From an uncultured Anaeromyxobacter sp. (GTDB lineage Bacteria; Myxococcota; Myxococcia; Myxococcales; Anaeromyxobacteraceae): 64,000 nt of DNA. Both the position numbers and the translations under genes were made by a program. Under the pieces are notes generated by a model, which was given only the letters and a program-made list of their open reading frames with translations, was not told the origin of the DNA and searched no databases. The stretch's first letter is position 1; every line of letters begins with the position of its first letter. This document shows positions 1-64,000 of the stretch, piece after piece. The stretch lies in NCBI GenBank assembly GCA_903855945.1, contig CAIOAK010000082.1:1-64000 (forward strand). The letters run 5' to 3'.

Positions 1-91
1 ACCGAGCACGCCCGAAGGGCGCTGTCCGGCGGCGCCATACACCCGAAGTGCACCCACCCCGCGCAGCCGGCGCCCCCCAGCGCCGCGGGTC

Positions 92-133
92 CCACCCCGG
101 CCCGCCGGCACCACCCCGGCCCGCCGGCACCAC
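92..133. repeat. short tandem repeat, 19-bp unit, about 2.2 copies
   Basis: Two perfect copies of a 19-bp C/G-rich unit (CCACCCCGGCCCGCCGGCA) lie at 92-110 and 111-129, followed by the first four bases of a third copy. It sits in the 149 bases downstream of livF, where I see no supported gene. A minus-strand gene could enter from the left edge, but nothing confirms one. Confidence 0.85.
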
Positions 134-149
134 GGAAGGGCGCCCCCGC

Positions 150-866
150 TCACTCCCCCAGGTACGCCTTCCGCACGTCGGGCGACTCGAGCAGCTCCCG
201 GCCGGAGCCCTGCTTCACGACGGCACCGGTCTCGAGCACGTAGGCCTGGTGGGAGACCTGAAGCGCCATGTTGGCGTTCTGCTCGACGAGCAGCAGCGAA
301 ACGCCCGCCTCGTTGATCTCCTGGATGACCTGGAAGATGCGATCCACCACCTGCGGCGCGAGCCCGAGCGACGGCTCGTCGAGGAGCAGCAGCCGGGGCC
401 GGGACATGAGGGCGCGCGCCACGGCCAGCATCTGCTGCTCGCCGCCGGAGAGCGTCCCCGCGACCTGCGACCTGCGCTCCTTCAGGATGGGGAAGAGGGT
501 GAGCGCTCGCTCGCGGTCCGACTCGATCCCGTCCCGGTCGCGGCGGAGGTACGCGCCGAGCTCCAGGTTCTCCCGGACGGTGAGGTTGAGGAATATGCCC
601 CGCCCCTCGGGCGCGTGGGCGATCCCCAGCGCCACGATCTCGTGGACGGGGCGCCCCACGATCGACTCCCCCCGGAACTCGATCGACCCGGATGTGGGAC
701 GCAGCAACCCGGACACCGCCCGGAGCGTCGTGCTCTTCCCCGCGCCGTTCGCGCCGATGAGGGCGACGATCCGGCCCTCCGGCACCTCGAGGGAGATGCC
801 CGAGAGGGCGCGGATGACCCCGTAGTGGACCACGAGGTCCCGGATGGCGAGCAAGGGCGCGCTCAC
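150..866 (-). CDS. livF: branched-chain amino acid ABC transporter, ATP-binding subunit LivF
   Basis: One of the two ATPase subunits that power uptake of leucine, isoleucine, valine or related ligands, on the cytoplasmic face of the inner membrane with LivG. Walker A (GANGAGKS) is at about residues 38-45, the ABC signature reads LSGGEQQ, and Walker B reads LLLLDEP; the LVEQN segment after it is typical of LivF. The length, 238 residues, is normal for the family. The GTG start at 866 overlaps the livG stop as GTGA, so translation is probably coupled. It is the last gene of livK-livH-livM-livG-livF. Family membership is certain; the exact substrate (amino acid, amide or urea) is inferred from the family. 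Confidence 0.96.
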   Translation of the reverse strand: MSAPLLAIRDLVVHYGVIRALSGISLEVPEGRIVALIGANGAGKSTTLRAVSGLLRPTSGSIEFRGESIVGRPVHEIVALGIAHAPEGRGIFLNLTVRENLELGAYLRRDRDGIESDRERALTLFPILKERRSQVAGTLSGGEQQMLAVARALMSRPRLLLLDEPSLGLAPQVVDRIFQVIQEINEAGVSLLLVEQNANMALQVSHQAYVLETGAVVKQGSGRELLESPDVRKAYLGE

Positions 867-1684
867 GGTACGCCCGTCCCGGCTTCCCGCGGCGGCCGGA
901 GCCGCAGCTTCCCGTCTCCGAGATAGGCCTCGATGACCTTGGGGTCCTGCCGGACCGCCTCCGGCGCACCCTGGGCGATGGTGACGCCGTGGTCGAGCAC
1001 CAGCATCCGCTCCGAGACCCCCATGACGAGCCGCATGTCGTGCTCGATCACCAGGATGGCGAGCTGGAACTGGTCCCGGACGCGCCGGATGAGCTCGAGG
1101 AGCGCCACCTTCTCGGACGCGTTCATGCCGGCGGCCGGCTCGTCGAGGCAGAGCACCTTGGGGCCGGTGGCGAGCGCCCGGGCGATCTCCAGGCGGCGCT
1201 GCTCGCCGTAGGGGAGGTTGCGGGCCAGCTCGTCGCGCCGCGGGGAGAGCTCCATCACCGAGAGGAACTCCTCGGCCCGCGCGGCGATGCGCCGCTCCTC
1301 GGCGTCGTGCGTGGGGGTGAGCATCCAGGCCGACGTGAAGCCGCTCCGGGAACCGGCGTGGCAGGCGATGCGGACGTTGTCGAAGGCGGAGAGCTCCTTG
1401 AACAACCGGACGTTCTGGAAGGTGCGGGCCACGCCGAGCTCGCAGATCTGGTGCGGCCGCATCCCGTTCACCCGGCGGCCGGCCACCTCCACGTCCCCCT
1501 CGGTGGGGGCGTACACGCCGGTGAGTGCGTTGAAGGCGGTGGTCTTCCCGGCCCCGTTCGGGCCGATGAGCCCCACCAGCTCGCCGCTGTGCAGCGTGAG
1601 GTCGAATCCGGAGAGTGCGGTGAGCCCCCCGAAGCGCATCACCACGCCGCGGGCCTCGAGCACCGGCTGGCCGGTCCCGCTCAC
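863..1684 (-). CDS. livG: branched-chain amino acid ABC transporter, ATP-binding subunit LivG
   Basis: Second ATPase subunit of the Liv importer, pairing with LivF beneath the LivH-LivM permease. Walker A (GPNGAGKTT) is at about residues 41-49, followed by the long LivG-type insert and the signature LPYGEQRRLE, which replaces LSGGQ in this subfamily. Walker B is VLCLDEP. The protein has 273 residues; LivG proteins are usually about 255, and the extra residues are a short arginine/proline-rich tail. The GTG start overlaps the livM stop (GTGA at 1681-1684), and its own stop overlaps livF. It is clearly part of a co-translated operon. Confidence 0.96.
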   Translation of the reverse strand: MSGTGQPVLEARGVVMRFGGLTALSGFDLTLHSGELVGLIGPNGAGKTTAFNALTGVYAPTEGDVEVAGRRVNGMRPHQICELGVARTFQNVRLFKELSAFDNVRIACHAGSRSGFTSAWMLTPTHDAEERRIAARAEEFLSVMELSPRRDELARNLPYGEQRRLEIARALATGPKVLCLDEPAAGMNASEKVALLELIRRVRDQFQLAILVIEHDMRLVMGVSERMLVLDHGVTIAQGAPEAVRQDPKVIEAYLGDGKLRLRPPREAGTGVP

Positions 1685-2667
1685 GGCGCCTCCCCCGGTG
1701 CGCGCCGCCTGCGCCAGCGGGGCAGCACGTCCCAGATCTCCCGCGTGCCGAAGAGACCGGAGGGACGGGTGAGCATGAGCACGATGAGGAGCATCGAGAA
1801 GATGACCATCCGGTACTGGTCGGCGGCCTGAAGCGTCTCGAGCGCGATGGTGAGCACCGCGGCGGCCACGATGGAGCCGGTGATCGACCCCATCCCGCCC
1901 AGCACCACCATCACCACCACCTCCATCGACTTCACGAAGGTGAACATGCGCGGGGTGACGAGCTGGATCTTGTGGACGAGCAGCGCTCCAGCCAGGCCGG
2001 CGAAGGCGGCCGAGATGACGAAGGCGCGCACCTTCCAGCCGACCGTGTCGACCCCCATGGCCTCGGCCGCGACCTCGTCCTCCCGGATCGCGAGCAAGGC
2101 CCGCCCCTGCGTGGACTGCAGGAGGCGTCGCGCCATCACCACCGTCAGCACCACGCCCATCCCGGCCCAGACCACGTTCGTGCAGGCGGGGAGGCCGGAG
2201 ATGCCGGTGGCCTGTCCGAGCACGCGGGTGTTCTCGATGATCACGCGGATGATCTCGCCGAACCCGAGGGTGACGATGGCCAGGTAGTCTCCCCGCAACC
2301 GGAGCGTCGGGATCCCGACGACGAGCCCCGCGACCGACGCGGCCAGCATCCCCACGGCGAGCGCGACCAGGAAGACCGCCTGCCCCGAGACGGCGGCGGG
2401 CACACCCGGGATCGCGAGCGACTCGAGGCCGGTGGTGACGAGCGCCGCCGTGTAGGCCCCCACCGCCATGAAGGCGGCGTGGCCGATGGAGAACTGGCCG
2501 GTGAAGCCGTTCACCACGTTGAGGGAGACCGCCAGGATCACGTTCACCGCGATGTTGATGGCGACGAACGAGGTGTAGGACGCGAGCGATCCCTGCACGA
2601 ACCAGAGCACCGGGAGCGCGACCAGGAACGGGGCCACCGAGCGGAGGACCAGCCGGGCGCGCTCCAT
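1681..2667 (-). CDS. livM: branched-chain amino acid ABC transporter, permease LivM
   Basis: Inner-membrane permease subunit that forms the Liv channel with LivH. The 328-residue protein is almost wholly hydrophobic, with about eight to ten membrane segments. It carries the family blocks NVVNGFTGQFSIGHAAFM near residue 50 and LRGDYLAIVTLGFGEIIR near 125, and the EAA-like loop region GMGSITG near 265. The ATG at 2667 shares one base with the livH stop (TGATG). The same reading frame stays open far upstream, but that stretch is antisense or out-of-frame noise over livH and livK, so the short start is chosen. Confidence 0.95.
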   Translation of the reverse strand: MERARLVLRSVAPFLVALPVLWFVQGSLASYTSFVAINIAVNVILAVSLNVVNGFTGQFSIGHAAFMAVGAYTAALVTTGLESLAIPGVPAAVSGQAVFLVALAVGMLAASVAGLVVGIPTLRLRGDYLAIVTLGFGEIIRVIIENTRVLGQATGISGLPACTNVVWAGMGVVLTVVMARRLLQSTQGRALLAIREDEVAAEAMGVDTVGWKVRAFVISAAFAGLAGALLVHKIQLVTPRMFTFVKSMEVVVMVVLGGMGSITGSIVAAAVLTIALETLQAADQYRMVIFSMLLIVLMLTRPSGLFGTREIWDVLPRWRRRRAPGEAP

Positions 2668-3677
2668 CACACCTTCTCCACCGTCACGCGCCCGAGCAAC
2701 CCCTCCGGGCGGACCAGCAGGACCAGGATGAGGATGGCGAAGGCGATGCCGTCCCGGAAGGAGGAGACCGTGTATCCGGCCACCATCTCCTCGGCGAGGC
2801 CGAGAACGAGCCCGCCCAGCATGGCTCCGGGCACGTTGCCGATGCCCCCGAACACGGCCGCCACGAAGGCCTTGAGGCCGGGCATGAGCCCCATGATCGG
2901 GTCGATGCGCGGCCGCGAGCCGGCGACGAGCAGCGCCGCCACGGCCGCGAGCACGCTGCCCAGCACGAAGGTGGTGGAGATGACCCGGTTCACCGGGATC
3001 CCCATCAGGCCCGCCACCCGGGGGTCGAACGACACCGCACGCATCGCCATGCCGAAGCGGGTCCGGTAGACGATCCACTGCAGGCCGAGCATGAAGGCGA
3101 ACGCCACGAGGAAGGAGACCACGTCGTAGTTGGAGATGTGGACGCCGCCCAGCACGGTCCAGTCCACGCGGGTGAAGGGCTCGGGGAAGAAGCGTGGCGT
3201 GGGGCCGGGCGGGAAGGTGGACGGGAGCGCGGTCACGAGCGCGTCGAACCAGCCCGGGACCGTCCAGCCCCATCCCCGCAGGACCTCCTCCAGGCTGCGC
3301 CCCTGGGCCTGGAGGCTGGGCAGCTGGAAGCCGTACTCGAGGAGGAACGAGACCCCGATGGCGGTGATGAGCGTGGCGAGCCGCGGACGGTTGCGGAGCG
3401 GACGGTAGGCGAAGCGCTCGATGGCCCAGCCGAGCGCTCCGGCCACGACCATCGATCCGAGGAAGACCGCCACGGCCTTCCCGACGGTGGGGTCGTCCCG
3501 GACGCCGAGTCCCGTGGCGATGTAGAAGCCGGAGAAGGCCGCCACCATGTAGACGTCGCCGTGGGCGAAGTTGATGAGCTTCAGCACCCCGTAGACCATC
3601 GTGTAGCCCAGCGCGATGAGGGCGTAGATGGTCCCGAGGGATACGCCGTTGACGACGTGCTGGAGGAACTCGGTCAA
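2667..3677 (-). CDS. livH: branched-chain amino acid ABC transporter, permease LivH
   Basis: Partner permease of LivM. The N-terminus (NGVSLGTIYALIALGYTMVY, then LKLINFAHGDVYM) is diagnostic of LivH. The protein has 336 residues, slightly long because of a 50-60-residue hydrophilic loop around 105-165 rich in glycine, proline and phenylalanine; many LivH proteins have a shorter loop here. The C-terminus ends in LVRPEGLLGR, matching the LTRPSGLFG end of LivM. It lies 27 bases after livK and overlaps livM by one base, so it belongs to the same transcript. Confidence 0.95.
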   Translation of the reverse strand: MTEFLQHVVNGVSLGTIYALIALGYTMVYGVLKLINFAHGDVYMVAAFSGFYIATGLGVRDDPTVGKAVAVFLGSMVVAGALGWAIERFAYRPLRNRPRLATLITAIGVSFLLEYGFQLPSLQAQGRSLEEVLRGWGWTVPGWFDALVTALPSTFPPGPTPRFFPEPFTRVDWTVLGGVHISNYDVVSFLVAFAFMLGLQWIVYRTRFGMAMRAVSFDPRVAGLMGIPVNRVISTTFVLGSVLAAVAALLVAGSRPRIDPIMGLMPGLKAFVAAVFGGIGNVPGAMLGGLVLGLAEEMVAGYTVSSFRDGIAFAILILVLLVRPEGLLGRVTVEKV

Positions 3678-3704
3678 TCGATCGTCGTCGGGTGACGAGC
3701 CTCG

Positions 3705-4886
3705 TCAGGGGGCGACGGTGGTGATGAAGACCGACTTCCCGTCCTTCACCTCGAGCACCACGGCCGGCTTCACGGCGTCGTGGTTCGCGTCGATGGTGAT
3801 GATGCCGGTGACCCCCGGGTAGTCCTTCGTGGCGCCGATGGCGTCGCGGATGGCCGCTCCGCTGCCGTCTGCGGCCCGGTTCATCGCGTCGAAACCGACC
3901 ATGGCGGCGTCGTACCCCTGCGCGGCGAGGCCGTCGGGGACCACGCCGAAGCGGGCCTTGTAGGCCTTCACGAACTCCTGGATGCGGGGGCTGGGATCGT
4001 CGGGCGAGTAGTGGTTGGAGTAGAACGAGCCCTCGATGGCCTTCCCGCCGATCTCGAAGAGCTTGGCGGAGTCCCAGCCGTCGCCGCCGAGCAGGGGCTG
4101 CTTCATGCCCAGCTCGCGGGCCTGGCGCGCGATGAGGGCCACGTCGGTGTAGTAGCCCGGCACGTAGACCGCCTGCGGGTTCTTGTTCTTGATGGCGGTG
4201 AGCTGCGCCTTGAAGTCCTGGTCGCCGGCCTTGTAGCTCTGATCGTCTACGACGGTGCCTCCGAGCTCCTTGAACTTGGCGAGGAAGTAGTCGGCGAGCC
4301 CCATGGAGTAGTCGTTGCCGACGTCCCGGAGGATGGCGACCTTCTCGATCTTCCTGTCGTTGCGCGCGAACTTGGCCATCACCGTTCCCTGGAACGGGTC
4401 GATGAAGCAGACCCGGAAGACGAAGGGGCGGACCTTGTCCTTGTCCTTCGTGACCCGGGGGTTGGTGGAGGAGGGGGTGATCATCGGCGTGCCGTTCCCG
4501 TCGGCGACCGGCGCCATGGCGAGCGACCTCGACGAGGCCACCTCGCCGAGGAGCAGGTTCACCTTGTCGTTCACGACGAGGCGGGTCGCGGCGACGGCGG
4601 CCTCTTCCGGCTTGCCCTGGCTGTCGTAGGTCCGGAGCGTGATGGGCTTGCCCTTCACGCCGCCCTTGGCGTTCCACTGCTCGATGGCGAGCTTGATGCC
4701 CTGGTCGGTGGACTGGCCGAAGGTGGCCTCGGAGCCGGTCATGGAGCCGACGTGCCCGACGAGGATCTTGTCGGCCGCCGGGGCAGCTGCGGACTTCGCG
4801 GGGGCATCCCCCTCCGCCTTCTTCCCCTGGCAGGCGGCGAGGGCGAGGGACGCTGCGAGAAGGGCCATGGCACGGACGGCGCGCAT
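3705..4886 (-). CDS. livK: branched-chain amino acid ABC transporter, substrate-binding lipoprotein
   Basis: Periplasmic binding component (Peripla_BP_6 type) that delivers the ligand to LivH-LivM. Residues 1-19 are a lipoprotein signal peptide with lipobox LAAC (Cys19), followed by a charged linker and the binding fold, which starts at ILVGHVGSMTGSEATFGQ. The length is 393 residues (LivK/LivJ are about 370). A strong ribosome site, GGAGGT, is five bases before the ATG. It heads the operon and is preceded by a 33-nt hairpin at 4926-4958. Ligand specificity cannot be read from the sequence; leucine-type amino acids are the family default. Confidence 0.94.
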   Translation of the reverse strand: MRAVRAMALLAASLALAACQGKKAEGDAPAKSAAAPAADKILVGHVGSMTGSEATFGQSTDQGIKLAIEQWNAKGGVKGKPITLRTYDSQGKPEEAAVAATRLVVNDKVNLLLGEVASSRSLAMAPVADGNGTPMITPSSTNPRVTKDKDKVRPFVFRVCFIDPFQGTVMAKFARNDRKIEKVAILRDVGNDYSMGLADYFLAKFKELGGTVVDDQSYKAGDQDFKAQLTAIKNKNPQAVYVPGYYTDVALIARQARELGMKQPLLGGDGWDSAKLFEIGGKAIEGSFYSNHYSPDDPSPRIQEFVKAYKARFGVVPDGLAAQGYDAAMVGFDAMNRAADGSGAAIRDAIGATKDYPGVTGIITIDANHDAVKPAVVLEVKDGKSVFITTVAP

Positions 4887-4925
4887 CGGAACCTCCGGTG
4901 GAAAGGGAGCGAAGTGAGCGATCTA

Positions 4926-4958
4926 GCACACGTTTCCCCGGGGGGGGAAGGCGTGTGC
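4926..4958 (-). terminator. 33-nt hairpin between nagZ and livK (terminator or attenuator candidate)
   Basis: Inverted repeat with an outer 7-bp stem (4926-4932 with 4952-4958, GCACACG/CGTGTGC), a small asymmetric bulge, an inner 6-bp stem (TTCCCC/GGGGAA) and a G4 loop. It begins 18 bases after the nagZ stop and ends about 40 bases before the livK start. On the minus strand no T-run follows it, so it is not a textbook intrinsic terminator. It could instead be an operator or attenuator for the liv operon. Confidence 0.45.
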
Positions 4959-4976
4959 GGCCCGCTGGCGACCTCG

Positions 4977-6071
4977 TCAGGCTGCGGTGGGGTCGCGCCC
5001 CGTCTCCCGTACGGGCAGGCGGGCCGCCAGCGCGAGCGACGCGGGCAGCCGGAGCCGCGCCCGGGCGAGAGCGGGATCGGCGGGAGGGGCGGCCCAGGAG
5101 AGGAGCCGGGCCATCCTACGGCGAGCCTCGGCGAGCCGATCGCGGGCGACGCCGCCACGCTCCACCGCCTGCCGGAGCAGATCGATGACGCGGGACTGGA
5201 CGTCGGCACGGTGGCAGACGAGCAGTCCGTCCACGCCGGCGGCCACCGCACCGGGTACCACCTCCTCCAGGGGATAGTGGGACGCCACGGCGGCCATCTC
5301 CAGATCGTCGGAGAGCGCCGGCCCGTCGAATCCGCAGCTCCCGCGCAGGAGGTCCATCACGGGGGGGGACAGGGTGGCCGGCCGGTGGGGGTCGAGCGCC
5401 TCGAAGATCACGTGGGCGGTCATCACCGACGCCACGCCCGCCCGTGCGAGCGCCCGGAACGGCGCGAGCTCGACCGCCTCGAGACGCGAGAGGGAATGGG
5501 GCAGGCGCGGAAGATCGACGTGGGAGTCCTGGCTCGTGTCGCCGTGGCCGGGGAAGTGCTTGGCGCAGGCGGCGACCCCCGCCGACTGGATCCCCCGGAC
5601 GAGCGCGGCGCCCAGCCGCCCCACCTCCTCCGGATCCCGCCCGAGCGAGCGATCGCCGATGACCGGGTTCTTCGGGTTGGTGTCCACGTCCACGACCGGC
5701 GCGTAGTCCTGGTCGATCCCGACGGCGCGGAGCTCCGCGCCGAGCAGCGCCCCCACCTGGAAGGCCAGCTGCTCGTCGCCCGTCTCGCCCAGGATCCGCA
5801 TCGGCGGCAGCTCGGTGAATCCGTGGCGCGCACGCAGCCGCGCGACCCGCCCACCCTCCTGGTCGACGCTGATGAGCAGCGGGCGGCCGGCGGCCCGCTT
5901 GAGCGCCGCCGAGAGCTCGGCCACCTGCTCGGCGCTCTCCACGTTGCGGGCGAAGAGGATGACGCCGGCGACGCCCCGCCGGACGAGCTCGAGCACCTCG
6001 GGGGACGGGCTCGTGCCGTCGAAGCCCACGCAGAGGAGCCCGGCACAGGCGGCGTCGAGTGGGGCGGTCAT
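4977..6071 (-). CDS. nagZ: beta-N-acetylhexosaminidase NagZ (GH3)
   Basis: Cytoplasmic glycoside hydrolase family 3 enzyme that removes GlcNAc from GlcNAc-anhydroMurNAc (peptides) in peptidoglycan recycling. The 364-residue protein has no signal peptide, as expected. It carries the hallmark KHFPGHGDTSQDSHVDLP with the His/Asp dyad of bacterial NagZ, and the nucleophile motif LSDDLEM. ISVDQEGGRV near residue 85 is also family-typical. The ATG at 6071 follows the BatA/VWA gene by 20 bases, so it probably shares that operon. The C-terminal 40 residues are alanine/arginine-rich and look like a tail. An open frame continues well upstream of the ATG but has no family similarity. Confidence 0.94.
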   Translation of the reverse strand: MTAPLDAACAGLLCVGFDGTSPSPEVLELVRRGVAGVILFARNVESAEQVAELSAALKRAAGRPLLISVDQEGGRVARLRARHGFTELPPMRILGETGDEQLAFQVGALLGAELRAVGIDQDYAPVVDVDTNPKNPVIGDRSLGRDPEEVGRLGAALVRGIQSAGVAACAKHFPGHGDTSQDSHVDLPRLPHSLSRLEAVELAPFRALARAGVASVMTAHVIFEALDPHRPATLSPPVMDLLRGSCGFDGPALSDDLEMAAVASHYPLEEVVPGAVAAGVDGLLVCHRADVQSRVIDLLRQAVERGGVARDRLAEARRRMARLLSWAAPPADPALARARLRLPASLALAARLPVRETGRDPTAA

Positions 6072-6091
6072 GGCGGGATGATGGCGGCGCC

Positions 6092-8220
6092 TCAGACGAG
6101 GAGCAAGCCCTCGGAGAGGAAGGCGGCGACGGCGAGGAGGAGCAGCCACGACCAGAGAGGCACCTGGCGCGACCCGGCCGCGGTCCCGTCGGAGGCCACC
6201 CGGGCGAGCGCCTCGCCGCCGAACCAGGCGGTGAGCTCGGCCGGCTCGAGCCGGCGCACGTCCGACTCCCGGGGATCGGGCCAGCCGACGAAGGAGAGCG
6301 CCGGGTCGATCCGCTCGCCACCGGTCGCGCCGTCCCGCACCTTCACCTGCCAGAGGCCGGGCCGGTCGGGGGTCACCGTCGTCACGCCCAGGGCGGGGCC
6401 GCGCCGCTCCCGTCCGTCGGGTCCGATCCACGCGGCGATCGTCGTGCCGGCGGGCAGCGGGATGGGTCGCGGTGCGCCCACCACCCCGGGGACGGAACGC
6501 CGCTCGTCGAGCGACCCGGCGAGCCAGGAGGCGATGCGCTGCATGGCGGGGAGGAAGCTCGTCCGGATGGTCCAGTCGGACCACTCCGGGTCGAGCGTGG
6601 AGGCGTAGAGCATCACGCGGCCGCGCCCTCGACGGGCCTCGACGAGCGCGGGGGCGCCGTCGTCGTAGCGGGCGAGCACGCGCGATCCGGATTCCCGGGT
6701 GGCCGGCTTGAGGAGCATGTAGCGCCAGGTCCGCATCGACTCGAGCCCCTCGCGCGCCGGGCCGGTGAACACCCGGAGCGCCGGGTGGTCCCAGTCGATC
6801 TCGGCGAGCCGGGCCGCCTTGCCCTCCGAGCCGGGGGTTCCCCGCTCGGCCGCCGTCTTCACCACGTGGAGCGGCGCCGGGAGGAGCCCCTTCGTCTCGG
6901 CCTCCCAGCGATCGGGATCGACGTCGTCCCCCATCGCGACGAACAGCCCGCCGCCCCCCTCGACGAAGGAGACGAGCTCCGCCGCCTTCGGTCCGGGCGC
7001 GCGCAGGTCGAGCGCCATCACCACGTCGTGGTCGGACAGCCGGGCCTTCGCGAAGCCCTCGGCGTCCACCACGGTGACGCGGACCGGGGAGGCCGGGCCG
7101 GAGAGGGCCGCCTCCAGGAAGTAGGCCGCGTCGCGGTGGCGCACCGAGGAGGGCGCGCCGTTCACCACCAGCACCCGGACGTCGCGGGGCACATCGACCA
7201 CGAGTGAAAGCGCGTCGTCCTCGGGGAGCGCGTCCTGCGGCAGCGCCACCGTGATCACCGCCGGTCCCCCGGTCGCGAAGTCGTGGGCGAGCGCCTTGCG
7301 CGTGCTGCCGGACGCCGGGAGCTCGAGCAGCGCCCGGAGCGTCATGCGCTCGTCCCGGCCGGAGCCGATGCGGAGCGTGAGCGGCACGTCCCGCTCCGCC
7401 TCCACCCCCTCCCCGCTCACGGTGACGCCGATGCGGTAGCCGTGACTCCCGGCGGCCGGCTCGGGCTCGGCGACGAGCCCCGAGATCCAGCGGTTGCCGA
7501 GTCGCTCCCCGCGCGCGGCGTCGAGGAGCGCCACCTCGGGCCGGACCGGGCCGGCGGGCGAGGCGACCACCGGCGGCTGGGCGTCGAGCCGCCACGCGCT
7601 CGCCGTCATGTCGGTGGCGATCACGATCCTGCGCCGCGCGGTGGCCGCGGCGGCCGGGTCGGAGAGCACGCGGGCCGCGGCGGCGACGCAGGTGGTGAGA
7701 TCGGAGTGGCCGTACCCCTGTGGAGCCTCGGCGATGGCGCGCCGGAGCGCCACGCGATCGAACCCGGGCGGATCGGCCACCGGAACGCCCTCCCCGCCGC
7801 AGACCACCAGGCTGGCCGGCTCGTCGGGGCCGAGCGAGACGAGCGCCTCCAGGGCGTCCTCGCGCGCCCGGTCGAGGAGGGTGCGACCCCCCAGCCGGTA
7901 GGCCATCGAGGCGGAGGTGTCGAGCACGAGGACCGTGGCCGCCGGACCGGCTGGCCCCTGGGCGGCGCGGGCCTCGGTCGCCTCGAACTGCGGGCGTGCG
8001 ATGGCGAGGGCCGCGGCGGCGAGGAGCGCGGTGCGGGCCACGAAGAGGAGCAGGCGCCGGAGGCGCAGCCGGCGCTCCGTCTCCTTGCGGGCCTGCATCA
8101 CGAAGTCGATGGCGGGGAAGCGCACCGCCCGAGGCTTGCGCCGGAAGAAGAGGTGGATGGCGAGCGGGATCGCCGCCGCGAGGAGCCCCCAGAGGAGAGC
8201 CGGGTGGAGGAACGACAGGC

Positions 8221-8224
<4 letters not shown>
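6092..8224 (-). CDS. BatA-type membrane protein with VWA domain
   Basis: Predicted inner-membrane protein of the Bat (aerotolerance-type) operon class. The N-terminus (FLHPALLWGLLAAAIPLAIHLF) is the BatA N-terminal domain: a membrane segment, then FRRKPRAVRFPAIDF. A second membrane segment (about 57-77) is followed by a von Willebrand A domain with the metal-binding motif DTSASM near residue 107. The middle and C-terminal parts resemble a glutamine-amidotransferase-like fold (VSFVEGGGGLFVAMGDD), and a membrane helix ends the protein. The length is 710 residues. The GTG start overlaps the DUF58 stop (GTGA). A role in envelope stress or protein quality control is inferred from the operon class. 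Confidence 0.88.
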
Positions 8225-9105
<881 letters not shown>

Positions 9106-9122
9106 CCGCTTCCGCGCCTCGG

Positions 9123-10139
9123 TCAGGGCTTCACCCGCTCGAGCAGGCGGGAGACGATCTCGCGGCTCGACACGCCGTCGCTCTCCGCCCGGAAGTTGGC
9201 GATGACCCGGTGGACGAGCACCGGGCGGGCCAGCGCCCGCACGTCCTCCTCCGACGCCGCCACCCGGCCGTCGAGCACGGCCCGGCTCTTCGCACCGAGC
9301 ACGAGGTACTGGCTCGCCCTGGGCCCGGCGCCCCAGGCCACGTAGTCCTTCACGAAGTCGGGCGCCGACGGGTCGGCGGGGCGCGTGGCCCGCACCAGGT
9401 CCACCGCGTACTTCACCACGTGGTCGGCCGCCGGAACCCGCAGCACGAGCTCCTGGAGCTGCTGGATGCGCGCCGGCGAGAGCACCCGGTTCAGCGTGGC
9501 GCGCGCGCCGGAGGTGGTGGAGCGGACGATCTCCATCTCCTCCGAGGCGGACGGGTAGTCCACGTCCACGTAGAACATGAACCGGTCGAGCTGCGCCTCG
9601 GGGAGCGGGTAGGTTCCCTCCTGCTCGATGGGGTTCTGGGTGGCGAAGACGAGGAAGGGGAGCGCGAGCGGATAGGTGCGCCCGCCTGCGGTCACCCGGT
9701 ACTCCTGCATGGCCTGGAGCAGCGCCGCCTGGGTCTTCGGCGGCGTGCGGTTCACCTCGTCGGCGAGGAGCAGGTTGGCGAAGATCGGCCCGGGGACGAA
9801 GCGGAAGGCCCGCTTCCCGGTGGTGAGGTCCTCCTCCAGCACGTCGGTCCCGGTGATGTCGGACGGCATGAGGTCGGGGGTGAACTGGATGCGGTTGAAG
9901 GTGAGGTCGAGCGCCTCGGCGACGGTGGAGATGAGCAGCGTCTTCGCGAGCCCCGGGACGCCCACGAAGAGGGTGTGCCCCCGGGCGAAGAGCGCCACGA
10001 GCAGGTGGTCCACCACCGAGCGCTGCCCCACGATCCGCTTCTCGATCTCGGTGAGCAGCGTCCGGCGCGCCACGGCGAGCTCCTCCACGGCGGCCAGGTC
10101 GGCGTCGCGCGGTGCCAGTGCGTTCTCTCGATCGTCCAT
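9123..10139 (-). CDS. MoxR-family AAA+ ATPase
   Basis: Chaperone-like AAA+ ATPase thought to act on the VWA partner proteins encoded next to it. The 338-residue protein has Walker A GVPGLAKT (about 61-68), Walker [10 protein letters not shown], sensor 1 in [19 protein letters not shown], and the arginine finger region LDRFMFY, all in the standard MoxR arrangement. The ATG at 10139 is preceded by AGGAG with good spacing; the longer open frame upstream is not related to the family. It lies 23 bases after the TPR peptidase gene and just before DUF58. Confidence 0.94.
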
Positions 10140-10162
10140 GCGCTCCTCTTCGTTCTTTCCGT

Positions 10163-11722
10163 TCACGGGTGCGGTGCGGCGGCGGCGCCGGCCAGTATCG
10201 TCGCGAAGCGCTTCTCGCGCGAGGCGGCCGGGGCGTCGCCGAGGGCCTCCGCGGCGCGGGCCAGGCCCACGTGGATCTCGGGGTCGAAGGGGTCGATCCG
10301 GTTCGCGAGGAGGAAGCTTTCCCTCGCCCCGGGCCAGTCCTGCCGGGCCAGGCGGACCCGGCCCATCTGGACGTTCAGGTTGCCCGCCTCGGGGTGGGAG
10401 CGCAGCGCCTCGGTGAGCACGCGCTCCGCCTCGGAGGCGTTGCCGGTCATGAGCGCGGCCTGGGCGCGGCGCGCGGCCAGCGTGGGGGATCCGGCTCCAC
10501 CGAGCTTCGCCGCCCGGGCGTACTCCTGGCGCGCCGGCTCCCAGCGGCCACGCTCCCGGAAGATCTCTCCCAGCCGCGCGTGCCCCCGCCCCTTCTCGTC
10601 GGTGATCTCCGACCACTCCGACCAGGGGCCGGCCTCCCCCTGGAAGCGGAGCTTCCGCATCTGCCGCTCGCCGCCGGCGGGGAGCGGCCGCTCCACCATC
10701 CATCGCCTCCACTCCTTCTCGAAGGCCGGGAAGGGCATCCCGAGCGCCAGGGCCACGGCCTCGTCGGCGGAGCGGCCGCCGGCCACCCCCTCGAGCACGC
10801 GCCGGACCGCATCCGGACCGCCCTTCCGCTGCATCGTCTCCACCGCCACCCCGACCTCGGCGAAGGCGAGCGCCGCCGACTCCTGGCTGGGCAGCTTCGC
10901 CATGGACGGGTGCATCTGGGCGAAGGTGACGAGCTTCCCGTTCCGGGCCGCGTCCCGCAGCATCGCCGCCGACCAGGGGGAGAGGATGTCCCCTCCCGGT
11001 CCGCGCCAGCGCGACTCGTACCAGCGGGCGATCCCCTCGTGCAGCCAGATGGGGGTCTCGTTGCGGGTGAGGCGGGTCACCACGAAGTGGACGTACTCGT
11101 GGGAGGCGGTGTCGAGCCAGTCGTAGCCGTGCAGGAGTGCCTTGGGGGAGGTGAGCATCATCTTGTTGAACTTGCAGATGGCGATGGTGCCGGTGCCCTT
11201 GATCTCCTTCTCGGTGAGCGTGGAGAGGCGCGCCAGTTGCCGGGTGTCCTCCACGATCTCGATCACCACCTGGCCGGGCGGCACCCAGCCGAAGTCGTGG
11301 AGCAGCGCGGCCCGCTGGGCCTCGAGCGCCTCGAGGAGGTAGGGGACGAGCACCTCCTCCTTGCCCTTCGGGTGGCTCACGACGAAGTTCGCGCTCTCCG
11401 CGCGGACGTGGTCGCGGGTGACGTCGCGGGCCCCCCTGGCGAGCGCGAGCCAGTTCCCCGCGCCCGCGCCGAGGCCGGGAGTCTCGAGGAGCGACACCGC
11501 CTCCGCGTAGCGCTGCTCGTGGAACCGCAGGACGGCGGCGGCGAGCGCCAGCGACGGATCGGCAGACTCCGTGCCTGCGAAGGGCAGGAGCAGCTCACGG
11601 GCGCCGACCACGTCCTCGTCGGAGAGCAGTTCCATCGCCTCGTGGGCCGCCGCGCGCGCGTCCCGGGGCGGCGGCGACGGCGGGGCAAGGAGCGAGAGCG
11701 CGAGGAGGAGGGCGGGGATCAC
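10163..11722 (-). CDS. secreted TPR protein with HExxH metallopeptidase-like domain
   Basis: 519 residues. The N-terminus is a signal-peptide-like stretch ([17 protein letters not shown]). The centre has [12 protein letters not shown] followed about 15 residues later by [12 protein letters not shown], the HExxH...E pattern of gluzincin peptidases (peptidase MA-like family). The last 130 residues are tetratricopeptide-like repeats (for example [22 protein letters not shown]). It probably works in the periplasm as a peptidase or a scaffold; activity is inferred from the motif only. The GTG start overlaps the preceding gene's stop (GTGA). TPR proteins are a regular part of Bat operons, but a metallopeptidase head is less usual. 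Confidence 0.85.
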
Positions 11723-14700
11723 TTCACGAGCTCCTCGTAGTAGCGCTTCACCTCGCCCTGGTAGGGCTCGGGCGTGCCCTGCTTCATGGCCTCGAGCAGG
11801 TCCCGGCGGAACTGCTCGCGCGCCCGGGAGGCCTCCGCCTGCGGGATCTCGACCTTCTCGCGGGAGGGATCCCCCTCGGCCCCGTCGCGGTGGGGCGAGC
11901 CGGAGGAGGCGTAGGGCATGGGGAAGCCGCCCCCTCCGCCTCCGCTCCCCTTCCCCATCTCGTCGAGACCCTTGCGGAAGCGCTCCAGCGCCGAGAGCGC
12001 CTCCCGCTGCTGGCCGGAGCCCCGCTGCGGGTTGCGCTGGCCGAGCGATCGGGACGCCTGCTCCATCTGCTCGCGCCCCTCGGCGAGGTCGCGCCCGGCC
12101 TGGGGCGGGAAGACCGGCGCCTCCTCCGAGAGCCGGTCGAGCCGCTGCTGCAGCTTCCCCGCCTTCTCCCCCAGCTCGTGCTGCTGCCGGGCCAGCCGGT
12201 CGAGCCGCTGCTGCTCCCCCTGCGGAAGCACGGTGTTCGCGTCGGGGAAGAGCTTCTCCAGCTCCGCGCGGGCCTGGGCCGCCGGCGGCAACGAGCGCCG
12301 CGCGTGGTCGGCCGACTCGCGAAGCTCGGCGGGGTCTCGCCGAGTCGACGGGGGCAGGCGCTCCGACATCGCCGCCTCGTCGTCGAGTCCGGCGGCGAGC
12401 CGCTGGAGCGGCGGCAGCACCCGGCGCGCGGCCTCCAGCGCAGCGTCCAGGTCCTTCGACGAGAGGGCCTTTCGCAGGTCGTCGAGCCGCTCCCGCGACT
12501 GGGCCAGGTCCTCCTCGGAGCGAGGGGCCGAGCCGGACCGCGCCTGGCGCAGCTCGGCCTCGGCCTTCCGGGCGAGCTCCTCCACCTTCCGGAGCGACGG
12601 CTCGGAGCGACGGATCCGTTCCCGGGTCGCGCTTCGGTAGGCGTCGCGCACCTTCTCGGTCTCGGCCGCGACCTGCTCCTGCTCCCGCTCCACCGCCGTG
12701 AGCTCGCTCCGGAGCTCGCGCAGCTGGCGGGAGAGCGCGGCGTTCCGCTCGTCGGGGACCCCGGCGGTGCGCTGGAGGGAGGAGAGCATCTCCTGCAGCG
12801 TGTTGCCCATGGCGTCGAGCTCCTTCAGCGCCGCGTCCACGTCGTCCTGGGCGAGCTTCTCCTCCACCCGCTTCATGCCGCCGGCGACGTCGTTCGCCTT
12901 CGCCATCTCGGCGAGCGCCTCCGCGTTCATGTGGGAGTCGGACACCCCGCGGGCCAGCTCGCCCATCTGGCGGAGCATGTCCTGCATCCGGGCGCGCAGC
13001 CGGGACACCTCGGAGAGCAGCTTCCGCTTCGCCGCATCGGAGGGGGCCTGCCGGTACTCCTCGAGGAGCGAGGCCAGCTCCCTTCGGCGCGAGGCCAGGT
13101 CCTTCGCCATCCGGACCAGGTCCTCGGCCCTGCGCTTGTCGAAGAGCATTTCCAGGTACAGGACGTCCTTCTCCAGTTCCCGGTCGAGCGCGTCGTCGAG
13201 GCCGTCCACCTGCCGGGCGGAGCCGGCCGCGGGGCCGCTGCCGTACTGGATCTGGCGGGCCAGCGTCTGGCGCGCCGAGGTGAGGAGCACCTCCCGCTCC
13301 CGGAGGCCGGTGGCGACGGTGGCGAGCGCCGCCGGAAGCTCCCGGGGCGCCCCCTTGTCCTTGCGCATCGTCTGGGCCGTTTCCCGGAGCCGCTCGTGGA
13401 GCTGCCGGGTCCGGCCGTCGAGGGCGAGCCCCTTCTGCACCCGGGCCGGCTCGGGCGCCTGCGCCCTCGGGAGCTGCTCCAGCCGGTCGCCCAGGATGGA
13501 GACCATCTCCTCCCAGTGGCGCCGGGCCTCCGCGAGGAGCCGCTGGTGGTGCTCGGCCTCGCTGTGGATCTTCACCGCCCGCGTCGCCGAGGCGGCGCGC
13601 TTCGGCCCGGAGACGGTGTCGTTGTCCTTCACCTCGAGCCAGTAGAGGAGCCGCTCCCCCTCGGCGAGGCGCATCGGAGCGAGCTCCAGGTCGAAGGACC
13701 CCGCGTCGCGCCGTGCCGGGGCGAGCGAGCGGAGCACGCGCCGCTCCTCCTCGCCGCCGGGTGGCTTCGTCACCAGCGTGAGCTCTTCCAGTCCGAAGTC
13801 GTCCGAGGCGGTCCATTCCACCGGGACGCGCGCGTCGGCCGCGACCTCCACCTCCCCGGCCGGTGCGGTGATGGCCACCTCGGGGAAGGCGTCGGGCTCG
13901 ATCGTCACCGGAATGGGAGGGCCGTTCACGATCACCTTTCCGCCGTCGGTGAACTGGAAGCGGTAGCTGCCGGTCCCGTCCACGAGGAAGGCGCCGGAGA
14001 GCTCGCGGCCGTTATTCACTGTGAGTGAAATAAGCCTCCGGGAATCCGGGGCGGCCCCCTCCACCGCGACCTGCGCGCCCCGGACCGGGCGGTCGGAACG
14101 GGTGGAGAGTTGGACCTCGGTGCCGAGCGGGGCCTGGATCGAGCCATCGCTCCCCGGGACCTTGCGCTCGGCCCGCCCGGTGTAGGCCGGGTAGCGGTAG
14201 GTGAGCTCGATGTCGCCGGTGATCGGATCGGCCCGCAGGGGCGCGGCGGCGACCCCCGCACCGGCGAGGAGGCGCGAGATGCCCCGTCCGAGGTCGGGGC
14301 CGAGCCAGAGCGCGGAGACGCCCCATGCCGCCAGGGCGGCGAGGAGTGCGCCCCCGGCGCGGCGGGCGGCCCGGTCGGGGATGGCGACCCGGAGATCGAC
14401 GTCCTGGGTCCGGGCTCCGGTCCGGAGCAGGTGCTCGTCGGCGAGGGCGGGAGAGAGGCCGCGGGCCTCGAGCCCGTCCCGGTCCGCGTGGAGCTCCACC
14501 GCCGTGAGGAGGGCGGAGCGGAGCGACGCGTCACCGCCGGCGACGGTCGTCGCGAGCTCCCGGGGGCCCCAGGCGGTGCGCCACAGCTTCCAGGCTCCCC
14601 AGCCGAAGGCGGCGGCGAGGGAGGCCAGCGCGAGCCCGAGCGAGCCCTGGCGGAGCCAACCCCCGGGGGATGCCTTGCCCCCTCCCAGAAAGAGGGCCCC

Positions 14701-14823
14701 GGCGAGGAGGAATGCGGCGGCCGCGGCCAGGCCGAAGCCCAGGGCCGTGGCCAGGACGACGGCTCGGCGCCGGCGGCGGGCCGCCGCGAGCAGGTCGGAG
14801 ATTTCGGAGTACGCCCCTTGCAC
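11719..14823 (-). CDS. large membrane-anchored coiled-coil protein (DUF4175-like)
   Basis: About 1034 residues. Near the N-terminus there are two hydrophobic segments (AVVLATALGFGLAAAAAFLL and a second after it) and a third near residue 160. Beta-rich periplasmic-type segments follow (EVAADARVPVEWTASDDFGL). From about residue 400 to the end it is charged, alpha-helical and coiled-coil, ending in a Gly-rich patch and a short acidic/basic tail. This layout matches DUF4175-type proteins found beside MoxR/BatA genes. Function is unknown; a structural or regulatory role in the Bat complex is inference. The start is uncertain: GTG at 14823 is used, a GTG at 14889 is also open, and neither has a good ribosome site. 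Confidence 0.78.
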   Translation of the reverse strand: MQGAYSEISDLLAAARRRRRAVVLATALGFGLAAAAAFLLAGALFLGGGKASPGGWLRQGSLGLALASLAAAFGWGAWKLWRTAWGPRELATTVAGGDASLRSALLTAVELHADRDGLEARGLSPALADEHLLRTGARTQDVDLRVAIPDRAARRAGGALLAALAAWGVSALWLGPDLGRGISRLLAGAGVAAAPLRADPITGDIELTYRYPAYTGRAERKVPGSDGSIQAPLGTEVQLSTRSDRPVRGAQVAVEGAAPDSRRLISLTVNNGRELSGAFLVDGTGSYRFQFTDGGKVIVNGPPIPVTIEPDAFPEVAITAPAGEVEVAADARVPVEWTASDDFGLEELTLVTKPPGGEEERRVLRSLAPARRDAGSFDLELAPMRLAEGERLLYWLEVKDNDTVSGPKRAASATRAVKIHSEAEHHQRLLAEARRHWEEMVSILGDRLEQLPRAQAPEPARVQKGLALDGRTRQLHERLRETAQTMRKDKGAPRELPAALATVATGLREREVLLTSARQTLARQIQYGSGPAAGSARQVDGLDDALDRELEKDVLYLEMLFDKRRAEDLVRMAKDLASRRRELASLLEEYRQAPSDAAKRKLLSEVSRLRARMQDMLRQMGELARGVSDSHMNAEALAEMAKANDVAGGMKRVEEKLAQDDVDAALKELDAMGNTLQEMLSSLQRTAGVPDERNAALSRQLRELRSELTAVEREQEQVAAETEKVRDAYRSATRERIRRSEPSLRKVEELARKAEAELRQARSGSAPRSEEDLAQSRERLDDLRKALSSKDLDAALEAARRVLPPLQRLAAGLDDEAAMSERLPPSTRRDPAELRESADHARRSLPPAAQARAELEKLFPDANTVLPQGEQQRLDRLARQQHELGEKAGKLQQRLDRLSEEAPVFPPQAGRDLAEGREQMEQASRSLGQRNPQRGSGQQREALSALERFRKGLDEMGKGSGGGGGGFPMPYASSGSPHRDGAEGDPSREKVEIPQAEASRAREQFRRDLLEAMKQGTPEPYQGEVKRYYEELVK
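14015..14029. repeat. dispersed palindrome, copy 1 (TTCACT-GTG-AGTGAA)
   Basis: Perfect 6-bp inverted repeat with a 3-base spacer, inside the DUF4175-like gene. On the coding strand it gives Ser-Leu-Thr-Val-Asn with codons TCA, ACA and AAT, all unusual in this GC-rich setting. It is one of seven copies in the window. Confidence 0.8.
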
Positions 14824-14824
14824 G

Positions 14825-14869
14825 TGTTCCCGGAACAGAGGAGACCGGATGAGAAATCCGCGAGATTTC
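14825..14869. promoter_or_regulatory. two palindromes in the divergent gap before the sigma-factor gene (operator candidates)
   Basis: A perfect 13-bp palindrome, TGTTCCCGGAACA, lies at 14825-14837, and an inverted repeat GAAATC-N5-GATTTC lies at 14853-14869. Both are in the 146 bases between the DUF4175-like gene and the ECF sigma gene, and a third GAAAT copy (minus strand) follows at about 14874. GGAAC is also the classic -35 core of ECF-sigma promoters, but I could not find a convincing -10 at the right distance. If the upstream GTG at 14889 is the true start of the leftward gene, these lie inside its coding region. Confidence 0.4.
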
Positions 14870-14969
14870 CCTAATTTCGACCGGCGCACAAGGACCCGGT
14901 ACCCCCCGACGGGGTGTGGTAGCTTTCCCGTGCCGAGGTGAATTTCCCCGCCGGCCGAACGTCCTCCCC

Positions 14970-15578
14970 ATGGCTCTGCCCGACCTCGAACTGGTGGAAA
15001 GAGCCAGGGGTGGCGATCCGGAGGCGTTCCGGGAGCTCGTCGTCCGTCACCAGCGAAGGGTGTACGCCGTGGCGCTCGGAATCGTCAGGGACCGGGATCT
15101 CGCCTGGGATGTGTCCCAGGAGGCCTTCGTGCGCATGCACCAGCACCTCGCCGAGTTCCGGGAGGACGCGGCCTTCAGCGCCTGGCTGCGCCGCATCACC
15201 GCCCGGATCGCCATCGACGTCCTGCGGCGCGAGCGCCCCTCCCGGCGGCAGGAGGTCGAGGACGTGCCGGAGCCCGAGCTCCGCGAGGCGGCTCCCGGGG
15301 TGCTCTCCACCGCGCTCGGCACCGACCCGCAGCAGACGGTGCTCCGGCGGGAGCTCTCCGGAAAGCTCGGGGAGGCGCTCGATCGGCTCCCCGAGGTCCA
15401 CCGGGCCGTCCTCGTCCTGCGGGAGCTCGACGGCCTCTCCTACGAGGAGCTGGCGGAGCGGCTCTCCATCCCCAAGGGGACCGTGATGAGCCGGCTCTTC
15501 CACGCGCGGAAGAAGATGCAGGCGCTCCTCGCCGGCTACGCCGGCATCGACGCCCCCGGACGGGAGGGCGCCCCGTGA
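14970..15578 (+). CDS. ECF-type RNA polymerase sigma factor
   Basis: Extracytoplasmic-function sigma factor (RpoE-like), 202 residues. Region 2 is at about residues 25-90 (VYAVALGIVRDRDLAWDVSQ, then EAFVRMHQHL and RRITARIAIDVLRRERPSRR), and region 4 is at about 135-185 (LPEVHRAVLVLRELDGLSYE, then a helix-turn-helix ending GTVMSRLFHARKKM). ATG at 14970 is chosen; an in-frame ATG at 14916 would add 18 unrelated residues. The stop overlaps the anti-sigma start (GTGA at 15575-15578), which supports a sigma/anti-sigma pair. It is probably autoregulated from the upstream gap; target genes are unknown. Confidence 0.93.
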   Translation: MALPDLELVERARGGDPEAFRELVVRHQRRVYAVALGIVRDRDLAWDVSQEAFVRMHQHLAEFREDAAFSAWLRRITARIAIDVLRRERPSRRQEVEDVPEPELREAAPGVLSTALGTDPQQTVLRRELSGKLGEALDRLPEVHRAVLVLRELDGLSYEELAERLSIPKGTVMSRLFHARKKMQALLAGYAGIDAPGREGAP

Positions 15579-16057
15579 GATGCGCCGGTGCGATCCCGCT
15601 GCTCGGCTCCCGCCCCGGGGAGATCGACCCCACCGAGGAGGCGCTGCTCCAGGCCCACCTCGCCACCTGCGATTCCTGCCGCGCGCGGCTCGCCGACGTG
15701 GAGGCGCTGGGGGTGATCGTCCGCGACGGGCTCATGGTCGAGGCGGCCCGACGCGACCTCGCGGGGCTCGCCGATGGCGTGATGGCCCGGATCCCCGCGT
15801 CGGCCTGGCGCGGGGAGCGGCCCGGGGCTCTCGGCCGGGCGCGCGCCTTCCTCCGGCATCACCGGGTGCTCGCCGCCGCGTCCGCCCTCGCGCCGGCGCT
15901 GGCCGCGCTGGCCCTCTACCTGTACATTGACCGCGGCAGCGGGGCGGGGCCGGCCGGACTCTCCGTGGAGGTGACGTCGGAGGACCTGGCGGCGATCGTC
16001 CTCGATACGAGCGACGGCCCGATCATCCTGGTGGGTGAGGGCGCGAACGGCACCTGA
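15575..16057 (+). CDS. anti-sigma factor with zinc-finger (ZAS) motif
   Basis: 160 residues. The N-terminal half has HLATCDSCRA, the HxxxCxxC zinc-binding signature of anti-sigma factors, with an upstream Cys (residue 3) as a possible further ligand. One membrane segment (about 105-125, VLAAASALAPALAALALYLY) leaves a short outer-side tail of about 38 residues ending in ILVGEGANGT. It most likely holds the preceding sigma factor at the membrane until a signal arrives. The GTG start overlaps the sigma stop, and the next gene follows after 10 bases. Confidence 0.86.
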   Translation: MRCAGAIPLLGSRPGEIDPTEEALLQAHLATCDSCRARLADVEALGVIVRDGLMVEAARRDLAGLADGVMARIPASAWRGERPGALGRARAFLRHHRVLAAASALAPALAALALYLYIDRGSGAGPAGLSVEVTSEDLAAIVLDTSDGPIILVGEGANGT

Positions 16058-16067
16058 CGGAGGAAGC

Positions 16068-16505
16068 ATGCGGAGCACCTGGACGGCGGCGTGGGCGGCG
16101 GTGGTCCTCCTCGCGTGCCTGCCCGCGCGGGCGGCCGACGCGCCGGTGCCGGTGCGCATCCGCGTCCTGCAGGGATTCCGCCAGGGAACGCCCGGCCTGC
16201 CGCCGGGGCTCGAGGATCTGAAGGCGCAGCTCTCGGCCACCGCCTACGTCCGGTGGGAGCAGGCCGAGGAGGTCAAGGTCTCCCTGGCGCCGGGCAAGTC
16301 CGTGGCGGTCTCCCTTCCGGGTGGGCGAGCGGTGTCGGTCCTGCTCGTCGAGTCGAAGAGCGGCGCCGCCACCTTCGAGGTGAGCGCCCCGGACTCGCGC
16401 ACCCGCTCTCGGGTCACGGTCCCACCGGGCAAGCGCATCGTGCAGCAGGTGAGCGCCGAGCAGGGCGGAAGCGCCTGGTTCGTGACGATCAAGGCGAGCG
16501 GGTAG
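16068..16505 (+). CDS. small secreted protein of unknown function
   Basis: 145 residues, not recognised. A cleavable signal peptide is likely (TAAWAAVVLLACLPARAADA, cut near residue 25). The rest is beta-rich with no cysteine beyond the signal peptide, and it reads like a small all-beta domain (VRIRVLQGF, SVAVSLPGG, SRVTVPPGK). The ATG at 16068 has a GGAGGAAG ribosome site. Because it is third in the sigma/anti-sigma transcript, it may be the stress-responsive output or a periplasmic modulator of the anti-sigma factor; that is inference. Confidence 0.8.
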   Translation: MRSTWTAAWAAVVLLACLPARAADAPVPVRIRVLQGFRQGTPGLPPGLEDLKAQLSATAYVRWEQAEEVKVSLAPGKSVAVSLPGGRAVSVLLVESKSGAATFEVSAPDSRTRSRVTVPPGKRIVQQVSAEQGGSAWFVTIKASG

Positions 16506-16537
16506 CGGGGGCGCGGGCCGTATTCTCGCTCGCCACG

Positions 16538-17947
16538 ATGCTTCCGGAACCGGCCCAGATCCTGGCGCGTGCGCGGAGCCTGTTGCGGGTCGCTCGCGTC
16601 GAACCCTTCGACGAGGCGACGGCGGAGGGGCGCTCCCAGGAACGCTACCGGCGGATCGTCCTCAGCACCGGGGCGAGCCTGGCGGGAACGGCCGTGACCA
16701 CGCTCGTCGGGCTGGCCATCGTCCCCCTCCTCGTGTCCCGCATGGGCAAGGACTTCTACGGTCTCTGGGCGACGGTCTTCTCCCTGACACCGTGGATTGC
16801 GCTGCTCGACATGGGGATGGTGGGTGGGCTCGTGGTCGCCATCGCGGAGGCCAACGGGCGGGACGACCGGGAGGGTGCGGCCGCGGGATTCTCCAGCGCC
16901 TTCTTCTCGCTCGCGCTGGCGGGGGTCCTGGCGTCCGTCGCGCTGGCCGCCGTGGTCGCCTTCGCCCCGTGGGAATCGGTCGTCCACCTCCCGGCCGGCC
17001 TCTCCCGGTCCTCGGTCACGGCGGGGGTCGCGCTGGTGGGGGTCGTGGCCGCCCTCTCCCTTCCGCTCGGGCTCGTGAACCAGGCGTGGACGGGGTACCA
17101 GAAGGCCTTCGTGGCCACCGCCTTCACGGCCGGGGGGAGCCTCCTGTCCCTCGCGCTGCTCGTCGCCGCGGTGCGGCTCGGTGGCTCTCCGTTCGCGGTG
17201 TTCGCCGCCGGCTCGCTGGCGGGCTTCGTGGCGGGCCTGGCCTCGCTCGCGTTCCTCTCCCGCGCCATGCCCTGGATGCGCCCGTCGCCCCGACGGGTCT
17301 CCCGCCCCGCCTTCCGCCGCCTGCTGGGGACCGCGACCCCGCTCTACCTGTTCCAAATCGGTTCACTATTAGTGAATCAGTCCCAGCGGCCCCTCCTCTC
17401 CGCCTCGGCCGGGCTCGGGGTCACGGCCGAGTACGACCTGCTGGCGCGGATCTACGTGCTCGCCATCACGCTCATCACCGTCTCCAGCGCCTCGTTCGCG
17501 CCCACCTTCCGGGAATCGCTGGAACGCGGGGACGGGGAGTGGATGCGGAAGACCTTCTGGCGGCTGGTGCGGCTCCGCATGGCGGCGGCGGCGGCGCTCT
17601 GCCTCGGGATCGTGCTCGGCGGGAACGCGGTGCTGCGGCTCTGGCTCGGGCGGCAGGACTTCCAGTTCGCGCTCCCGGTCTGGCTCACGCTCGCGGCGCT
17701 CATCCTGGCGGCGGTCTGGGCCAGCCCGTTCTTCGAGCTCCTGACCATCCTGGACCGGATCTGGCCCCAGGTGGCGGTGGTGCTGGTGCAGGGCCCTCTC
17801 ACCGTGGGGCTCACCTGGTATCTCGGCAGCAGGTACGGGGTGCTGGGAGCGCTCCTGGCGCTCGTCACTCCGACCGTCGTCGTGAGCGGCTGGGTCATCC
17901 CCGCGCTCGCCTGGAATACGGTGAGAACGCAGGAGGTGCGGCGATGA
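16538..17947 (+). CDS. polysaccharide flippase (MVF/Wzx-like), first paralogue
   Basis: 469 residues with about twelve to fourteen membrane segments after a 45-residue hydrophilic head. It belongs to the oligosaccharide flippase (polysaccharide biosynthesis) class that moves lipid-linked glycans across the inner membrane. The head contains EGRSQERYRRIVL, which is almost identical to EGRSDERYRRIVL in the flippase at 24026-25414; the two also share FQ(I/L)G and a following (L/T)VN motif. They are therefore paralogues. The ATG at 16538 is chosen because the homologous N-terminus begins there. The stop overlaps the next gene (ATGA). A dispersed palindrome lies in it at 17362, with consecutive CTA TTA codons. 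Confidence 0.88.
   Translation: MLPEPAQILARARSLLRVARVEPFDEATAEGRSQERYRRIVLSTGASLAGTAVTTLVGLAIVPLLVSRMGKDFYGLWATVFSLTPWIALLDMGMVGGLVVAIAEANGRDDREGAAAGFSSAFFSLALAGVLASVALAAVVAFAPWESVVHLPAGLSRSSVTAGVALVGVVAALSLPLGLVNQAWTGYQKAFVATAFTAGGSLLSLALLVAAVRLGGSPFAVFAAGSLAGFVAGLASLAFLSRAMPWMRPSPRRVSRPAFRRLLGTATPLYLFQIGSLLVNQSQRPLLSASAGLGVTAEYDLLARIYVLAITLITVSSASFAPTFRESLERGDGEWMRKTFWRLVRLRMAAAAALCLGIVLGGNAVLRLWLGRQDFQFALPVWLTLAALILAAVWASPFFELLTILDRIWPQVAVVLVQGPLTVGLTWYLGSRYGVLGALLALVTPTVVVSGWVIPALAWNTVRTQEVRR
17362..17376. repeat. dispersed palindrome, copy 2 (TTCACT-ATT-AGTGAA)
   Basis: Perfect 6-bp inverted repeat with a 3-base spacer inside the flippase gene. It encodes Ser-Leu-Leu-Val-Asn through TCA CTA TTA GTG AAT, including a TTA codon, which is among the rarest codons in such genomes. 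Confidence 0.8.
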
Positions 17948-18960
17948 TCCGATCCTGGGCTGCGTCCTTCCGGCGCTGGTTCCTGGGGGACCGGCTGTGG
18001 CTCGCGTCCCGTCCCGTGAGCCGCGAGCGGATGGCCTCCGACCCGGTCCGGCTGAGCCTGAAGAGCTTCGGGATCAAGCTGAACGAGGATCTCGCTCCCA
18101 GGCTCGCCGCGGTTGACGGCTCGGGCGAGCCTGCCCACCTGGGGCTCCCGAGCAAGGCCTGCACCCAGCAGGACGTCGAGAGCGCCTGGTTCGCCCACTG
18201 GTGCCGGGAACTCCGGATCGCTCCGTCCTACCATCGCAAGCTCTGGGAGTACGCCTTCCTCCTCCAGGTACTCCACGAGCGCGGCCTTCTGCGGGAGGGG
18301 CGGGAGGGGGTCGGCTTCGGGTGTGGCGAGGAGCCCATCGCCTCCTTCCTCGCCGCCCGGGGCGTCGCTGCGACCGTGACCGACCTGGACCCCTCGGTCG
18401 CCAAGGGGCGGGGGTGGATGGAGACGGGTCAGCACGCCTCCCGTCGCGACCTGGCGTTCCGTCCCGAGATCGTCTCGCGGGAGGCCTTCGACCGGCTGGT
18501 TCACTACGCACACGTCGACATGAACGACATCCCCAGCTCGCTCCACGGCCGCTTCGACTTCTGCTGGTCCCTCTGCGCCTTCGAGCACCTGGGATCGATC
18601 GAGGCCGGCCTGAGGTTCGTCGAGCGGTCGATGGATACGCTCCGTCCGGGCGGGTTGGCCGTCCACACGACGGAGTTCAACTTCCTCTGCCAGGAGGAGA
18701 CGATCACGACGGGCCCGACGGTCCTGTTCCTGGCCCGTCACTTCGCCGAGCTGAAGGAGCGGCTGGAGCGCTCCGGTCACCACGTCGGGATCCTGGACCT
18801 GGACGTCGGCAACGGGCTCGCCGACCGGTACATCGACCTCCCCCCCTACGACCGGGACGCGCTTCCCCAGGCCGGGTGGGGCTCCGGGCCCGTGCACCTG
18901 AAGCTCTCCCTCGAGGACTTCCCCACGACCTCCTTCGGCCTCGTCGTGCAGCGAGGCTGA
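17944..18960 (+). CDS. SAM-dependent methyltransferase of the glycan locus
   Basis: 338 residues. The Rossmann-type SAM-binding region starts near residue 120 (EGVGFGCGEEPIASFLAARG, then VTDLDPS). FDFCWSLCAFEHLGS and MDTLRPGGLAVHTTEF are the post-I motifs. The first 110 residues are hydrophilic and have no assigned domain. There is no signal peptide or membrane segment. It overlaps the flippase by four bases (ATGA), so the two are co-translated. The substrate is probably a sugar or a glycolipid head of this locus; that rests only on context. Confidence 0.85.
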   Translation: MIRSWAASFRRWFLGDRLWLASRPVSRERMASDPVRLSLKSFGIKLNEDLAPRLAAVDGSGEPAHLGLPSKACTQQDVESAWFAHWCRELRIAPSYHRKLWEYAFLLQVLHERGLLREGREGVGFGCGEEPIASFLAARGVAATVTDLDPSVAKGRGWMETGQHASRRDLAFRPEIVSREAFDRLVHYAHVDMNDIPSSLHGRFDFCWSLCAFEHLGSIEAGLRFVERSMDTLRPGGLAVHTTEFNFLCQEETITTGPTVLFLARHFAELKERLERSGHHVGILDLDVGNGLADRYIDLPPYDRDALPQAGWGSGPVHLKLSLEDFPTTSFGLVVQRG

Positions 18961-18972
18961 CGCCGTCCCCGC

Positions 18973-20178
18973 TCAGGGGAGCCCGAGTTCCCTGCGCCAC
19001 CCTCTCGCGGTCAGCCGCCAGCGCGTCCGCCACACCGCCGCCCCGAGCGAACGGCCCGGGAGCGAGCCCAGCCGCTCCTCCAGGGCCTCGAAGGTGGCGC
19101 CGGACAGCCCGCAGGCGCGTCGTGTGGCCATGTCGATCGCAGCCGCACGGCCGAGCGCGAGCCTTCGCGCCGGCGAGTCATGGAGCTCCCGCATGGCGCG
19201 AGCCGCAGCACCCACGTCCGGCTCCGCCCACACCTGCCCCGGACGGCCACGCTCCGCCACGTAGTGGGGGTGGGTGGGCTCGATGGCGACGAGGGAGTAA
19301 CCCACCGGCACCGAGTTCTCCGCGGTCATGAAGTCGGTGTTTCCGGACCAGCCGGTCGCCACGACCACCTTCCCGAGCCCCATCGCCTCCAGGAGGTGGA
19401 GCCCGAGCCCTTCCGACCGGTGGAGGGACACCAGGACGTCGCAGCTCGCATAGAGCCGCAGGACATCCGCGTAGGGAAGGCTCTCCGCGACGATGCGGAT
19501 GCGGGGATCGGCGGCAGCCCCGCGGAGCCGCTCGAGCTCGTCCGAGAACTCCCGCACCTCCGGCCAGGGTCTCGTCTTCACCACCAGTTGAACGTCCTCC
19601 CCACCCGGGAAGGCCTTCCGGAAGGCCTCGATGGCGCCCCAGGGGTTCTTGCGATCGACCCCGCTGCCGAGGTCGAAGGAGACGATGAAGAGGGTGGCCG
19701 TCGGGGAGAGCCCCCAGGCCTCCCGGCACGCGACCACGTCCCGAGGAAGGTCCACCGACTGCGGGTAGTGGAGGACGCGTTCGGCTCCGGCCACCCGGAT
19801 GCAGGCCTCCTCGATGAAGCGGGAGGGGGCGAGGATCACGTCCATGGCGCGCAGGATGGACTCCCAGCTGCGCGGGACGAGGGGAAGCTCCCAGAACGGG
19901 ACGCAGGCGTTCCGGGCTCCCCGAGCGACCTGCTCCTGCCACTGCGGGGCGTGCTGCGCGATCTCCAGCGGGTTGGCCTGGAAGAGCGCGACGCTCCGAC
20001 CCTCGGCGGCTGCGCGCGTCGCCGGAGCGCCATCCAGCCCGATCTCGCGAACCGGGCGATGCATGGCCCGGAGGATCCCCACGGTCTGCCGCGCCGCGAT
20101 GGCCAGCCCGAAGTCGCCACCGTGGTAGCCGACCACGTCGTAGGACCAGGGCGACCCCGCAGCGCTCTCTCCTCCCAT
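18973..20178 (-). CDS. glycosyltransferase family 4-like protein
   Basis: 401 residues with a GT-B fold. The C-terminal domain is clear: FDLGSGVDRKNPWGAIEAFR, then YASCDVLVSLHRSEGLGLHL and EAMGLGKVVVATGWSGNTDF, the GT1/GT4 donor-binding pattern with Glu in EGLGLHLLEAM. The N-terminal domain (VVGYHGGDFGLAIAARQTVG) is the acceptor half. It resembles GT4 enzymes in which a group of sugars is added to a glycan core. It faces the upstream methyltransferase tail to tail with 12 bases between them. ATG at 20178 is used; it is 47 bases from the divergent methyltransferase at 20226. Confidence 0.87.
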   Translation of the reverse strand: MGGESAAGSPWSYDVVGYHGGDFGLAIAARQTVGILRAMHRPVREIGLDGAPATRAAAEGRSVALFQANPLEIAQHAPQWQEQVARGARNACVPFWELPLVPRSWESILRAMDVILAPSRFIEEACIRVAGAERVLHYPQSVDLPRDVVACREAWGLSPTATLFIVSFDLGSGVDRKNPWGAIEAFRKAFPGGEDVQLVVKTRPWPEVREFSDELERLRGAAADPRIRIVAESLPYADVLRLYASCDVLVSLHRSEGLGLHLLEAMGLGKVVVATGWSGNTDFMTAENSVPVGYSLVAIEPTHPHYVAERGRPGQVWAEPDVGAAARAMRELHDSPARRLALGRAAAIDMATRRACGLSGATFEALEERLGSLPGRSLGAAVWRTRWRLTARGWRRELGLP

Positions 20179-20225
20179 GATGGTGCATGGTACACGGAAG
20201 GCACCGAGAGTAGACTTCGCCGCCC

Positions 20226-21224
20226 ATGCGCAGGGTCGAGCACCGGCTTCCCCGGCCGAAGCCATCGCCATCCTCCCCCGCGCCGTCCCCGATGCAACTG
20301 CGGCGGACTCTCGCGTCCCGGATCCTCCGTCACCTGGGGTATGCGGGGGCGGCATGGGTCCGGGGAGGACCTGGCCTTCGCTTCCACGCCCGGGTCGTCG
20401 CCCTGTGCACCCGGCTCGCGGCGACCGCCGGAGACCCGGCGACGAGGGCGCTCGCGCTCGAGACCCTGGCCTTCCCCATGGAGGCCATCCGCTACTTCGA
20501 GTTCGGCGCGGCCTGGGCCTGGACCGCCGAGCGGACGGGGCCGCTGCGCGTCCTGGACGTCTCCTCCCCCCGCCTCTTCCCCCTCCTGCTCGCCCGCGAC
20601 CGCCCCGGGTCGCGGTTCGATCTCGTGAATCCGGACGCACGGGATCTCGAGGTCACGGCCCGATGGACGAAGGCGCTCGGTCTCACCTCCTGCGTCCTCC
20701 ACCGGGCCCCGATCTCGGAGGCGAAGCTCGATGCCGGGAGCTACGATCTCGTCACCTCCCTCTCCGTCCTCGAGCACATCCCCGAGCCCGCGGATCTGGA
20801 GGCCGTCGCCCGGATGTGGGGATTCGTCCGCCCGGGAGGACGCATGATCCTGACCCTCCCCTGCGCGAGGGAGTCGTTCGAGGAGTACCTCGACCTCGAC
20901 GAGTACGGACTCCTCGATCCCGACGCGAACGGCTTCGTCTTCGGCCAGCGCTTCTACGACGAGGCGCTCCTCCGCCGGAGGGTCTTCCCGATCTGCGGCA
21001 ATCCCCGCCGCACCGCGCTGCTCGGCGAACGGATCCCCGGAAGCTTCGCGGAGGACCGGTCGAGGAAGGTCGCCGGCGACGCCGACCTCGCGCGCGAACC
21101 GCTGGCGGCTGCGGTCGACTACTCGCGTTGGGTCTCGATCGACTCGCTCCCGGGGATCGGCGTCCTCGCGCTCGAATTCGAGAAGCCTCCGACCGCGACC
21201 CGTATCAGCCCTGGAACCGCTTGA
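20226..21224 (+). CDS. class I SAM methyltransferase-like protein
   Basis: Up to 332 residues; an internal ATG at 20292 would give 310 and begins where the sequence becomes structured. LRVLDVSSPRLFPLLLA takes the place of the usual Gly-rich motif I, so two of the expected glycines are replaced by serines and proline. Later motifs are intact: YDLVTSLSVLEHIPEPADLE and FVRPGGRMILTLP. It is probably active on a sugar or lipid intermediate, but the altered motif I leaves this open. The end overlaps the convergent glycosyltransferase-GNAT gene by about 20 bases. Confidence 0.8.
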   Translation: MRRVEHRLPRPKPSPSSPAPSPMQLRRTLASRILRHLGYAGAAWVRGGPGLRFHARVVALCTRLAATAGDPATRALALETLAFPMEAIRYFEFGAAWAWTAERTGPLRVLDVSSPRLFPLLLARDRPGSRFDLVNPDARDLEVTARWTKALGLTSCVLHRAPISEAKLDAGSYDLVTSLSVLEHIPEPADLEAVARMWGFVRPGGRMILTLPCARESFEEYLDLDEYGLLDPDANGFVFGQRFYDEALLRRRVFPICGNPRRTALLGERIPGSFAEDRSRKVAGDADLAREPLAAAVDYSRWVSIDSLPGIGVLALEFEKPPTATRISPGTA

Positions 21225-22875
21225 ATCCGACCAGCTGCCCCCGCTCCAGTGAAGGCTCGAAGTCGTATCCGAGCGAACGGTAGAGATTCACCGCTGCCGT
21301 GTTGTCCGGATAGACCTTGAGCCGGATCCGGGGCGCGGCACGGCGCTGCGCCTCCGCGTGAAGGTGGAGCATCAGCGTCCGGCCGAGCCCCATGCCGCGC
21401 GCGTCCGCGTGGATGGCGATCCCCAGGCTGGGCACGTCGTATCCTTCGTCCCATCCGCGGAGCATGCCGTACCCGAGGACGACACCCCGGGCGACGACCA
21501 CGCAGTAGAAGTCGAGTCCGGAGTGGGCGCAGCGGGCTTCCGCCTCTGCCCGCGTGAACGGGTGCGGATGGAAGCGCTCCCCCACCCCCGTGGCAGCCAG
21601 GTGCTCGAAGAAGGTGGCGAGCGCACTCTCCAGGCCCGGGCCCACGCGGAGCACTTCCGGTTGTCCGGTCTCGATCCGCCCGCCTCCGGGCGACTCGTGG
21701 AGCCCCATGATGGCCGCGTAGTCTTTCGCAACCTCTCTCCAGCCGCGCCGACTCAGACGCACTCGCTGTTCGAGCGCGCGGGCCTTCAACTGCGCGTACC
21801 CGCCCTCGAGGTCCCGGAGCGCACGCGCCAGGGAAGCGGGATCGCGCGGATCGAACCAGAGGACCTCCCCTCCCACCCGCTCCATCATCTCCCGCATCAC
21901 GGGAATGTCCGACACGACGGCCGGGATCCCCCGCTCGAGCGCCTCCCACACCGGAAAGCTCCCCCCTCCCTCGGCCAGCGTCGGCATCACGACGGCCCAG
22001 GCACCCTCCAGGATCGCGTAGTAGTCGGGGTCGTGGACGTACCCGATGGCGAAGAGCGTCTCGTCGGCCACGAGGCCGCTTCGCTCCGCCAGGTGGCGCA
22101 GCTCCTCTGATCGAAGGGACTGGCCTCGGTAGATGTCCGTCCCGTCCCCCGTGAGCACGAGGGGATGGCGGGGCGCCACGGCTCCCGCGGCGGCGAGCAG
22201 GACCTCGTGGTTCTTGTGACGCGAGTGGTTGGCCGGACAGAGCAGGTATTCGCGGCCGGTGAATGGCCAGGCGCGGGTCGTCGGGGACCGGGCAGGAACG
22301 CGATGCTGTCCCGACAGGGGGATGACGGAGGTTCTCCCCGGACCGATCCCGAAATGGCGCTGGAGAAGGGCCTCGGTGGCCCGGGAGCTGACGGCGATCC
22401 GGGCGTCCGAGTCGAGCCAGGACGCGAGGGTCTCCCGCTCGGCTGCCCCGCCACCCGGAAACCACTGCGGAAATTCGATCATGATGAGGTCGTGCAGGGA
22501 ACCCACGACCTTTCGCGCCAGCCGGCGCGGGATGCGGTGACGGTGGACCCACGGGAACCAGGCCACGTCGCAATCCTCGAGGGCCCTCCGGGAGACGAGG
22601 ATCCGGTTGGGATCGGTCCGCAGGATCCAGTTGAGCGGCCCCGCCCCCGGAACACCGGCCAGGAGCGTTCGTCCGCGCCAGGCCTGGCTGGGGGGAACGT
22701 CGACGAACCCCACGTCCATTCCTCCGAGGAGGGCGCGGTAGCGCGCCAGCGCGTCTCCGCTGCTCACCACCTCGAGCGACAGCCCGGGGAGCTCGGCCAG
22801 GCCCCGCAGCATCTCCGCGGCGAATCGAACCCCGCCGCCGAGGTTGGCCACGTAGTCGATGACCCGGATCTTCAC
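21205..22875 (-). CDS. fusion of GT4 glycosyltransferase and GNAT acetyltransferase
   Basis: 556 residues in two parts. Residues 1 to about 385 are a GT4-type glycosyltransferase: VKIRVIDYVANLGGGVRFAA at the N-terminus, then LCPANHSRHKNHEVLLAAAG, and VVMPTLAEGGGSFPVWEALE with the E7E-like motif. From about 410 to the end is a GNAT N-acetyltransferase: HPHPFTRAEAEARCAHSGL, GIAIHADARGMGLGRTLMLH (acetyl-CoA motif A, R/Q-x-x-G-x-G/A), and KVYPDNTAAVNLYRSLGYDF. One chain could therefore both transfer and acetylate a sugar. The GTG at 22875 follows the aminotransferase stop by one base; a GTG at 22890 is also possible. A neighbouring aminotransferase could supply the amino sugar to be acetylated. 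Confidence 0.88.
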   Translation of the reverse strand: MKIRVIDYVANLGGGVRFAAEMLRGLAELPGLSLEVVSSGDALARYRALLGGMDVGFVDVPPSQAWRGRTLLAGVPGAGPLNWILRTDPNRILVSRRALEDCDVAWFPWVHRHRIPRRLARKVVGSLHDLIMIEFPQWFPGGGAAERETLASWLDSDARIAVSSRATEALLQRHFGIGPGRTSVIPLSGQHRVPARSPTTRAWPFTGREYLLCPANHSRHKNHEVLLAAAGAVAPRHPLVLTGDGTDIYRGQSLRSEELRHLAERSGLVADETLFAIGYVHDPDYYAILEGAWAVVMPTLAEGGGSFPVWEALERGIPAVVSDIPVMREMMERVGGEVLWFDPRDPASLARALRDLEGGYAQLKARALEQRVRLSRRGWREVAKDYAAIMGLHESPGGGRIETGQPEVLRVGPGLESALATFFEHLAATGVGERFHPHPFTRAEAEARCAHSGLDFYCVVVARGVVLGYGMLRGWDEGYDVPSLGIAIHADARGMGLGRTLMLHLHAEAQRRAAPRIRLKVYPDNTAAVNLYRSLGYDFEPSLERGQLVGFKRFQG

Positions 22876-22876
22876 G

Positions 22877-23992
22877 TCAGCGGACCCCACCCCTCACGAG
22901 GGACGCCACCCGGTCGATGTCGGAGTCGATCATCCGGTTGTAGGTGGGCAGGTTCAACCCCGACGCTCCGAGACGGTCGGTCTCGGGCAGGTCGTCGCCC
23001 CGGAGCATCGACTGCTCCCGGTACGGGGGAAGGCGATGGACGGGAACGAAGAACGGTCGGGTATCGACGCCGTGCTCCCCGAGCCAGGCCATGAGGCCGT
23101 CGCGCGATCGTCCGTAGGCCTTCTCCTCGACCGTGATGCAGAAGAGCCACGGAGCCGGCTCCGCCCACGGCGCCGTGGGCTGGAAGCCGATGCCCGGAAT
23201 GTCGCGAAGGGCTTCCCGGTACCGGGTGAAGATGAGCCTGCGCCGCGCCACGATCTCCTCGGCCCGCTCCACCTGCGCGCAGAGGATCGCGCAGGCCAGA
23301 TTGGTGAGCCGGTAGTTGTAGCCCGTGACGGGGAAGAAGTAGCGCCGGTCCGGGTCCACTCCCTGTCCACGGAGGAGGCGCGCCCGCTGCTCCAGGGCCG
23401 GATCGTCGAGGGTGACCGCGCCGCCCTCACCCGACGTGAGGAGCTTGTTCCCGTAGAAGGAGAAGACCCCGATCCGCCCGAGCCCTCCGACGGCGCGCCC
23501 CCGGTACCGGGCCAGGTGGGCCTCCGCCGCATCCTCCACCACCCAGAGCCCGTGCGCCGCAGCGATCCGGTTGATGGCATCCATGTCGGCCGGATGACCG
23601 TACAGGTGCACCGGGATGACGCCCTTCGTCCGCGGCGTGATCGCCCCATCCAGCTTCGCCGGATCGATGCACCAGGTCTTCGGGTCCACGTCGATGAAGA
23701 CCGGCTCGGCTCCGCAGTAACGAACCGCGTTGGCCGTCGCGATGTAGGTGAGGGACGGAACGAGCACCTCGTCGCCGGGGTGGAGGTCGAGCGTCAGGAG
23801 CGCGAGGTGGAGGGCGAGCGTCCCGTTCGCGACACCGATCGCCGACCTCGTCCCGGACAGCCGGGCGAACTCGGCCTCGAAGCGCCCCACGAACGGACCC
23901 GTCGAGGAGATCCAGGAACTCCGCAGCGCCTCGAGGACGTACCGCTCCTCGTTCCCCGACAGGTCGGGTTCCGCCACGGGGATCGTCTTCAT
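22877..23992 (-). CDS. DegT/DnrJ/EryC1/StrS aminotransferase
   Basis: PLP-dependent sugar aminotransferase that converts a keto-sugar nucleotide to an amino sugar, cytosolic. 371 residues, normal length. NGTLALHLAL and PSLTYIATANAVRYCGAEPV are the cofactor-pocket blocks, VVEDAAEAH holds the PLP-nitrogen Asp, and FSFYGNKLLTSGEGGAV holds the Schiff-base Lys. The sequence is closest in style to GDP-perosamine synthases (PerA), but substrate cannot be fixed. Its product may be acetylated by the GNAT domain encoded next. It starts 33 bases before the second flippase. Confidence 0.9.
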   Translation of the reverse strand: MKTIPVAEPDLSGNEERYVLEALRSSWISSTGPFVGRFEAEFARLSGTRSAIGVANGTLALHLALLTLDLHPGDEVLVPSLTYIATANAVRYCGAEPVFIDVDPKTWCIDPAKLDGAITPRTKGVIPVHLYGHPADMDAINRIAAAHGLWVVEDAAEAHLARYRGRAVGGLGRIGVFSFYGNKLLTSGEGGAVTLDDPALEQRARLLRGQGVDPDRRYFFPVTGYNYRLTNLACAILCAQVERAEEIVARRRLIFTRYREALRDIPGIGFQPTAPWAEPAPWLFCITVEEKAYGRSRDGLMAWLGEHGVDTRPFFVPVHRLPPYREQSMLRGDDLPETDRLGASGLNLPTYNRMIDSDIDRVASLVRGGVR

Positions 23993-24025
23993 GGGTATGG
24001 GTTCCCCTTCGAAAGCGCGGTGAGT

Positions 24026-25414
24026 CTATCCCGGCTGCTTTCGCGGCACGAGCAGCGAACCTGCGAGAAGCGGCAGGATCCAGGAGGAGAGGAGGAGCGA
24101 GAATGCGGCGCTTCCCAGCAGCGCCCCGACGACGCCCAGTCCGGGCGCCAGCCACCAGGTCAAGGCGATGGTGACCAGGCCATTCGCGAGAACCAGCCCG
24201 ACGAGGGGCCAGAACCGGTCCATGATCCAGAGCAGCTCCACGTAGATGGTTCCCCAGACGGCCGCCAGGAGCAGACCGGCCATGGCGACCCAGACGGTCC
24301 ACCCGAAGCGGATGTCGGAGCGACCGAGCCAGAGGACGACCACGCGATCTCCCAGGAGCACGAGACCCAGTCCTCCCGCCACGGCGAGCACCATCCGAAG
24401 GGCCCGAAGATGCCGGAAGGCTCGAAGGGCCCAGGGGTGATCTCCTCTCTCGAAGGCCTCGCGAAGGGGAGGGATGAAGGAGGCCGTTCCGAGCTGGATG
24501 AGGCTCGCGAGAACGAGGTACAGGCGGAGAGCGATGGAGTAGTCCGCCACGACGGCGAGCCCGCTTCGCTGCGCCAGGATGAGCACCTGGGTCTCGTTCA
24601 CGGTGAGAGCACCGAGCTGGAAGAGGAAGATGGGAAGGGAGCGCGCCGCCAGCGCGCGGAGCGCCTGGCGCGACACGTGTCGAGCCTGCAGGCGGACCCA
24701 GGGCAGGACCTTCCGCGCGAAGGCGAGTGCGAGCGCCGCCGGAAGCGTGCCCGCCACGGAGAGGCAGAGGACGAGCACCGGCATGGACGCCCGGAGCCTC
24801 ACCGCCGCCACCAGGGCGGCCAGCCCCACGAGCGACCCCAGGAGCGCGAAGACGTTCGAGACGTAGGTCTTCTGGTATCCGCCGTACAGCTGGGGAACGG
24901 CTCCGAGCGGCAGTCCCACGACGAGCGCCGCCGCCGCCGCCGCGACGCTCCATCGCACGGTCGCCTCGTCCACCTGGCCTTGCACCCCGAGCAGCGGGGA
25001 CCACGGGACGAGCGGGATCGCGATGGCGAGCGCCACCGCGAGGAGCGAGGCCGTGACGGTGAGGGCACCGATCGCCGTGGAGAAGTACTCCCGCGCCGCC
25101 TCCGGATCCTCCCTCCCGTGCGCCGCGGAGATCAGGTTGAGGAGCCCGCTGGACAGTCCGAAATCGAAGAGGGTCGTCCAGGTCACGACGGTGGTGATCG
25201 CCGTCCAGAGCCCGAAGCGCTCCTTGCCCAGGTACCCGAGCAGCAGCGGGACCGTCACGAGGCCCACGAGCACTCCGGCGCCTCTCACGCCCATGCTGGT
25301 GATCGTGGTGAGGACGATCCGTCGGTAGCGTTCGTCCGAGCGTCCCTCGGGTGTCGAGGTGTCGAACGGGCGCCAGCGGGCGACGGTGCGGATCTGGCGG
25401 AGGTAGGGGAGCAA
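24026..25414 (-). CDS. polysaccharide flippase (MVF/Wzx-like), second paralogue
   Basis: 462 residues, about twelve to fourteen membrane segments. Paralogue of the flippase at 16538: both have a hydrophilic head with EGRS(Q/D)ERYRRIVL, then a membrane stretch ending KxFGLW/KDFYGLW, and a shared FQxG...VNxxQ block in the middle. Having two related flippases in one locus suggests either two glycans or two export steps. It is read with the DegT aminotransferase and GT4-GNAT genes. The paralogous site of the palindrome in copy 2 here reads GTTCACGGTGAG, so the palindrome is not simply inherited. Confidence 0.88.
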   Translation of the reverse strand: MLPYLRQIRTVARWRPFDTSTPEGRSDERYRRIVLTTITSMGVRGAGVLVGLVTVPLLLGYLGKERFGLWTAITTVVTWTTLFDFGLSSGLLNLISAAHGREDPEAAREYFSTAIGALTVTASLLAVALAIAIPLVPWSPLLGVQGQVDEATVRWSVAAAAAALVVGLPLGAVPQLYGGYQKTYVSNVFALLGSLVGLAALVAAVRLRASMPVLVLCLSVAGTLPAALALAFARKVLPWVRLQARHVSRQALRALAARSLPIFLFQLGALTVNETQVLILAQRSGLAVVADYSIALRLYLVLASLIQLGTASFIPPLREAFERGDHPWALRAFRHLRALRMVLAVAGGLGLVLLGDRVVVLWLGRSDIRFGWTVWVAMAGLLLAAVWGTIYVELLWIMDRFWPLVGLVLANGLVTIALTWWLAPGLGVVGALLGSAAFSLLLSSWILPLLAGSLLVPRKQPG

Positions 25415-25472
25415 GGGAACGGAACGAAGCTAGTTCATGGAGGGTGGGCCGTCGAGTAGGATGCCGAGCCTC

Positions 25473-26789
25473 ATGCGCCGCCTCGCCATCGTCGAGTTCA
25501 CCATGAGCGCCGGGGGCGTGGAGCGCGTCCTGAAGGGGCTCGCGGGCGCGCTCCTCGAGATCCCGGAGGCGGAGGACTGGGACGTCACCCTGCTCCTCGC
25601 CCGCTACAACTCCGCCCACAAGAAGGTGGAATGGCCGGCGGAGCTGACCGGTCCCCGGCTCCACGTGGAGTGGATGGGCCAGGAGACCGCGGTGAGCCGC
25701 GCCCTCGACCCGCTGGCGCACGCCCAGGGCATCCCCGGCCTCCCCTTCACCCGCATCCCCGGGTACGTGCTCGCCCGGACGCTCTGGAAGATCGGACCGG
25801 AGGGATTCCGGGCCCTGGTGGGAGATTCGCGCGCCCTCATCTCCCGGGCCAGCCGGCGCTTCGACGCGATGCTCTTCACCTATCCGTTCTGGCTGGAGGC
25901 CCCGCCGCTCCACTGCGCCGTCCTCTCCTCGCCATCCGATTTCAACTTCAAGCACTTCCTGCCCGAGGGTGGACTGCGTCAGCGCATCCACGAGAAGGCG
26001 CTCCGCACCTGGATGGAGCGCTCCGATCGGCTGCTCGTCTACTGCGAGGCGATGGCGGACGAGCTGCGCCACTTCTACCCGGAGTACGCAGCCCGCACCG
26101 TCCCGGTCCCGCTGGGCGTGACGACCGGAAAGGCTGCGCCCGCACCGGAGTCCCTGGCCGCCCTGCGGCTGCAGCACGGCCTTCCGGAGCGCTTCGCGCT
26201 CATGACCGGCTGGATCACGCCGCACAAGGACCCGCTCGTCGTGATCCAGGCCGCGGCCGAACTGCGGAGGCGGGGCACGCCGCTGCCGGTGGTGTTCGTG
26301 GGACCCAATGCGACGGAACTCGCGGATGGCGCGCCCCCGGGCTTCAACGCGGCCTACGTGGCGGAGGTTCGCCGGGCCATGCAGGAGGGCGGTCTCGTCC
26401 ACGGCCGCGATGTCTTCACCTTGGGTTACGTGAGCGACGACGAGCTCACCCGGCTCTTCCACATGGCGACGGCCTACCTCTTCCCGACGCGCTACGAGGG
26501 ATTCGGCCTGCCCAGCCTGGAGGCGACGCTGGCCGGCTGCCCGGCCGTGGTGTCGTCCATCGCACCGCTGATCGAGCAGGACCGGGTGCTCCGGGGCGTC
26601 TACCGTCTCTTCGAGCCAGGGAACTCCCGGGCGCTGGCGGAACAGCTCGCCTGGGTTCTCGAACACGAGGAGGCCGCTCGGGCGGCTGCGCGAGCGGCCA
26701 TCCCGCTCCTGACCGAGCATTACGACTGGCGACGGACGGCCCGCGCGTACCTCGCGAACGTGACGGAGGTCCTGGCCCGTCGCGGGTAG
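25473..26789 (+). CDS. glycosyltransferase family 4
   Basis: 438 residues (start at MRRLAIVEF; ATGs at 25437 and 25461 would add 12 or 4 poorly supported residues). N-terminal domain VEFTMSAGGVERVLKGLAGA; donor domain MTGWITPHKDPLVVIQAAAE, then ATAYLFPTRYEGFGLPSLEA with the E-x7-E motif and TLAGCPAVVSS. This is a GT-B sugar transferase for nucleotide-sugar or polyprenol acceptors in the cytoplasm. The tail is only four bases from the convergent membrane-protein gene. It faces away from the second flippase with a 58-base gap. Confidence 0.9.
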   Translation: MRRLAIVEFTMSAGGVERVLKGLAGALLEIPEAEDWDVTLLLARYNSAHKKVEWPAELTGPRLHVEWMGQETAVSRALDPLAHAQGIPGLPFTRIPGYVLARTLWKIGPEGFRALVGDSRALISRASRRFDAMLFTYPFWLEAPPLHCAVLSSPSDFNFKHFLPEGGLRQRIHEKALRTWMERSDRLLVYCEAMADELRHFYPEYAARTVPVPLGVTTGKAAPAPESLAALRLQHGLPERFALMTGWITPHKDPLVVIQAAAELRRRGTPLPVVFVGPNATELADGAPPGFNAAYVAEVRRAMQEGGLVHGRDVFTLGYVSDDELTRLFHMATAYLFPTRYEGFGLPSLEATLAGCPAVVSSIAPLIEQDRVLRGVYRLFEPGNSRALAEQLAWVLEHEEAARAAARAAIPLLTEHYDWRRTARAYLANVTEVLARRG

Positions 26790-26793
26790 GCGG

Positions 26794-27945
26794 TCAGAAA
26801 CCGAGGAGCCTGGCCAGCGCAGCTGGAATGCGCGTGAGGAAGAGGAGCATCGCCGCGCCCGCCACCGCCCAGGCGAGCGGGACCCCGCGGAGCATCCGTG
26901 CCACGCCCGGCCTGTCCTCCCCGGCCGCCAGCGGGAGCGCAAGCAGGGGAAGGGCGCAGGTGGCGCGGGCGAAGGCCCCGCGGTCCTCGTAGACCTTCGC
27001 CCCCATCAGCACCGCGAGGAGGACGAAGCCCGCGTAGGTCCAGGCCGCCGGGCTCCAGCGGCGCCAGCGCGGAAGCAGGGGAACGAGCGCCGCGACGGCC
27101 AGGGCCAGGGCCGTGAGCGCGAGGGTCTCCCCGACCGAGTCGAGCGTCCACGGCGAGGCGGACTTCGTCCAGATCCAGGTGAGCGGCGGTCCGAATTCGA
27201 GCGGGTCGCCACCGAGGACGCCGGGTCGTGAAAGCATCCAGGCGCGCCAGCCGAGGGCGAGCCCGGCCGGTATCGCGAGTGCGCGAACGGCCTCCATCCT
27301 CTGCCCTTCCCGCCAGCGCACGATGGCGAGTGCTCCGGCGGCGATGAAGCTGGTCTCTCGGACGAGCACCGCGGCGGCCAGGACGGCTACCGCGCCCGGG
27401 CGGCGGCGGGCCTCGAGCCAGAGCGCGAGCACCAGGAGGGAGGCTGCGGCGGCGTCGGGCGTGGCTCGGGTCATGGAGGCGACGAGGCCGGCCGAGAGGA
27501 CGAGCGGCAGGGCTCGCCACGGGGAGGTTCCTTCGCTCTCGATCCACCGCGCGACGACCCAGATCCCGAGGAGTCCGAGGAGCCAGCAGAGTGCCAGGTA
27601 GGCGAGCGATGCTGCCGGCCGGTTTCCCAGGACGAGCGCCCAGGCGGCCAGCGGCAGCCCGATGCGTCCAGCCCGATACGGCGGCAGGTCGAGGAATCCG
27701 GGCGTCTCCGGTCGAAGCAGCAGCGGATCGAGCGTCAGGGCGAAGTAGAACTGTCCGTCGTATCCGAAGCCCGGCGCGAGACGGGCTCCCGCCATCTCGG
27801 GTGGGTGCGCGAAGAAGGCCCCGGGGGAGAAGAATCCACGGGGGTCCCCTCGGAACGCGAACCCCACCATGCCGGCGAGGATCAGGCTCCAGCCGATCGC
27901 GGCCATCAGGAGGACCGTGCCTGCTCCTCCACCGACCCGCTTCAC
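26794..27945 (-). CDS. polytopic membrane protein of the glycan locus
   Basis: 383 residues with about nine to ten membrane segments. The conserved-looking loop APGFGYDGQFYFALTLDPLL after the first segment is seen in a family of bacterial membrane proteins with no assigned function, related in style to GT-C glycosyltransferases; the Asp in GYDGQ could be a catalytic or lipid-binding residue. It could be the polymerase or a lipid-linked sugar transferase that the locus otherwise lacks. The GTG start overlaps the preceding glycosyltransferase stop (GTGA). No function can be given with confidence. Confidence 0.82.
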   Translation of the reverse strand: MKRVGGGAGTVLLMAAIGWSLILAGMVGFAFRGDPRGFFSPGAFFAHPPEMAGARLAPGFGYDGQFYFALTLDPLLLRPETPGFLDLPPYRAGRIGLPLAAWALVLGNRPAASLAYLALCWLLGLLGIWVVARWIESEGTSPWRALPLVLSAGLVASMTRATPDAAAASLLVLALWLEARRRPGAVAVLAAAVLVRETSFIAAGALAIVRWREGQRMEAVRALAIPAGLALGWRAWMLSRPGVLGGDPLEFGPPLTWIWTKSASPWTLDSVGETLALTALALAVAALVPLLPRWRRWSPAAWTYAGFVLLAVLMGAKVYEDRGAFARATCALPLLALPLAAGEDRPGVARMLRGVPLAWAVAGAAMLLFLTRIPAALARLLGF

Positions 27946-29045
27946 GGGGCCCTCGCCGTAGACCGCACCACCTCGAGCGTCCTCCGCGCCACCTCGTCCC
28001 AGGAAAGCGGCTCCCGATCGAGGCGCGTCGGGGCAGGCAGCCGGAGCGCCGCCGCGACCGCGGTCGGATCGTCGAAGTTCACCTGGTTCTCCGGCGGCAG
28101 CCCGATCTCGTCGAACACCGGGAGACGGGAGGCGATGACGCGCGCGCCGGCCGAGGCGGCCTCCACGACCGGGAGACCGAAGCCCTCGTAGCGGGTGGGA
28201 AAGAGCACGGCGCGGGCCGCTGCGAGGAGCGCGTCCACCTGCGCCCGCGGCACGAAGCCGAGGTGGAGCACTTCCCTCTCCACGCCCAGGCTGCGGGCGA
28301 GCGGGAGGAGTTCGCGATCCCATAGCGGGGTCCGCTGCCCGGTGAGGACGAGCCGCTCCCCAACCTCGCCCGATCGCCGGAGGGACGCGAAGATGCGGAG
28401 CAGCCGATCGTGCCCCTTGTGCGGCCAGGTGGCCGCCGGGCAGTAGAGGAAGGAGCCAGGCGCGAGACCGGCCGGGAGCGTGGTCGGCGCCCCTTCCCGA
28501 CGCGGCTCGACCCCGAGGGGCACGACCACGCCCTTGCCGCGCGGCAGCCCGCAGCGCTCCTCCAGCGCGTCGAGCGTGAAGCGACTGATGGCGATCACCG
28601 CCGCGGCCCGCTCCTGGCTCCGGGGGTAGACGCGGGGACGGAAGGTCCGGTCGAAGAGCCCGAAGTGGTCGGGGAGGTGGACGTGCTGGACGTCCACCGC
28701 GGTGACCACCGCCGGTCCCGGCGCCCGGTGCGGGAAGATCGACTGCTGCGGGAAGAGGGTGACGTCGGGCGCGGCGGCGGCCAGCACGCGCTCGGAGAGC
28801 CGGTCCCGCCAGGGCGTGTAGGCCTCGGCGATGCGCCGGGCCACGAGCGAGCGGGCCCCGTAGGGCATGACCACCTTGCTCCAGCCCTCGCCGGTGATCT
28901 CCCGGTCGAGATCCCGGTCGAGGAGGAGCAGGAGCTCTTCGCCCCGGGCGGCCGCCGGCAGGTGGCGCACGAGCGCCCGGACGTAGGTCTCGGCGCCTCC
29001 GACCTGGCCGGGGCGGAGCGACAGCAGCGAAAGCGCGATGCGCAC
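27942..29045 (-). CDS. glycosyltransferase family 4 (mannosyltransferase-like)
   Basis: 367 residues, GT-B fold. LLSLRPGQVGGAETYVRALV starts the acceptor domain; VTAVDVQHVHLPDHFGLFDR and ISRFTLDALEERCGLPRGKG are typical of GT4 mannosyltransferases; the donor domain has CPAATWPHKGHDRLLRIFAS and VLFPTRYEGFGLPVVEAASA. The GTG at 29045 is used. It is divergent from the GT2-methyltransferase gene with 26 bases between them, and a TTGTATAAG stretch at 29055-29063 in that gap could serve as a -10 box for either direction. The donor sugar is not known. Confidence 0.9.
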   Translation of the reverse strand: MRIALSLLSLRPGQVGGAETYVRALVRHLPAAARGEELLLLLDRDLDREITGEGWSKVVMPYGARSLVARRIAEAYTPWRDRLSERVLAAAAPDVTLFPQQSIFPHRAPGPAVVTAVDVQHVHLPDHFGLFDRTFRPRVYPRSQERAAAVIAISRFTLDALEERCGLPRGKGVVVPLGVEPRREGAPTTLPAGLAPGSFLYCPAATWPHKGHDRLLRIFASLRRSGEVGERLVLTGQRTPLWDRELLPLARSLGVEREVLHLGFVPRAQVDALLAAARAVLFPTRYEGFGLPVVEAASAGARVIASRLPVFDEIGLPPENQVNFDDPTAVAAALRLPAPTRLDREPLSWDEVARRTLEVVRSTARAP

Positions 29046-29071
29046 CGGCGCATTGTATAAGGAAGGCTCGC

Positions 29072-30583
29072 ATGTCGTCCCTCACCGTCCTCGTGCCGGT
29101 CTACAACGAGCAGCACCTCGTGGCCGCCTCGCTGAGGCGACTCGCGGTGCTGGAGACGAGCCCCCACCTCGAGCGGGTCCAGGTGGTGGTGGTGGACGAC
29201 TCGTCCCGCGACGCGACGCCGACGGTGCTGGCCTCCTTCGCGGCGGAGCGGGGCATCGCGCTCGCCCCCCCTCCCCCGGCCGCACCGCGCGCCGGGACCG
29301 GGCCCGTACCCGCCGTGGAGCTGGGGCGCGGCCTCCACGGCAAGACCGAGTGGATCTTCCTCCGCCACGAGCGGAACGGCGGCAAGGGGACGGCCATCCA
29401 GACGGCGCTGGCCCGGGCCGACGGCGCCTACACCGTGATCCACGACGCCGATCTCGAGTACCACCCGGTCGACATCGTACGCATGGTGGACGTCTTCGTG
29501 ACCGAGCGGGCCGACGCGGTCTTCGGCTCCCGGTTCGCAGGGGGCGAGTCCCGCCGCGTCCTCTTCTTCCGCCACGAGCTCGGCAACAAGCTCCTGACCT
29601 TCCTCACCAACCTGGTCACGAACCTGAACCTCACCGACATGGAGACCTGCTACAAGGCCGTCCGCACCGACCTCCTGCGGTCGATCCCCATCGTCTCGAA
29701 CGACTTCCGGCTCGAGCCGGAGCTCACCATCAAGCTGGCGAAGCGGGAGGCGCGGGTCTTCGAGGTGCCCATCCGCTACTCGGGGCGCACCTACCAGGAG
29801 GGGAAGAAGATCGACTGGCGGGACGGCTTCCGCGCGCTGGGCGCCATCCTCAGGTTCACTCTCAGTGATGAGATCTACGTCCAGGACGAGCCGGGGCTCG
29901 CCATGACCCGGCGGCTCGCCTCGGCGGGGCGCTTCACCGGCTGGATGGCGGATCTCATCCGGCCGTTCCTGGGCTCGCGGCTGCTCGAGATCGGCTCGGG
30001 CACAGGGGCCATGACCCGGCGGCTCGTGCCCCGCGATCTCTACGTGGCGAGCGAGGTCGATCCGCTCTACCTGGAGACGCTGCGCAACCTGACCGCCGAC
30101 CGCCCCTACCTCGAGGCGCGCTACACCGACGTCACCGACGTCGCGTCCTACCCCCATTTGGAGGGCGGGTTCGATTCCGTCGTTTGCTTGAACGTGATCG
30201 AGCACGTGGACGACGACGTGGGCGCGCTCCAGAACGTCCGGTCGGCCCTCGCCCCCGGGGGGCGCGCCGTGGTGCTCGTCCCCTCCGGACCCTGGAACTT
30301 CGGCACGCTCGACGAGGCGCTCGGGCACCGGCGGCGATACACCGAGGCGACCCTCCGAGACCTGGCCTCGCGCGCGGGCCTGGCCGTCACCGAGGTGATC
30401 GCCTTCAACCGGCTCTCCTCCCTGCCCTGGTGGGTGAACGGGCGGCTCCTGCGCCGGAGCTCGGCGGGCCGGTTCCAGATCGGCCTCGTCGACTGGCTGA
30501 CGCCGATCTTCCGTCGCATCGATCGCTTCCTCCCCCTGCCCCCCCTGTCGCTCATCGCGGTGATGGAGCGGCGGCCGGACTAA
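29072..30583 (+). CDS. fusion of GT2 glycosyltransferase and SAM methyltransferase
   Basis: 503 residues. Residues 1 to about 270 are a GT2 (DPM1/GtrB-like) sugar transferase: LTVLVPVYNEQHLVAASLRR, VVVVDDSSRDAT, RNGGKGTAIQTALARADGAY, then HDADLEY with the metal-binding DxD, and METCYKAVRTD. Residues about 300-500 are a SAM methyltransferase: RLLEIGSGTGAMTRRLVPRD, FDSVVCLNVIEHVDDDVGAL, and APGGRAVVLVPSGPWNFGTL. No membrane segment is present. The ATG at 29072 has a GGAAGG ribosome site. A dispersed palindrome lies at 29855, and the stop TAA is the first edge of a 60-bp palindrome. Confidence 0.9.
   Translation: MSSLTVLVPVYNEQHLVAASLRRLAVLETSPHLERVQVVVVDDSSRDATPTVLASFAAERGIALAPPPPAAPRAGTGPVPAVELGRGLHGKTEWIFLRHERNGGKGTAIQTALARADGAYTVIHDADLEYHPVDIVRMVDVFVTERADAVFGSRFAGGESRRVLFFRHELGNKLLTFLTNLVTNLNLTDMETCYKAVRTDLLRSIPIVSNDFRLEPELTIKLAKREARVFEVPIRYSGRTYQEGKKIDWRDGFRALGAILRFTLSDEIYVQDEPGLAMTRRLASAGRFTGWMADLIRPFLGSRLLEIGSGTGAMTRRLVPRDLYVASEVDPLYLETLRNLTADRPYLEARYTDVTDVASYPHLEGGFDSVVCLNVIEHVDDDVGALQNVRSALAPGGRAVVLVPSGPWNFGTLDEALGHRRRYTEATLRDLASRAGLAVTEVIAFNRLSSLPWWVNGRLLRRSSAGRFQIGLVDWLTPIFRRIDRFLPLPPLSLIAVMERRPD
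29855..29869. repeat. dispersed palindrome, copy 3 (TTCACT-CTC-AGTGAT)
   Basis: Inverted repeat with one mismatch (last base T, not A), inside the GT2 domain. Unlike most copies, it is read here in another frame (Phe-Thr-Leu-Ser-Asp), so the DNA motif rather than one peptide seems to be what is kept. Confidence 0.65.
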
Positions 30584-30642
30584 GTGCTCCGACCCAGGCA
30601 CATCGCCTACTGCGAACGTCGACATGCCTAGGTCGGAGCACT
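30583..30642. repeat. 60-bp imperfect palindrome covering the gap before the nucleotidyltransferase-like gene
   Basis: Left arm 30583-30594 (AGTGCTCCGACC) and right arm 30631-30642 (GGTCGGAGCACT) are perfect 12-bp inverted repeats. After one mismatch a further 5 bp pair (30596-30600 with 30625-30629), with about 24 unpaired bases between, themselves holding a TCGC/GCGA mini-hairpin. The element starts at the last base of the GT2 stop and ends one base before the next GTG start (30644). GGAG at 30635-30638, the only ribosome-site candidate for that gene, lies within the right arm. It resembles a MITE or REP-type element; no target duplication is evident. Confidence 0.8.
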
Positions 30643-30643
30643 A

Positions 30644-31570
30644 GTGTCCCTCTCCGAAGCCATCCGCGCCCTCGCCGCCTTCGAGCCCCCCTCCGAGCTG
30701 CCGCCGGTCGACCTGGCGCTCCTCGCCGAGGTGCTCGAGTCGAACGGCCTCGCCCCGCTGGCGAGCTACCACCTCGAGACCTGCGCGCTCGGCGCCGGCG
30801 TCCCGGCCCAGTTCCGCGAGAAGCTCCTCGCCCTCTACCAGGGGGTGGTGAACGACAACGTCTACCGTGTGATGACCCTCCGGGGAGCGCTCCGGGCGAG
30901 CCCGGTGCCGGTGGTGGTGCTCTCCGGGCTGGCGGCGGTGGACTGGCTCTACCCGCATCTCGCCTTCCGGCCGCTCGGCGACATCCGGCTCGCGGTCCGG
31001 GGCGAGGATGGCGCCCCCTTCGCGGAGGCGGCGAAGGGGGTGGGATTCAAGGTCGAGGCGGTGGCGGGCGGGGGTACTGGCGTGGCCTTCGGCGACGACC
31101 GGGTCCGCTTCACCATCCAGGAAGGGCTCTGGGCCGGGGCGCCGCCGGACCCCTCCCTCTTCGAGCGGGCCACCCCGGTGCCCGTCCTCGGGGCGCGGGT
31201 GCTCCGACCCTCGCCCGAGGACATGCTCCTCGCCACGGTGGGGGAGCAGGCCGAGCAGGGGCTCCTCGCGCCGCTCGTCACCTACGTGGACCTCCGGGAG
31301 CTCCTCCGGCTCGACCCTCCGCTCAATTCACTGTACGTGAAATCGCGCGCCGCGGCCACCGGCCTCTCCCGGGCGCTCTCCGGGGCGCTCTCGCTCGTGG
31401 CCCACCACTTCCCGGAGACGGCCGAGGCGGCCCGGGCGCTCTCGCCCGATCTCTCCGCCCCGGAGCGAGCGGCGGTGGACGCGGTGGTCCGGTCGGCGAG
31501 CGATCCGGGGCGGCTCACCCACCTGCGCGGAGCCCAGGCGGCGGCCCGGCTGGCGGTCCTCCCCCGGTAG
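30644..31570 (+). CDS. nucleotidyltransferase-like protein (NTP_transf_5-type, degenerate)
   Basis: 308 residues, no membrane segment. It resembles uncharacterised nucleotidyltransferases of the PF14907 type often found in exopolysaccharide loci: VVVLSGLAAVDWLYPHLAFR followed by PLGDIRLAVRGED, where the family usually has D-x-D in a DIDLLV-like strand. Here the second Asp is replaced by Arg, so catalysis is doubtful. The start is GTG at 30644, and its ribosome site is inside the palindrome just upstream. A dispersed palindrome sits at 31327. Assignment to the family is by pattern only. Confidence 0.7.
   Translation: MSLSEAIRALAAFEPPSELPPVDLALLAEVLESNGLAPLASYHLETCALGAGVPAQFREKLLALYQGVVNDNVYRVMTLRGALRASPVPVVVLSGLAAVDWLYPHLAFRPLGDIRLAVRGEDGAPFAEAAKGVGFKVEAVAGGGTGVAFGDDRVRFTIQEGLWAGAPPDPSLFERATPVPVLGARVLRPSPEDMLLATVGEQAEQGLLAPLVTYVDLRELLRLDPPLNSLYVKSRAAATGLSRALSGALSLVAHHFPETAEAARALSPDLSAPERAAVDAVVRSASDPGRLTHLRGAQAAARLAVLPR
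31327..31341. repeat. dispersed palindrome, copy 4 (TTCACT-GTA-CGTGAA)
   Basis: TTCAC/GTGAA arms are perfect with a 5-base spacer; the sixth pair of the consensus is not kept (T to C). It encodes Ser-Leu-Tyr-Val-Lys in the nucleotidyltransferase-like gene through TCA CTG TAC GTG AAA. Confidence 0.65.
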
Positions 31571-31619
31571 CCCGCCGGGAGGTGGCGGCGACCCCGGACC
31601 GTGGTGTAATGCCCCTCCC

Positions 31620-32339
31620 GTGCGCGTCCTCGCCATCATCCCCGCCTTCAACGAGGAGCGAAGCCTGCCGGCCGTGGTGGACGGCCTGCGCCGGGCCGCG
31701 CCGGGCGTGGACCTCTGCGTGGTGGACGACGGCTCCACCGACGGTACGGCCGCCGTGGCCGGCGCCCTCGGGGTCACGGTCCTCTCCCTGTCCGTCAACC
31801 TGGGGATCGGCGGGGCCGTCCAGGCCGGCTACCGCTGGGCGCGAGACCGGGGATACGACGTGGCGGTCCAGGTGGACGGGGACGGACAGCACGACGCGCG
31901 CTTCCTCCTCCCTCTCGTGGAGGAGGTCTCCTCGGGGCGGGCCGATCTCGTCGTGGGCTCCCGCTTCGCCGGGCCCCGGGTCGAGGGGGCCTTCCGGTCC
32001 ACGTGGGGGCGGCGCCTCGGCATCCGCTACCTCGCGGCGATGCTCCGGCTGCGCTGCGGAGCCCGGGTGACCGATCCCACCTCCGGCTTCCGCGCCGCCG
32101 GCCGGCGCGCCATCGAGCTCTTCGCCCGCGCCTACCCTCCTGACTACCCCGAGCCCGAGTCGATCGCGGTGGCCGCCCGGGCCGGCCTGCGGGTGACCGA
32201 GATCCCGGTCCGCATGAGCGAGCGGCTCCACGGCGAGAGCTCCATCGACCTCTCGCGCAGCCTCTACTACCTCGTCAAGGTCTCCATCGCGCTGGTGCTC
32301 CTCCCCACGCGTGAGCCGTCGGGGGAGGAGGCCGCGTGA
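31620..32339 (+). CDS. glycosyltransferase family 2 (dolichol-phosphate-mannose-synthase-like)
   Basis: 239 residues. VLAIIPAFNEERSLPAVVDG, CVVDDGSTDGTAA and VDGDGQHDARFLLPLVEE carry the GT2 nucleotide-sugar and metal-binding acidic motifs; TDPTSGFRAAGRRAIELFA is typical of the DPM1 class. It would transfer a sugar to a polyprenyl phosphate or a growing glycan at the inner membrane. The GTG start is used. Its stop overlaps the DUF2304 gene (GTGA), a pairing that is common in such loci and suggests a working GT2 plus membrane partner. Confidence 0.93.
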   Translation: MRVLAIIPAFNEERSLPAVVDGLRRAAPGVDLCVVDDGSTDGTAAVAGALGVTVLSLSVNLGIGGAVQAGYRWARDRGYDVAVQVDGDGQHDARFLLPLVEEVSSGRADLVVGSRFAGPRVEGAFRSTWGRRLGIRYLAAMLRLRCGARVTDPTSGFRAAGRRAIELFARAYPPDYPEPESIAVAARAGLRVTEIPVRMSERLHGESSIDLSRSLYYLVKVSIALVLLPTREPSGEEAA

Positions 32340-32737
32340 GGCACGACATCGTCCCGCTCGAGTTGCAGGTCGTCTCCATCGTCGTCCTGCTGATCTTCCT
32401 CGGGTGGGTTCTGCGCCTGGTCCGGACGCAGCGGCTGTCGCTCCGGGACAGCCTGGTGTGGGTGGTGACGACGCTCCTCGCCACCCTCGTCGCGCTCTTC
32501 CCGGGGATCCTGGTCCGTGCGGCCCACCTCTTCGGCTTCCAGCTCGCCTCGAACGCCCTCTTCGGCGCCGCCGTCCTCTACCTCGCCGTGAACGTCCTCG
32601 TGAACACGGTCACCGGCTCCCAGAACGCGTCCCGCATCCGGCGGCTCACGCAGGAGTGCGCCGCGCTCCGCGCCGAGGTCGAGGAGATGCGTCGGGGGCG
32701 CGCCCCGGGAGACCCCGGTTCCGGTCCCGCTCCGTGA
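32336..32737 (+). CDS. DUF2304 membrane protein
   Basis: 133 residues. The N-terminal 90 residues have three hydrophobic segments (LQVVSIVVLLIFLGWVL, DSLVWVVTTLLATLVALFP, and a third around 70-88), followed by a charged coiled tail (SRIRRLTQECAALRAEVEEM). This matches DUF2304 proteins that follow GT2 enzymes, where they may anchor or regulate the transferase. It starts and ends in GTGA overlaps with its neighbours, so the three genes form a tight unit. Confidence 0.9.
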   Translation: MRHDIVPLELQVVSIVVLLIFLGWVLRLVRTQRLSLRDSLVWVVTTLLATLVALFPGILVRAAHLFGFQLASNALFGAAVLYLAVNVLVNTVTGSQNASRIRRLTQECAALRAEVEEMRRGRAPGDPGSGPAP

Positions 32738-33528
32738 GCCGTCCGCTCGTCTCCATCGTCGTCCCCTCCCTCGACCAGCGCCCCTTCGTGGCGCGCACGA
32801 TGGAGAGCCTCCTCTCGCAGCGCGGCGACTTCGACCTCGAGGTGCGGGTGCAGGACGGCGGCAGCACGGATGGAACGCTGGAGGTGCTGGAAGGGTACCG
32901 GGACCGGATCTCGCTCGTGGTGGAGCGGGACGGAGGGCAGGCCGACGCGGTGAACCGGGGACTCTCCCGGGCCCGGGGCGACATCCTCGCCTGGGTGAAC
33001 TCGGACGACCTGCTCCGTCCCGGCGCGATCCAGTCGGTGGTGGAGGGATTCCGGGACCACCCCGAGGCTCTCTGGCTTCACGGAATGTGCGACATCGTCG
33101 GCGCGGACGATCGGATCATCCGGCGGCCGGTGGCCGCCTACAAGCACTTCCGGGCCCGTCGCCATTCTCTCGCCGGGCTCCTCGTCGAGAACTACGTGAG
33201 CCAGATGACCGTCTTCTGGCGCCGCAGGATGATGGAACGCGTGGGCGTCCTCGACCCGACGCTCCGCTACACCTTCGACTACGACCTCTGGCTGCGCTTC
33301 GCCCGCGTCGCACCGCCCCTCTGGCTGGACCGGACGCTGGCCGCGTTCCGCTGGCACGTCACCTCGAAGAGCGGCTCGGCCTTCGAGGCCCAGTTCGAGG
33401 AGGACCACCGGGTCTTCCTCCGCCACGCTCCGCCGGGGCCCGGGCTGCGCCTCCGGAAGCGGATGCGCACCGCACAGATCCTCCTCGTCTACCGCCTCCT
33501 GCGGGCTTTGCGCCCCGGGGTTCGGTGA
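32734..33528 (+). CDS. glycosyltransferase family 2
   Basis: 264 residues. PLVSIVVPSLDQRPFVARTM and VRVQDGGSTDGTLEVLEGY are the GT2 N-terminal blocks, ARGDILAWVNSDDLLRPGAI contains the SDD variant of the metal-binding motif, and YDLWLRFARVAPPLWLDRTL is the acceptor-side Asp region. The fold matches rhamnosyl- or galactosyl-type GT2 enzymes of polysaccharide loci. The GTG start overlaps the DUF2304 stop. It is the last transferase of the locus before the UDP-glucose dehydrogenase, 40 bases on. Confidence 0.92.
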   Translation: MSRPLVSIVVPSLDQRPFVARTMESLLSQRGDFDLEVRVQDGGSTDGTLEVLEGYRDRISLVVERDGGQADAVNRGLSRARGDILAWVNSDDLLRPGAIQSVVEGFRDHPEALWLHGMCDIVGADDRIIRRPVAAYKHFRARRHSLAGLLVENYVSQMTVFWRRRMMERVGVLDPTLRYTFDYDLWLRFARVAPPLWLDRTLAAFRWHVTSKSGSAFEAQFEEDHRVFLRHAPPGPGLRLRKRMRTAQILLVYRLLRALRPGVR

Positions 33529-33568
33529 TAGATTTCCCGGACCGGATCGCAACGAAAGGACCTCCACC

Positions 33569-34876
33569 GTGAAGATCGCCGTCATCGGGACCGGCTACGT
33601 CGGCCTCGTCACCGGAACCTGCCTCGCCGAGACCGGCCACCGCGTCACCTGCGTGGACCTCGACGAGAGGAAGATCGCGAAGCTCCGCGGGGGCGGCATC
33701 CCCATCTACGAGCCGGGGCTCGAGGAGCTCGTGAAGCGGAACGTCCGGGACGGGCGGCTCGACTTCACCACCTCCACCGCCGAGGCGGCCCGGGACGTGG
33801 ACGTGGCCTTCATCGCCGTGGGCACCCCTCCCGGCGAGACCGGCGAGGCCGACCTCTCCTACGTGCTGGCCGCCGCCGAGCAGATCGGGCGCGCCATCGG
33901 CCGCTACACGGTCATCGTGAACAAGAGCACGGTACCGGTGGGCAGCGCCGACCGGGTGGCCGACGTGGTGGCGAAGGTCACGAAGATCCCCTTCGACGTG
34001 GTCTCGAACCCCGAGTTCCTCAAGGAGGGGGCGGCCATCGACGACTTCATGCGCCCCGACCGGATCGTGGTGGGGGTGAACTCGGAGCGCGCGAAGGGCG
34101 TGATGGCCGAGCTGTACGCTCCGTTCGTCCGCACCGAGCAGCCCATCCTCTTCATGGACCGGCGCTCCTCCGAGCTCACCAAGTACGCCGCCAACGCCAT
34201 GCTCGCCACCCGCATCTCCTTCATGAACGACGTGGCGGCGCTCTGCGAGCGGGTCGGCGCCGACGTGGACCACGTGCGTCGCGGCATGGGATCGGACAAG
34301 CGCATCGGCTATCCGTTCCTGTTTCCGGGGGTTGGCTTCGGTGGTTCCTGTTTCCCGAAAGACGTCCGCGCCCTCATGACCATGGCCCGCGCCGTCGGGC
34401 TCGACTTCGACCTGCTCCGGTCGGTGGAGCGGGTGAACGAGCGGCAGAAGCGCACGCTGCTCGAGAAGGCGCAGAAGCACTTCGGCTCGCTGCAGGGGCT
34501 CACCTTCGCGGTCTGGGGTCTCGCCTTCAAGCCCAAGACCGACGACATGCGGGAGGCTCCCGCCATCACCATCATCGAGGGGCTCCTCGGCAACGGCGCG
34601 AAGGTCCGGGTCCACGATCCGGTGGCCCACGAGGTGGCGGCCGCCATCTTCGGCACGCGGGTCGAGTTCTCCCCCGATCCCTACGCGGCCGCGGCCGGCG
34701 CCGACGCGCTCGTGCTCGTCACCGAGTGGAACGAGTTCCGCCAGCCCGACTTCGACCGGCTCAAGAAGGCCATGAAGCAGCCGGTCCTCTTCGACGGGCG
34801 CAACGTCTGGGATCCCCGCAAGGTGCGGGAGATGGGCTTCACCTACCAGGGGATCGGGCGGGCCGCCCGGGAGTGA
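33569..34876 (+). CDS. ugd: UDP-glucose 6-dehydrogenase
   Basis: NAD-dependent oxidation of UDP-glucose to UDP-glucuronate, a precursor for acidic polysaccharides. 435 residues, normal length. The N-terminal Rossmann motif is IGTGYVGLVTGTCLAETGHR; the catalytic Cys is in GVGFGGSCFPKDVRAL near residue 260; the C-terminal domain has GLAFKPKTDDMREAPAI. The GTG start has an AAAGGA ribosome site. It closes the glycan locus and would feed it with UDP-glucuronic acid. The neighbouring gene is convergent, 13 bases away. Confidence 0.96.
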   Translation: MKIAVIGTGYVGLVTGTCLAETGHRVTCVDLDERKIAKLRGGGIPIYEPGLEELVKRNVRDGRLDFTTSTAEAARDVDVAFIAVGTPPGETGEADLSYVLAAAEQIGRAIGRYTVIVNKSTVPVGSADRVADVVAKVTKIPFDVVSNPEFLKEGAAIDDFMRPDRIVVGVNSERAKGVMAELYAPFVRTEQPILFMDRRSSELTKYAANAMLATRISFMNDVAALCERVGADVDHVRRGMGSDKRIGYPFLFPGVGFGGSCFPKDVRALMTMARAVGLDFDLLRSVERVNERQKRTLLEKAQKHFGSLQGLTFAVWGLAFKPKTDDMREAPAITIIEGLLGNGAKVRVHDPVAHEVAAAIFGTRVEFSPDPYAAAAGADALVLVTEWNEFRQPDFDRLKKAMKQPVLFDGRNVWDPRKVREMGFTYQGIGRAARE

Positions 34877-34889
34877 ACCCCGGGGCCGG

Positions 34890-35599
34890 CTACGCGCTCG
34901 CGCGCGGCCCGCCGCCGGAGACGTCGGCGCCGAGCAGGAGCTCGGCCACGGCGTCCACCACGAGGGCCAGCCGGCGGTCGATCCGCAGCTCCTCCAGGAC
35001 CGCCAGCCGTGCATCCACGTCCGCGATGAGGGCCGCGGCCACCGCGTCGGCCATGTGGCCGGGCGCGCGCATCCGGGCCACCGCCTCGGCCAGGTCGCGC
35101 ACGCCGCTGTCGGCCTCGCTCCCCCGGGCGAGCTCGAGAACGCAACGCTCCAGCGTGGAGACCGATGCGGCGAGGGCCGGGGGGCCGCCGGCCGGGTACT
35201 CGTCCTCCAGCACCTCGGCGCGGAACTCCCGGTAGGGCTTGCCGGTGGAAAGGATCTCCTCCACGAGCCGCACCCGGGCCACGCCGCGGAGCAGGATGTT
35301 GTACCGGCCGTCGGGCAACCGCTCGTCCGCCTCGATGAAGCCGGCTCCGGCCACCGGGTGGACCGGCGCCCGCTCCCGCGCCTCGTCGTCGGCCTCGAGC
35401 AGGGTGGCCACCGCGATCAGCCGGTCGCCTTCCAGCGCGTCCTCCGTCATGGCCCGGTAGCGCGGCTCGAAGACGTGGAACGGTGCCGGCGTGCCCGGGA
35501 AGACCACCACCCCGGGCAGCGGGAAGATCTTCAGCGTTCCGGCCGACCCGCCGAGGAGTGCTCGGAGGCTCTCCGCGGCGGGGTGACCGGACCGCTCGC

Positions 35600-35603
<4 letters not shown>
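34890..35603 (-). CDS. LON-domain (substrate-binding domain) protein
   Basis: 237 residues that correspond only to the N-terminal LON domain (IFPLPGVVVFPGTPAPFHVF, then EPRYRAM), with no AAA+ or protease domain. Such stand-alone LON proteins may bind substrates or partners, but their job is largely unknown. A possible helical tail follows (ALVVDAVAELLLGAD). The ATG overlaps the pyrophosphatase stop (ATGA at 35600-35603), so it is translated together with the proton pump; a role in quality control of that membrane protein is a guess. Confidence 0.87.
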
Positions 35604-38059
<2,456 letters not shown>

Positions 38060-38120
38060 GGCGGGAACTCGATGCCTCCAATGTGCGGAAAGCCCCCGAA
38101 TACGCTCCGGGAGGCGCGGC

Positions 38121-38149
38121 ATACTACTGAACCGGTCCCTCCCCCGCAA
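38121..38149 (-). promoter_or_regulatory. sigma-70-type promoter candidate for the pyrophosphatase gene
   Basis: On the minus strand, TTGCGG (38149-38144) and TAGTAT (38126-38121) are separated by exactly 17 bases, with about 60 bases from the -10 box to the ATG at 38059. The match to TTGACA/TATAAT is four of six each. It is the best promoter-like pair in this 137-base gap. Confidence 0.45.
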
Positions 38150-38196
38150 GGCGTGGGTTGCCCGGCCCGCGCGGCGCGGTGTACGGTCGGCGCTCC

Positions 38197-39876
38197 GTGC
38201 TTCCCTCCCCCTTCGCCCCGTTTCGGATCCGCCCCGGCGACGCCGTCGCCGAGGCCGAGGCGCAGGCCGCCCGGACGCTCGGGGCCCCCTTCGTCGTGGA
38301 CCCCGCCGAGCCCACGGCCATGCGCTTCGCCCCGACGTCGCTGGCCCGGGTGGCGGCCGGCACCGCCGCCGATCACGAGGAGGCCTGCCGGGACGCCGAC
38401 GGTCGGGCTTCCGGGACCGCCGGCCACCAGCGGGCCTGCCCCCACTCCGCGGCGCACCGGGCCAGGCTGTTGGCCGACTGCCGCTCGGCCCTCGAAGCCG
38501 GTTACGCGGGCGTGCTCCTCGACCGTCCCGATCGGGTCCTCGGGCTCGGGCTCTTCGGCGCCGGCTTCTGCGAGGCCTGCCAGGCGGCCTTCCAGGCCGG
38601 TCTCCGCGAGGAGTACGGCGACCAGCTCGAGCCCTTCGACTTCCGGCGCATCGCCGCCGACGAGCTGGCCTCGGCCTCCGGCGCGGTGAGCTTCCGCAAG
38701 CTCCACTTCGGACGCGACTTCTGGAGGTTCCGGCTCGATTCGCTGGCCGGGGCGGTCTCGGCCTGCGTGCTCCCCATCCGGGACGCAGCCCGGGTGGCCC
38801 GACGCGATTTCGCTCTGGTGGCGCGCTTCGATCAGGTGGGACCTGCCCAGTTCCAGGCAGCCCGCATCCTCGACGGGGCGATCCTGCCGCTCAGCCCGCT
38901 CCCCCACCACACCGGCGCCGCCGAGGCGCGGCTTTGGCGCGCCGCCATCGGGCGCGGGGCGGTGGCCGCACAGCTGCCGCCCGGTGCCACGGCCGACCAG
39001 GTGGCCATCCATGCCGCCGCGCTCGCCGCGACCGGGGTGGCGGTGGGGCTCGAGGAAGGGGACCGGGCCTCTGCCACGGCAACCGTGCGCAGGCTCCTCG
39101 CCGACCATGCGGCACGGCGCGACGGGCGCCCCTTCGAGAATCCGGTGGTGGAGTTCCAGGTCTTCTACTCGCCCGAGGCCGACATGTGGTCGAGCGGCCT
39201 CCACCGGCTCGAGGCGGAGGAGGTCGGGGAGATCCTGACCCGACTTCACTTCCAGTGGGACGTGGCCACGGGCGGCAGCCCGATCCACCCCGGCGCCGTG
39301 CTCGTGCTCCCCCAGGCCCTCGGCCTCACGCCGGTCGAGGCGACGGCCGTGACCCGCTTCCTCGAGGGGGGCGGCAAGCTGCTCGTCCTGGGGGAGGCCC
39401 GCGTCGTGGCTCCCGGTGGGCGCTTCCTGCCCCCCTTCCTTCCCGAGGCCAAGGTGGGGCGGCTGAAGCCCACCCGGACCGGCGAGGGGGCGCTCGTCGT
39501 CGTTCCCCCGCTCGTCCCGGCTCCGTCGGGAGGAGGGCTCACCTCGGCGCCCGTGTCCGGGGCGCTCGAGGGTGGCCTCGCGGCGCTCGCCGGGCGCGGT
39601 CGGCGCGCGCTCCAGGTGGTGTCCCCCTCCCCGCTCGCGGTGTCGGCCTGGCGCCCGCCCCGCAGGCTCGACATCCACGTCGCCTCCCTGGCCGGCGGCC
39701 CGGTGCGCGGGGCGACCCTGGTCGTCGCGACCGAGCACTCGGGCTCGGCCCGGCGCGCCCGCTTCCGGGGCCCGGGCATCGACGAGAAGATCCCGCTCGT
39801 CCCCTCGGCAGGCGAGGTGGCGGCGGTCCTGCCCGAGTTCGTGGGATACGGCGTGCTCTCGCTCGTGCCCGGATAG
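38197..39876 (+). CDS. large protein of unknown function, possibly glycosidase-like
   Basis: 559 residues (GTG at 38197; the open frame extends 13 codons further to a TTG). No signal peptide or membrane segment is seen. FCEACQAAFQAGLREEYGDQ near residue 130 looks like the CxxC...F...LRxxYG region of some GH42-like TIM-barrel proteins. GAVLVLPQALGLTPVEATAV followed by FLEGGGKLLVLGEA near residue 400 looks like a beta-galactosidase-type middle domain with a GATase-like fold. I could not place catalytic glutamates with confidence. It stands alone between the divergent pyrophosphatase and the convergent larC (11 bases apart). Confidence 0.75.
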   Translation: MLPSPFAPFRIRPGDAVAEAEAQAARTLGAPFVVDPAEPTAMRFAPTSLARVAAGTAADHEEACRDADGRASGTAGHQRACPHSAAHRARLLADCRSALEAGYAGVLLDRPDRVLGLGLFGAGFCEACQAAFQAGLREEYGDQLEPFDFRRIAADELASASGAVSFRKLHFGRDFWRFRLDSLAGAVSACVLPIRDAARVARRDFALVARFDQVGPAQFQAARILDGAILPLSPLPHHTGAAEARLWRAAIGRGAVAAQLPPGATADQVAIHAAALAATGVAVGLEEGDRASATATVRRLLADHAARRDGRPFENPVVEFQVFYSPEADMWSSGLHRLEAEEVGEILTRLHFQWDVATGGSPIHPGAVLVLPQALGLTPVEATAVTRFLEGGGKLLVLGEARVVAPGGRFLPPFLPEAKVGRLKPTRTGEGALVVVPPLVPAPSGGGLTSAPVSGALEGGLAALAGRGRRALQVVSPSPLAVSAWRPPRRLDIHVASLAGGPVRGATLVVATEHSGSARRARFRGPGIDEKIPLVPSAGEVAAVLPEFVGYGVLSLVPG

Positions 39877-39887
39877 GGGGCGGGGCG

Positions 39888-41069
39888 CTATCCGCCGCGC
39901 GTGCGCCAGGCGGTGAGCGCCGCCGCCATCACCTCGCGAACCGGGACCCCGTGCTCCTTCGCCCGGGCGAGGCAGTCATCGTACTCCGGGTGAACTCCCA
40001 CCTCGGCTCCGGCGCGCCGACCCACCTTCACCCGCACCTCGCCCCACGCCGTCCGGACCGGGACGAGCTCCCGCTCGAGCTCGATGCGCTCGACGCGGTG
40101 GAGCCGGACGCCCAGGGTGGTGGTTTCCTCGAGGAATACCCGCGCCACCGCCTCCCGCCGATCGGCCTCCACGAGCGCGCCCAGGAGGAAGCCGGGGCGC
40201 CCCTTCTTCATGGTGAGCGGTGCAGCCCAGGCATCCCTCGCTCCGGCGGCGAGCGACGCCTCGATGGCCCGGGCGATCAGCTGGCCCGGGCAGTCGTCGA
40301 GGTTCGTCTCCAGGACCCAGAGGCCGGCGCCCCTGCCCTCGGCCTCGGCGCCGAGGGTCATGCGGAGGACGTTGGGACGGTCGGGCCAGCGGACCGTGCC
40401 CACGCCGTATCCCACCTGCTCGGCCACGAGGGCGGGGAATCCCGAGGGATCCCCCACCTCGGCCAGCTCGGCGAGGAGCGCCGCGCCGGTGGGGGTCACC
40501 GCCTCGCCCGGGGGTCCTCCAGGACGGACCGGGATCCCCTTCAGGATCTCGACCACCGCCGGCGGCGGGACCGGGAGGCGTCCGTGCGCCATGTTCACGA
40601 AGCCCTGGCCGAGCTCCGGTGGGGGGCAGAGCACCCGCGGCCAGCCCAGGATCTCCATCACCGCCGCCGCCGCGCAGACGTCCACGATGGCGTCGACGGC
40701 GCCCACCTCGTGGAAGTGCACCCGCTCGAGCGGCACGCCGTGGACCTTCGCCTCGGCGCGGCCGATCCGCTCGAACACGGCGAGTGCGGTGGCCCGGGAT
40801 CGGGGCGACAGCCCGCTCCCCGCGACGATCTCCCGGATCTCCGGAAGGCCGCGCTCCTTCATGTGGGCCCCCTCGACCAGGACCTCGACCCGGGTTCCGG
40901 CGATGCCGGAGGCCTCGGCGCGGGTGGCGAGGAGACGGAAGCCGATCGGGCGGAGGCCCGCGAGCGCTTCGTCGAGCGCGGCGCGGGGGACGCCGGCGTC
41001 GAGCGCCGCGGCCACGAACATGTCGCCGGCCATGCCGCCCACCGGCTCGAGCAGGAGGATCCTGGGCAT
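39888..41069 (-). CDS. larC: nickel-pincer cofactor biosynthesis protein LarC
   Basis: Inserts nickel into the pyridinium-dithiocarboxylate scaffold of the lactate-racemase (LarA) cofactor, using CTP in characterised homologues. 393 residues: [20 protein letters not shown] at the N-terminus and [20 protein letters not shown] near 105-125 are the defining LarC motifs; [16 protein letters not shown] opens the C-terminal domain. Here it is a single uninterrupted frame, whereas in Lactobacillus plantarum larC is split by a programmed frameshift. It lies eight bases after larB. The client LarA-type enzyme and LarE are not in the window. Confidence 0.94.
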
Positions 41070-41077
41070 GGCGCCTT

Positions 41078-41821
41078 TCACTTCCGGGCGATGAGACCGG
41101 CCACGAACGCCGCCCCGAACCCGTTGTCGATGTTCACCACCGTCACGTTGGGCGCGCAGGAGTTGAGCATGGTGAGGAGCGGCGCCAGGCCGCCCAGGCT
41201 GGCCCCGTAGCCCACCGAGGTGGGCAGCCCGATCACCGGCTTGCCGACCAGGCCTCCCACCACGCTGGGGAGCGCGCCCTCCATGCCGGCGGCCACGATC
41301 ACCGCCACGGCCCGGTCGAGGTCGGCCCGCCGCGCCAGCAGCCGGTGCAGGCCGGCCACCCCCACGTCGTAGATCCGGATCACCGGGACGCCCATCACGT
41401 CGAGCGTCACCGCCGCCTCCTCGCAGACCGGCACGTCGCTCGTCCCGGCGCAGCAGATGGCCACCGGACCTCGCACCGGGAGGTCCATGCGACCCCGGGA
41501 GAGGGTGCGCGCCACCGGGTCGTAGCGGGAACCGCGGACCGCGCGGCGGGCCGGGCCGGCCTTGGCCGGGGAGAGACGGGTGACGAGCAGCGGTCCTTGC
41601 GTGGCCAGCTTGCGGGCGATGGCCGCAACCTGCGCCGCGGTCTTCCGCTCGGCCAGCACCACCTCCGGCATCCCCACCCGCAGCGCGCGGTGGTGATCGA
41701 TGGAGGCGTACCCGCCCAGTTCCTCGTAGGGAGCGCCCTTGAGCCGGACGACGGCCTCGTCCACCTCGGCCTGGCCGGCGCGGACCCTCCCGAGCAGCCG
41801 CCGGAGCGCCTTCTCGTCCAT
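41078..41821 (-). CDS. larB: nickel-pincer cofactor biosynthesis protein LarB
   Basis: Carboxylates and hydrolyses nicotinic-acid adenine dinucleotide, the first step of pincer cofactor synthesis. 247 residues. The PurE-like core is clear: [59 protein letters not shown], then [20 protein letters not shown]. Residues 1-40 are helical ([20 protein letters not shown]). The ATG at 41821 shares a base with the stop of the cheC-like gene (TGATG), so larB-larC are read from the same messenger as the chemosensory genes. Confidence 0.93.
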
Positions 41822-42417
41822 CACGGGATCCCCAGCATCCGGGCGAGCCCGTCGAGCCCCGCCGGATCGGGGAGCAGGAGCAGGGTCCCGACGGTTTCCG
41901 GCCAGCCGAAGCGGACGCCCAGCGCCGGGCCGGCCGCACCGGGAGCCAGCGTGTCGAGGCAAGCGCGGACCCGGCCGCGGGTCAGGCGGGGAACTCCGTG
42001 CAGGAGCCGTCCCTCCACGGTGCGTGCCAGCGCCGACACGAAGGCCGACCCGGCGATGTTGCCCATCTCCACGAGCGCGCTCTCCCCCTCTACGTCCAGC
42101 GAGCCGGCCGCGGCGGCGGGCACGAGGCGCTGGGAGATCCGCTCGGCCTCCGCAGCGGGCATGAGGAGGAGGAGGCGCCCGCCGAGCGGTTCGGGGAGGT
42201 CCATCCCCACGGCGACCAGTTCCTGGTCCGGCCGGCCCGCCATCCGTGCCACCGCGGCGGCGTCCGGCTCGTCGAGGAGCCAGGCCTCCTCCACCTCGGT
42301 GGGGTGACCCAGGAAGCGGCCCACCGCCATCGCCGACTCGCGACCGCCCTCGGTGGCGAGACGCCGGAGCGCCTCCAGGAGATCGACCCGCCTCCGGCTC
42401 CGCCCCTCTCCGCTCAT
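41821..42417 (-). CDS. cheC: CheC-like chemotaxis phosphatase
   Basis: 198 residues. The CheC/CheX/FliY active motif is visible once, as [18 protein letters not shown] near residue 114 (E...N in the E-x-G-N-I pattern); the second symmetrical copy is not evident, as in the shorter CheC types. It probably dephosphorylates CheY-P. The ATG overlaps the cheA stop (ATGA) and the stop overlaps larB. Its loose match to standard CheC means the name is provisional. Confidence 0.75.
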
Positions 42418-44363
42418 GCCGCCACCAGCCGGTGGACGTCGAGGACGAAGACCGGGCGACCGTTCCCGAGCACGGTCACCGCCGAGAGGCCGGGGACGAG
42501 CGCCAGCGGACCGTGGAGCGGCTTCAGCACCGCGTCCTGCTGCCCGATGAGCTGGTCGACGGCGAGGCCGATCCGGCCGGATTCACTGTCAGTGACTACC
42601 ACCGACCGCCGCTCCCCGGCCGGTGCGCCCCTCGCGCCGATCAGCGACCCCAGGTCGAGCACCGGTACGGTGCCGTCCCCGAAGACGAACTGGGGCGTCC
42701 CGTCCACCCGCTCCAGCGTCTCCAGGCGCGCGTGGGCCGCACCGTGGACCTTGGAGACCGGGATGGCGAGGACCTCCGATCCCACCCGCACGAGCAGCAC
42801 CGGCTGCATCGCGACGGTGAGCGGAAGCCGCAGGGTGAAGCGCGTCCCCTCGCCGCGCCGGCTCTCGACGGAGAGCGTCCCGGAGAGGGACTCGACGCTC
42901 CTGCGCACCGCGTCCATGCCCACGCCGCGGCCGGAGACGTCGGTGACCTCCCGGGAGGTGGAGACCCCGGGGAGGCAGCAGAGCAGGAGCGCCTCGGCGT
43001 CCGTCAGCGACGCGGCCGCCTCGACGGCGATGGCGCCCCGGGCCACCGCCGCGCGTCGCAGCGCGCCGGCGTCCATCCCCTGGCCGTCGTCGGAGACCTC
43101 CAGGATCACCCGGTCCCGCTCGCGTCGCGCCGAGACCTCGATGCGGCCGGTGGGGCGCTTGCCGGCCGCGATCCGGTAGGCCGCGGTCTCGATCCCGTGG
43201 TCCACGGCATTCCGGAGCAGGTGCAGCACCGGGTCGCTGACCTCGTCGAGCAACGCCCGGTCGACCTCGATCTCGGAGCCGGTCATCACCACCTCGACCT
43301 GCTTCCCGGTCCGGCGCGCCAGGTCGCGGGCGGCGCGGGGGAGCCGGTCGGAGAGGGCGGTGAGCGGGGTCATGCGGGCCGCCATCACGCGCCCGTGCAG
43401 ATCCTTGGTGATGGCCTGCAGCCGGTCGACCCCCTCGTCGTGGGCGCGGCGAAGTCCCTCGGGCATGGCCTTCCCCAGCTCCCGCAGGCGGGAGGTGGCG
43501 AGGAGGAGCTCACCGGCCACGTCGAGGAATCCGTCGAGCATCTCCGCCCGCACCCGGACGGTCCGGACCGGCTCGGTCCCCGCGGCCGGCTCGGGTGCCG
43601 ACCGGAGAGGCGGCTCGGGAGGGGGCGCGGCGGCGGCCGCTCCACCCTCCTCGACCCGGACGCTCGCCAGCTCGGAGATCTGCGCGAGCGTCCGCTCCAC
43701 CTCGGCGATGGGCTCACCGGTGTCGACCTCCACGGAGAGCGTTCGGCCCGGCATCCGGCCGGCACGGAGCTCCTCCCCCGACGGGCGGGAGGAGGCGATG
43801 GTCCCGATCCCCTCGAGCCGCTTCACCACGAGGAATCCGCGGATGGACGGCGCCCGGCTCCCCTCTGCGACCGCCACCTCCACCCGGATGCGGCGCAGCC
43901 CGGGAGGCGGCTCCGGAGCGGCGGGGGGGGCGGGCTCGTCGATCGCGGGAGCCGGCCGAGTCGACACGGAGCTGGACTGAAGCGCACCGAGGCGCGCCAC
44001 GAGCTCCTCCGAGGCCGCCGGCCGCCCGCCCGCCCCGGCCTCCTGGATCATGCCTCCGAGCGCATCGGTCACGGAGAGGAGCAGGTCGATCCCTTCCGCG
44101 CCCGGAACCTCTCCTCGCGCCCGGAATGCCCCGAGCACGTCCTCGGCCCGGTGCGCCAGCAGCGCGATGCCGTCCTGCTGCATGGCCGCGGCCATCCCCT
44201 TGAGGCTGTGGGCGTGACGGAAGAGCTCGTCCGCGAAGCCGGCCGGCGCCTGCGAGACTCCGTCCGGCTGCTCCAGACGCACCAGGCCGGCGGAGAGCGC
44301 GTCGACGTGCTCCCGCGACTCGGAGACGTAGAGCGCCAGATATTTGGAGAGGTCCCAGTTCAC
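42414..44363 (-). CDS. cheA: chemotaxis histidine kinase CheA
   Basis: 649 residues with the full CheA order. HPt/P1: LFRHAHSLKGMAAAM with phospho-acceptor His52. P2: about 155-245, a CheY-docking fold (VEVAVAEGSRAPSIRGFLVV, then LSVEVDTGEPIAEVERTL) of the Thermotoga type. P3 dimerisation: about 280-340. P4 ATPase: N-box LLRNAVDHGIE, G-boxes DDGQGMD and GRGVGMDAVRRSVES. P5 CheW-like: the last 130 residues. The ATG is 15 bases after the cheY stop. A dispersed palindrome at 42582 lies in the P5 region. Output (motility, gene expression or other) is not known. Confidence 0.95.
   Translation of the reverse strand: MNWDLSKYLALYVSESREHVDALSAGLVRLEQPDGVSQAPAGFADELFRHAHSLKGMAAAMQQDGIALLAHRAEDVLGAFRARGEVPGAEGIDLLLSVTDALGGMIQEAGAGGRPAASEELVARLGALQSSSVSTRPAPAIDEPAPPAAPEPPPGLRRIRVEVAVAEGSRAPSIRGFLVVKRLEGIGTIASSRPSGEELRAGRMPGRTLSVEVDTGEPIAEVERTLAQISELASVRVEEGGAAAAAPPPEPPLRSAPEPAAGTEPVRTVRVRAEMLDGFLDVAGELLLATSRLRELGKAMPEGLRRAHDEGVDRLQAITKDLHGRVMAARMTPLTALSDRLPRAARDLARRTGKQVEVVMTGSEIEVDRALLDEVSDPVLHLLRNAVDHGIETAAYRIAAGKRPTGRIEVSARRERDRVILEVSDDGQGMDAGALRRAAVARGAIAVEAAASLTDAEALLLCCLPGVSTSREVTDVSGRGVGMDAVRRSVESLSGTLSVESRRGEGTRFTLRLPLTVAMQPVLLVRVGSEVLAIPVSKVHGAAHARLETLERVDGTPQFVFGDGTVPVLDLGSLIGARGAPAGERRSVVVTDSESGRIGLAVDQLIGQQDAVLKPLHGPLALVPGLSAVTVLGNGRPVFVLDVHRLVAA
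42582..42596. repeat. dispersed palindrome, copy 5 (TTCACT-GTC-AGTGAC)
   Basis: Eleven of twelve arm bases match; the last base is C. It lies within cheA and is read as Val-Thr-Asp-Ser-Glu through GTC ACT GAC AGT GAA, a different frame from copies 1, 2, 4 and 6. Confidence 0.7.
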
Positions 44364-44378
44364 CGAGGGTCGCCGTGC

Positions 44379-44744
44379 TCAGCTCTCCCCGACGACCTTC
44401 TTCACCACGGAGAGCACGTCCTCGGGCTGGAACGGCTTGACCACGAAGTCGCTGGCGCCGGCCTCGATGGCCTCCCGCACCAGCGCCTCCTGACCCAGCG
44501 CGCTGCACATGATCACCACCGCGCTGGGATCGGCCTTCACGATCTCGCGGGTGGCCTCGATGCCGCTCTGGAAAGGCATCACGATGTCCATGGTGGTGAA
44601 GTCCGGCCGGAGCTCGTGGAACTTCTCGACCGCCTCGAGGCCGTTGGCCGCCTCGCCGACCACCTCGAACCCGCCGGCCGCAAAGATCTCGCGGATCATG
44701 TTCCGCATGAAGATCGCGTCGTCGACGATGAGGACCCTCTTCAT
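44379..44744 (-). CDS. cheY: CheY-type response regulator
   Basis: 121 residues, a single receiver domain with no output domain. Acidic pocket DD in LIVDDAIFMRNMIREIF, phospho-acceptor Asp in TTMDIVMPF (about residue 53), Ser in MCSALGQE, and Lys in DFVVKPFQPEDV. It most likely receives phosphate from the CheA encoded next. ATG at 44744 is chosen because it begins the receiver fold; an upstream ATG at 44765 would add 7 residues. Confidence 0.95.
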   Translation of the reverse strand: MKRVLIVDDAIFMRNMIREIFAAGGFEVVGEAANGLEAVEKFHELRPDFTTMDIVMPFQSGIEATREIVKADPSAVVIMCSALGQEALVREAIEAGASDFVVKPFQPEDVLSVVKKVVGES

Positions 44745-44782
44745 GGCTGGCTGGAAACCTACCATCCGTTCGGGTCGGAGTG

Positions 44783-45220
44783 CTACCCGGCACGCCCCCG
44801 GAAGAGCCCCTGGGCCATGGCTGCGAGCGCGTCGGGATCGAGCAGGGTCACCGACTCCCCGCGCAACGCGGAGAGCCCTTTCACGGGGGGGCCGGCCCCG
44901 GGCCGGTCCGGGGGTTCGAGCGGCTCGACGCCGATCACCACGTCGACGAGGAAGCCGAGCGCCCGCCGGTCTCGCTCCAGCACGAGCACCTGTCCAGGTC
45001 CGTCCGGGCCGCCGCGTGCCCGGAGGCCGAGCAGCGGCGCCAGCTCCACCACCGCCACCACCCGCCCCCGGAGCCCCATGGCTCCCACCACCGGCGGGGA
45101 GGTGTGGGGGACGTGGACGAAGGGCGGGTCGGGGGGGGCGACGACGCTCACGGCCGTGAGCGGCAGGGCGAACCGCTCGCCGCCGGCGCGGAAGAGCACA
45201 TGGCGGGGATCGCGCTCCAT
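44783..45220 (-). CDS. cheW: CheW-like coupling protein
   Basis: 145 residues, single CheW domain: HVLFRAGGERFALPLTAVSV at the N-terminus, HTSPPVVGAMGLRGRVVAVV in the middle with the family's GxxxLRGxxxxVxxL pattern, and VLVLERDRRALGFLVDVVIG. It should couple the receptor encoded just upstream to CheA. It lies eight bases after the receptor gene. There is a Gly/Pro-rich loop (PPDRPGAGPPVKG) not common in E. coli CheW. Confidence 0.93.
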   Translation of the reverse strand: MERDPRHVLFRAGGERFALPLTAVSVVAPPDPPFVHVPHTSPPVVGAMGLRGRVVAVVELAPLLGLRARGGPDGPGQVLVLERDRRALGFLVDVVIGVEPLEPPDRPGAGPPVKGLSALRGESVTLLDPDALAAMAQGLFRGRAG

Positions 45221-45227
45221 CTGAGCA

Positions 45228-46625
45228 CTACCGATCGAGTCGGAAGCGGGAGACCACGGTCTGCAGCTCGATGGAGAGGTTGAGCAGCTCCTGGGCGGCG
45301 CTCGCCATCTGGGAGACCGAGGCGGTCTGCTCCACGATCACCTTGCGCACCTGCTCGGTGGAGCCGGCGTTGCCGGTGGCCACGTCGGAGATGTCGTCCA
45401 TGGCGCGGACCATGTCGGCCGAGCCCTGCAGCTGGTCGCGGGCGGCCTCGGAGATCACCCGGACCTTGTCCGCGCCCGCGGCGGCGGCGCTGGCGATGCC
45501 ATCCAGCGAGCGCATGATGGCGTTCAGGTCCTCGCGCCCCTCTCCGAGCTCGGCCACCGAGGCGTGCATCGCCTGGACCACGCCGGCGGCGCGCGCCGCG
45601 ACGTCGGCCGCCACCGTGGAGATCTGCTCGGCGGAGCGCCCCGAGCTCTCGGCCAGCTTCCGGACCTCCTCGGCCACCACGGCGAAGCCGCGCCCGTACT
45701 CGCCGGCCCGGGCCGCCTCGATGGTGGCGTTCAGGGCGAGGAGGTTGGTCTGCTGGGAGATGCTCGTGATGATCTCGACGATCTGGGTGATCTCCCGGGT
45801 GCGCTCCCCGAAGGCGAAGACCTGCTCGCTGGCCGCCTCGATGCGGGCGAAGACCTTCTTCACCTTCTCGCCGGCGAGCCGGGCCGCCTCGCCCGACTGG
45901 GTCGCTCCGGAGGAGGTGTCGGCGCTGGCCTTGGCCGCCTCCTCGGCGCTCCGGGCGGTGCGCTCGATGGAGGCAGCGATGTCGCCGATGACCTTCGAGG
46001 TCCGCTCCACGAGCCCCGACTGCTCCTCGGCGCCCTGGGCGATCTTGGCCATGGAGCTGGACACCTCGTCGGTGGAGGCGTTGACCTCCTCGGCGGAGGT
46101 CTGCAGCTCGTTGGCGCTCTCGGCCACCGACTGCGCGGTGCGCTGGATCCGGGAGACGAGATCGCGCAGGTTCTCCTGCATCGTCCGGATCGACTCGGCC
46201 AGGCCGTCCACCTCGTCGTGGAATCCGCGCGCCTCCTCGGACACCACCACCTTGGACAGGTCTCCCCCGCTGATCTCGACCGCCGAGATGCGCAGACGGG
46301 CGAGCCGGTTGACCCGCAGCACGACCATGGAGAGCGCGTAGCCCACCCCCAGCGTGAGCACGAGCAGGATCACGTCGGCGACGAGGGTCTTCCCGGGCAG
46401 GAGCCCGTGCACGAGCGGGACGGCCCCGAGCAGGAAGGCGCCGAGCGTCAGGTACGACACGAGCAGCTTGACCTGGAGTGAGACGCTCCGCCCCGGCGGC
46501 GCAGGGGGAGTGCGCAGGTCGCGGTCGGCCGGGCGGCCGCGCAGGGCCACGAGGTGCGGGGGCATGTCCTGCCCGTAGGCCATGGGTCGGCTCGACGGGC
46601 GGTCCTGGCGCAGGCTCCTCGACAC
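45228..46625 (-). CDS. methyl-accepting chemotaxis protein without a ligand-binding domain
   Basis: 465 residues. The first 50 residues are a basic, proline-rich cytoplasmic head. Two membrane segments (about 55-72 and 80-100) are joined by only about ten residues, so there is no periplasmic sensor. A HAMP-like region follows, then the long signalling coiled coil with hairpin tip [20 protein letters not shown] and [20 protein letters not shown]. The GTG at 46625 is fixed by GAGGAG six bases upstream. With no sensor domain, it may sense membrane or cytoplasmic state through a partner. Confidence 0.94.
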
Positions 46626-46662
46626 GGGTTCTCCTCGGGTGGAACGGATATGCGTGGGAATC

Positions 46663-47646
46663 CTACGCCCGGCCGCCCCGCCGTCCAAGAATGCGTGCGG
46701 ATCGGAGGTGATCGTGACCCGTCCGCCGGGGACGGAGGAGGCGCCCGTCCCGGAGGAGACGGATGCCCGGGGGGGGCACCAGGACCCCCACGACGGTGAG
46801 GGGCGTCCCGACCCGGCGGGCCGCCGCGCGGAGCCGGGCGAGCCGGGACGGCGCCACCGAGAGGAGGAGTTCGTAGTCCTCCCCGCCCGAAAGGGCCTCC
46901 GCCAGGGGGTCGCGTCTGCCCTGGGTCTGGGCCCGGTAGGCGGCGGAGAGCGGGAGGCAACCGGCGTCGACGTGCGCGCCGGTGCCGGAGGCCTCGCACA
47001 GGTGCCCCAGGTCCTGCAGCAGCCCGTCCGACAGGTCGATCGCGGCGCTCGCGATGCCCGCCGCCGCCCACCCCAGCTCGAGCCGGGGAACGGGGCGTCG
47101 CTGCCGCGCCCGCAGGGAGGCCGGCGCGCCGGGGCGGATCCCCAGGGCGGCGTCCCCGAGCGTGCCGCTCACGAGGAGCAGGTCGCCCGGCTGGCCACCG
47201 GTGCGGAGGAGCGCCCGCCCGCGCCGTACCGCGCCGAGCAGCGTCACCGCGATGGAGAGCTCGGACGCGGCGGTCACGTTGCCCCCCACCACCGAGACGC
47301 CGTGACGCTCCGCGCAGGAGGCGATCCCGCGACCGATCCGGGCCAGCCAGCCCGGACGGGCGGAGGGCGGCGTGGCGAGCGCCACGAGCGCCCAGAGCGG
47401 ACGCGCCCCCATCGCGGCGAGGTCGGAAATATTCACTGCGAGTGACTTCCAGCCGATCTCCTCGGGCGTGAAGCTCCGCGTGAAGTGGACCCCCTCGACC
47501 AGGGCGTCCACCGTGGCCAGGAGGTCGTGCCCCGCCGGGGGCCGGAGCACCGCGGCGTCGTCCCCGATCCCCACCTCCACCCCTTCTCCGGGGGTGAACG
47601 GGCGGGTGAAGCGCTCGATGAGCTCGAACTCTCCGGGGCGGGTCAC
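46663..47646 (-). CDS. thiL: thiamine-monophosphate kinase
   Basis: ATP-dependent phosphorylation of thiamine phosphate to thiamine pyrophosphate, cytosolic. 327 residues, normal length. [20 protein letters not shown] and [20 protein letters not shown] carry the metal-binding acidic residues, [20 protein letters not shown] is the nucleotide motif, and [20 protein letters not shown] and [13 protein letters not shown] are the C-terminal ThiL blocks. It sits between the chemosensory set and the PocR kinase, with no evident link to them. A dispersed palindrome at 47432 is read as SLAVN, right at the LAVNISDL motif. Confidence 0.94.
47432..47446. repeat. dispersed palindrome, copy 6 (TTCACT-GCG-AGTGAC)
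   Basis: Eleven of twelve arm bases match. It lies within thiL, coding Ser-Leu-Ala-Val-Asn through TCA CTC GCA GTG AAT. The following ATT (Ile) and AAT are again unusual codons here. Confidence 0.7.
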
Positions 47647-47652
47647 CGCCGG

Positions 47653-49041
47653 CTACCCCGCCGCGGCGGTCGGCGCCGCCCGCACCGCGATCGCCGCCGG
47701 CCCGGACGCCGCCACCGGCAGCGTGAGGGTGAAGGTGCTCCCCTTCCCGGCGACCGAGGAGACCGTGACGGTCCCCGCATGGGCCTCCAGGTAGCTCTTC
47801 ACGATCGCGAGCCCCAGACCGGCCCCGCCGAACTCGCGGGTGGTCGATCCGTCCACCTGGTAGAAGACGTCGAAGATCCGCCCCTGGTTCTGGGGGGTGA
47901 TGCCGATGCCGGTGTCGGCGACGGAGATGGCGACGCGGTCGTCCCCGTCGGCCCGGGCCTCCACGGTGACCGACCCTCCGGTCGGGGTGAACTTCACGGC
48001 GTTGGAGGTCAGGTTGATGAGCGCTTGCCGGATCTTCTCCCGGTCGCACTGCACGGCGGGGAGCTTGGCGGGCTGCCAGGTCACCTGGAGCCCCTTCTTG
48101 CGGGCCAGCGGCGCCACGGTGGCCACCGCGTCGCGCATGAGCGAGTTCACGTCCACCGGGGAGACCACGAGCTTCACGCGCCCCGCCTCGACCTTGGAGA
48201 TGTCGAGGATGGAGGTGATGAGGCCGAGCAGGCTCTCCCCCTTGTCCATGATGATCTGGAGGTACTCCCGCTGCTCGGCGGTGAGCGGGCCGCCCAGCCC
48301 CTCGAGCATCATCTCCGAGTAGCCGATGACGCTGGTCAGCGGGGTGCGCAGCTCGTGGCTGATCGTGGCGAGGAAGTTGGACTTGAGCCGGTCGAGCTCC
48401 TTGAGCGACTGGTAGGCCCCCTCCAGCTGCCGGTTCTTCTCCTGCATCTCCCGGTACGACTCCTGGACCGCCTCGATGTGCAGCCGGGCCGTGAGCAGGT
48501 TCTTGTGCCCGGTGAAGACGAGCACGTCGAGGATCTCGGCGAAGTGGTGGAGCACCTTCTCGGCGGTGGCCTGTGGCACCCGCCGGATCTTGTTCACGTA
48601 GGAGGCGGCCTGCTTCACGTCGAAGGTCGGCGAGAGGCGGGCCAGGGCCTCCGGCAGCGCCACCAGGTCATCGGGGACGAAGGGGCCGAAGACGATGCGC
48701 CCGATGACATCCCCCTCGTAGAGCACCGGCTGGATCGCGTAGCGGCACCCGGAGAAGCAGGTGACGGTGCTGGGCACGGCCTCCTCGGGAAGGGGATCGG
48801 ATTTCACCCGCTGGACGGTGGCCATGCACTGGCTGCGCCCGTCGGGGGCCTGCCAGAGGTACCCGCAGAAGTCGGCGTTGCCGATCTTCACGTCGACGAG
48901 CTTGTTCCCGGTGTCGTCGAAGACCTTCACGCCGATGCGGTAGAGCTCGGCGAAGGACTGGCAGACCTCGGTGAAGGACCGGAGGTCGAGGAGATCGCCG
49001 AGTGGCGTCGGCTGGAGCAGGACCGATTGCTTCGCCTTCAT
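47653..49041 (-). CDS. hybrid-type sensor kinase with PocR domain
   Basis: 462 residues, no membrane segment, so probably cytosolic. Residues about 15-185 are a PocR ligand-binding domain with cysteines at about 59, 72, 95 and 99 (FCGYLWQ, QCMATV, CFSGCRYAIQ), which may bind a ligand or metal or act in redox sensing. A coiled coil (about 188-220) leads to HisKA (ATISHELRTPLTSVIGYSEM) and HATPase (NLTSNAVKFTP, DTGIGI, GGAGLGLAI). No receiver domain is attached. The stop is seven bases from the thiL start, and its ATG overlaps the MglA-like gene stop (ATGA), implying a functional link. Confidence 0.92.
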   Translation of the reverse strand: MKAKQSVLLQPTPLGDLLDLRSFTEVCQSFAELYRIGVKVFDDTGNKLVDVKIGNADFCGYLWQAPDGRSQCMATVQRVKSDPLPEEAVPSTVTCFSGCRYAIQPVLYEGDVIGRIVFGPFVPDDLVALPEALARLSPTFDVKQAASYVNKIRRVPQATAEKVLHHFAEILDVLVFTGHKNLLTARLHIEAVQESYREMQEKNRQLEGAYQSLKELDRLKSNFLATISHELRTPLTSVIGYSEMMLEGLGGPLTAEQREYLQIIMDKGESLLGLITSILDISKVEAGRVKLVVSPVDVNSLMRDAVATVAPLARKKGLQVTWQPAKLPAVQCDREKIRQALINLTSNAVKFTPTGGSVTVEARADGDDRVAISVADTGIGITPQNQGRIFDVFYQVDGSTTREFGGAGLGLAIVKSYLEAHAGTVTVSSVAGKGSTFTLTLPVAASGPAAIAVRAAPTAAAG

Positions 49042-49694
49042 CGCACTTCCACGCGGCTCAGCACCGCGCCGAGGAACTCCTTCTCGGTCATGGCGAAGCG
49101 ACGCGCCAGCCCGAGCGAGCGATCGAGGTCGCGGTAGCAGAGGGAGAGCAGCGCCCCCAGCGTCTCCAGGACCCCCTCCCCCTGGATGGCCCGGGCCGGG
49201 ATCACGGGGACCTTCGGCGCGCGCGGCAGGTCGGCGAAGTCGTCGTCCCGCACCCCTTCGAGATCGAGCTTGTTCTTCTGGATGACGAGCGGCAGCGAGC
49301 GCGGGTCGAGGCCGTTGGCCTCCAGGTTGCGCAGCAGGTCCTTCCAGTAGGCGAGCGTGGAGGCGGTCTCGGACGTCCGGGCGTCGGCCACGAAGGCCAC
49401 CGCGTCGCTGCCCTGCAGCACGATGCGTCGGGTGGACTCGTGCATCACCTGGCCGGGCACCGTGTAGAGCTTGATCTTCACCTTCACCCCGCCGGGGGTG
49501 CGGAAGAAGACCGGCATCATGTCGAAGAAGAGGGTGCGGTCGTCCTTGGTGTCGAGGGTCATGAGGCGCCCTCGAACCCGGGGGTCCATCTTCTGGTACA
49601 GGGCGTGGAGATTGGTCGTCTTCCCGGACAGCGCCGGTCCGTAGTAGACGACCTTCACCGCGAGCTCGCGGCTCTCCTCGTTGAAATGGGCCAT
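49038..49694 (-). CDS. MglA-like Ras-superfamily GTPase
   Basis: 218 residues. P-loop GPALSGKTTNL at residues 19-29; switch II TVPGQVMHESTRRIVLQGSD in place of the Ras DTAGQ; NKxD guanine motif in IQKNKLDLEG. This is the signature of bacterial MglA polarity GTPases. It is longer than MglA of Myxococcus (195 residues) by a C-terminal helix (DRSLGLARRFAMTEKEFLGA). No MglB partner is in the window. It overlaps the PocR kinase by four bases, and it could act in polarity or in a signalling branch of its own. Confidence 0.93.
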   Translation of the reverse strand: MAHFNEESRELAVKVVYYGPALSGKTTNLHALYQKMDPRVRGRLMTLDTKDDRTLFFDMMPVFFRTPGGVKVKIKLYTVPGQVMHESTRRIVLQGSDAVAFVADARTSETASTLAYWKDLLRNLEANGLDPRSLPLVIQKNKLDLEGVRDDDFADLPRAPKVPVIPARAIQGEGVLETLGALLSLCYRDLDRSLGLARRFAMTEKEFLGAVLSRVEVR

Positions 49695-49705
49695 CGGAGA
49701 GGAGG

Positions 49706-51727
49706 CTAACGCAATCCCGGGGTCGGTTCCACCCGCCCCGTCCCTTTCCGGTCCCACCACCGGCGCGCCTCGTCGATCGAGCGCAGGAGCGGGCTCGGGG
49801 GGAGCGAGGCCAGGAAGGCGCGTCCGTACCCGCGGGTGGTGAGCCGCGGGTCGAGGACCGCCACCAGACCCCGGTCGGCGCGGGACCGGACCAGGCGCCC
49901 GAAACCCTGGCGGAGCTGGAGCGCGGCCGCCGGGACCTGGAGCTCGGAGAAGGCGTCCCGCCCCTCCTCGGCGAGCGCCTTCACGCGCGCCGCCACCACC
50001 GGATCCCCGGGCGGGGCGAAGGGGAGCCGGTCGATCACCACGAGCGACAGGGCGGCCCCGGGAACGTCCACCCCCTCCCAGAAGCTGGCGGTCGCGAAGA
50101 GCACCGAGGGACGCTCCCGGAAGGCCTCGAGCAGGCGGTGCTTGGGGCGCTCCCCCTGCACGAGGAGCTGCCAGGGCAGGTCGGAGAGCGCCTCGCGGAA
50201 GGCGAGCATGTTCCGCACCGAGGTGCAGAGCACGAAGGCTCGTCCGTCCGTGACCGCCACGAGCTCGCGGATGGCTCGCGCCGCGGCGGCCACGAAGCCC
50301 GGCTGGTTCGGATCGGGCAGGCCGGGCGGCGCCACGAGCGCCGCCTGCGTGGTGTAGTCGAACGGGCCGGGGAAGAACCGCTCGTCCACGTCCAGCTCGG
50401 GGCGCAGCCCGACCTGGCGCCGGAAGTAGTCGAAGCGCCCCTGCGTGGCGAGCGTGGCGCTCGTGAAGATCGCCGTGTCGAGGCTCCGGTAGAGCCGGAC
50501 GGAGAGCTCCTCGGCCACGTCGATGGGGGCCGCGCGGAGGAACACGCCCCTCCCGCGCGCCTCGGCGAAGAAGACCCGCGACGGCTCCTTCATGGCGGTC
50601 ACCGCTGCGAGCTCCACCCGGAGATCCGCGGCCCGGCGCGCCACGTTGAGCAGGGCCGGCGCCGTGTCGTCGCAGAGCTCGACCCGCAGCTCCTCGAGGG
50701 CCTCGTCGAGCCGCTGCTGCTCGCCGGCGATCGGCGCGAGCATGGAGGGCAGGAGCGGACCCCGCAGGCTCTCCTCCTCGGAGCGGCGCCCACCCCGCGG
50801 CGGCTCGCCGCGCCCGGAGGCCGCCGCCAGCCCGCGGGCCACCGACCCGAAGAAGCGCTCCCCGGCCTTGGCGAGCTCCCCGGTGGTGCGCTTCAGCATG
50901 GAGGCGAGATCGGGCCGGTCGGCCACGGCCTTCTGCGCGTCGCGCGCCAGCTCCTCCACCCGGTAGGAGGAAACTTGAAGTCCGAAGTACTCGGTGGCCA
51001 CCTCCTCGATGGCGTGGGCCTCGTCGAAGATCACCGCCTCGTAGGAGGGCAGGACCTCCACCCCGGCCCGGGAGGTCCGCATGGCCAGGTCGGCGAAGAA
51101 GAGGTGGTGGTTCACGAGCACCACGTCGGCGGCCGCCGCCCGGGCGCGCGCCTGCTGCACGAAGCAGTCCTCGAAGGCCTGGCACTCCTTCCCGGTGCAG
51201 GTCTCGCCGGTGGCCGAGAGATCGCGCCAGGCCAGGTAGGCGTCGGGCAGGTCGATCTCGGCCCGATCGCCGGTCTCCGTCGTGCGCGCCCATTCCCGGA
51301 TGCGCGGCCACAGCGCGGCCTCCTCCCGGGTGGGGAAGGTGGGGTGGCGCTCGAACTCCTCGCCGCGCGCCAGGCAGTAGTAGTTGGCGCGCCCCTTGAG
51401 ATACGCGGCGGAGATCTCCACGCCGCACCGGTCGCGGAGCAGCGGGATGTCCTTGAACCAGATCTGCTCCTGGAGCGTGCGCGTGGCGGTGGAGATGACG
51501 ACCCGCCTCCCGGAGAGGATGGCCGGCAGCAGGTAGGCGAGCGTCTTGCCGGTCCCGGTGCCGGCCTCGGCGACCAGGTAGCGCCGCCGGTCGAGCGCCT
51601 CCGCCACCGCAGCGGCCATGCGGAGCTGGTCGGGTCGGGACTCGTACCCGGGAAGGGCGCGGGCCAGGCTGCCGTCCGGGGCGAGCACCGCCTCGATGGC
51701 GCTCACGGCTGTCGAGGGGGGGCTCAC
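49706..51727 (-). CDS. dinG: DinG/XPD-type Fe-S helicase
   Basis: 673 residues. Walker A EAGTGTGKTLAYLLP near residue 48; DEAH box FDEAHAIEEVA; four cysteines around 110-170 (YYCLAR, CTGKECQAFEDCF) in the pattern of the [4Fe-4S] domain; later helicase motifs TSATLATQG and RQGFGRLVRSRADRGLVAV. It probably unwinds DNA with 5'-3' polarity in damage response or replication conflict. It lacks the exonuclease domain found in some Gram-positive DinG proteins. The GTG at 51727 shares one base with the M50 peptidase stop (TAGTG). Confidence 0.92.
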   Translation of the reverse strand: MSPPSTAVSAIEAVLAPDGSLARALPGYESRPDQLRMAAAVAEALDRRRYLVAEAGTGTGKTLAYLLPAILSGRRVVISTATRTLQEQIWFKDIPLLRDRCGVEISAAYLKGRANYYCLARGEEFERHPTFPTREEAALWPRIREWARTTETGDRAEIDLPDAYLAWRDLSATGETCTGKECQAFEDCFVQQARARAAAADVVLVNHHLFFADLAMRTSRAGVEVLPSYEAVIFDEAHAIEEVATEYFGLQVSSYRVEELARDAQKAVADRPDLASMLKRTTGELAKAGERFFGSVARGLAAASGRGEPPRGGRRSEEESLRGPLLPSMLAPIAGEQQRLDEALEELRVELCDDTAPALLNVARRAADLRVELAAVTAMKEPSRVFFAEARGRGVFLRAAPIDVAEELSVRLYRSLDTAIFTSATLATQGRFDYFRRQVGLRPELDVDERFFPGPFDYTTQAALVAPPGLPDPNQPGFVAAAARAIRELVAVTDGRAFVLCTSVRNMLAFREALSDLPWQLLVQGERPKHRLLEAFRERPSVLFATASFWEGVDVPGAALSLVVIDRLPFAPPGDPVVAARVKALAEEGRDAFSELQVPAAALQLRQGFGRLVRSRADRGLVAVLDPRLTTRGYGRAFLASLPPSPLLRSIDEARRWWDRKGTGRVEPTPGLR

Positions 51728-52632
51728 TACCGGAAGGGGATCGGCACGAAGGTGGCGACGAAGAGGAGGAGCGAGAGGATGGCGACGGCCCGGCGGCGGG
51801 GTCCGATGGGCGCCTCCGACAGCGCGGGCGGGTGGCGCAGTCCGATGACGAACTGGCTGATGGCCCACCAGACGAGCCAGTTGAACGAGGCGAAGATCCC
51901 GGCGGTGAGCAGCCCGGCCGACACGATCCGGGAGACGAGCAGGGCGCGCCGCTCCCCGAGCCACGCGTAGGTGACGTGCCCCCCGTCCAGCTGCCCGAGG
52001 GGGAGCAGGTTGATGGTGGTGACGAAGAGCCCGAGCCAGGCCGCCAGCGCCACCGGGTGGACCACCACGTCGTGTCCGGGCGGGAGCGGCCCGACGACGA
52101 GGTGCTGGATGGCCGCGGTGACGAGGCTGTCCCCGAAGCTGATCCCGGCGCCGCCCCCGGAGAGGGGCTCGCCCCGAATCCACTCCTGGAGCATCCCCCA
52201 GAGCGAGTCGCTCCCCGCGGCCGCCATCTCCCCCACCGCGTGGACCCGCGAGTGGGCGAGTCCCCAGGCATAGAGCGGGAGCGCCACCAGGGCGCCGGCG
52301 ATGGGGCCGGCCGCGCCGATGTCGAGCACCGCCTCCCGCGACGGGTTCTGGGAGCGCAGCCGGATGACCGCGCCGAGCGTTCCGAAGTTGAGCAACCCCG
52401 GGAGGTAGAACGGGATGAAGAAGGGGAGCGAGGTCTCCACCTTCCAGGCCCGGGCGAGCAGGTAGTGCCCCATCTCGTGGGCCATGAGGATCGCGAGCAG
52501 GGCCCCGGCGTAGGAGAGCCCGGCGAGCACGAGCGAGAGCGTGCTCCCTCCGGCGAACCCGGCGAAGAGCGCACCCGCCATCACCGTGGTGACGAGGGTG
52601 GCGAGGAAGAGGACTGCGTTCCGCCAGGGCAC
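51727..52632 (-). CDS. site-2-type (M50) membrane metalloprotease
   Basis: 301 residues, about seven to eight membrane segments. Zinc motif HEMGH near residue 53 in a membrane helix, and the third ligand in LLPLGQLDGGHVTYA near 220 (the D of the LDG motif). No PDZ domain, so it belongs to the small M50 group rather than RseP. It probably cleaves membrane proteins in the bilayer, for example an anti-sigma factor, but no substrate is shown. GTG at 52632 with GGGAG seven bases upstream. Confidence 0.92.
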   Translation of the reverse strand: MPWRNAVLFLATLVTTVMAGALFAGFAGGSTLSLVLAGLSYAGALLAILMAHEMGHYLLARAWKVETSLPFFIPFYLPGLLNFGTLGAVIRLRSQNPSREAVLDIGAAGPIAGALVALPLYAWGLAHSRVHAVGEMAAAGSDSLWGMLQEWIRGEPLSGGGAGISFGDSLVTAAIQHLVVGPLPPGHDVVVHPVALAAWLGLFVTTINLLPLGQLDGGHVTYAWLGERRALLVSRIVSAGLLTAGIFASFNWLVWWAISQFVIGLRHPPALSEAPIGPRRRAVAILSLLLFVATFVPIPFR

Positions 52633-52642
52633 GCGGCGCTCC

Positions 52643-54592
52643 CTACGGTGCAGGGGCCGGGACGCCGGACAGCTCTTCCGGGCGCATCTCCCGGATGGCG
52701 CCCTTGTCCACGGTCAGGAAGAAGAGGGGCCGGACCGGCTCCCCCTGTGCGTCGAAGGTCACGTCCCCGGTGGCACCGGGGAATGGCCGCTGGTTCGCGA
52801 GCGCGTCTCGCATCTCCTTGCGCCCCGACGCGCCGCGGGCCATGGCCGCGGCGATCATCCCGGCGGCGTCGTACGCCGAGGCCTCCAGGATGGAGGGGGT
52901 GCGGGCCTGCACCTTCTGGAAGGCCTCCACGAAGCGCTTCGTGTCGGCGCGCTCCGACCCGGCGAAGAAGCCGTCGACGAACACGGCGCACTCCACGTAC
53001 CGGCCGGCCTTCTCGACCAGGGTCGGGTCGTCCCACCCATTCGCTCCGAGCAGCAGCACCGGCTTCACCGTCCAGTGGCTCACCTTCTGGATCCGCGCCA
53101 CCTCCTCGGGATCGCAGGCGGTGACCACGTCCTCGGTGGCGAGCGCCGGCGCGAGCAGCGCGACCGAGCGGGCGAAGTCGGGGACGAAGATCACGTCGAA
53201 GTCCACGATGGGTGCGAGGTCCTTGCGCGCCTTCTCGAGCGCCCGGGAGCGCTTGTAGGGGTCCTGGACGTCCCGGTGGATGGCCCGCTCCGCCTCCCGC
53301 CAGTCGGACCGCTTCTCGATCTGGGCCTGGGAGCGGCGCACCAGCTCCTTCACCATAGGTGAAAAATTGCTCCGGTCGGCCTCGTAGTAGACGGCTCGCG
53401 TCACCGCCCCGCCCCGGGCCTCGACGGCGGCCCCGAACGCCGTCCGCAGCTCGCTCCCGTAGGGGATCTCCGGGTACAGGACCAACGCCCGGCGCAGCCC
53501 GCGGCGGGTCACGGCCAGGTCGGCGAGCGCCTGGGCCTGGGCGTGCGCGGTGAGCATGAGCCGGAAGACGTACGGGCGCCCGCCGGTGACGCCGTCCACC
53601 TTGGAGAGGGAGATGAGCGGCACCCCCTCCTGCTGGGCGGCCGCGGCCGCGCGCGGGGCCTCGGCGTTGGTGACGCCGCCGATGATGGCCACGGCGCCCT
53701 CCGCGGCGAGGGATGCCACCGCCTCGGCGGCTCCGTCCGGCTCGCCGCGCGTGTCGCGGGAGATCACCCGGATCGAGCCACCCTCGGGCACGGCCAGCGT
53801 GACGCCCTGGAGGATGGCCTCCCCCCAGCCCTGGAACTTGCCCGACAGCGGCACGGCCACGCCGATCACGCCGGACGCGGCCTGGGTTCGCGGGACGGCC
53901 CGGGCGGCCAGCGCCGCGCCGATCGCGCCGTCCTTCGGAAGTTCCGCTGCGAGCGCCTCCACCTCCTGCGGGGAGAGACGGGTGTGGACGATGGCGAGCA
54001 CCTCGGCCGTCTGGCGCGATCGCTCGGCGTCGGGGAGGTAGCGGATGGCGAGCGCCCGCCAGCGCGCCGCGAGCGGCCAGTTGCCCCCCACCTGCGCCGC
54101 GTCGGCGATGCGGAGCGCCAGGTTTCCCTTGCGGGCGTCGGGCGCCTGGTCCCAGGCCGACTGGAGCGTCGGCAGCCCCTGCTTCGGTCGGCCCGCCTCC
54201 ACCTCGGCGAGGCCGTAGCGGACCCGCGCATCGTCGGCCCGGGGGGAGAGCGGATACCGGGAGAGGAGCTCGGCCCAGTCGGCCGCGGCCCGCGCGGGCT
54301 GGCGCGCGCGCATCCAGGCCCGGGCCGCCTCGTCGAGCGCCTCGGCCGCCTCGGCCGACGCGGGCCAGGTGCGAGCCAGCTTCTCGAACGCCTCGGCGCT
54401 CTTCCCCGGCGGCGTCGAGGCGGGCGCGCCTCGCAGCTTCGACAGCTCCGCGGCCGCCGCGGCCGAGGGCTGGGTGGCCACCGGGGGCGGACGGACGGAC
54501 GGGGGGGCGACGGGCGGCGGCGAGGCGGGCTTCGTGGTCGCGCACGCGACGGCGAGGAGCGCGAGGAGCGCGACCGGAAGGGGCAGGCGCAT
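52643..54592 (-). CDS. lipoprotein with TPR and periplasmic-binding domain (LppC/LpoA-like)
   Basis: 649 residues. Lipobox VACA with Cys17, a Pro-rich linker to about 45, TPR-like repeats to about 230, then a Peripla_BP_6-type domain from VIGVAVPLSGKFQGWGEAIL to the end. The order resembles LpoA, the outer-membrane activator of PBP1A in Gammaproteobacteria, and also some ABC-type binding proteins, so function could be peptidoglycan synthesis control or ligand binding. It is followed by the M50 gene with 10 bases between. A dispersed palindrome is at 53349. Confidence 0.87.
   Translation of the reverse strand: MRLPLPVALLALLAVACATTKPASPPPVAPPSVRPPPVATQPSAAAAAELSKLRGAPASTPPGKSAEAFEKLARTWPASAEAAEALDEAARAWMRARQPARAAADWAELLSRYPLSPRADDARVRYGLAEVEAGRPKQGLPTLQSAWDQAPDARKGNLALRIADAAQVGGNWPLAARWRALAIRYLPDAERSRQTAEVLAIVHTRLSPQEVEALAAELPKDGAIGAALAARAVPRTQAASGVIGVAVPLSGKFQGWGEAILQGVTLAVPEGGSIRVISRDTRGEPDGAAEAVASLAAEGAVAIIGGVTNAEAPRAAAAAQQEGVPLISLSKVDGVTGGRPYVFRLMLTAHAQAQALADLAVTRRGLRRALVLYPEIPYGSELRTAFGAAVEARGGAVTRAVYYEADRSNFSPMVKELVRRSQAQIEKRSDWREAERAIHRDVQDPYKRSRALEKARKDLAPIVDFDVIFVPDFARSVALLAPALATEDVVTACDPEEVARIQKVSHWTVKPVLLLGANGWDDPTLVEKAGRYVECAVFVDGFFAGSERADTKRFVEAFQKVQARTPSILEASAYDAAGMIAAAMARGASGRKEMRDALANQRPFPGATGDVTFDAQGEPVRPLFFLTVDKGAIREMRPEELSGVPAPAP
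53349..53363. repeat. dispersed palindrome, copy 7 (TTCACC-ATA-GGTGAA)
   Basis: A perfect 6-bp inverted repeat with the inner pair changed from T:A to C:G, followed by an A-run. It is in the TPR/binding lipoprotein gene and is read as Ser-Pro-Met-Val-Lys with TCA and CCT codons. Confidence 0.65.
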
Positions 54593-54608
54593 GGACTCCG
54601 GAGTTCTA

Positions 54609-55724
54609 CTACTTGCCGAGGATCTCCGACACCTTGCTCCAGAACCGGTTGGCGGCTGGCTGGCTCTCCTCCCCGGCGAGGGAAGCGAACTTCTCGAGCA
54701 GGTCCCTCTGCTCCTTGGTGAGGTGGGTGGGGATCTCCACCTGGATGCGGACGTGCTGGTCGCCGCGGGAGCCGCCGCCCAGCGGGGCGATGCCCTTGCC
54801 CTTCAACCGGAAGGTCTTCCCCGGCTGGGTGCCGGCCGGGATCTTGAGCTTGTGCGCGCCGTCGAGGGTGGGCACGTCCACCGAGGTTCCGAGCGCGGCC
54901 TGGGAGATGGAGAGCGGCATCTCGCACACCACCTCGGTGTCCTGCCGCTGGAAGATGGGATGGTCCCGCACCTGGACCACCACGTAGAGGTCGCCGGGCT
55001 CACCCGAGGGGGACGGTGCCGGTTCCCCCTCCCCGCGGAGCTTGAGCCGCGTCCCGCTGTCCACGCCGGGCGGGACCCGCACCTCCACGGTGGACTTCTC
55101 GGCCAGCCCGCCGGCCCCGCCGCAGGTGGGGCAGCGATCGGTGATCACCTTCCCCTCCCCCCGGCACTGGCCGCAGGTCCGCGACATGGCGAAGAACCCC
55201 TGCTGGATCCGGATCTCCCCGGTTCCGCCGCAGGTGGAGCAGGTGCGCGGCTGGGTCCCCGGCTTGGCGCCGGAACCGCGGCAGGTCTCGCAGCGCTTGG
55301 GGCGCTGGATCTCGATGCGGGAGGTGGTCCCGAAGGCGGCCTCCTCGAGATCGAGCTCCAGGTTGTAGCGGAGGTCCGAACCGCGGGAGCGGCGCTGGCC
55401 GCTCCGGTGGGCGCCGAAGACCTCGCCGAAGATCTCCCCGAAGATGTCGTTGATGGAGGCCGCGCCGGTGAAGCCCGCGAACGGATCGAATCCGCCCGCG
55501 CCGCCGTGGCCGAACTGGTCGTAGCGGGTCCGCTTCTCCGGGTTGGAGAGGATGTCGTAGGCCTCCGCGACCTCCTTGAAGCGCTCCTCGGCGGCGTGGT
55601 TCCCGGGGTTCCGGTCGGGGTGGAACTCCATCGCCAGCCGCTTGAACGAGGCTCGGATCTCCTCGCCGGAGGCGGTCCGGGCGACGCCCAGGACCTCGTA
55701 GAAATCTCTCTTCTGGGTACTCAT
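54609..55724 (-). CDS. dnaJ: chaperone protein DnaJ
   Basis: Hsp40 co-chaperone that loads substrates on DnaK. 371 residues, standard length. J-domain with HPD (AMEFHPDRNPGNHAAEER), a Gly/Phe-rich segment (GGAGGFDPFAGFTGAAS), four CxxCxGxG zinc repeats (CETCRGSGAK, CSTCGGTGEI, CGQCRGEGKV, CPTCGGAGGL), then the C-terminal substrate domains. It is 17 bases after dnaK and is the last gene of the heat-shock set. The ATG at 55724 has no strong ribosome site, so coupled translation is likely. Confidence 0.97.
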   Translation of the reverse strand: MSTQKRDFYEVLGVARTASGEEIRASFKRLAMEFHPDRNPGNHAAEERFKEVAEAYDILSNPEKRTRYDQFGHGGAGGFDPFAGFTGAASINDIFGEIFGEVFGAHRSGQRRSRGSDLRYNLELDLEEAAFGTTSRIEIQRPKRCETCRGSGAKPGTQPRTCSTCGGTGEIRIQQGFFAMSRTCGQCRGEGKVITDRCPTCGGAGGLAEKSTVEVRVPPGVDSGTRLKLRGEGEPAPSPSGEPGDLYVVVQVRDHPIFQRQDTEVVCEMPLSISQAALGTSVDVPTLDGAHKLKIPAGTQPGKTFRLKGKGIAPLGGGSRGDQHVRIQVEIPTHLTKEQRDLLEKFASLAGEESQPAANRFWSKVSEILGK

Positions 55725-55741
55725 GGATGACCGTGGCGCCG

Positions 55742-57580
<1,839 letters not shown>

Positions 57581-57586
57581 CGACGT

Positions 57587-58210
57587 CTATTCTCCCTGTC
57601 CGCCGGCGGAGTCCGGGGCCGCCACCGCCACCATCGCCGGGCGGAGCAACCGCCCGTGGAGCATCCAGGCCCGCCCGTGCTGTGCCACCACCGTACCGGG
57701 CGCGGCGTCGGGCGCGACCACCGTCGCGAGCGCCTCGTGAAGCGCCGGGTCGAAGGGTTCGCCGAGCGCGTTCCGGGGCTCGACGCCGTGGCGCGCCAGC
57801 GCCTCCTCCACCTGCTTCAGCACCATCCGCACGCCGTCGGCGAGCGGATCGCCCTGCGGCGCCGCGGTGAGCGCACGCTCCAGGTTGTCGATCGCCGGGA
57901 TGAGATCCTTCACGACGGGGCCGGGGGCGTTCCGGGCCGACTCCTCCCGATCCCGCGCCACCCGCTTGCGGAAGTTCTCCAGGTCGGCCGCGGTCCGGAG
58001 CAGCCGGTCGTGCTCGGCCGCGAGCTCCTCCTCGAGCCGCTTCACCTCGCCAGCGAGCTCGGGCTCCGGGGGCTCGACCGCGACGTCGTCCTCCGGAGGA
58101 GGCTCGGCCTTCCCCTCGGCGGCGCGCCGCTCCACGCTCCGCAACGCCTCCTCCAGCACGGAGGCGGGGATGTCGGCGGCGAAGCTGCCTTTCTCGTCGG
58201 GTCCTGGCAT
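57587..58210 (-). CDS. grpE: nucleotide exchange factor GrpE
   Basis: 207 residues. An acidic disordered N-terminus (EDDVAVEPPEPELAGEVKR), a long coiled coil, then LLRTAADLENFRKRVARDRE, the GrpE motif, and the beta-domain ending GTVVAQHGRAWMLHGRLLRP. It exchanges ADP on DnaK. It precedes dnaK by six bases and follows hrcA by 105 bases. That gap holds no CIRCE element. Confidence 0.94.
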   Translation of the reverse strand: MPGPDEKGSFAADIPASVLEEALRSVERRAAEGKAEPPPEDDVAVEPPEPELAGEVKRLEEELAAEHDRLLRTAADLENFRKRVARDREESARNAPGPVVKDLIPAIDNLERALTAAPQGDPLADGVRMVLKQVEEALARHGVEPRNALGEPFDPALHEALATVVAPDAAPGTVVAQHGRAWMLHGRLLRPAMVAVAAPDSAGGQGE

Positions 58211-58315
58211 GGTGGGTCGCGGGCCGCGGCTCGGGCCCGATGGGTCAATATCCCACAGAGTTCCGCCCCGGGGAAAGATCGGCCGCGCGCCCGCTCGAAC
58301 CCTCCCCTCCCGGGT

Positions 58316-59365
58316 TCAGGATCGTTCGATGTCGGAGAAGGCCCGGGAGATCTCGCGGGCGGTGAGATCGACGAGCGGGATGACGCGGCCGTAATCCATC
58401 CGGGTGGGGCCGATGACCGCGAGCGCGCCGAGCACCCGCCCGTCGCGCACGTAGGGGGCGGCCACGATCGAGACGTCGGAGTTGGTGGCGAGGTCGCTCT
58501 CGGCGCCGATGAAGATCCGCATCTCGCGGGCCTGCAGCACGCGGTCGAGCACGCGGAGGATGCGACCCTTCTCGGAGAAGGTGCGGAGCAGCGCGCGCGC
58601 CTTCCCCATGTCGGCGAACTCCGGCGCGTCGAGGAAGGTGGCCTCGCCGTCCACCAGCACGCGCTCCGAGCCGGGGACGGGGAGCGTGTGCTCGGCGAGC
58701 GCGAGGGCCCGCTCCAGGAGATCGCGGAGCGCCGTCTCGTCGGCACGCATGTCGGCGACGATGGCGTCGCGGAGCCCGTCGATCCCGGTGGTCTCGAGCT
58801 TCTCCGACAGGTAGGCGGCCGCCTGCTCCAGCTCGGAGGTGGTGTAGGGGATCTCGAGCTGCACGAGCTTGTTCGTCACCAGCCCGGCCTGGGAGACGAA
58901 GACCGCGAGCACACGGTTGTCGCGCAGCCGCACGAACTCCACGTGCCGGGTGGGATCGGAGAGCGGCGGCGGGGTGGACACCACCCCCACGTGATGTGAC
59001 AAAGAGTGAAGTAGCTCGGCGGTGCGGCCGAGGAGGCTGTCCACGGCGGGCGCCCCGAGGGCCACCTTCTCGATCCGCTCCCGGTCGGCGGGCGACGGCT
59101 GCCTCACCTTGACGAGCAGGTCCACGAAGAGCCGGTACCCGGCCGAGGTGGGCACGCGCCCCGAGGAGGCATGCGGCTTCTCCAGCAGCCCGAGCTCCTC
59201 CAGGTCGGCCATGACGCTGCGGACCGTGGCCGGCGAGACCTCCAGGTCGTGGCGGGAGCGCAGGGTCTGGCTGGCGACCGGCTCGCCGGTGTGGATGTGC
59301 TCCTGGACGATGGCGCGGAGGATCTCCCGCTCCCGGCGGCTCAGCTCGTGCTCGGAGGAGGCCAC
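58316..59365 (-). CDS. hrcA: heat-inducible transcription repressor HrcA
   Basis: 349 residues. N-terminal winged helix ([20 protein letters not shown], then [20 protein letters not shown]), GAF-like middle and C-terminal domain ending [16 protein letters not shown]. It normally binds CIRCE and represses chaperone genes. The GTG start at 59365 has GAGG about six bases upstream. It is preceded by a TPR lipoprotein gene with eight bases between. No TTAGCACTC-N9-GAGTGCTAA-type sequence is present in either flanking gap, so its target must be elsewhere or diverged. Confidence 0.95.
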
Positions 59366-59373
59366 GATCGGCC

Positions 59374-60072
59374 TCAGGGCTCGACGAGGTGGCGCTGGGC
59401 CGCCTGCGCGAGCGACGGCGCCCGCGCGGCGCGGAGCTCCCGCCACTGGACGTTGGCGAGCGCGCGGTCTCCGGCGGCCTCGGCGGCGAGCGCGGCGAAG
59501 TGGGCTCGCTCCTCCGGAGTGGCGAAGACGAGGTGGCGCCGCGCAGCACCGTCCGCATCGAGCCGCAGCGCCTCCGCCGCCAGCCGGGGCGCCTCGGACT
59601 CCCCGCGCGCGTCGGCGAGGAGCGCCATGGCCCAGGCCGGCTCGGCCCGCGTGGGGTCGATGGCCCGGGCAGCCTCCAGGTGGGCCTGGGCCGCCGCGAG
59701 GAACCCCTCCGAGGCGTACAGATCCGCGAGGTTCACGAGCGCAGCCTGCTGCTCGCGCGGCATGCCCCGGACGACCACCTCGTCGAGGAGCTTGCGCGCC
59801 GCCTCCGAGTGCCCCTCCAGGTGGTAGGCCACGGCGAGGTCGTTCAGCGCGTCCATCTGCTCGGGGTTGCCCCGGAGCAGCGACTCGAATCCGCTCCGGG
59901 CGGCGGCGAGCTGTCCGGCACGCAGGTCGGCCGTCCCCGGGCCCGAGGCCCGGACCAGCACGCCGGCCACCGGGACGCCCCCGCCACGCGCGGAGAGGTC
60001 CTGACCGCCGCAGGCCGCGAGAAGGGCCAGCGCCGGGAGGATCACGAACCGGGCGGTGCGGAAGGAGGGCAT
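59374..60072 (-). CDS. TPR lipoprotein upstream of hrcA
   Basis: 232 residues, starting at [20 protein letters not shown] with lipobox LAAC (Cys21). The rest has tetratricopeptide-like helices ([40 protein letters not shown]). Function is unknown; TPR lipoproteins often scaffold envelope complexes. It is the first gene of the chaperone transcript by position, with a promoter seen 26 bases upstream of the start. An earlier in-frame ATG would add a 18-residue extension that disrupts the signal peptide. Confidence 0.85.
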
Positions 60073-60097
60073 GGAGGAGGTACCGTGCAGCGGGGGG

Positions 60098-60126
60098 AGT
60101 GTAGCCACCCCCCCTGCCGGGATCAA
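60098..60126 (-). promoter_or_regulatory. sigma-70-type promoter candidate for the TPR-hrcA-grpE-dnaK-dnaJ transcript
   Basis: On the minus strand TTGATC (60126-60121) and TACACT (60103-60098) are spaced by exactly 17 bases, and the -10 box is 25 bases before the TPR ATG. Both boxes match four of six consensus positions. The rest of the 110-base divergent gap to mfd is GC-rich with no operator-like palindrome seen. Confidence 0.5.
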
Positions 60127-60182
60127 CCCGCGGGACGGAGCCCCTACTCCCGGCTCGTTCCCGTGTTAAGCACCGGTCCGCC

Positions 60183-63845
<3,663 letters not shown>

Positions 63846-63926
63846 CCGCAACACCTTGATCCCCGGCCGGTTTCGTGGTTTTTGAGCACCCGCCTCTCTC
63901 ACCCAAGAATACAGGAGCGCCCCTCC

Positions 63927-64000
63927 ATGACGCGTGCACTCGTCACGACCGGACTCACGGTCGTACTCGCCCTTTCCGGTTGCAAGCCCACCCCTCCCGG
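63927..64000 (+). CDS. start of a lipoprotein gene (truncated by the window edge)
   Basis: Only 24 codons are inside the window. They form a lipoprotein signal peptide: basic start (MTRALV), hydrophobic core (TTGLTVVLA) and lipobox LSGC with Cys19, followed by KPTPP. AGGAG lies 10 bases before the ATG. In related genomes a peptidyl-prolyl isomerase of the SurA/PpiC kind often follows mfd, but this is not shown here. Confidence 0.75.
   Translation, partial: MTRALVTTGLTVVLALSGCKPTPP

What the first reader, a model, noticed from the sequence alone, without database searches (positions are those of the whole stretch)
14015..53363. Seven dispersed TTCACT-NNN-AGTGAA palindromes inside unrelated coding sequences
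Sites at 14015, 17362, 29855, 31327, 42582, 47432 and 53349 share a 6-bp inverted repeat with a 3-base spacer (three are perfect palindromes, four have one mismatch). They lie in a coiled-coil membrane protein, a flippase, a GT2-methyltransferase, a nucleotidyltransferase-like protein, cheA, thiL and a lipoprotein, on both coding strands and in more than one reading frame, and never in the gaps. Each forces A/T-rich codons (TCA, CTA, TTA, AGT, AAT) that the neighbouring codons avoid. Rough estimate assuming about 72 % GC and independent bases: one exact 12-base match would be expected about 1 to 2 times in 10,000 windows of this size, so seven near-exact ones are not chance. This looks like a spaced DNA address, for example a nucleoid, segregation, methylation or recombination site, or a global regulator that binds within genes. 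It is close to but not the same as parS (TTNCACGTGAA core).
Basis: partly seen in the sequence, partly recalled or inferred. Interest (0 to 1): 0.82.

Follow-up and report, generated by a model that had tools for sequence, protein, structure and literature searches.

The report
Genome-wide spaced DNA palindrome in myxobacteria
A 15-letter mirror-image DNA word, TTCAC-(any 5)-GTGAA, is written hundreds of times across this bacterial genome and a few scattered relatives, even where it forces genes to use codons they otherwise avoid, so an unknown protein probably reads it as an address on the chromosome.

Summary
TTCAC-N5-GTGAA occurs 158 times in the 4.07-Mb genome (family Anaeromyxobacteraceae, not Anaeromyxobacter); the same halves with spacer N8 occur once. 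In sampled genes there are 40 copies against 0.18 after shuffling synonymous codons (maximum 2 in 100 shuffles). With tolerated variants there are about 600 sites, one per 6.6 kb, eight in the window. Only spacer 5 is enriched. CAC/GTG is nearly invariant, the outer TT/AA is tolerant. The halves vary independently, which points to a dimer reading duplex DNA, not a hairpin. Sites arose by substitution, without indels. In pyruvate carboxylase the site is written purely with synonymous rare codons. Enrichment is patchy within one order (own genus 15-158; 145, 52, 45, 26, 21 in other families), while sister species and Anaeromyxobacter have 0-6. 'Never in the gaps' is wrong: non-coding DNA is, if anything, favoured. 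No literature match was found. ParB paralogues and Type I specificity subunits do not track the motif. Best reading: a chromosome-wide binding address for an unidentified homodimeric protein, most likely for chromosome organisation; an uptake signal or a HIP1-like methylation-linked palindrome remain open. The reader protein and the function are not identified.

The parts
14015..14029 (.). Site TTCACTGTGAGTGAA, exact, in the DUF4175 membrane protein gene (11719-14823, -)
   Evidence: absent in G001/G002/G003 orthologues, gained by clustered substitutions without indel
17362..17376 (.). Site TTCACTATTAGTGAA, exact, in a probable flippase gene (16583-17947, +)
   Evidence: present in G001 as TTCACTATTGGTGAA
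29855..29869 (.). Site TTCACTCTCAGTGAT, one outer mismatch, in the GT2-methyltransferase gene (29072-30583, +)
   Evidence: degenerate in relatives
31327..31341 (.). Site TTCACTGTACGTGAA, full TTCAC-N5-GTGAA, in the NTP_transf_5 gene (30644-31570, +)
   Evidence: present in G003 as TTCACTACAGGTGAA
39245..39259 (.).
42582..42596 (.). Site TTCACTGTCAGTGAC, one outer mismatch, in cheA (42414-44363, -)
   Evidence: degenerate in relatives
47432..47446 (.). Site TTCACTGCGAGTGAC, one outer mismatch, in the thiL-like gene (46663-47646, -)
   Evidence: G001 has TTCACCGCGAGTGAC
53349..53363 (.). Site TTCACCATAGGTGAA, perfect palindrome with C/G at position 6, in a lipoprotein gene (52643-54592, -)

Best explanation
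TTCAC-N5-GTGAA (in this genome wTTCACT-N3-AGTGAAw) is the recognition site of an unidentified sequence-specific protein that binds double-stranded DNA as a symmetric dimer, each subunit reading one TTCAC half. Shown here: the sites are iterated about 600 times over the chromosome, inside and between genes; they arise by point substitutions and are kept at the DNA level against codon bias and sometimes against amino-acid sequence; spacing, core and tolerance are those of a dimer site; recognition differs between lineages. Inferred: a protein reads them, and they act as a chromosome-wide address for nucleoid or chromosome organisation or segregation, in the style of SegB, Noc, SlmA or MatP sites but denser, and not as promoter operators.
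For: 158 sites vs 1 at spacer N8; 40 vs 0.18 in codon-shuffled genes and strict spacing; independent halves and non-complementary partner halves; strict CAC core with tolerant outer bases and A/T flanks; sites ignore gene boundaries; all-synonymous rare-codon rewriting in pyruvate carboxylase; denser in typical high-GC3 genes than in low-GC3 genes although the motif is AT-rich. Archaeal SegB is a precedent: 46 palindromic motif sites, 83.7% of enriched sites intragenic (PMC12284271).
Against: No reader protein was identified. About 600 sites is many for an organising protein, and turnover between congeners is fast (3 of 9 shared with G003). Patchiness within genera is odd for a core chromosome function. 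In the one closed carrier genome the 21 exact sites show no significant clustering (Rayleigh p about 0.4). Spacing along contigs is close to random.
Confidence: 0.45

Rival explanations
1. DNA uptake signal: competent cells prefer DNA carrying the motif, so recombination drives copies into the genome by point changes, as for DUS and USS, with lineage dialects.
For: Density, gain by substitution, location in genes, preference for typical native-like genes, lineage dialects, patchy loss and gain. A drive explains why many individually weak sites override codon choice and protein sequence. DUS have dialects and thousands of copies (PMC3630211).
Against: From general knowledge DUS and USS are asymmetric words read by pilins; this is a symmetric dimer site. 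Competence of these genomes was not tested.
Confidence: 0.2
2. HIP1-like palindrome: an orphan DNA methyltransferase recognises the site, and methylation-biased mismatch repair or selection for methylation accumulates it.
For: HIP1 is also iterated, patchy and palindromic, its one-off forms deviate mostly at the outer positions, and its abundance tracks methyltransferases (PMC4390886). Own and G003 one-offs also fall mostly in the two outer positions. A symmetric bipartite site with N5 is what a two-subunit Type I-like enzyme could read.
Against: Type I specificity subunits (PF01420) are not found in five of nine carriers tested, including G003, G045 and G051, and are found in some non-carriers (two of the five are incomplete assemblies). 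Ten fixed bases is long for a methyltransferase. Other methyltransferase classes were not tested.
Confidence: 0.15
3. Binding sites of a global transcription regulator that works from within genes.
For: The anatomy fits common helix-turn-helix dimers; some sites lie close to gene starts.
Against: Most sites are in gene bodies with no preferred position; gene functions are unrelated; no regulator gene with a site at its own start was seen in the sample.
Confidence: 0.12
4. Chance, base composition, codon usage, or a copied mobile repeat.
For: One ~250-bp intergenic repeat in G003 carries the motif in some copies.
Against: Codon-shuffle, spacer and reversed controls; unrelated flanks; no indels at own-genome sites. 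In the G003 repeat, other copies have TTCGCGGCCCTGGTG at that place, so the motif arises there by substitution too.
Confidence: 0.01

Closest known systems
HIP1 (GCGATCGC) and alternate HIPs of cyanobacteria
   Same: Grossly over-represented palindrome, within genes, patchy among relatives, outer positions most tolerant
   Different: HIP1 is an 8-bp uninterrupted GC-rich word at about one per kb with known methyltransferase links; this is a 15-bp interrupted word, AT-rich against a 72% GC genome, about one per 6.6 kb, with no methyltransferase link found
DNA uptake sequences DUS/USS (Neisseriaceae, Pasteurellaceae)
   Same: Hundreds to thousands of copies, mostly in genes, lineage dialects, A/T-rich flanks (flanks from general knowledge of USS)
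   Different: DUS/USS are asymmetric; this is a dyad site with independent halves
SegB sites of Sulfolobales (TCTAGA-S-TCTAGA)
   Same: Palindromic, dispersed, mainly intragenic address for a chromosome organising/segregation protein (PMC12284271)
   Different: 46 sites clustered near segAB; here about 600, no cluster established, other sequence
Noc (NBS), SlmA (SBS) and MatP (matS) sites
   Same: Dispersed dimer-read chromosomal sites used for division and chromosome layout
   Different: Dozens of sites with regional bias (general knowledge); here hundreds and no regional bias established; different sequence
parS (TGTTTCACGTGAAACA) / ParB
   Same: Shares the half-site TTCAC/GTGAA
   Different: Halves are 5 bp apart and not abutting; hundreds of sites; no extra ParB-like gene in carriers

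Membership tests
HIP (highly iterated palindrome) | Palindrome strongly over-represented beyond codon and composition controls | tested here: met
HIP (highly iterated palindrome) | Cognate methyltransferase present in carriers | tested here: inconclusive
   Type I specificity subunit PF01420 does not track the motif; other methyltransferase classes not tested
DNA uptake sequence | Asymmetric word read in one orientation | tested here: not met
   The word is a dyad with independent equivalent halves
DNA uptake sequence | Stimulates uptake or transformation | not testable with these tools
   Needs an assay
parS / ParB-Noc | Abutting half-sites (TTTCACGTGAAA) | tested here: not met
   Spacer 0 gives 0 matches, spacer 5 gives 52
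parS / ParB-Noc | Dedicated extra ParB/Noc paralogue in carriers | tested here: not met
   One ParB_N match in each of G003, G024, G028, G045, G051; extra copies occur mostly in non-carriers
matS-like regional address | Sites restricted to or excluded from a chromosomal region | tested here: inconclusive
   Closed genome G028: 21 sites, not significantly non-uniform; own genome is in 213 contigs
REP/MITE or other mobile repeat | Copied flanks, insertion relative to empty orthologous sites | tested here: not met
   Unrelated flanks; no gaps at own-genome sites in 20 site-by-genome comparisons
RNA or ssDNA hairpin | Arms covary to keep pairing | tested here: not met
   Position 6 and flanks independent; weak halves opposite a perfect half are not complementary

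The most novel reading that the evidence does not exclude
A previously undescribed class of self-chromosome address in Myxococcales: a dimer-read spaced palindrome kept in hundreds of copies inside genes, gained and lost within genera and with lineage dialects, serving chromosome organisation or recognition of self DNA through a DNA-binding protein not yet known.
Probability: 0.4. Interest if true: 0.88.

Novelty: new variant of a known kind. Interest (0 to 1): 0.76.

Why it matters
Few iterated DNA addresses are known, and for some (HIP1) the role is still debated. This one is sharply defined, has a quantified specificity, overrides codon choice, and differs between close relatives. Carriers and non-carriers within one genus (g18: 52 and 26 sites against 0-5) form a natural experiment for finding its reader, and one carrier (G028) has a closed genome.

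Tried and rejected
Chance and codon bias: rejected. Hairpin in RNA or single-stranded DNA: rejected. Inserted element: rejected, no indels. ParB paralogue: not supported. Type I-like methyltransferase: not supported. Apparent analogous palindrome in the Anaeromyxobacter genome G006 (ACCATCA-N3-TGATGGT): a tandem protein repeat, dismissed. Conserved promoter site in Anaeromyxobacter as a clue to autoregulation: none evident. Regulator gene beside intergenic sites: none found in the sample. Literature search for the motif letters: no hit. Placing own contigs on the G006 map: too few anchors.

Full report
What is there. The seven sites exist as described, in the genes described, and an eighth weaker one lies at 39245. 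The window is contig 82 of a 4.07-Mb, 213-contig genome, 99.1% complete. Its family contains genomes identifiable as Anaeromyxobacter: G022 is a single contig of 6,720,545 bp, the length of the A. oryzae Red232 chromosome. The window's own genus (g1) is a different one, with three further genomes held.

Is it more than chance. TTCAC-N5-GTGAA: 158 in the genome, 0 for the reversed pattern, and 1 for the same halves with spacer N8, which keeps codon phase. In 787 kb of fetched sequence the expectation from half-site counts is 0.98 against 52, and for the 12-base form 0.007 against 23. It headed the list of all gapped 10-mers, palindromic or not, in a 456-kb sample. A codon-preserving null, shuffling synonymous codons within each gene, gives 0.18 (maximum 2 in 100) against 40. 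Many sampled contigs were chosen because they hold exact sites, so densities in the sample run high (52 against about 30 expected from the genome count). The longest fetched contig, C15 (252 kb), has 10 exact sites, the genome average, and 38 when tolerated variants are counted (101 observed vs 3.8 in codon-shuffled genes across the sample). That gives one site per 6.6 kb and about 600 per genome.

Anatomy. Only spacer 5 is enriched. CAC and GTG are nearly invariant; the outer TT/AA tolerate change; position 6 is T in 67% of half-sites; positions -1 to -3 are A/T-rich. The two halves vary independently at position 6 and in the flanks (27 same-letter pairs vs 25.4 expected at position 6). A perfect half commonly faces a non-complementary weak half. 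That excludes a required hairpin and fits two identical protein subunits on duplex DNA. In genes the exact motif sits at codon offsets 2 and 0 (28 and 11) and never at offset 1, which would put TGA in frame. Sites are spread along gene bodies. They are not missing from gaps: 12-13 of 52 fall outside or at the edge of predicted genes, and about nine look truly intergenic on inspection, against about 8% of the DNA.

How sites arise. In alignments with three congeners (flanks about 78-84% identical) no own-genome site has a gap, in 20 site-by-genome comparisons; 3 of 9 are shared with G003, 2 of 7 with G001 and 0 of 4 with G002. In shared G003 sites the arms are kept while the spacer changes, e.g. 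TTCACTATTAGTGAA and TTCACTTCTCGTGAA ('shared' requires the arms, so only the spacer divergence is informative). Site 14015 came with about six changed residues in a stretch of eleven, mostly conservative (translated by eye). In pyruvate carboxylase, Anaeromyxobacter species read TAC GAC TCG CTC CTC GTG AAG or close variants, own reads TAC GAT TCA CTA TTA GTG AAA, and G003 reads TAC GAT TCA CTT CTC GTG AAG. The peptide YDSLLVK is unchanged, and TTA, CTA, TCA and AAA are 0.1-1.6% of their codon sets. The sites are therefore kept or driven at the DNA level. In a ~250-bp intergenic repeat of G003, some copies carry the motif and others have TTCGCGGCCCTGGTG in its place.

Distribution. Spacer N5 vs N8 counts: own genus 158/1, 72/0, 39/2, 15/0; G024 145/2; G051 52/2; G045 45/1; G059 26/0; G028 21/0; G027 17/2; G047 12/2. 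Congeners of G051 and G059 have 0-5, the sister of G045 has 6, and Anaeromyxobacter 0-3. The family with mostly 9-13 Mb genomes (f4) is near background for both spacers. Outside the order nothing is clearly enriched among the genomes of the phylum held. Recognition differs: G024 has almost no one-mismatch sites while own and G003 have many, and the T6 preference is a feature of the own genome, not of G003 or G024. Sites are about half as dense in the quarter of genes with lowest GC3 (12 vs about 22 expected), although the motif is AT-rich. Positions are nearly random, with a weak lack of gaps under 2-3 kb.

Interpretation. Shown: a genome-wide, dimer-type, DNA-level address. Inferred: it is read by a protein, and the most economical function is chromosome organisation or segregation, since sites ignore gene boundaries; archaeal SegB is a precedent for a mainly intragenic palindromic address (PMC12284271). 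Against this stand the high number, the fast turnover and the patchiness, which fit a drive such as an uptake signal at least as well (DUS: PMC3630211). A HIP1-like methylation link is also possible; in HIP1 too the outer positions vary most and the role is debated (PMC4390886). Tests of two specific readers were negative: no extra ParB-type protein in carriers, and no Type I specificity subunit in five of nine carriers (two of the five are incomplete assemblies). No paper in the library holds the motif letters.

Limits. Whole genomes could only be searched, not compared gene by gene, so the reader protein was not identified. Names of G-numbered genomes are inferred only where stated.

Noticed in passing
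L107:1193-1512, also L090, L098, L101, L103 (G003): A ~250-bp intergenic repeat family in G003, with only short remnants in the own genome (L069:12500, L060, L040); some copies carry TTCACCTAGGGTGAA-like motifs, others TTCGCGGCCCTGGTG in the same place.
   Followed up: partly
window 16505-19400: The flippase region is 93% identical to G001 while the sequence before it is about 81%; the matches in G003 and G002 stop at about 16.5 kb. Looks like a recently exchanged polysaccharide cluster.
   Followed up: no
L112, L116, L121, L122, L126, L128 and others (G024): A second spaced palindrome, TAACC-N4-GGTTA (6 vs 0.003 expected), possibly a regulator operator family; GGATCC is also over-represented there (6 vs 0.09).
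   Followed up: no
L129:3263, L135:8021, L135:16750, L144:4330 (G006): A repeat with fixed flanks around CATGCC-N4-GGCATG in the Anaeromyxobacter genome G006.
   Followed up: no
L148:12136-14900 (G006): Tandem 276-bp coding repeats giving a false palindrome signal (ACCATCA-N3-TGATGGT).
   Followed up: yes
G037, seven places: Six of the seven motif matches are the same word TTCACAGAGTGTGAA (either strand), so that genome's count probably reflects a copied repeat and not the dispersed address.
   Followed up: no
own sample genes: The AT-rich motif is rarer in low-GC3 genes (12 vs about 22 expected), opposite to a composition effect; G003 shows the same direction.
   Followed up: partly
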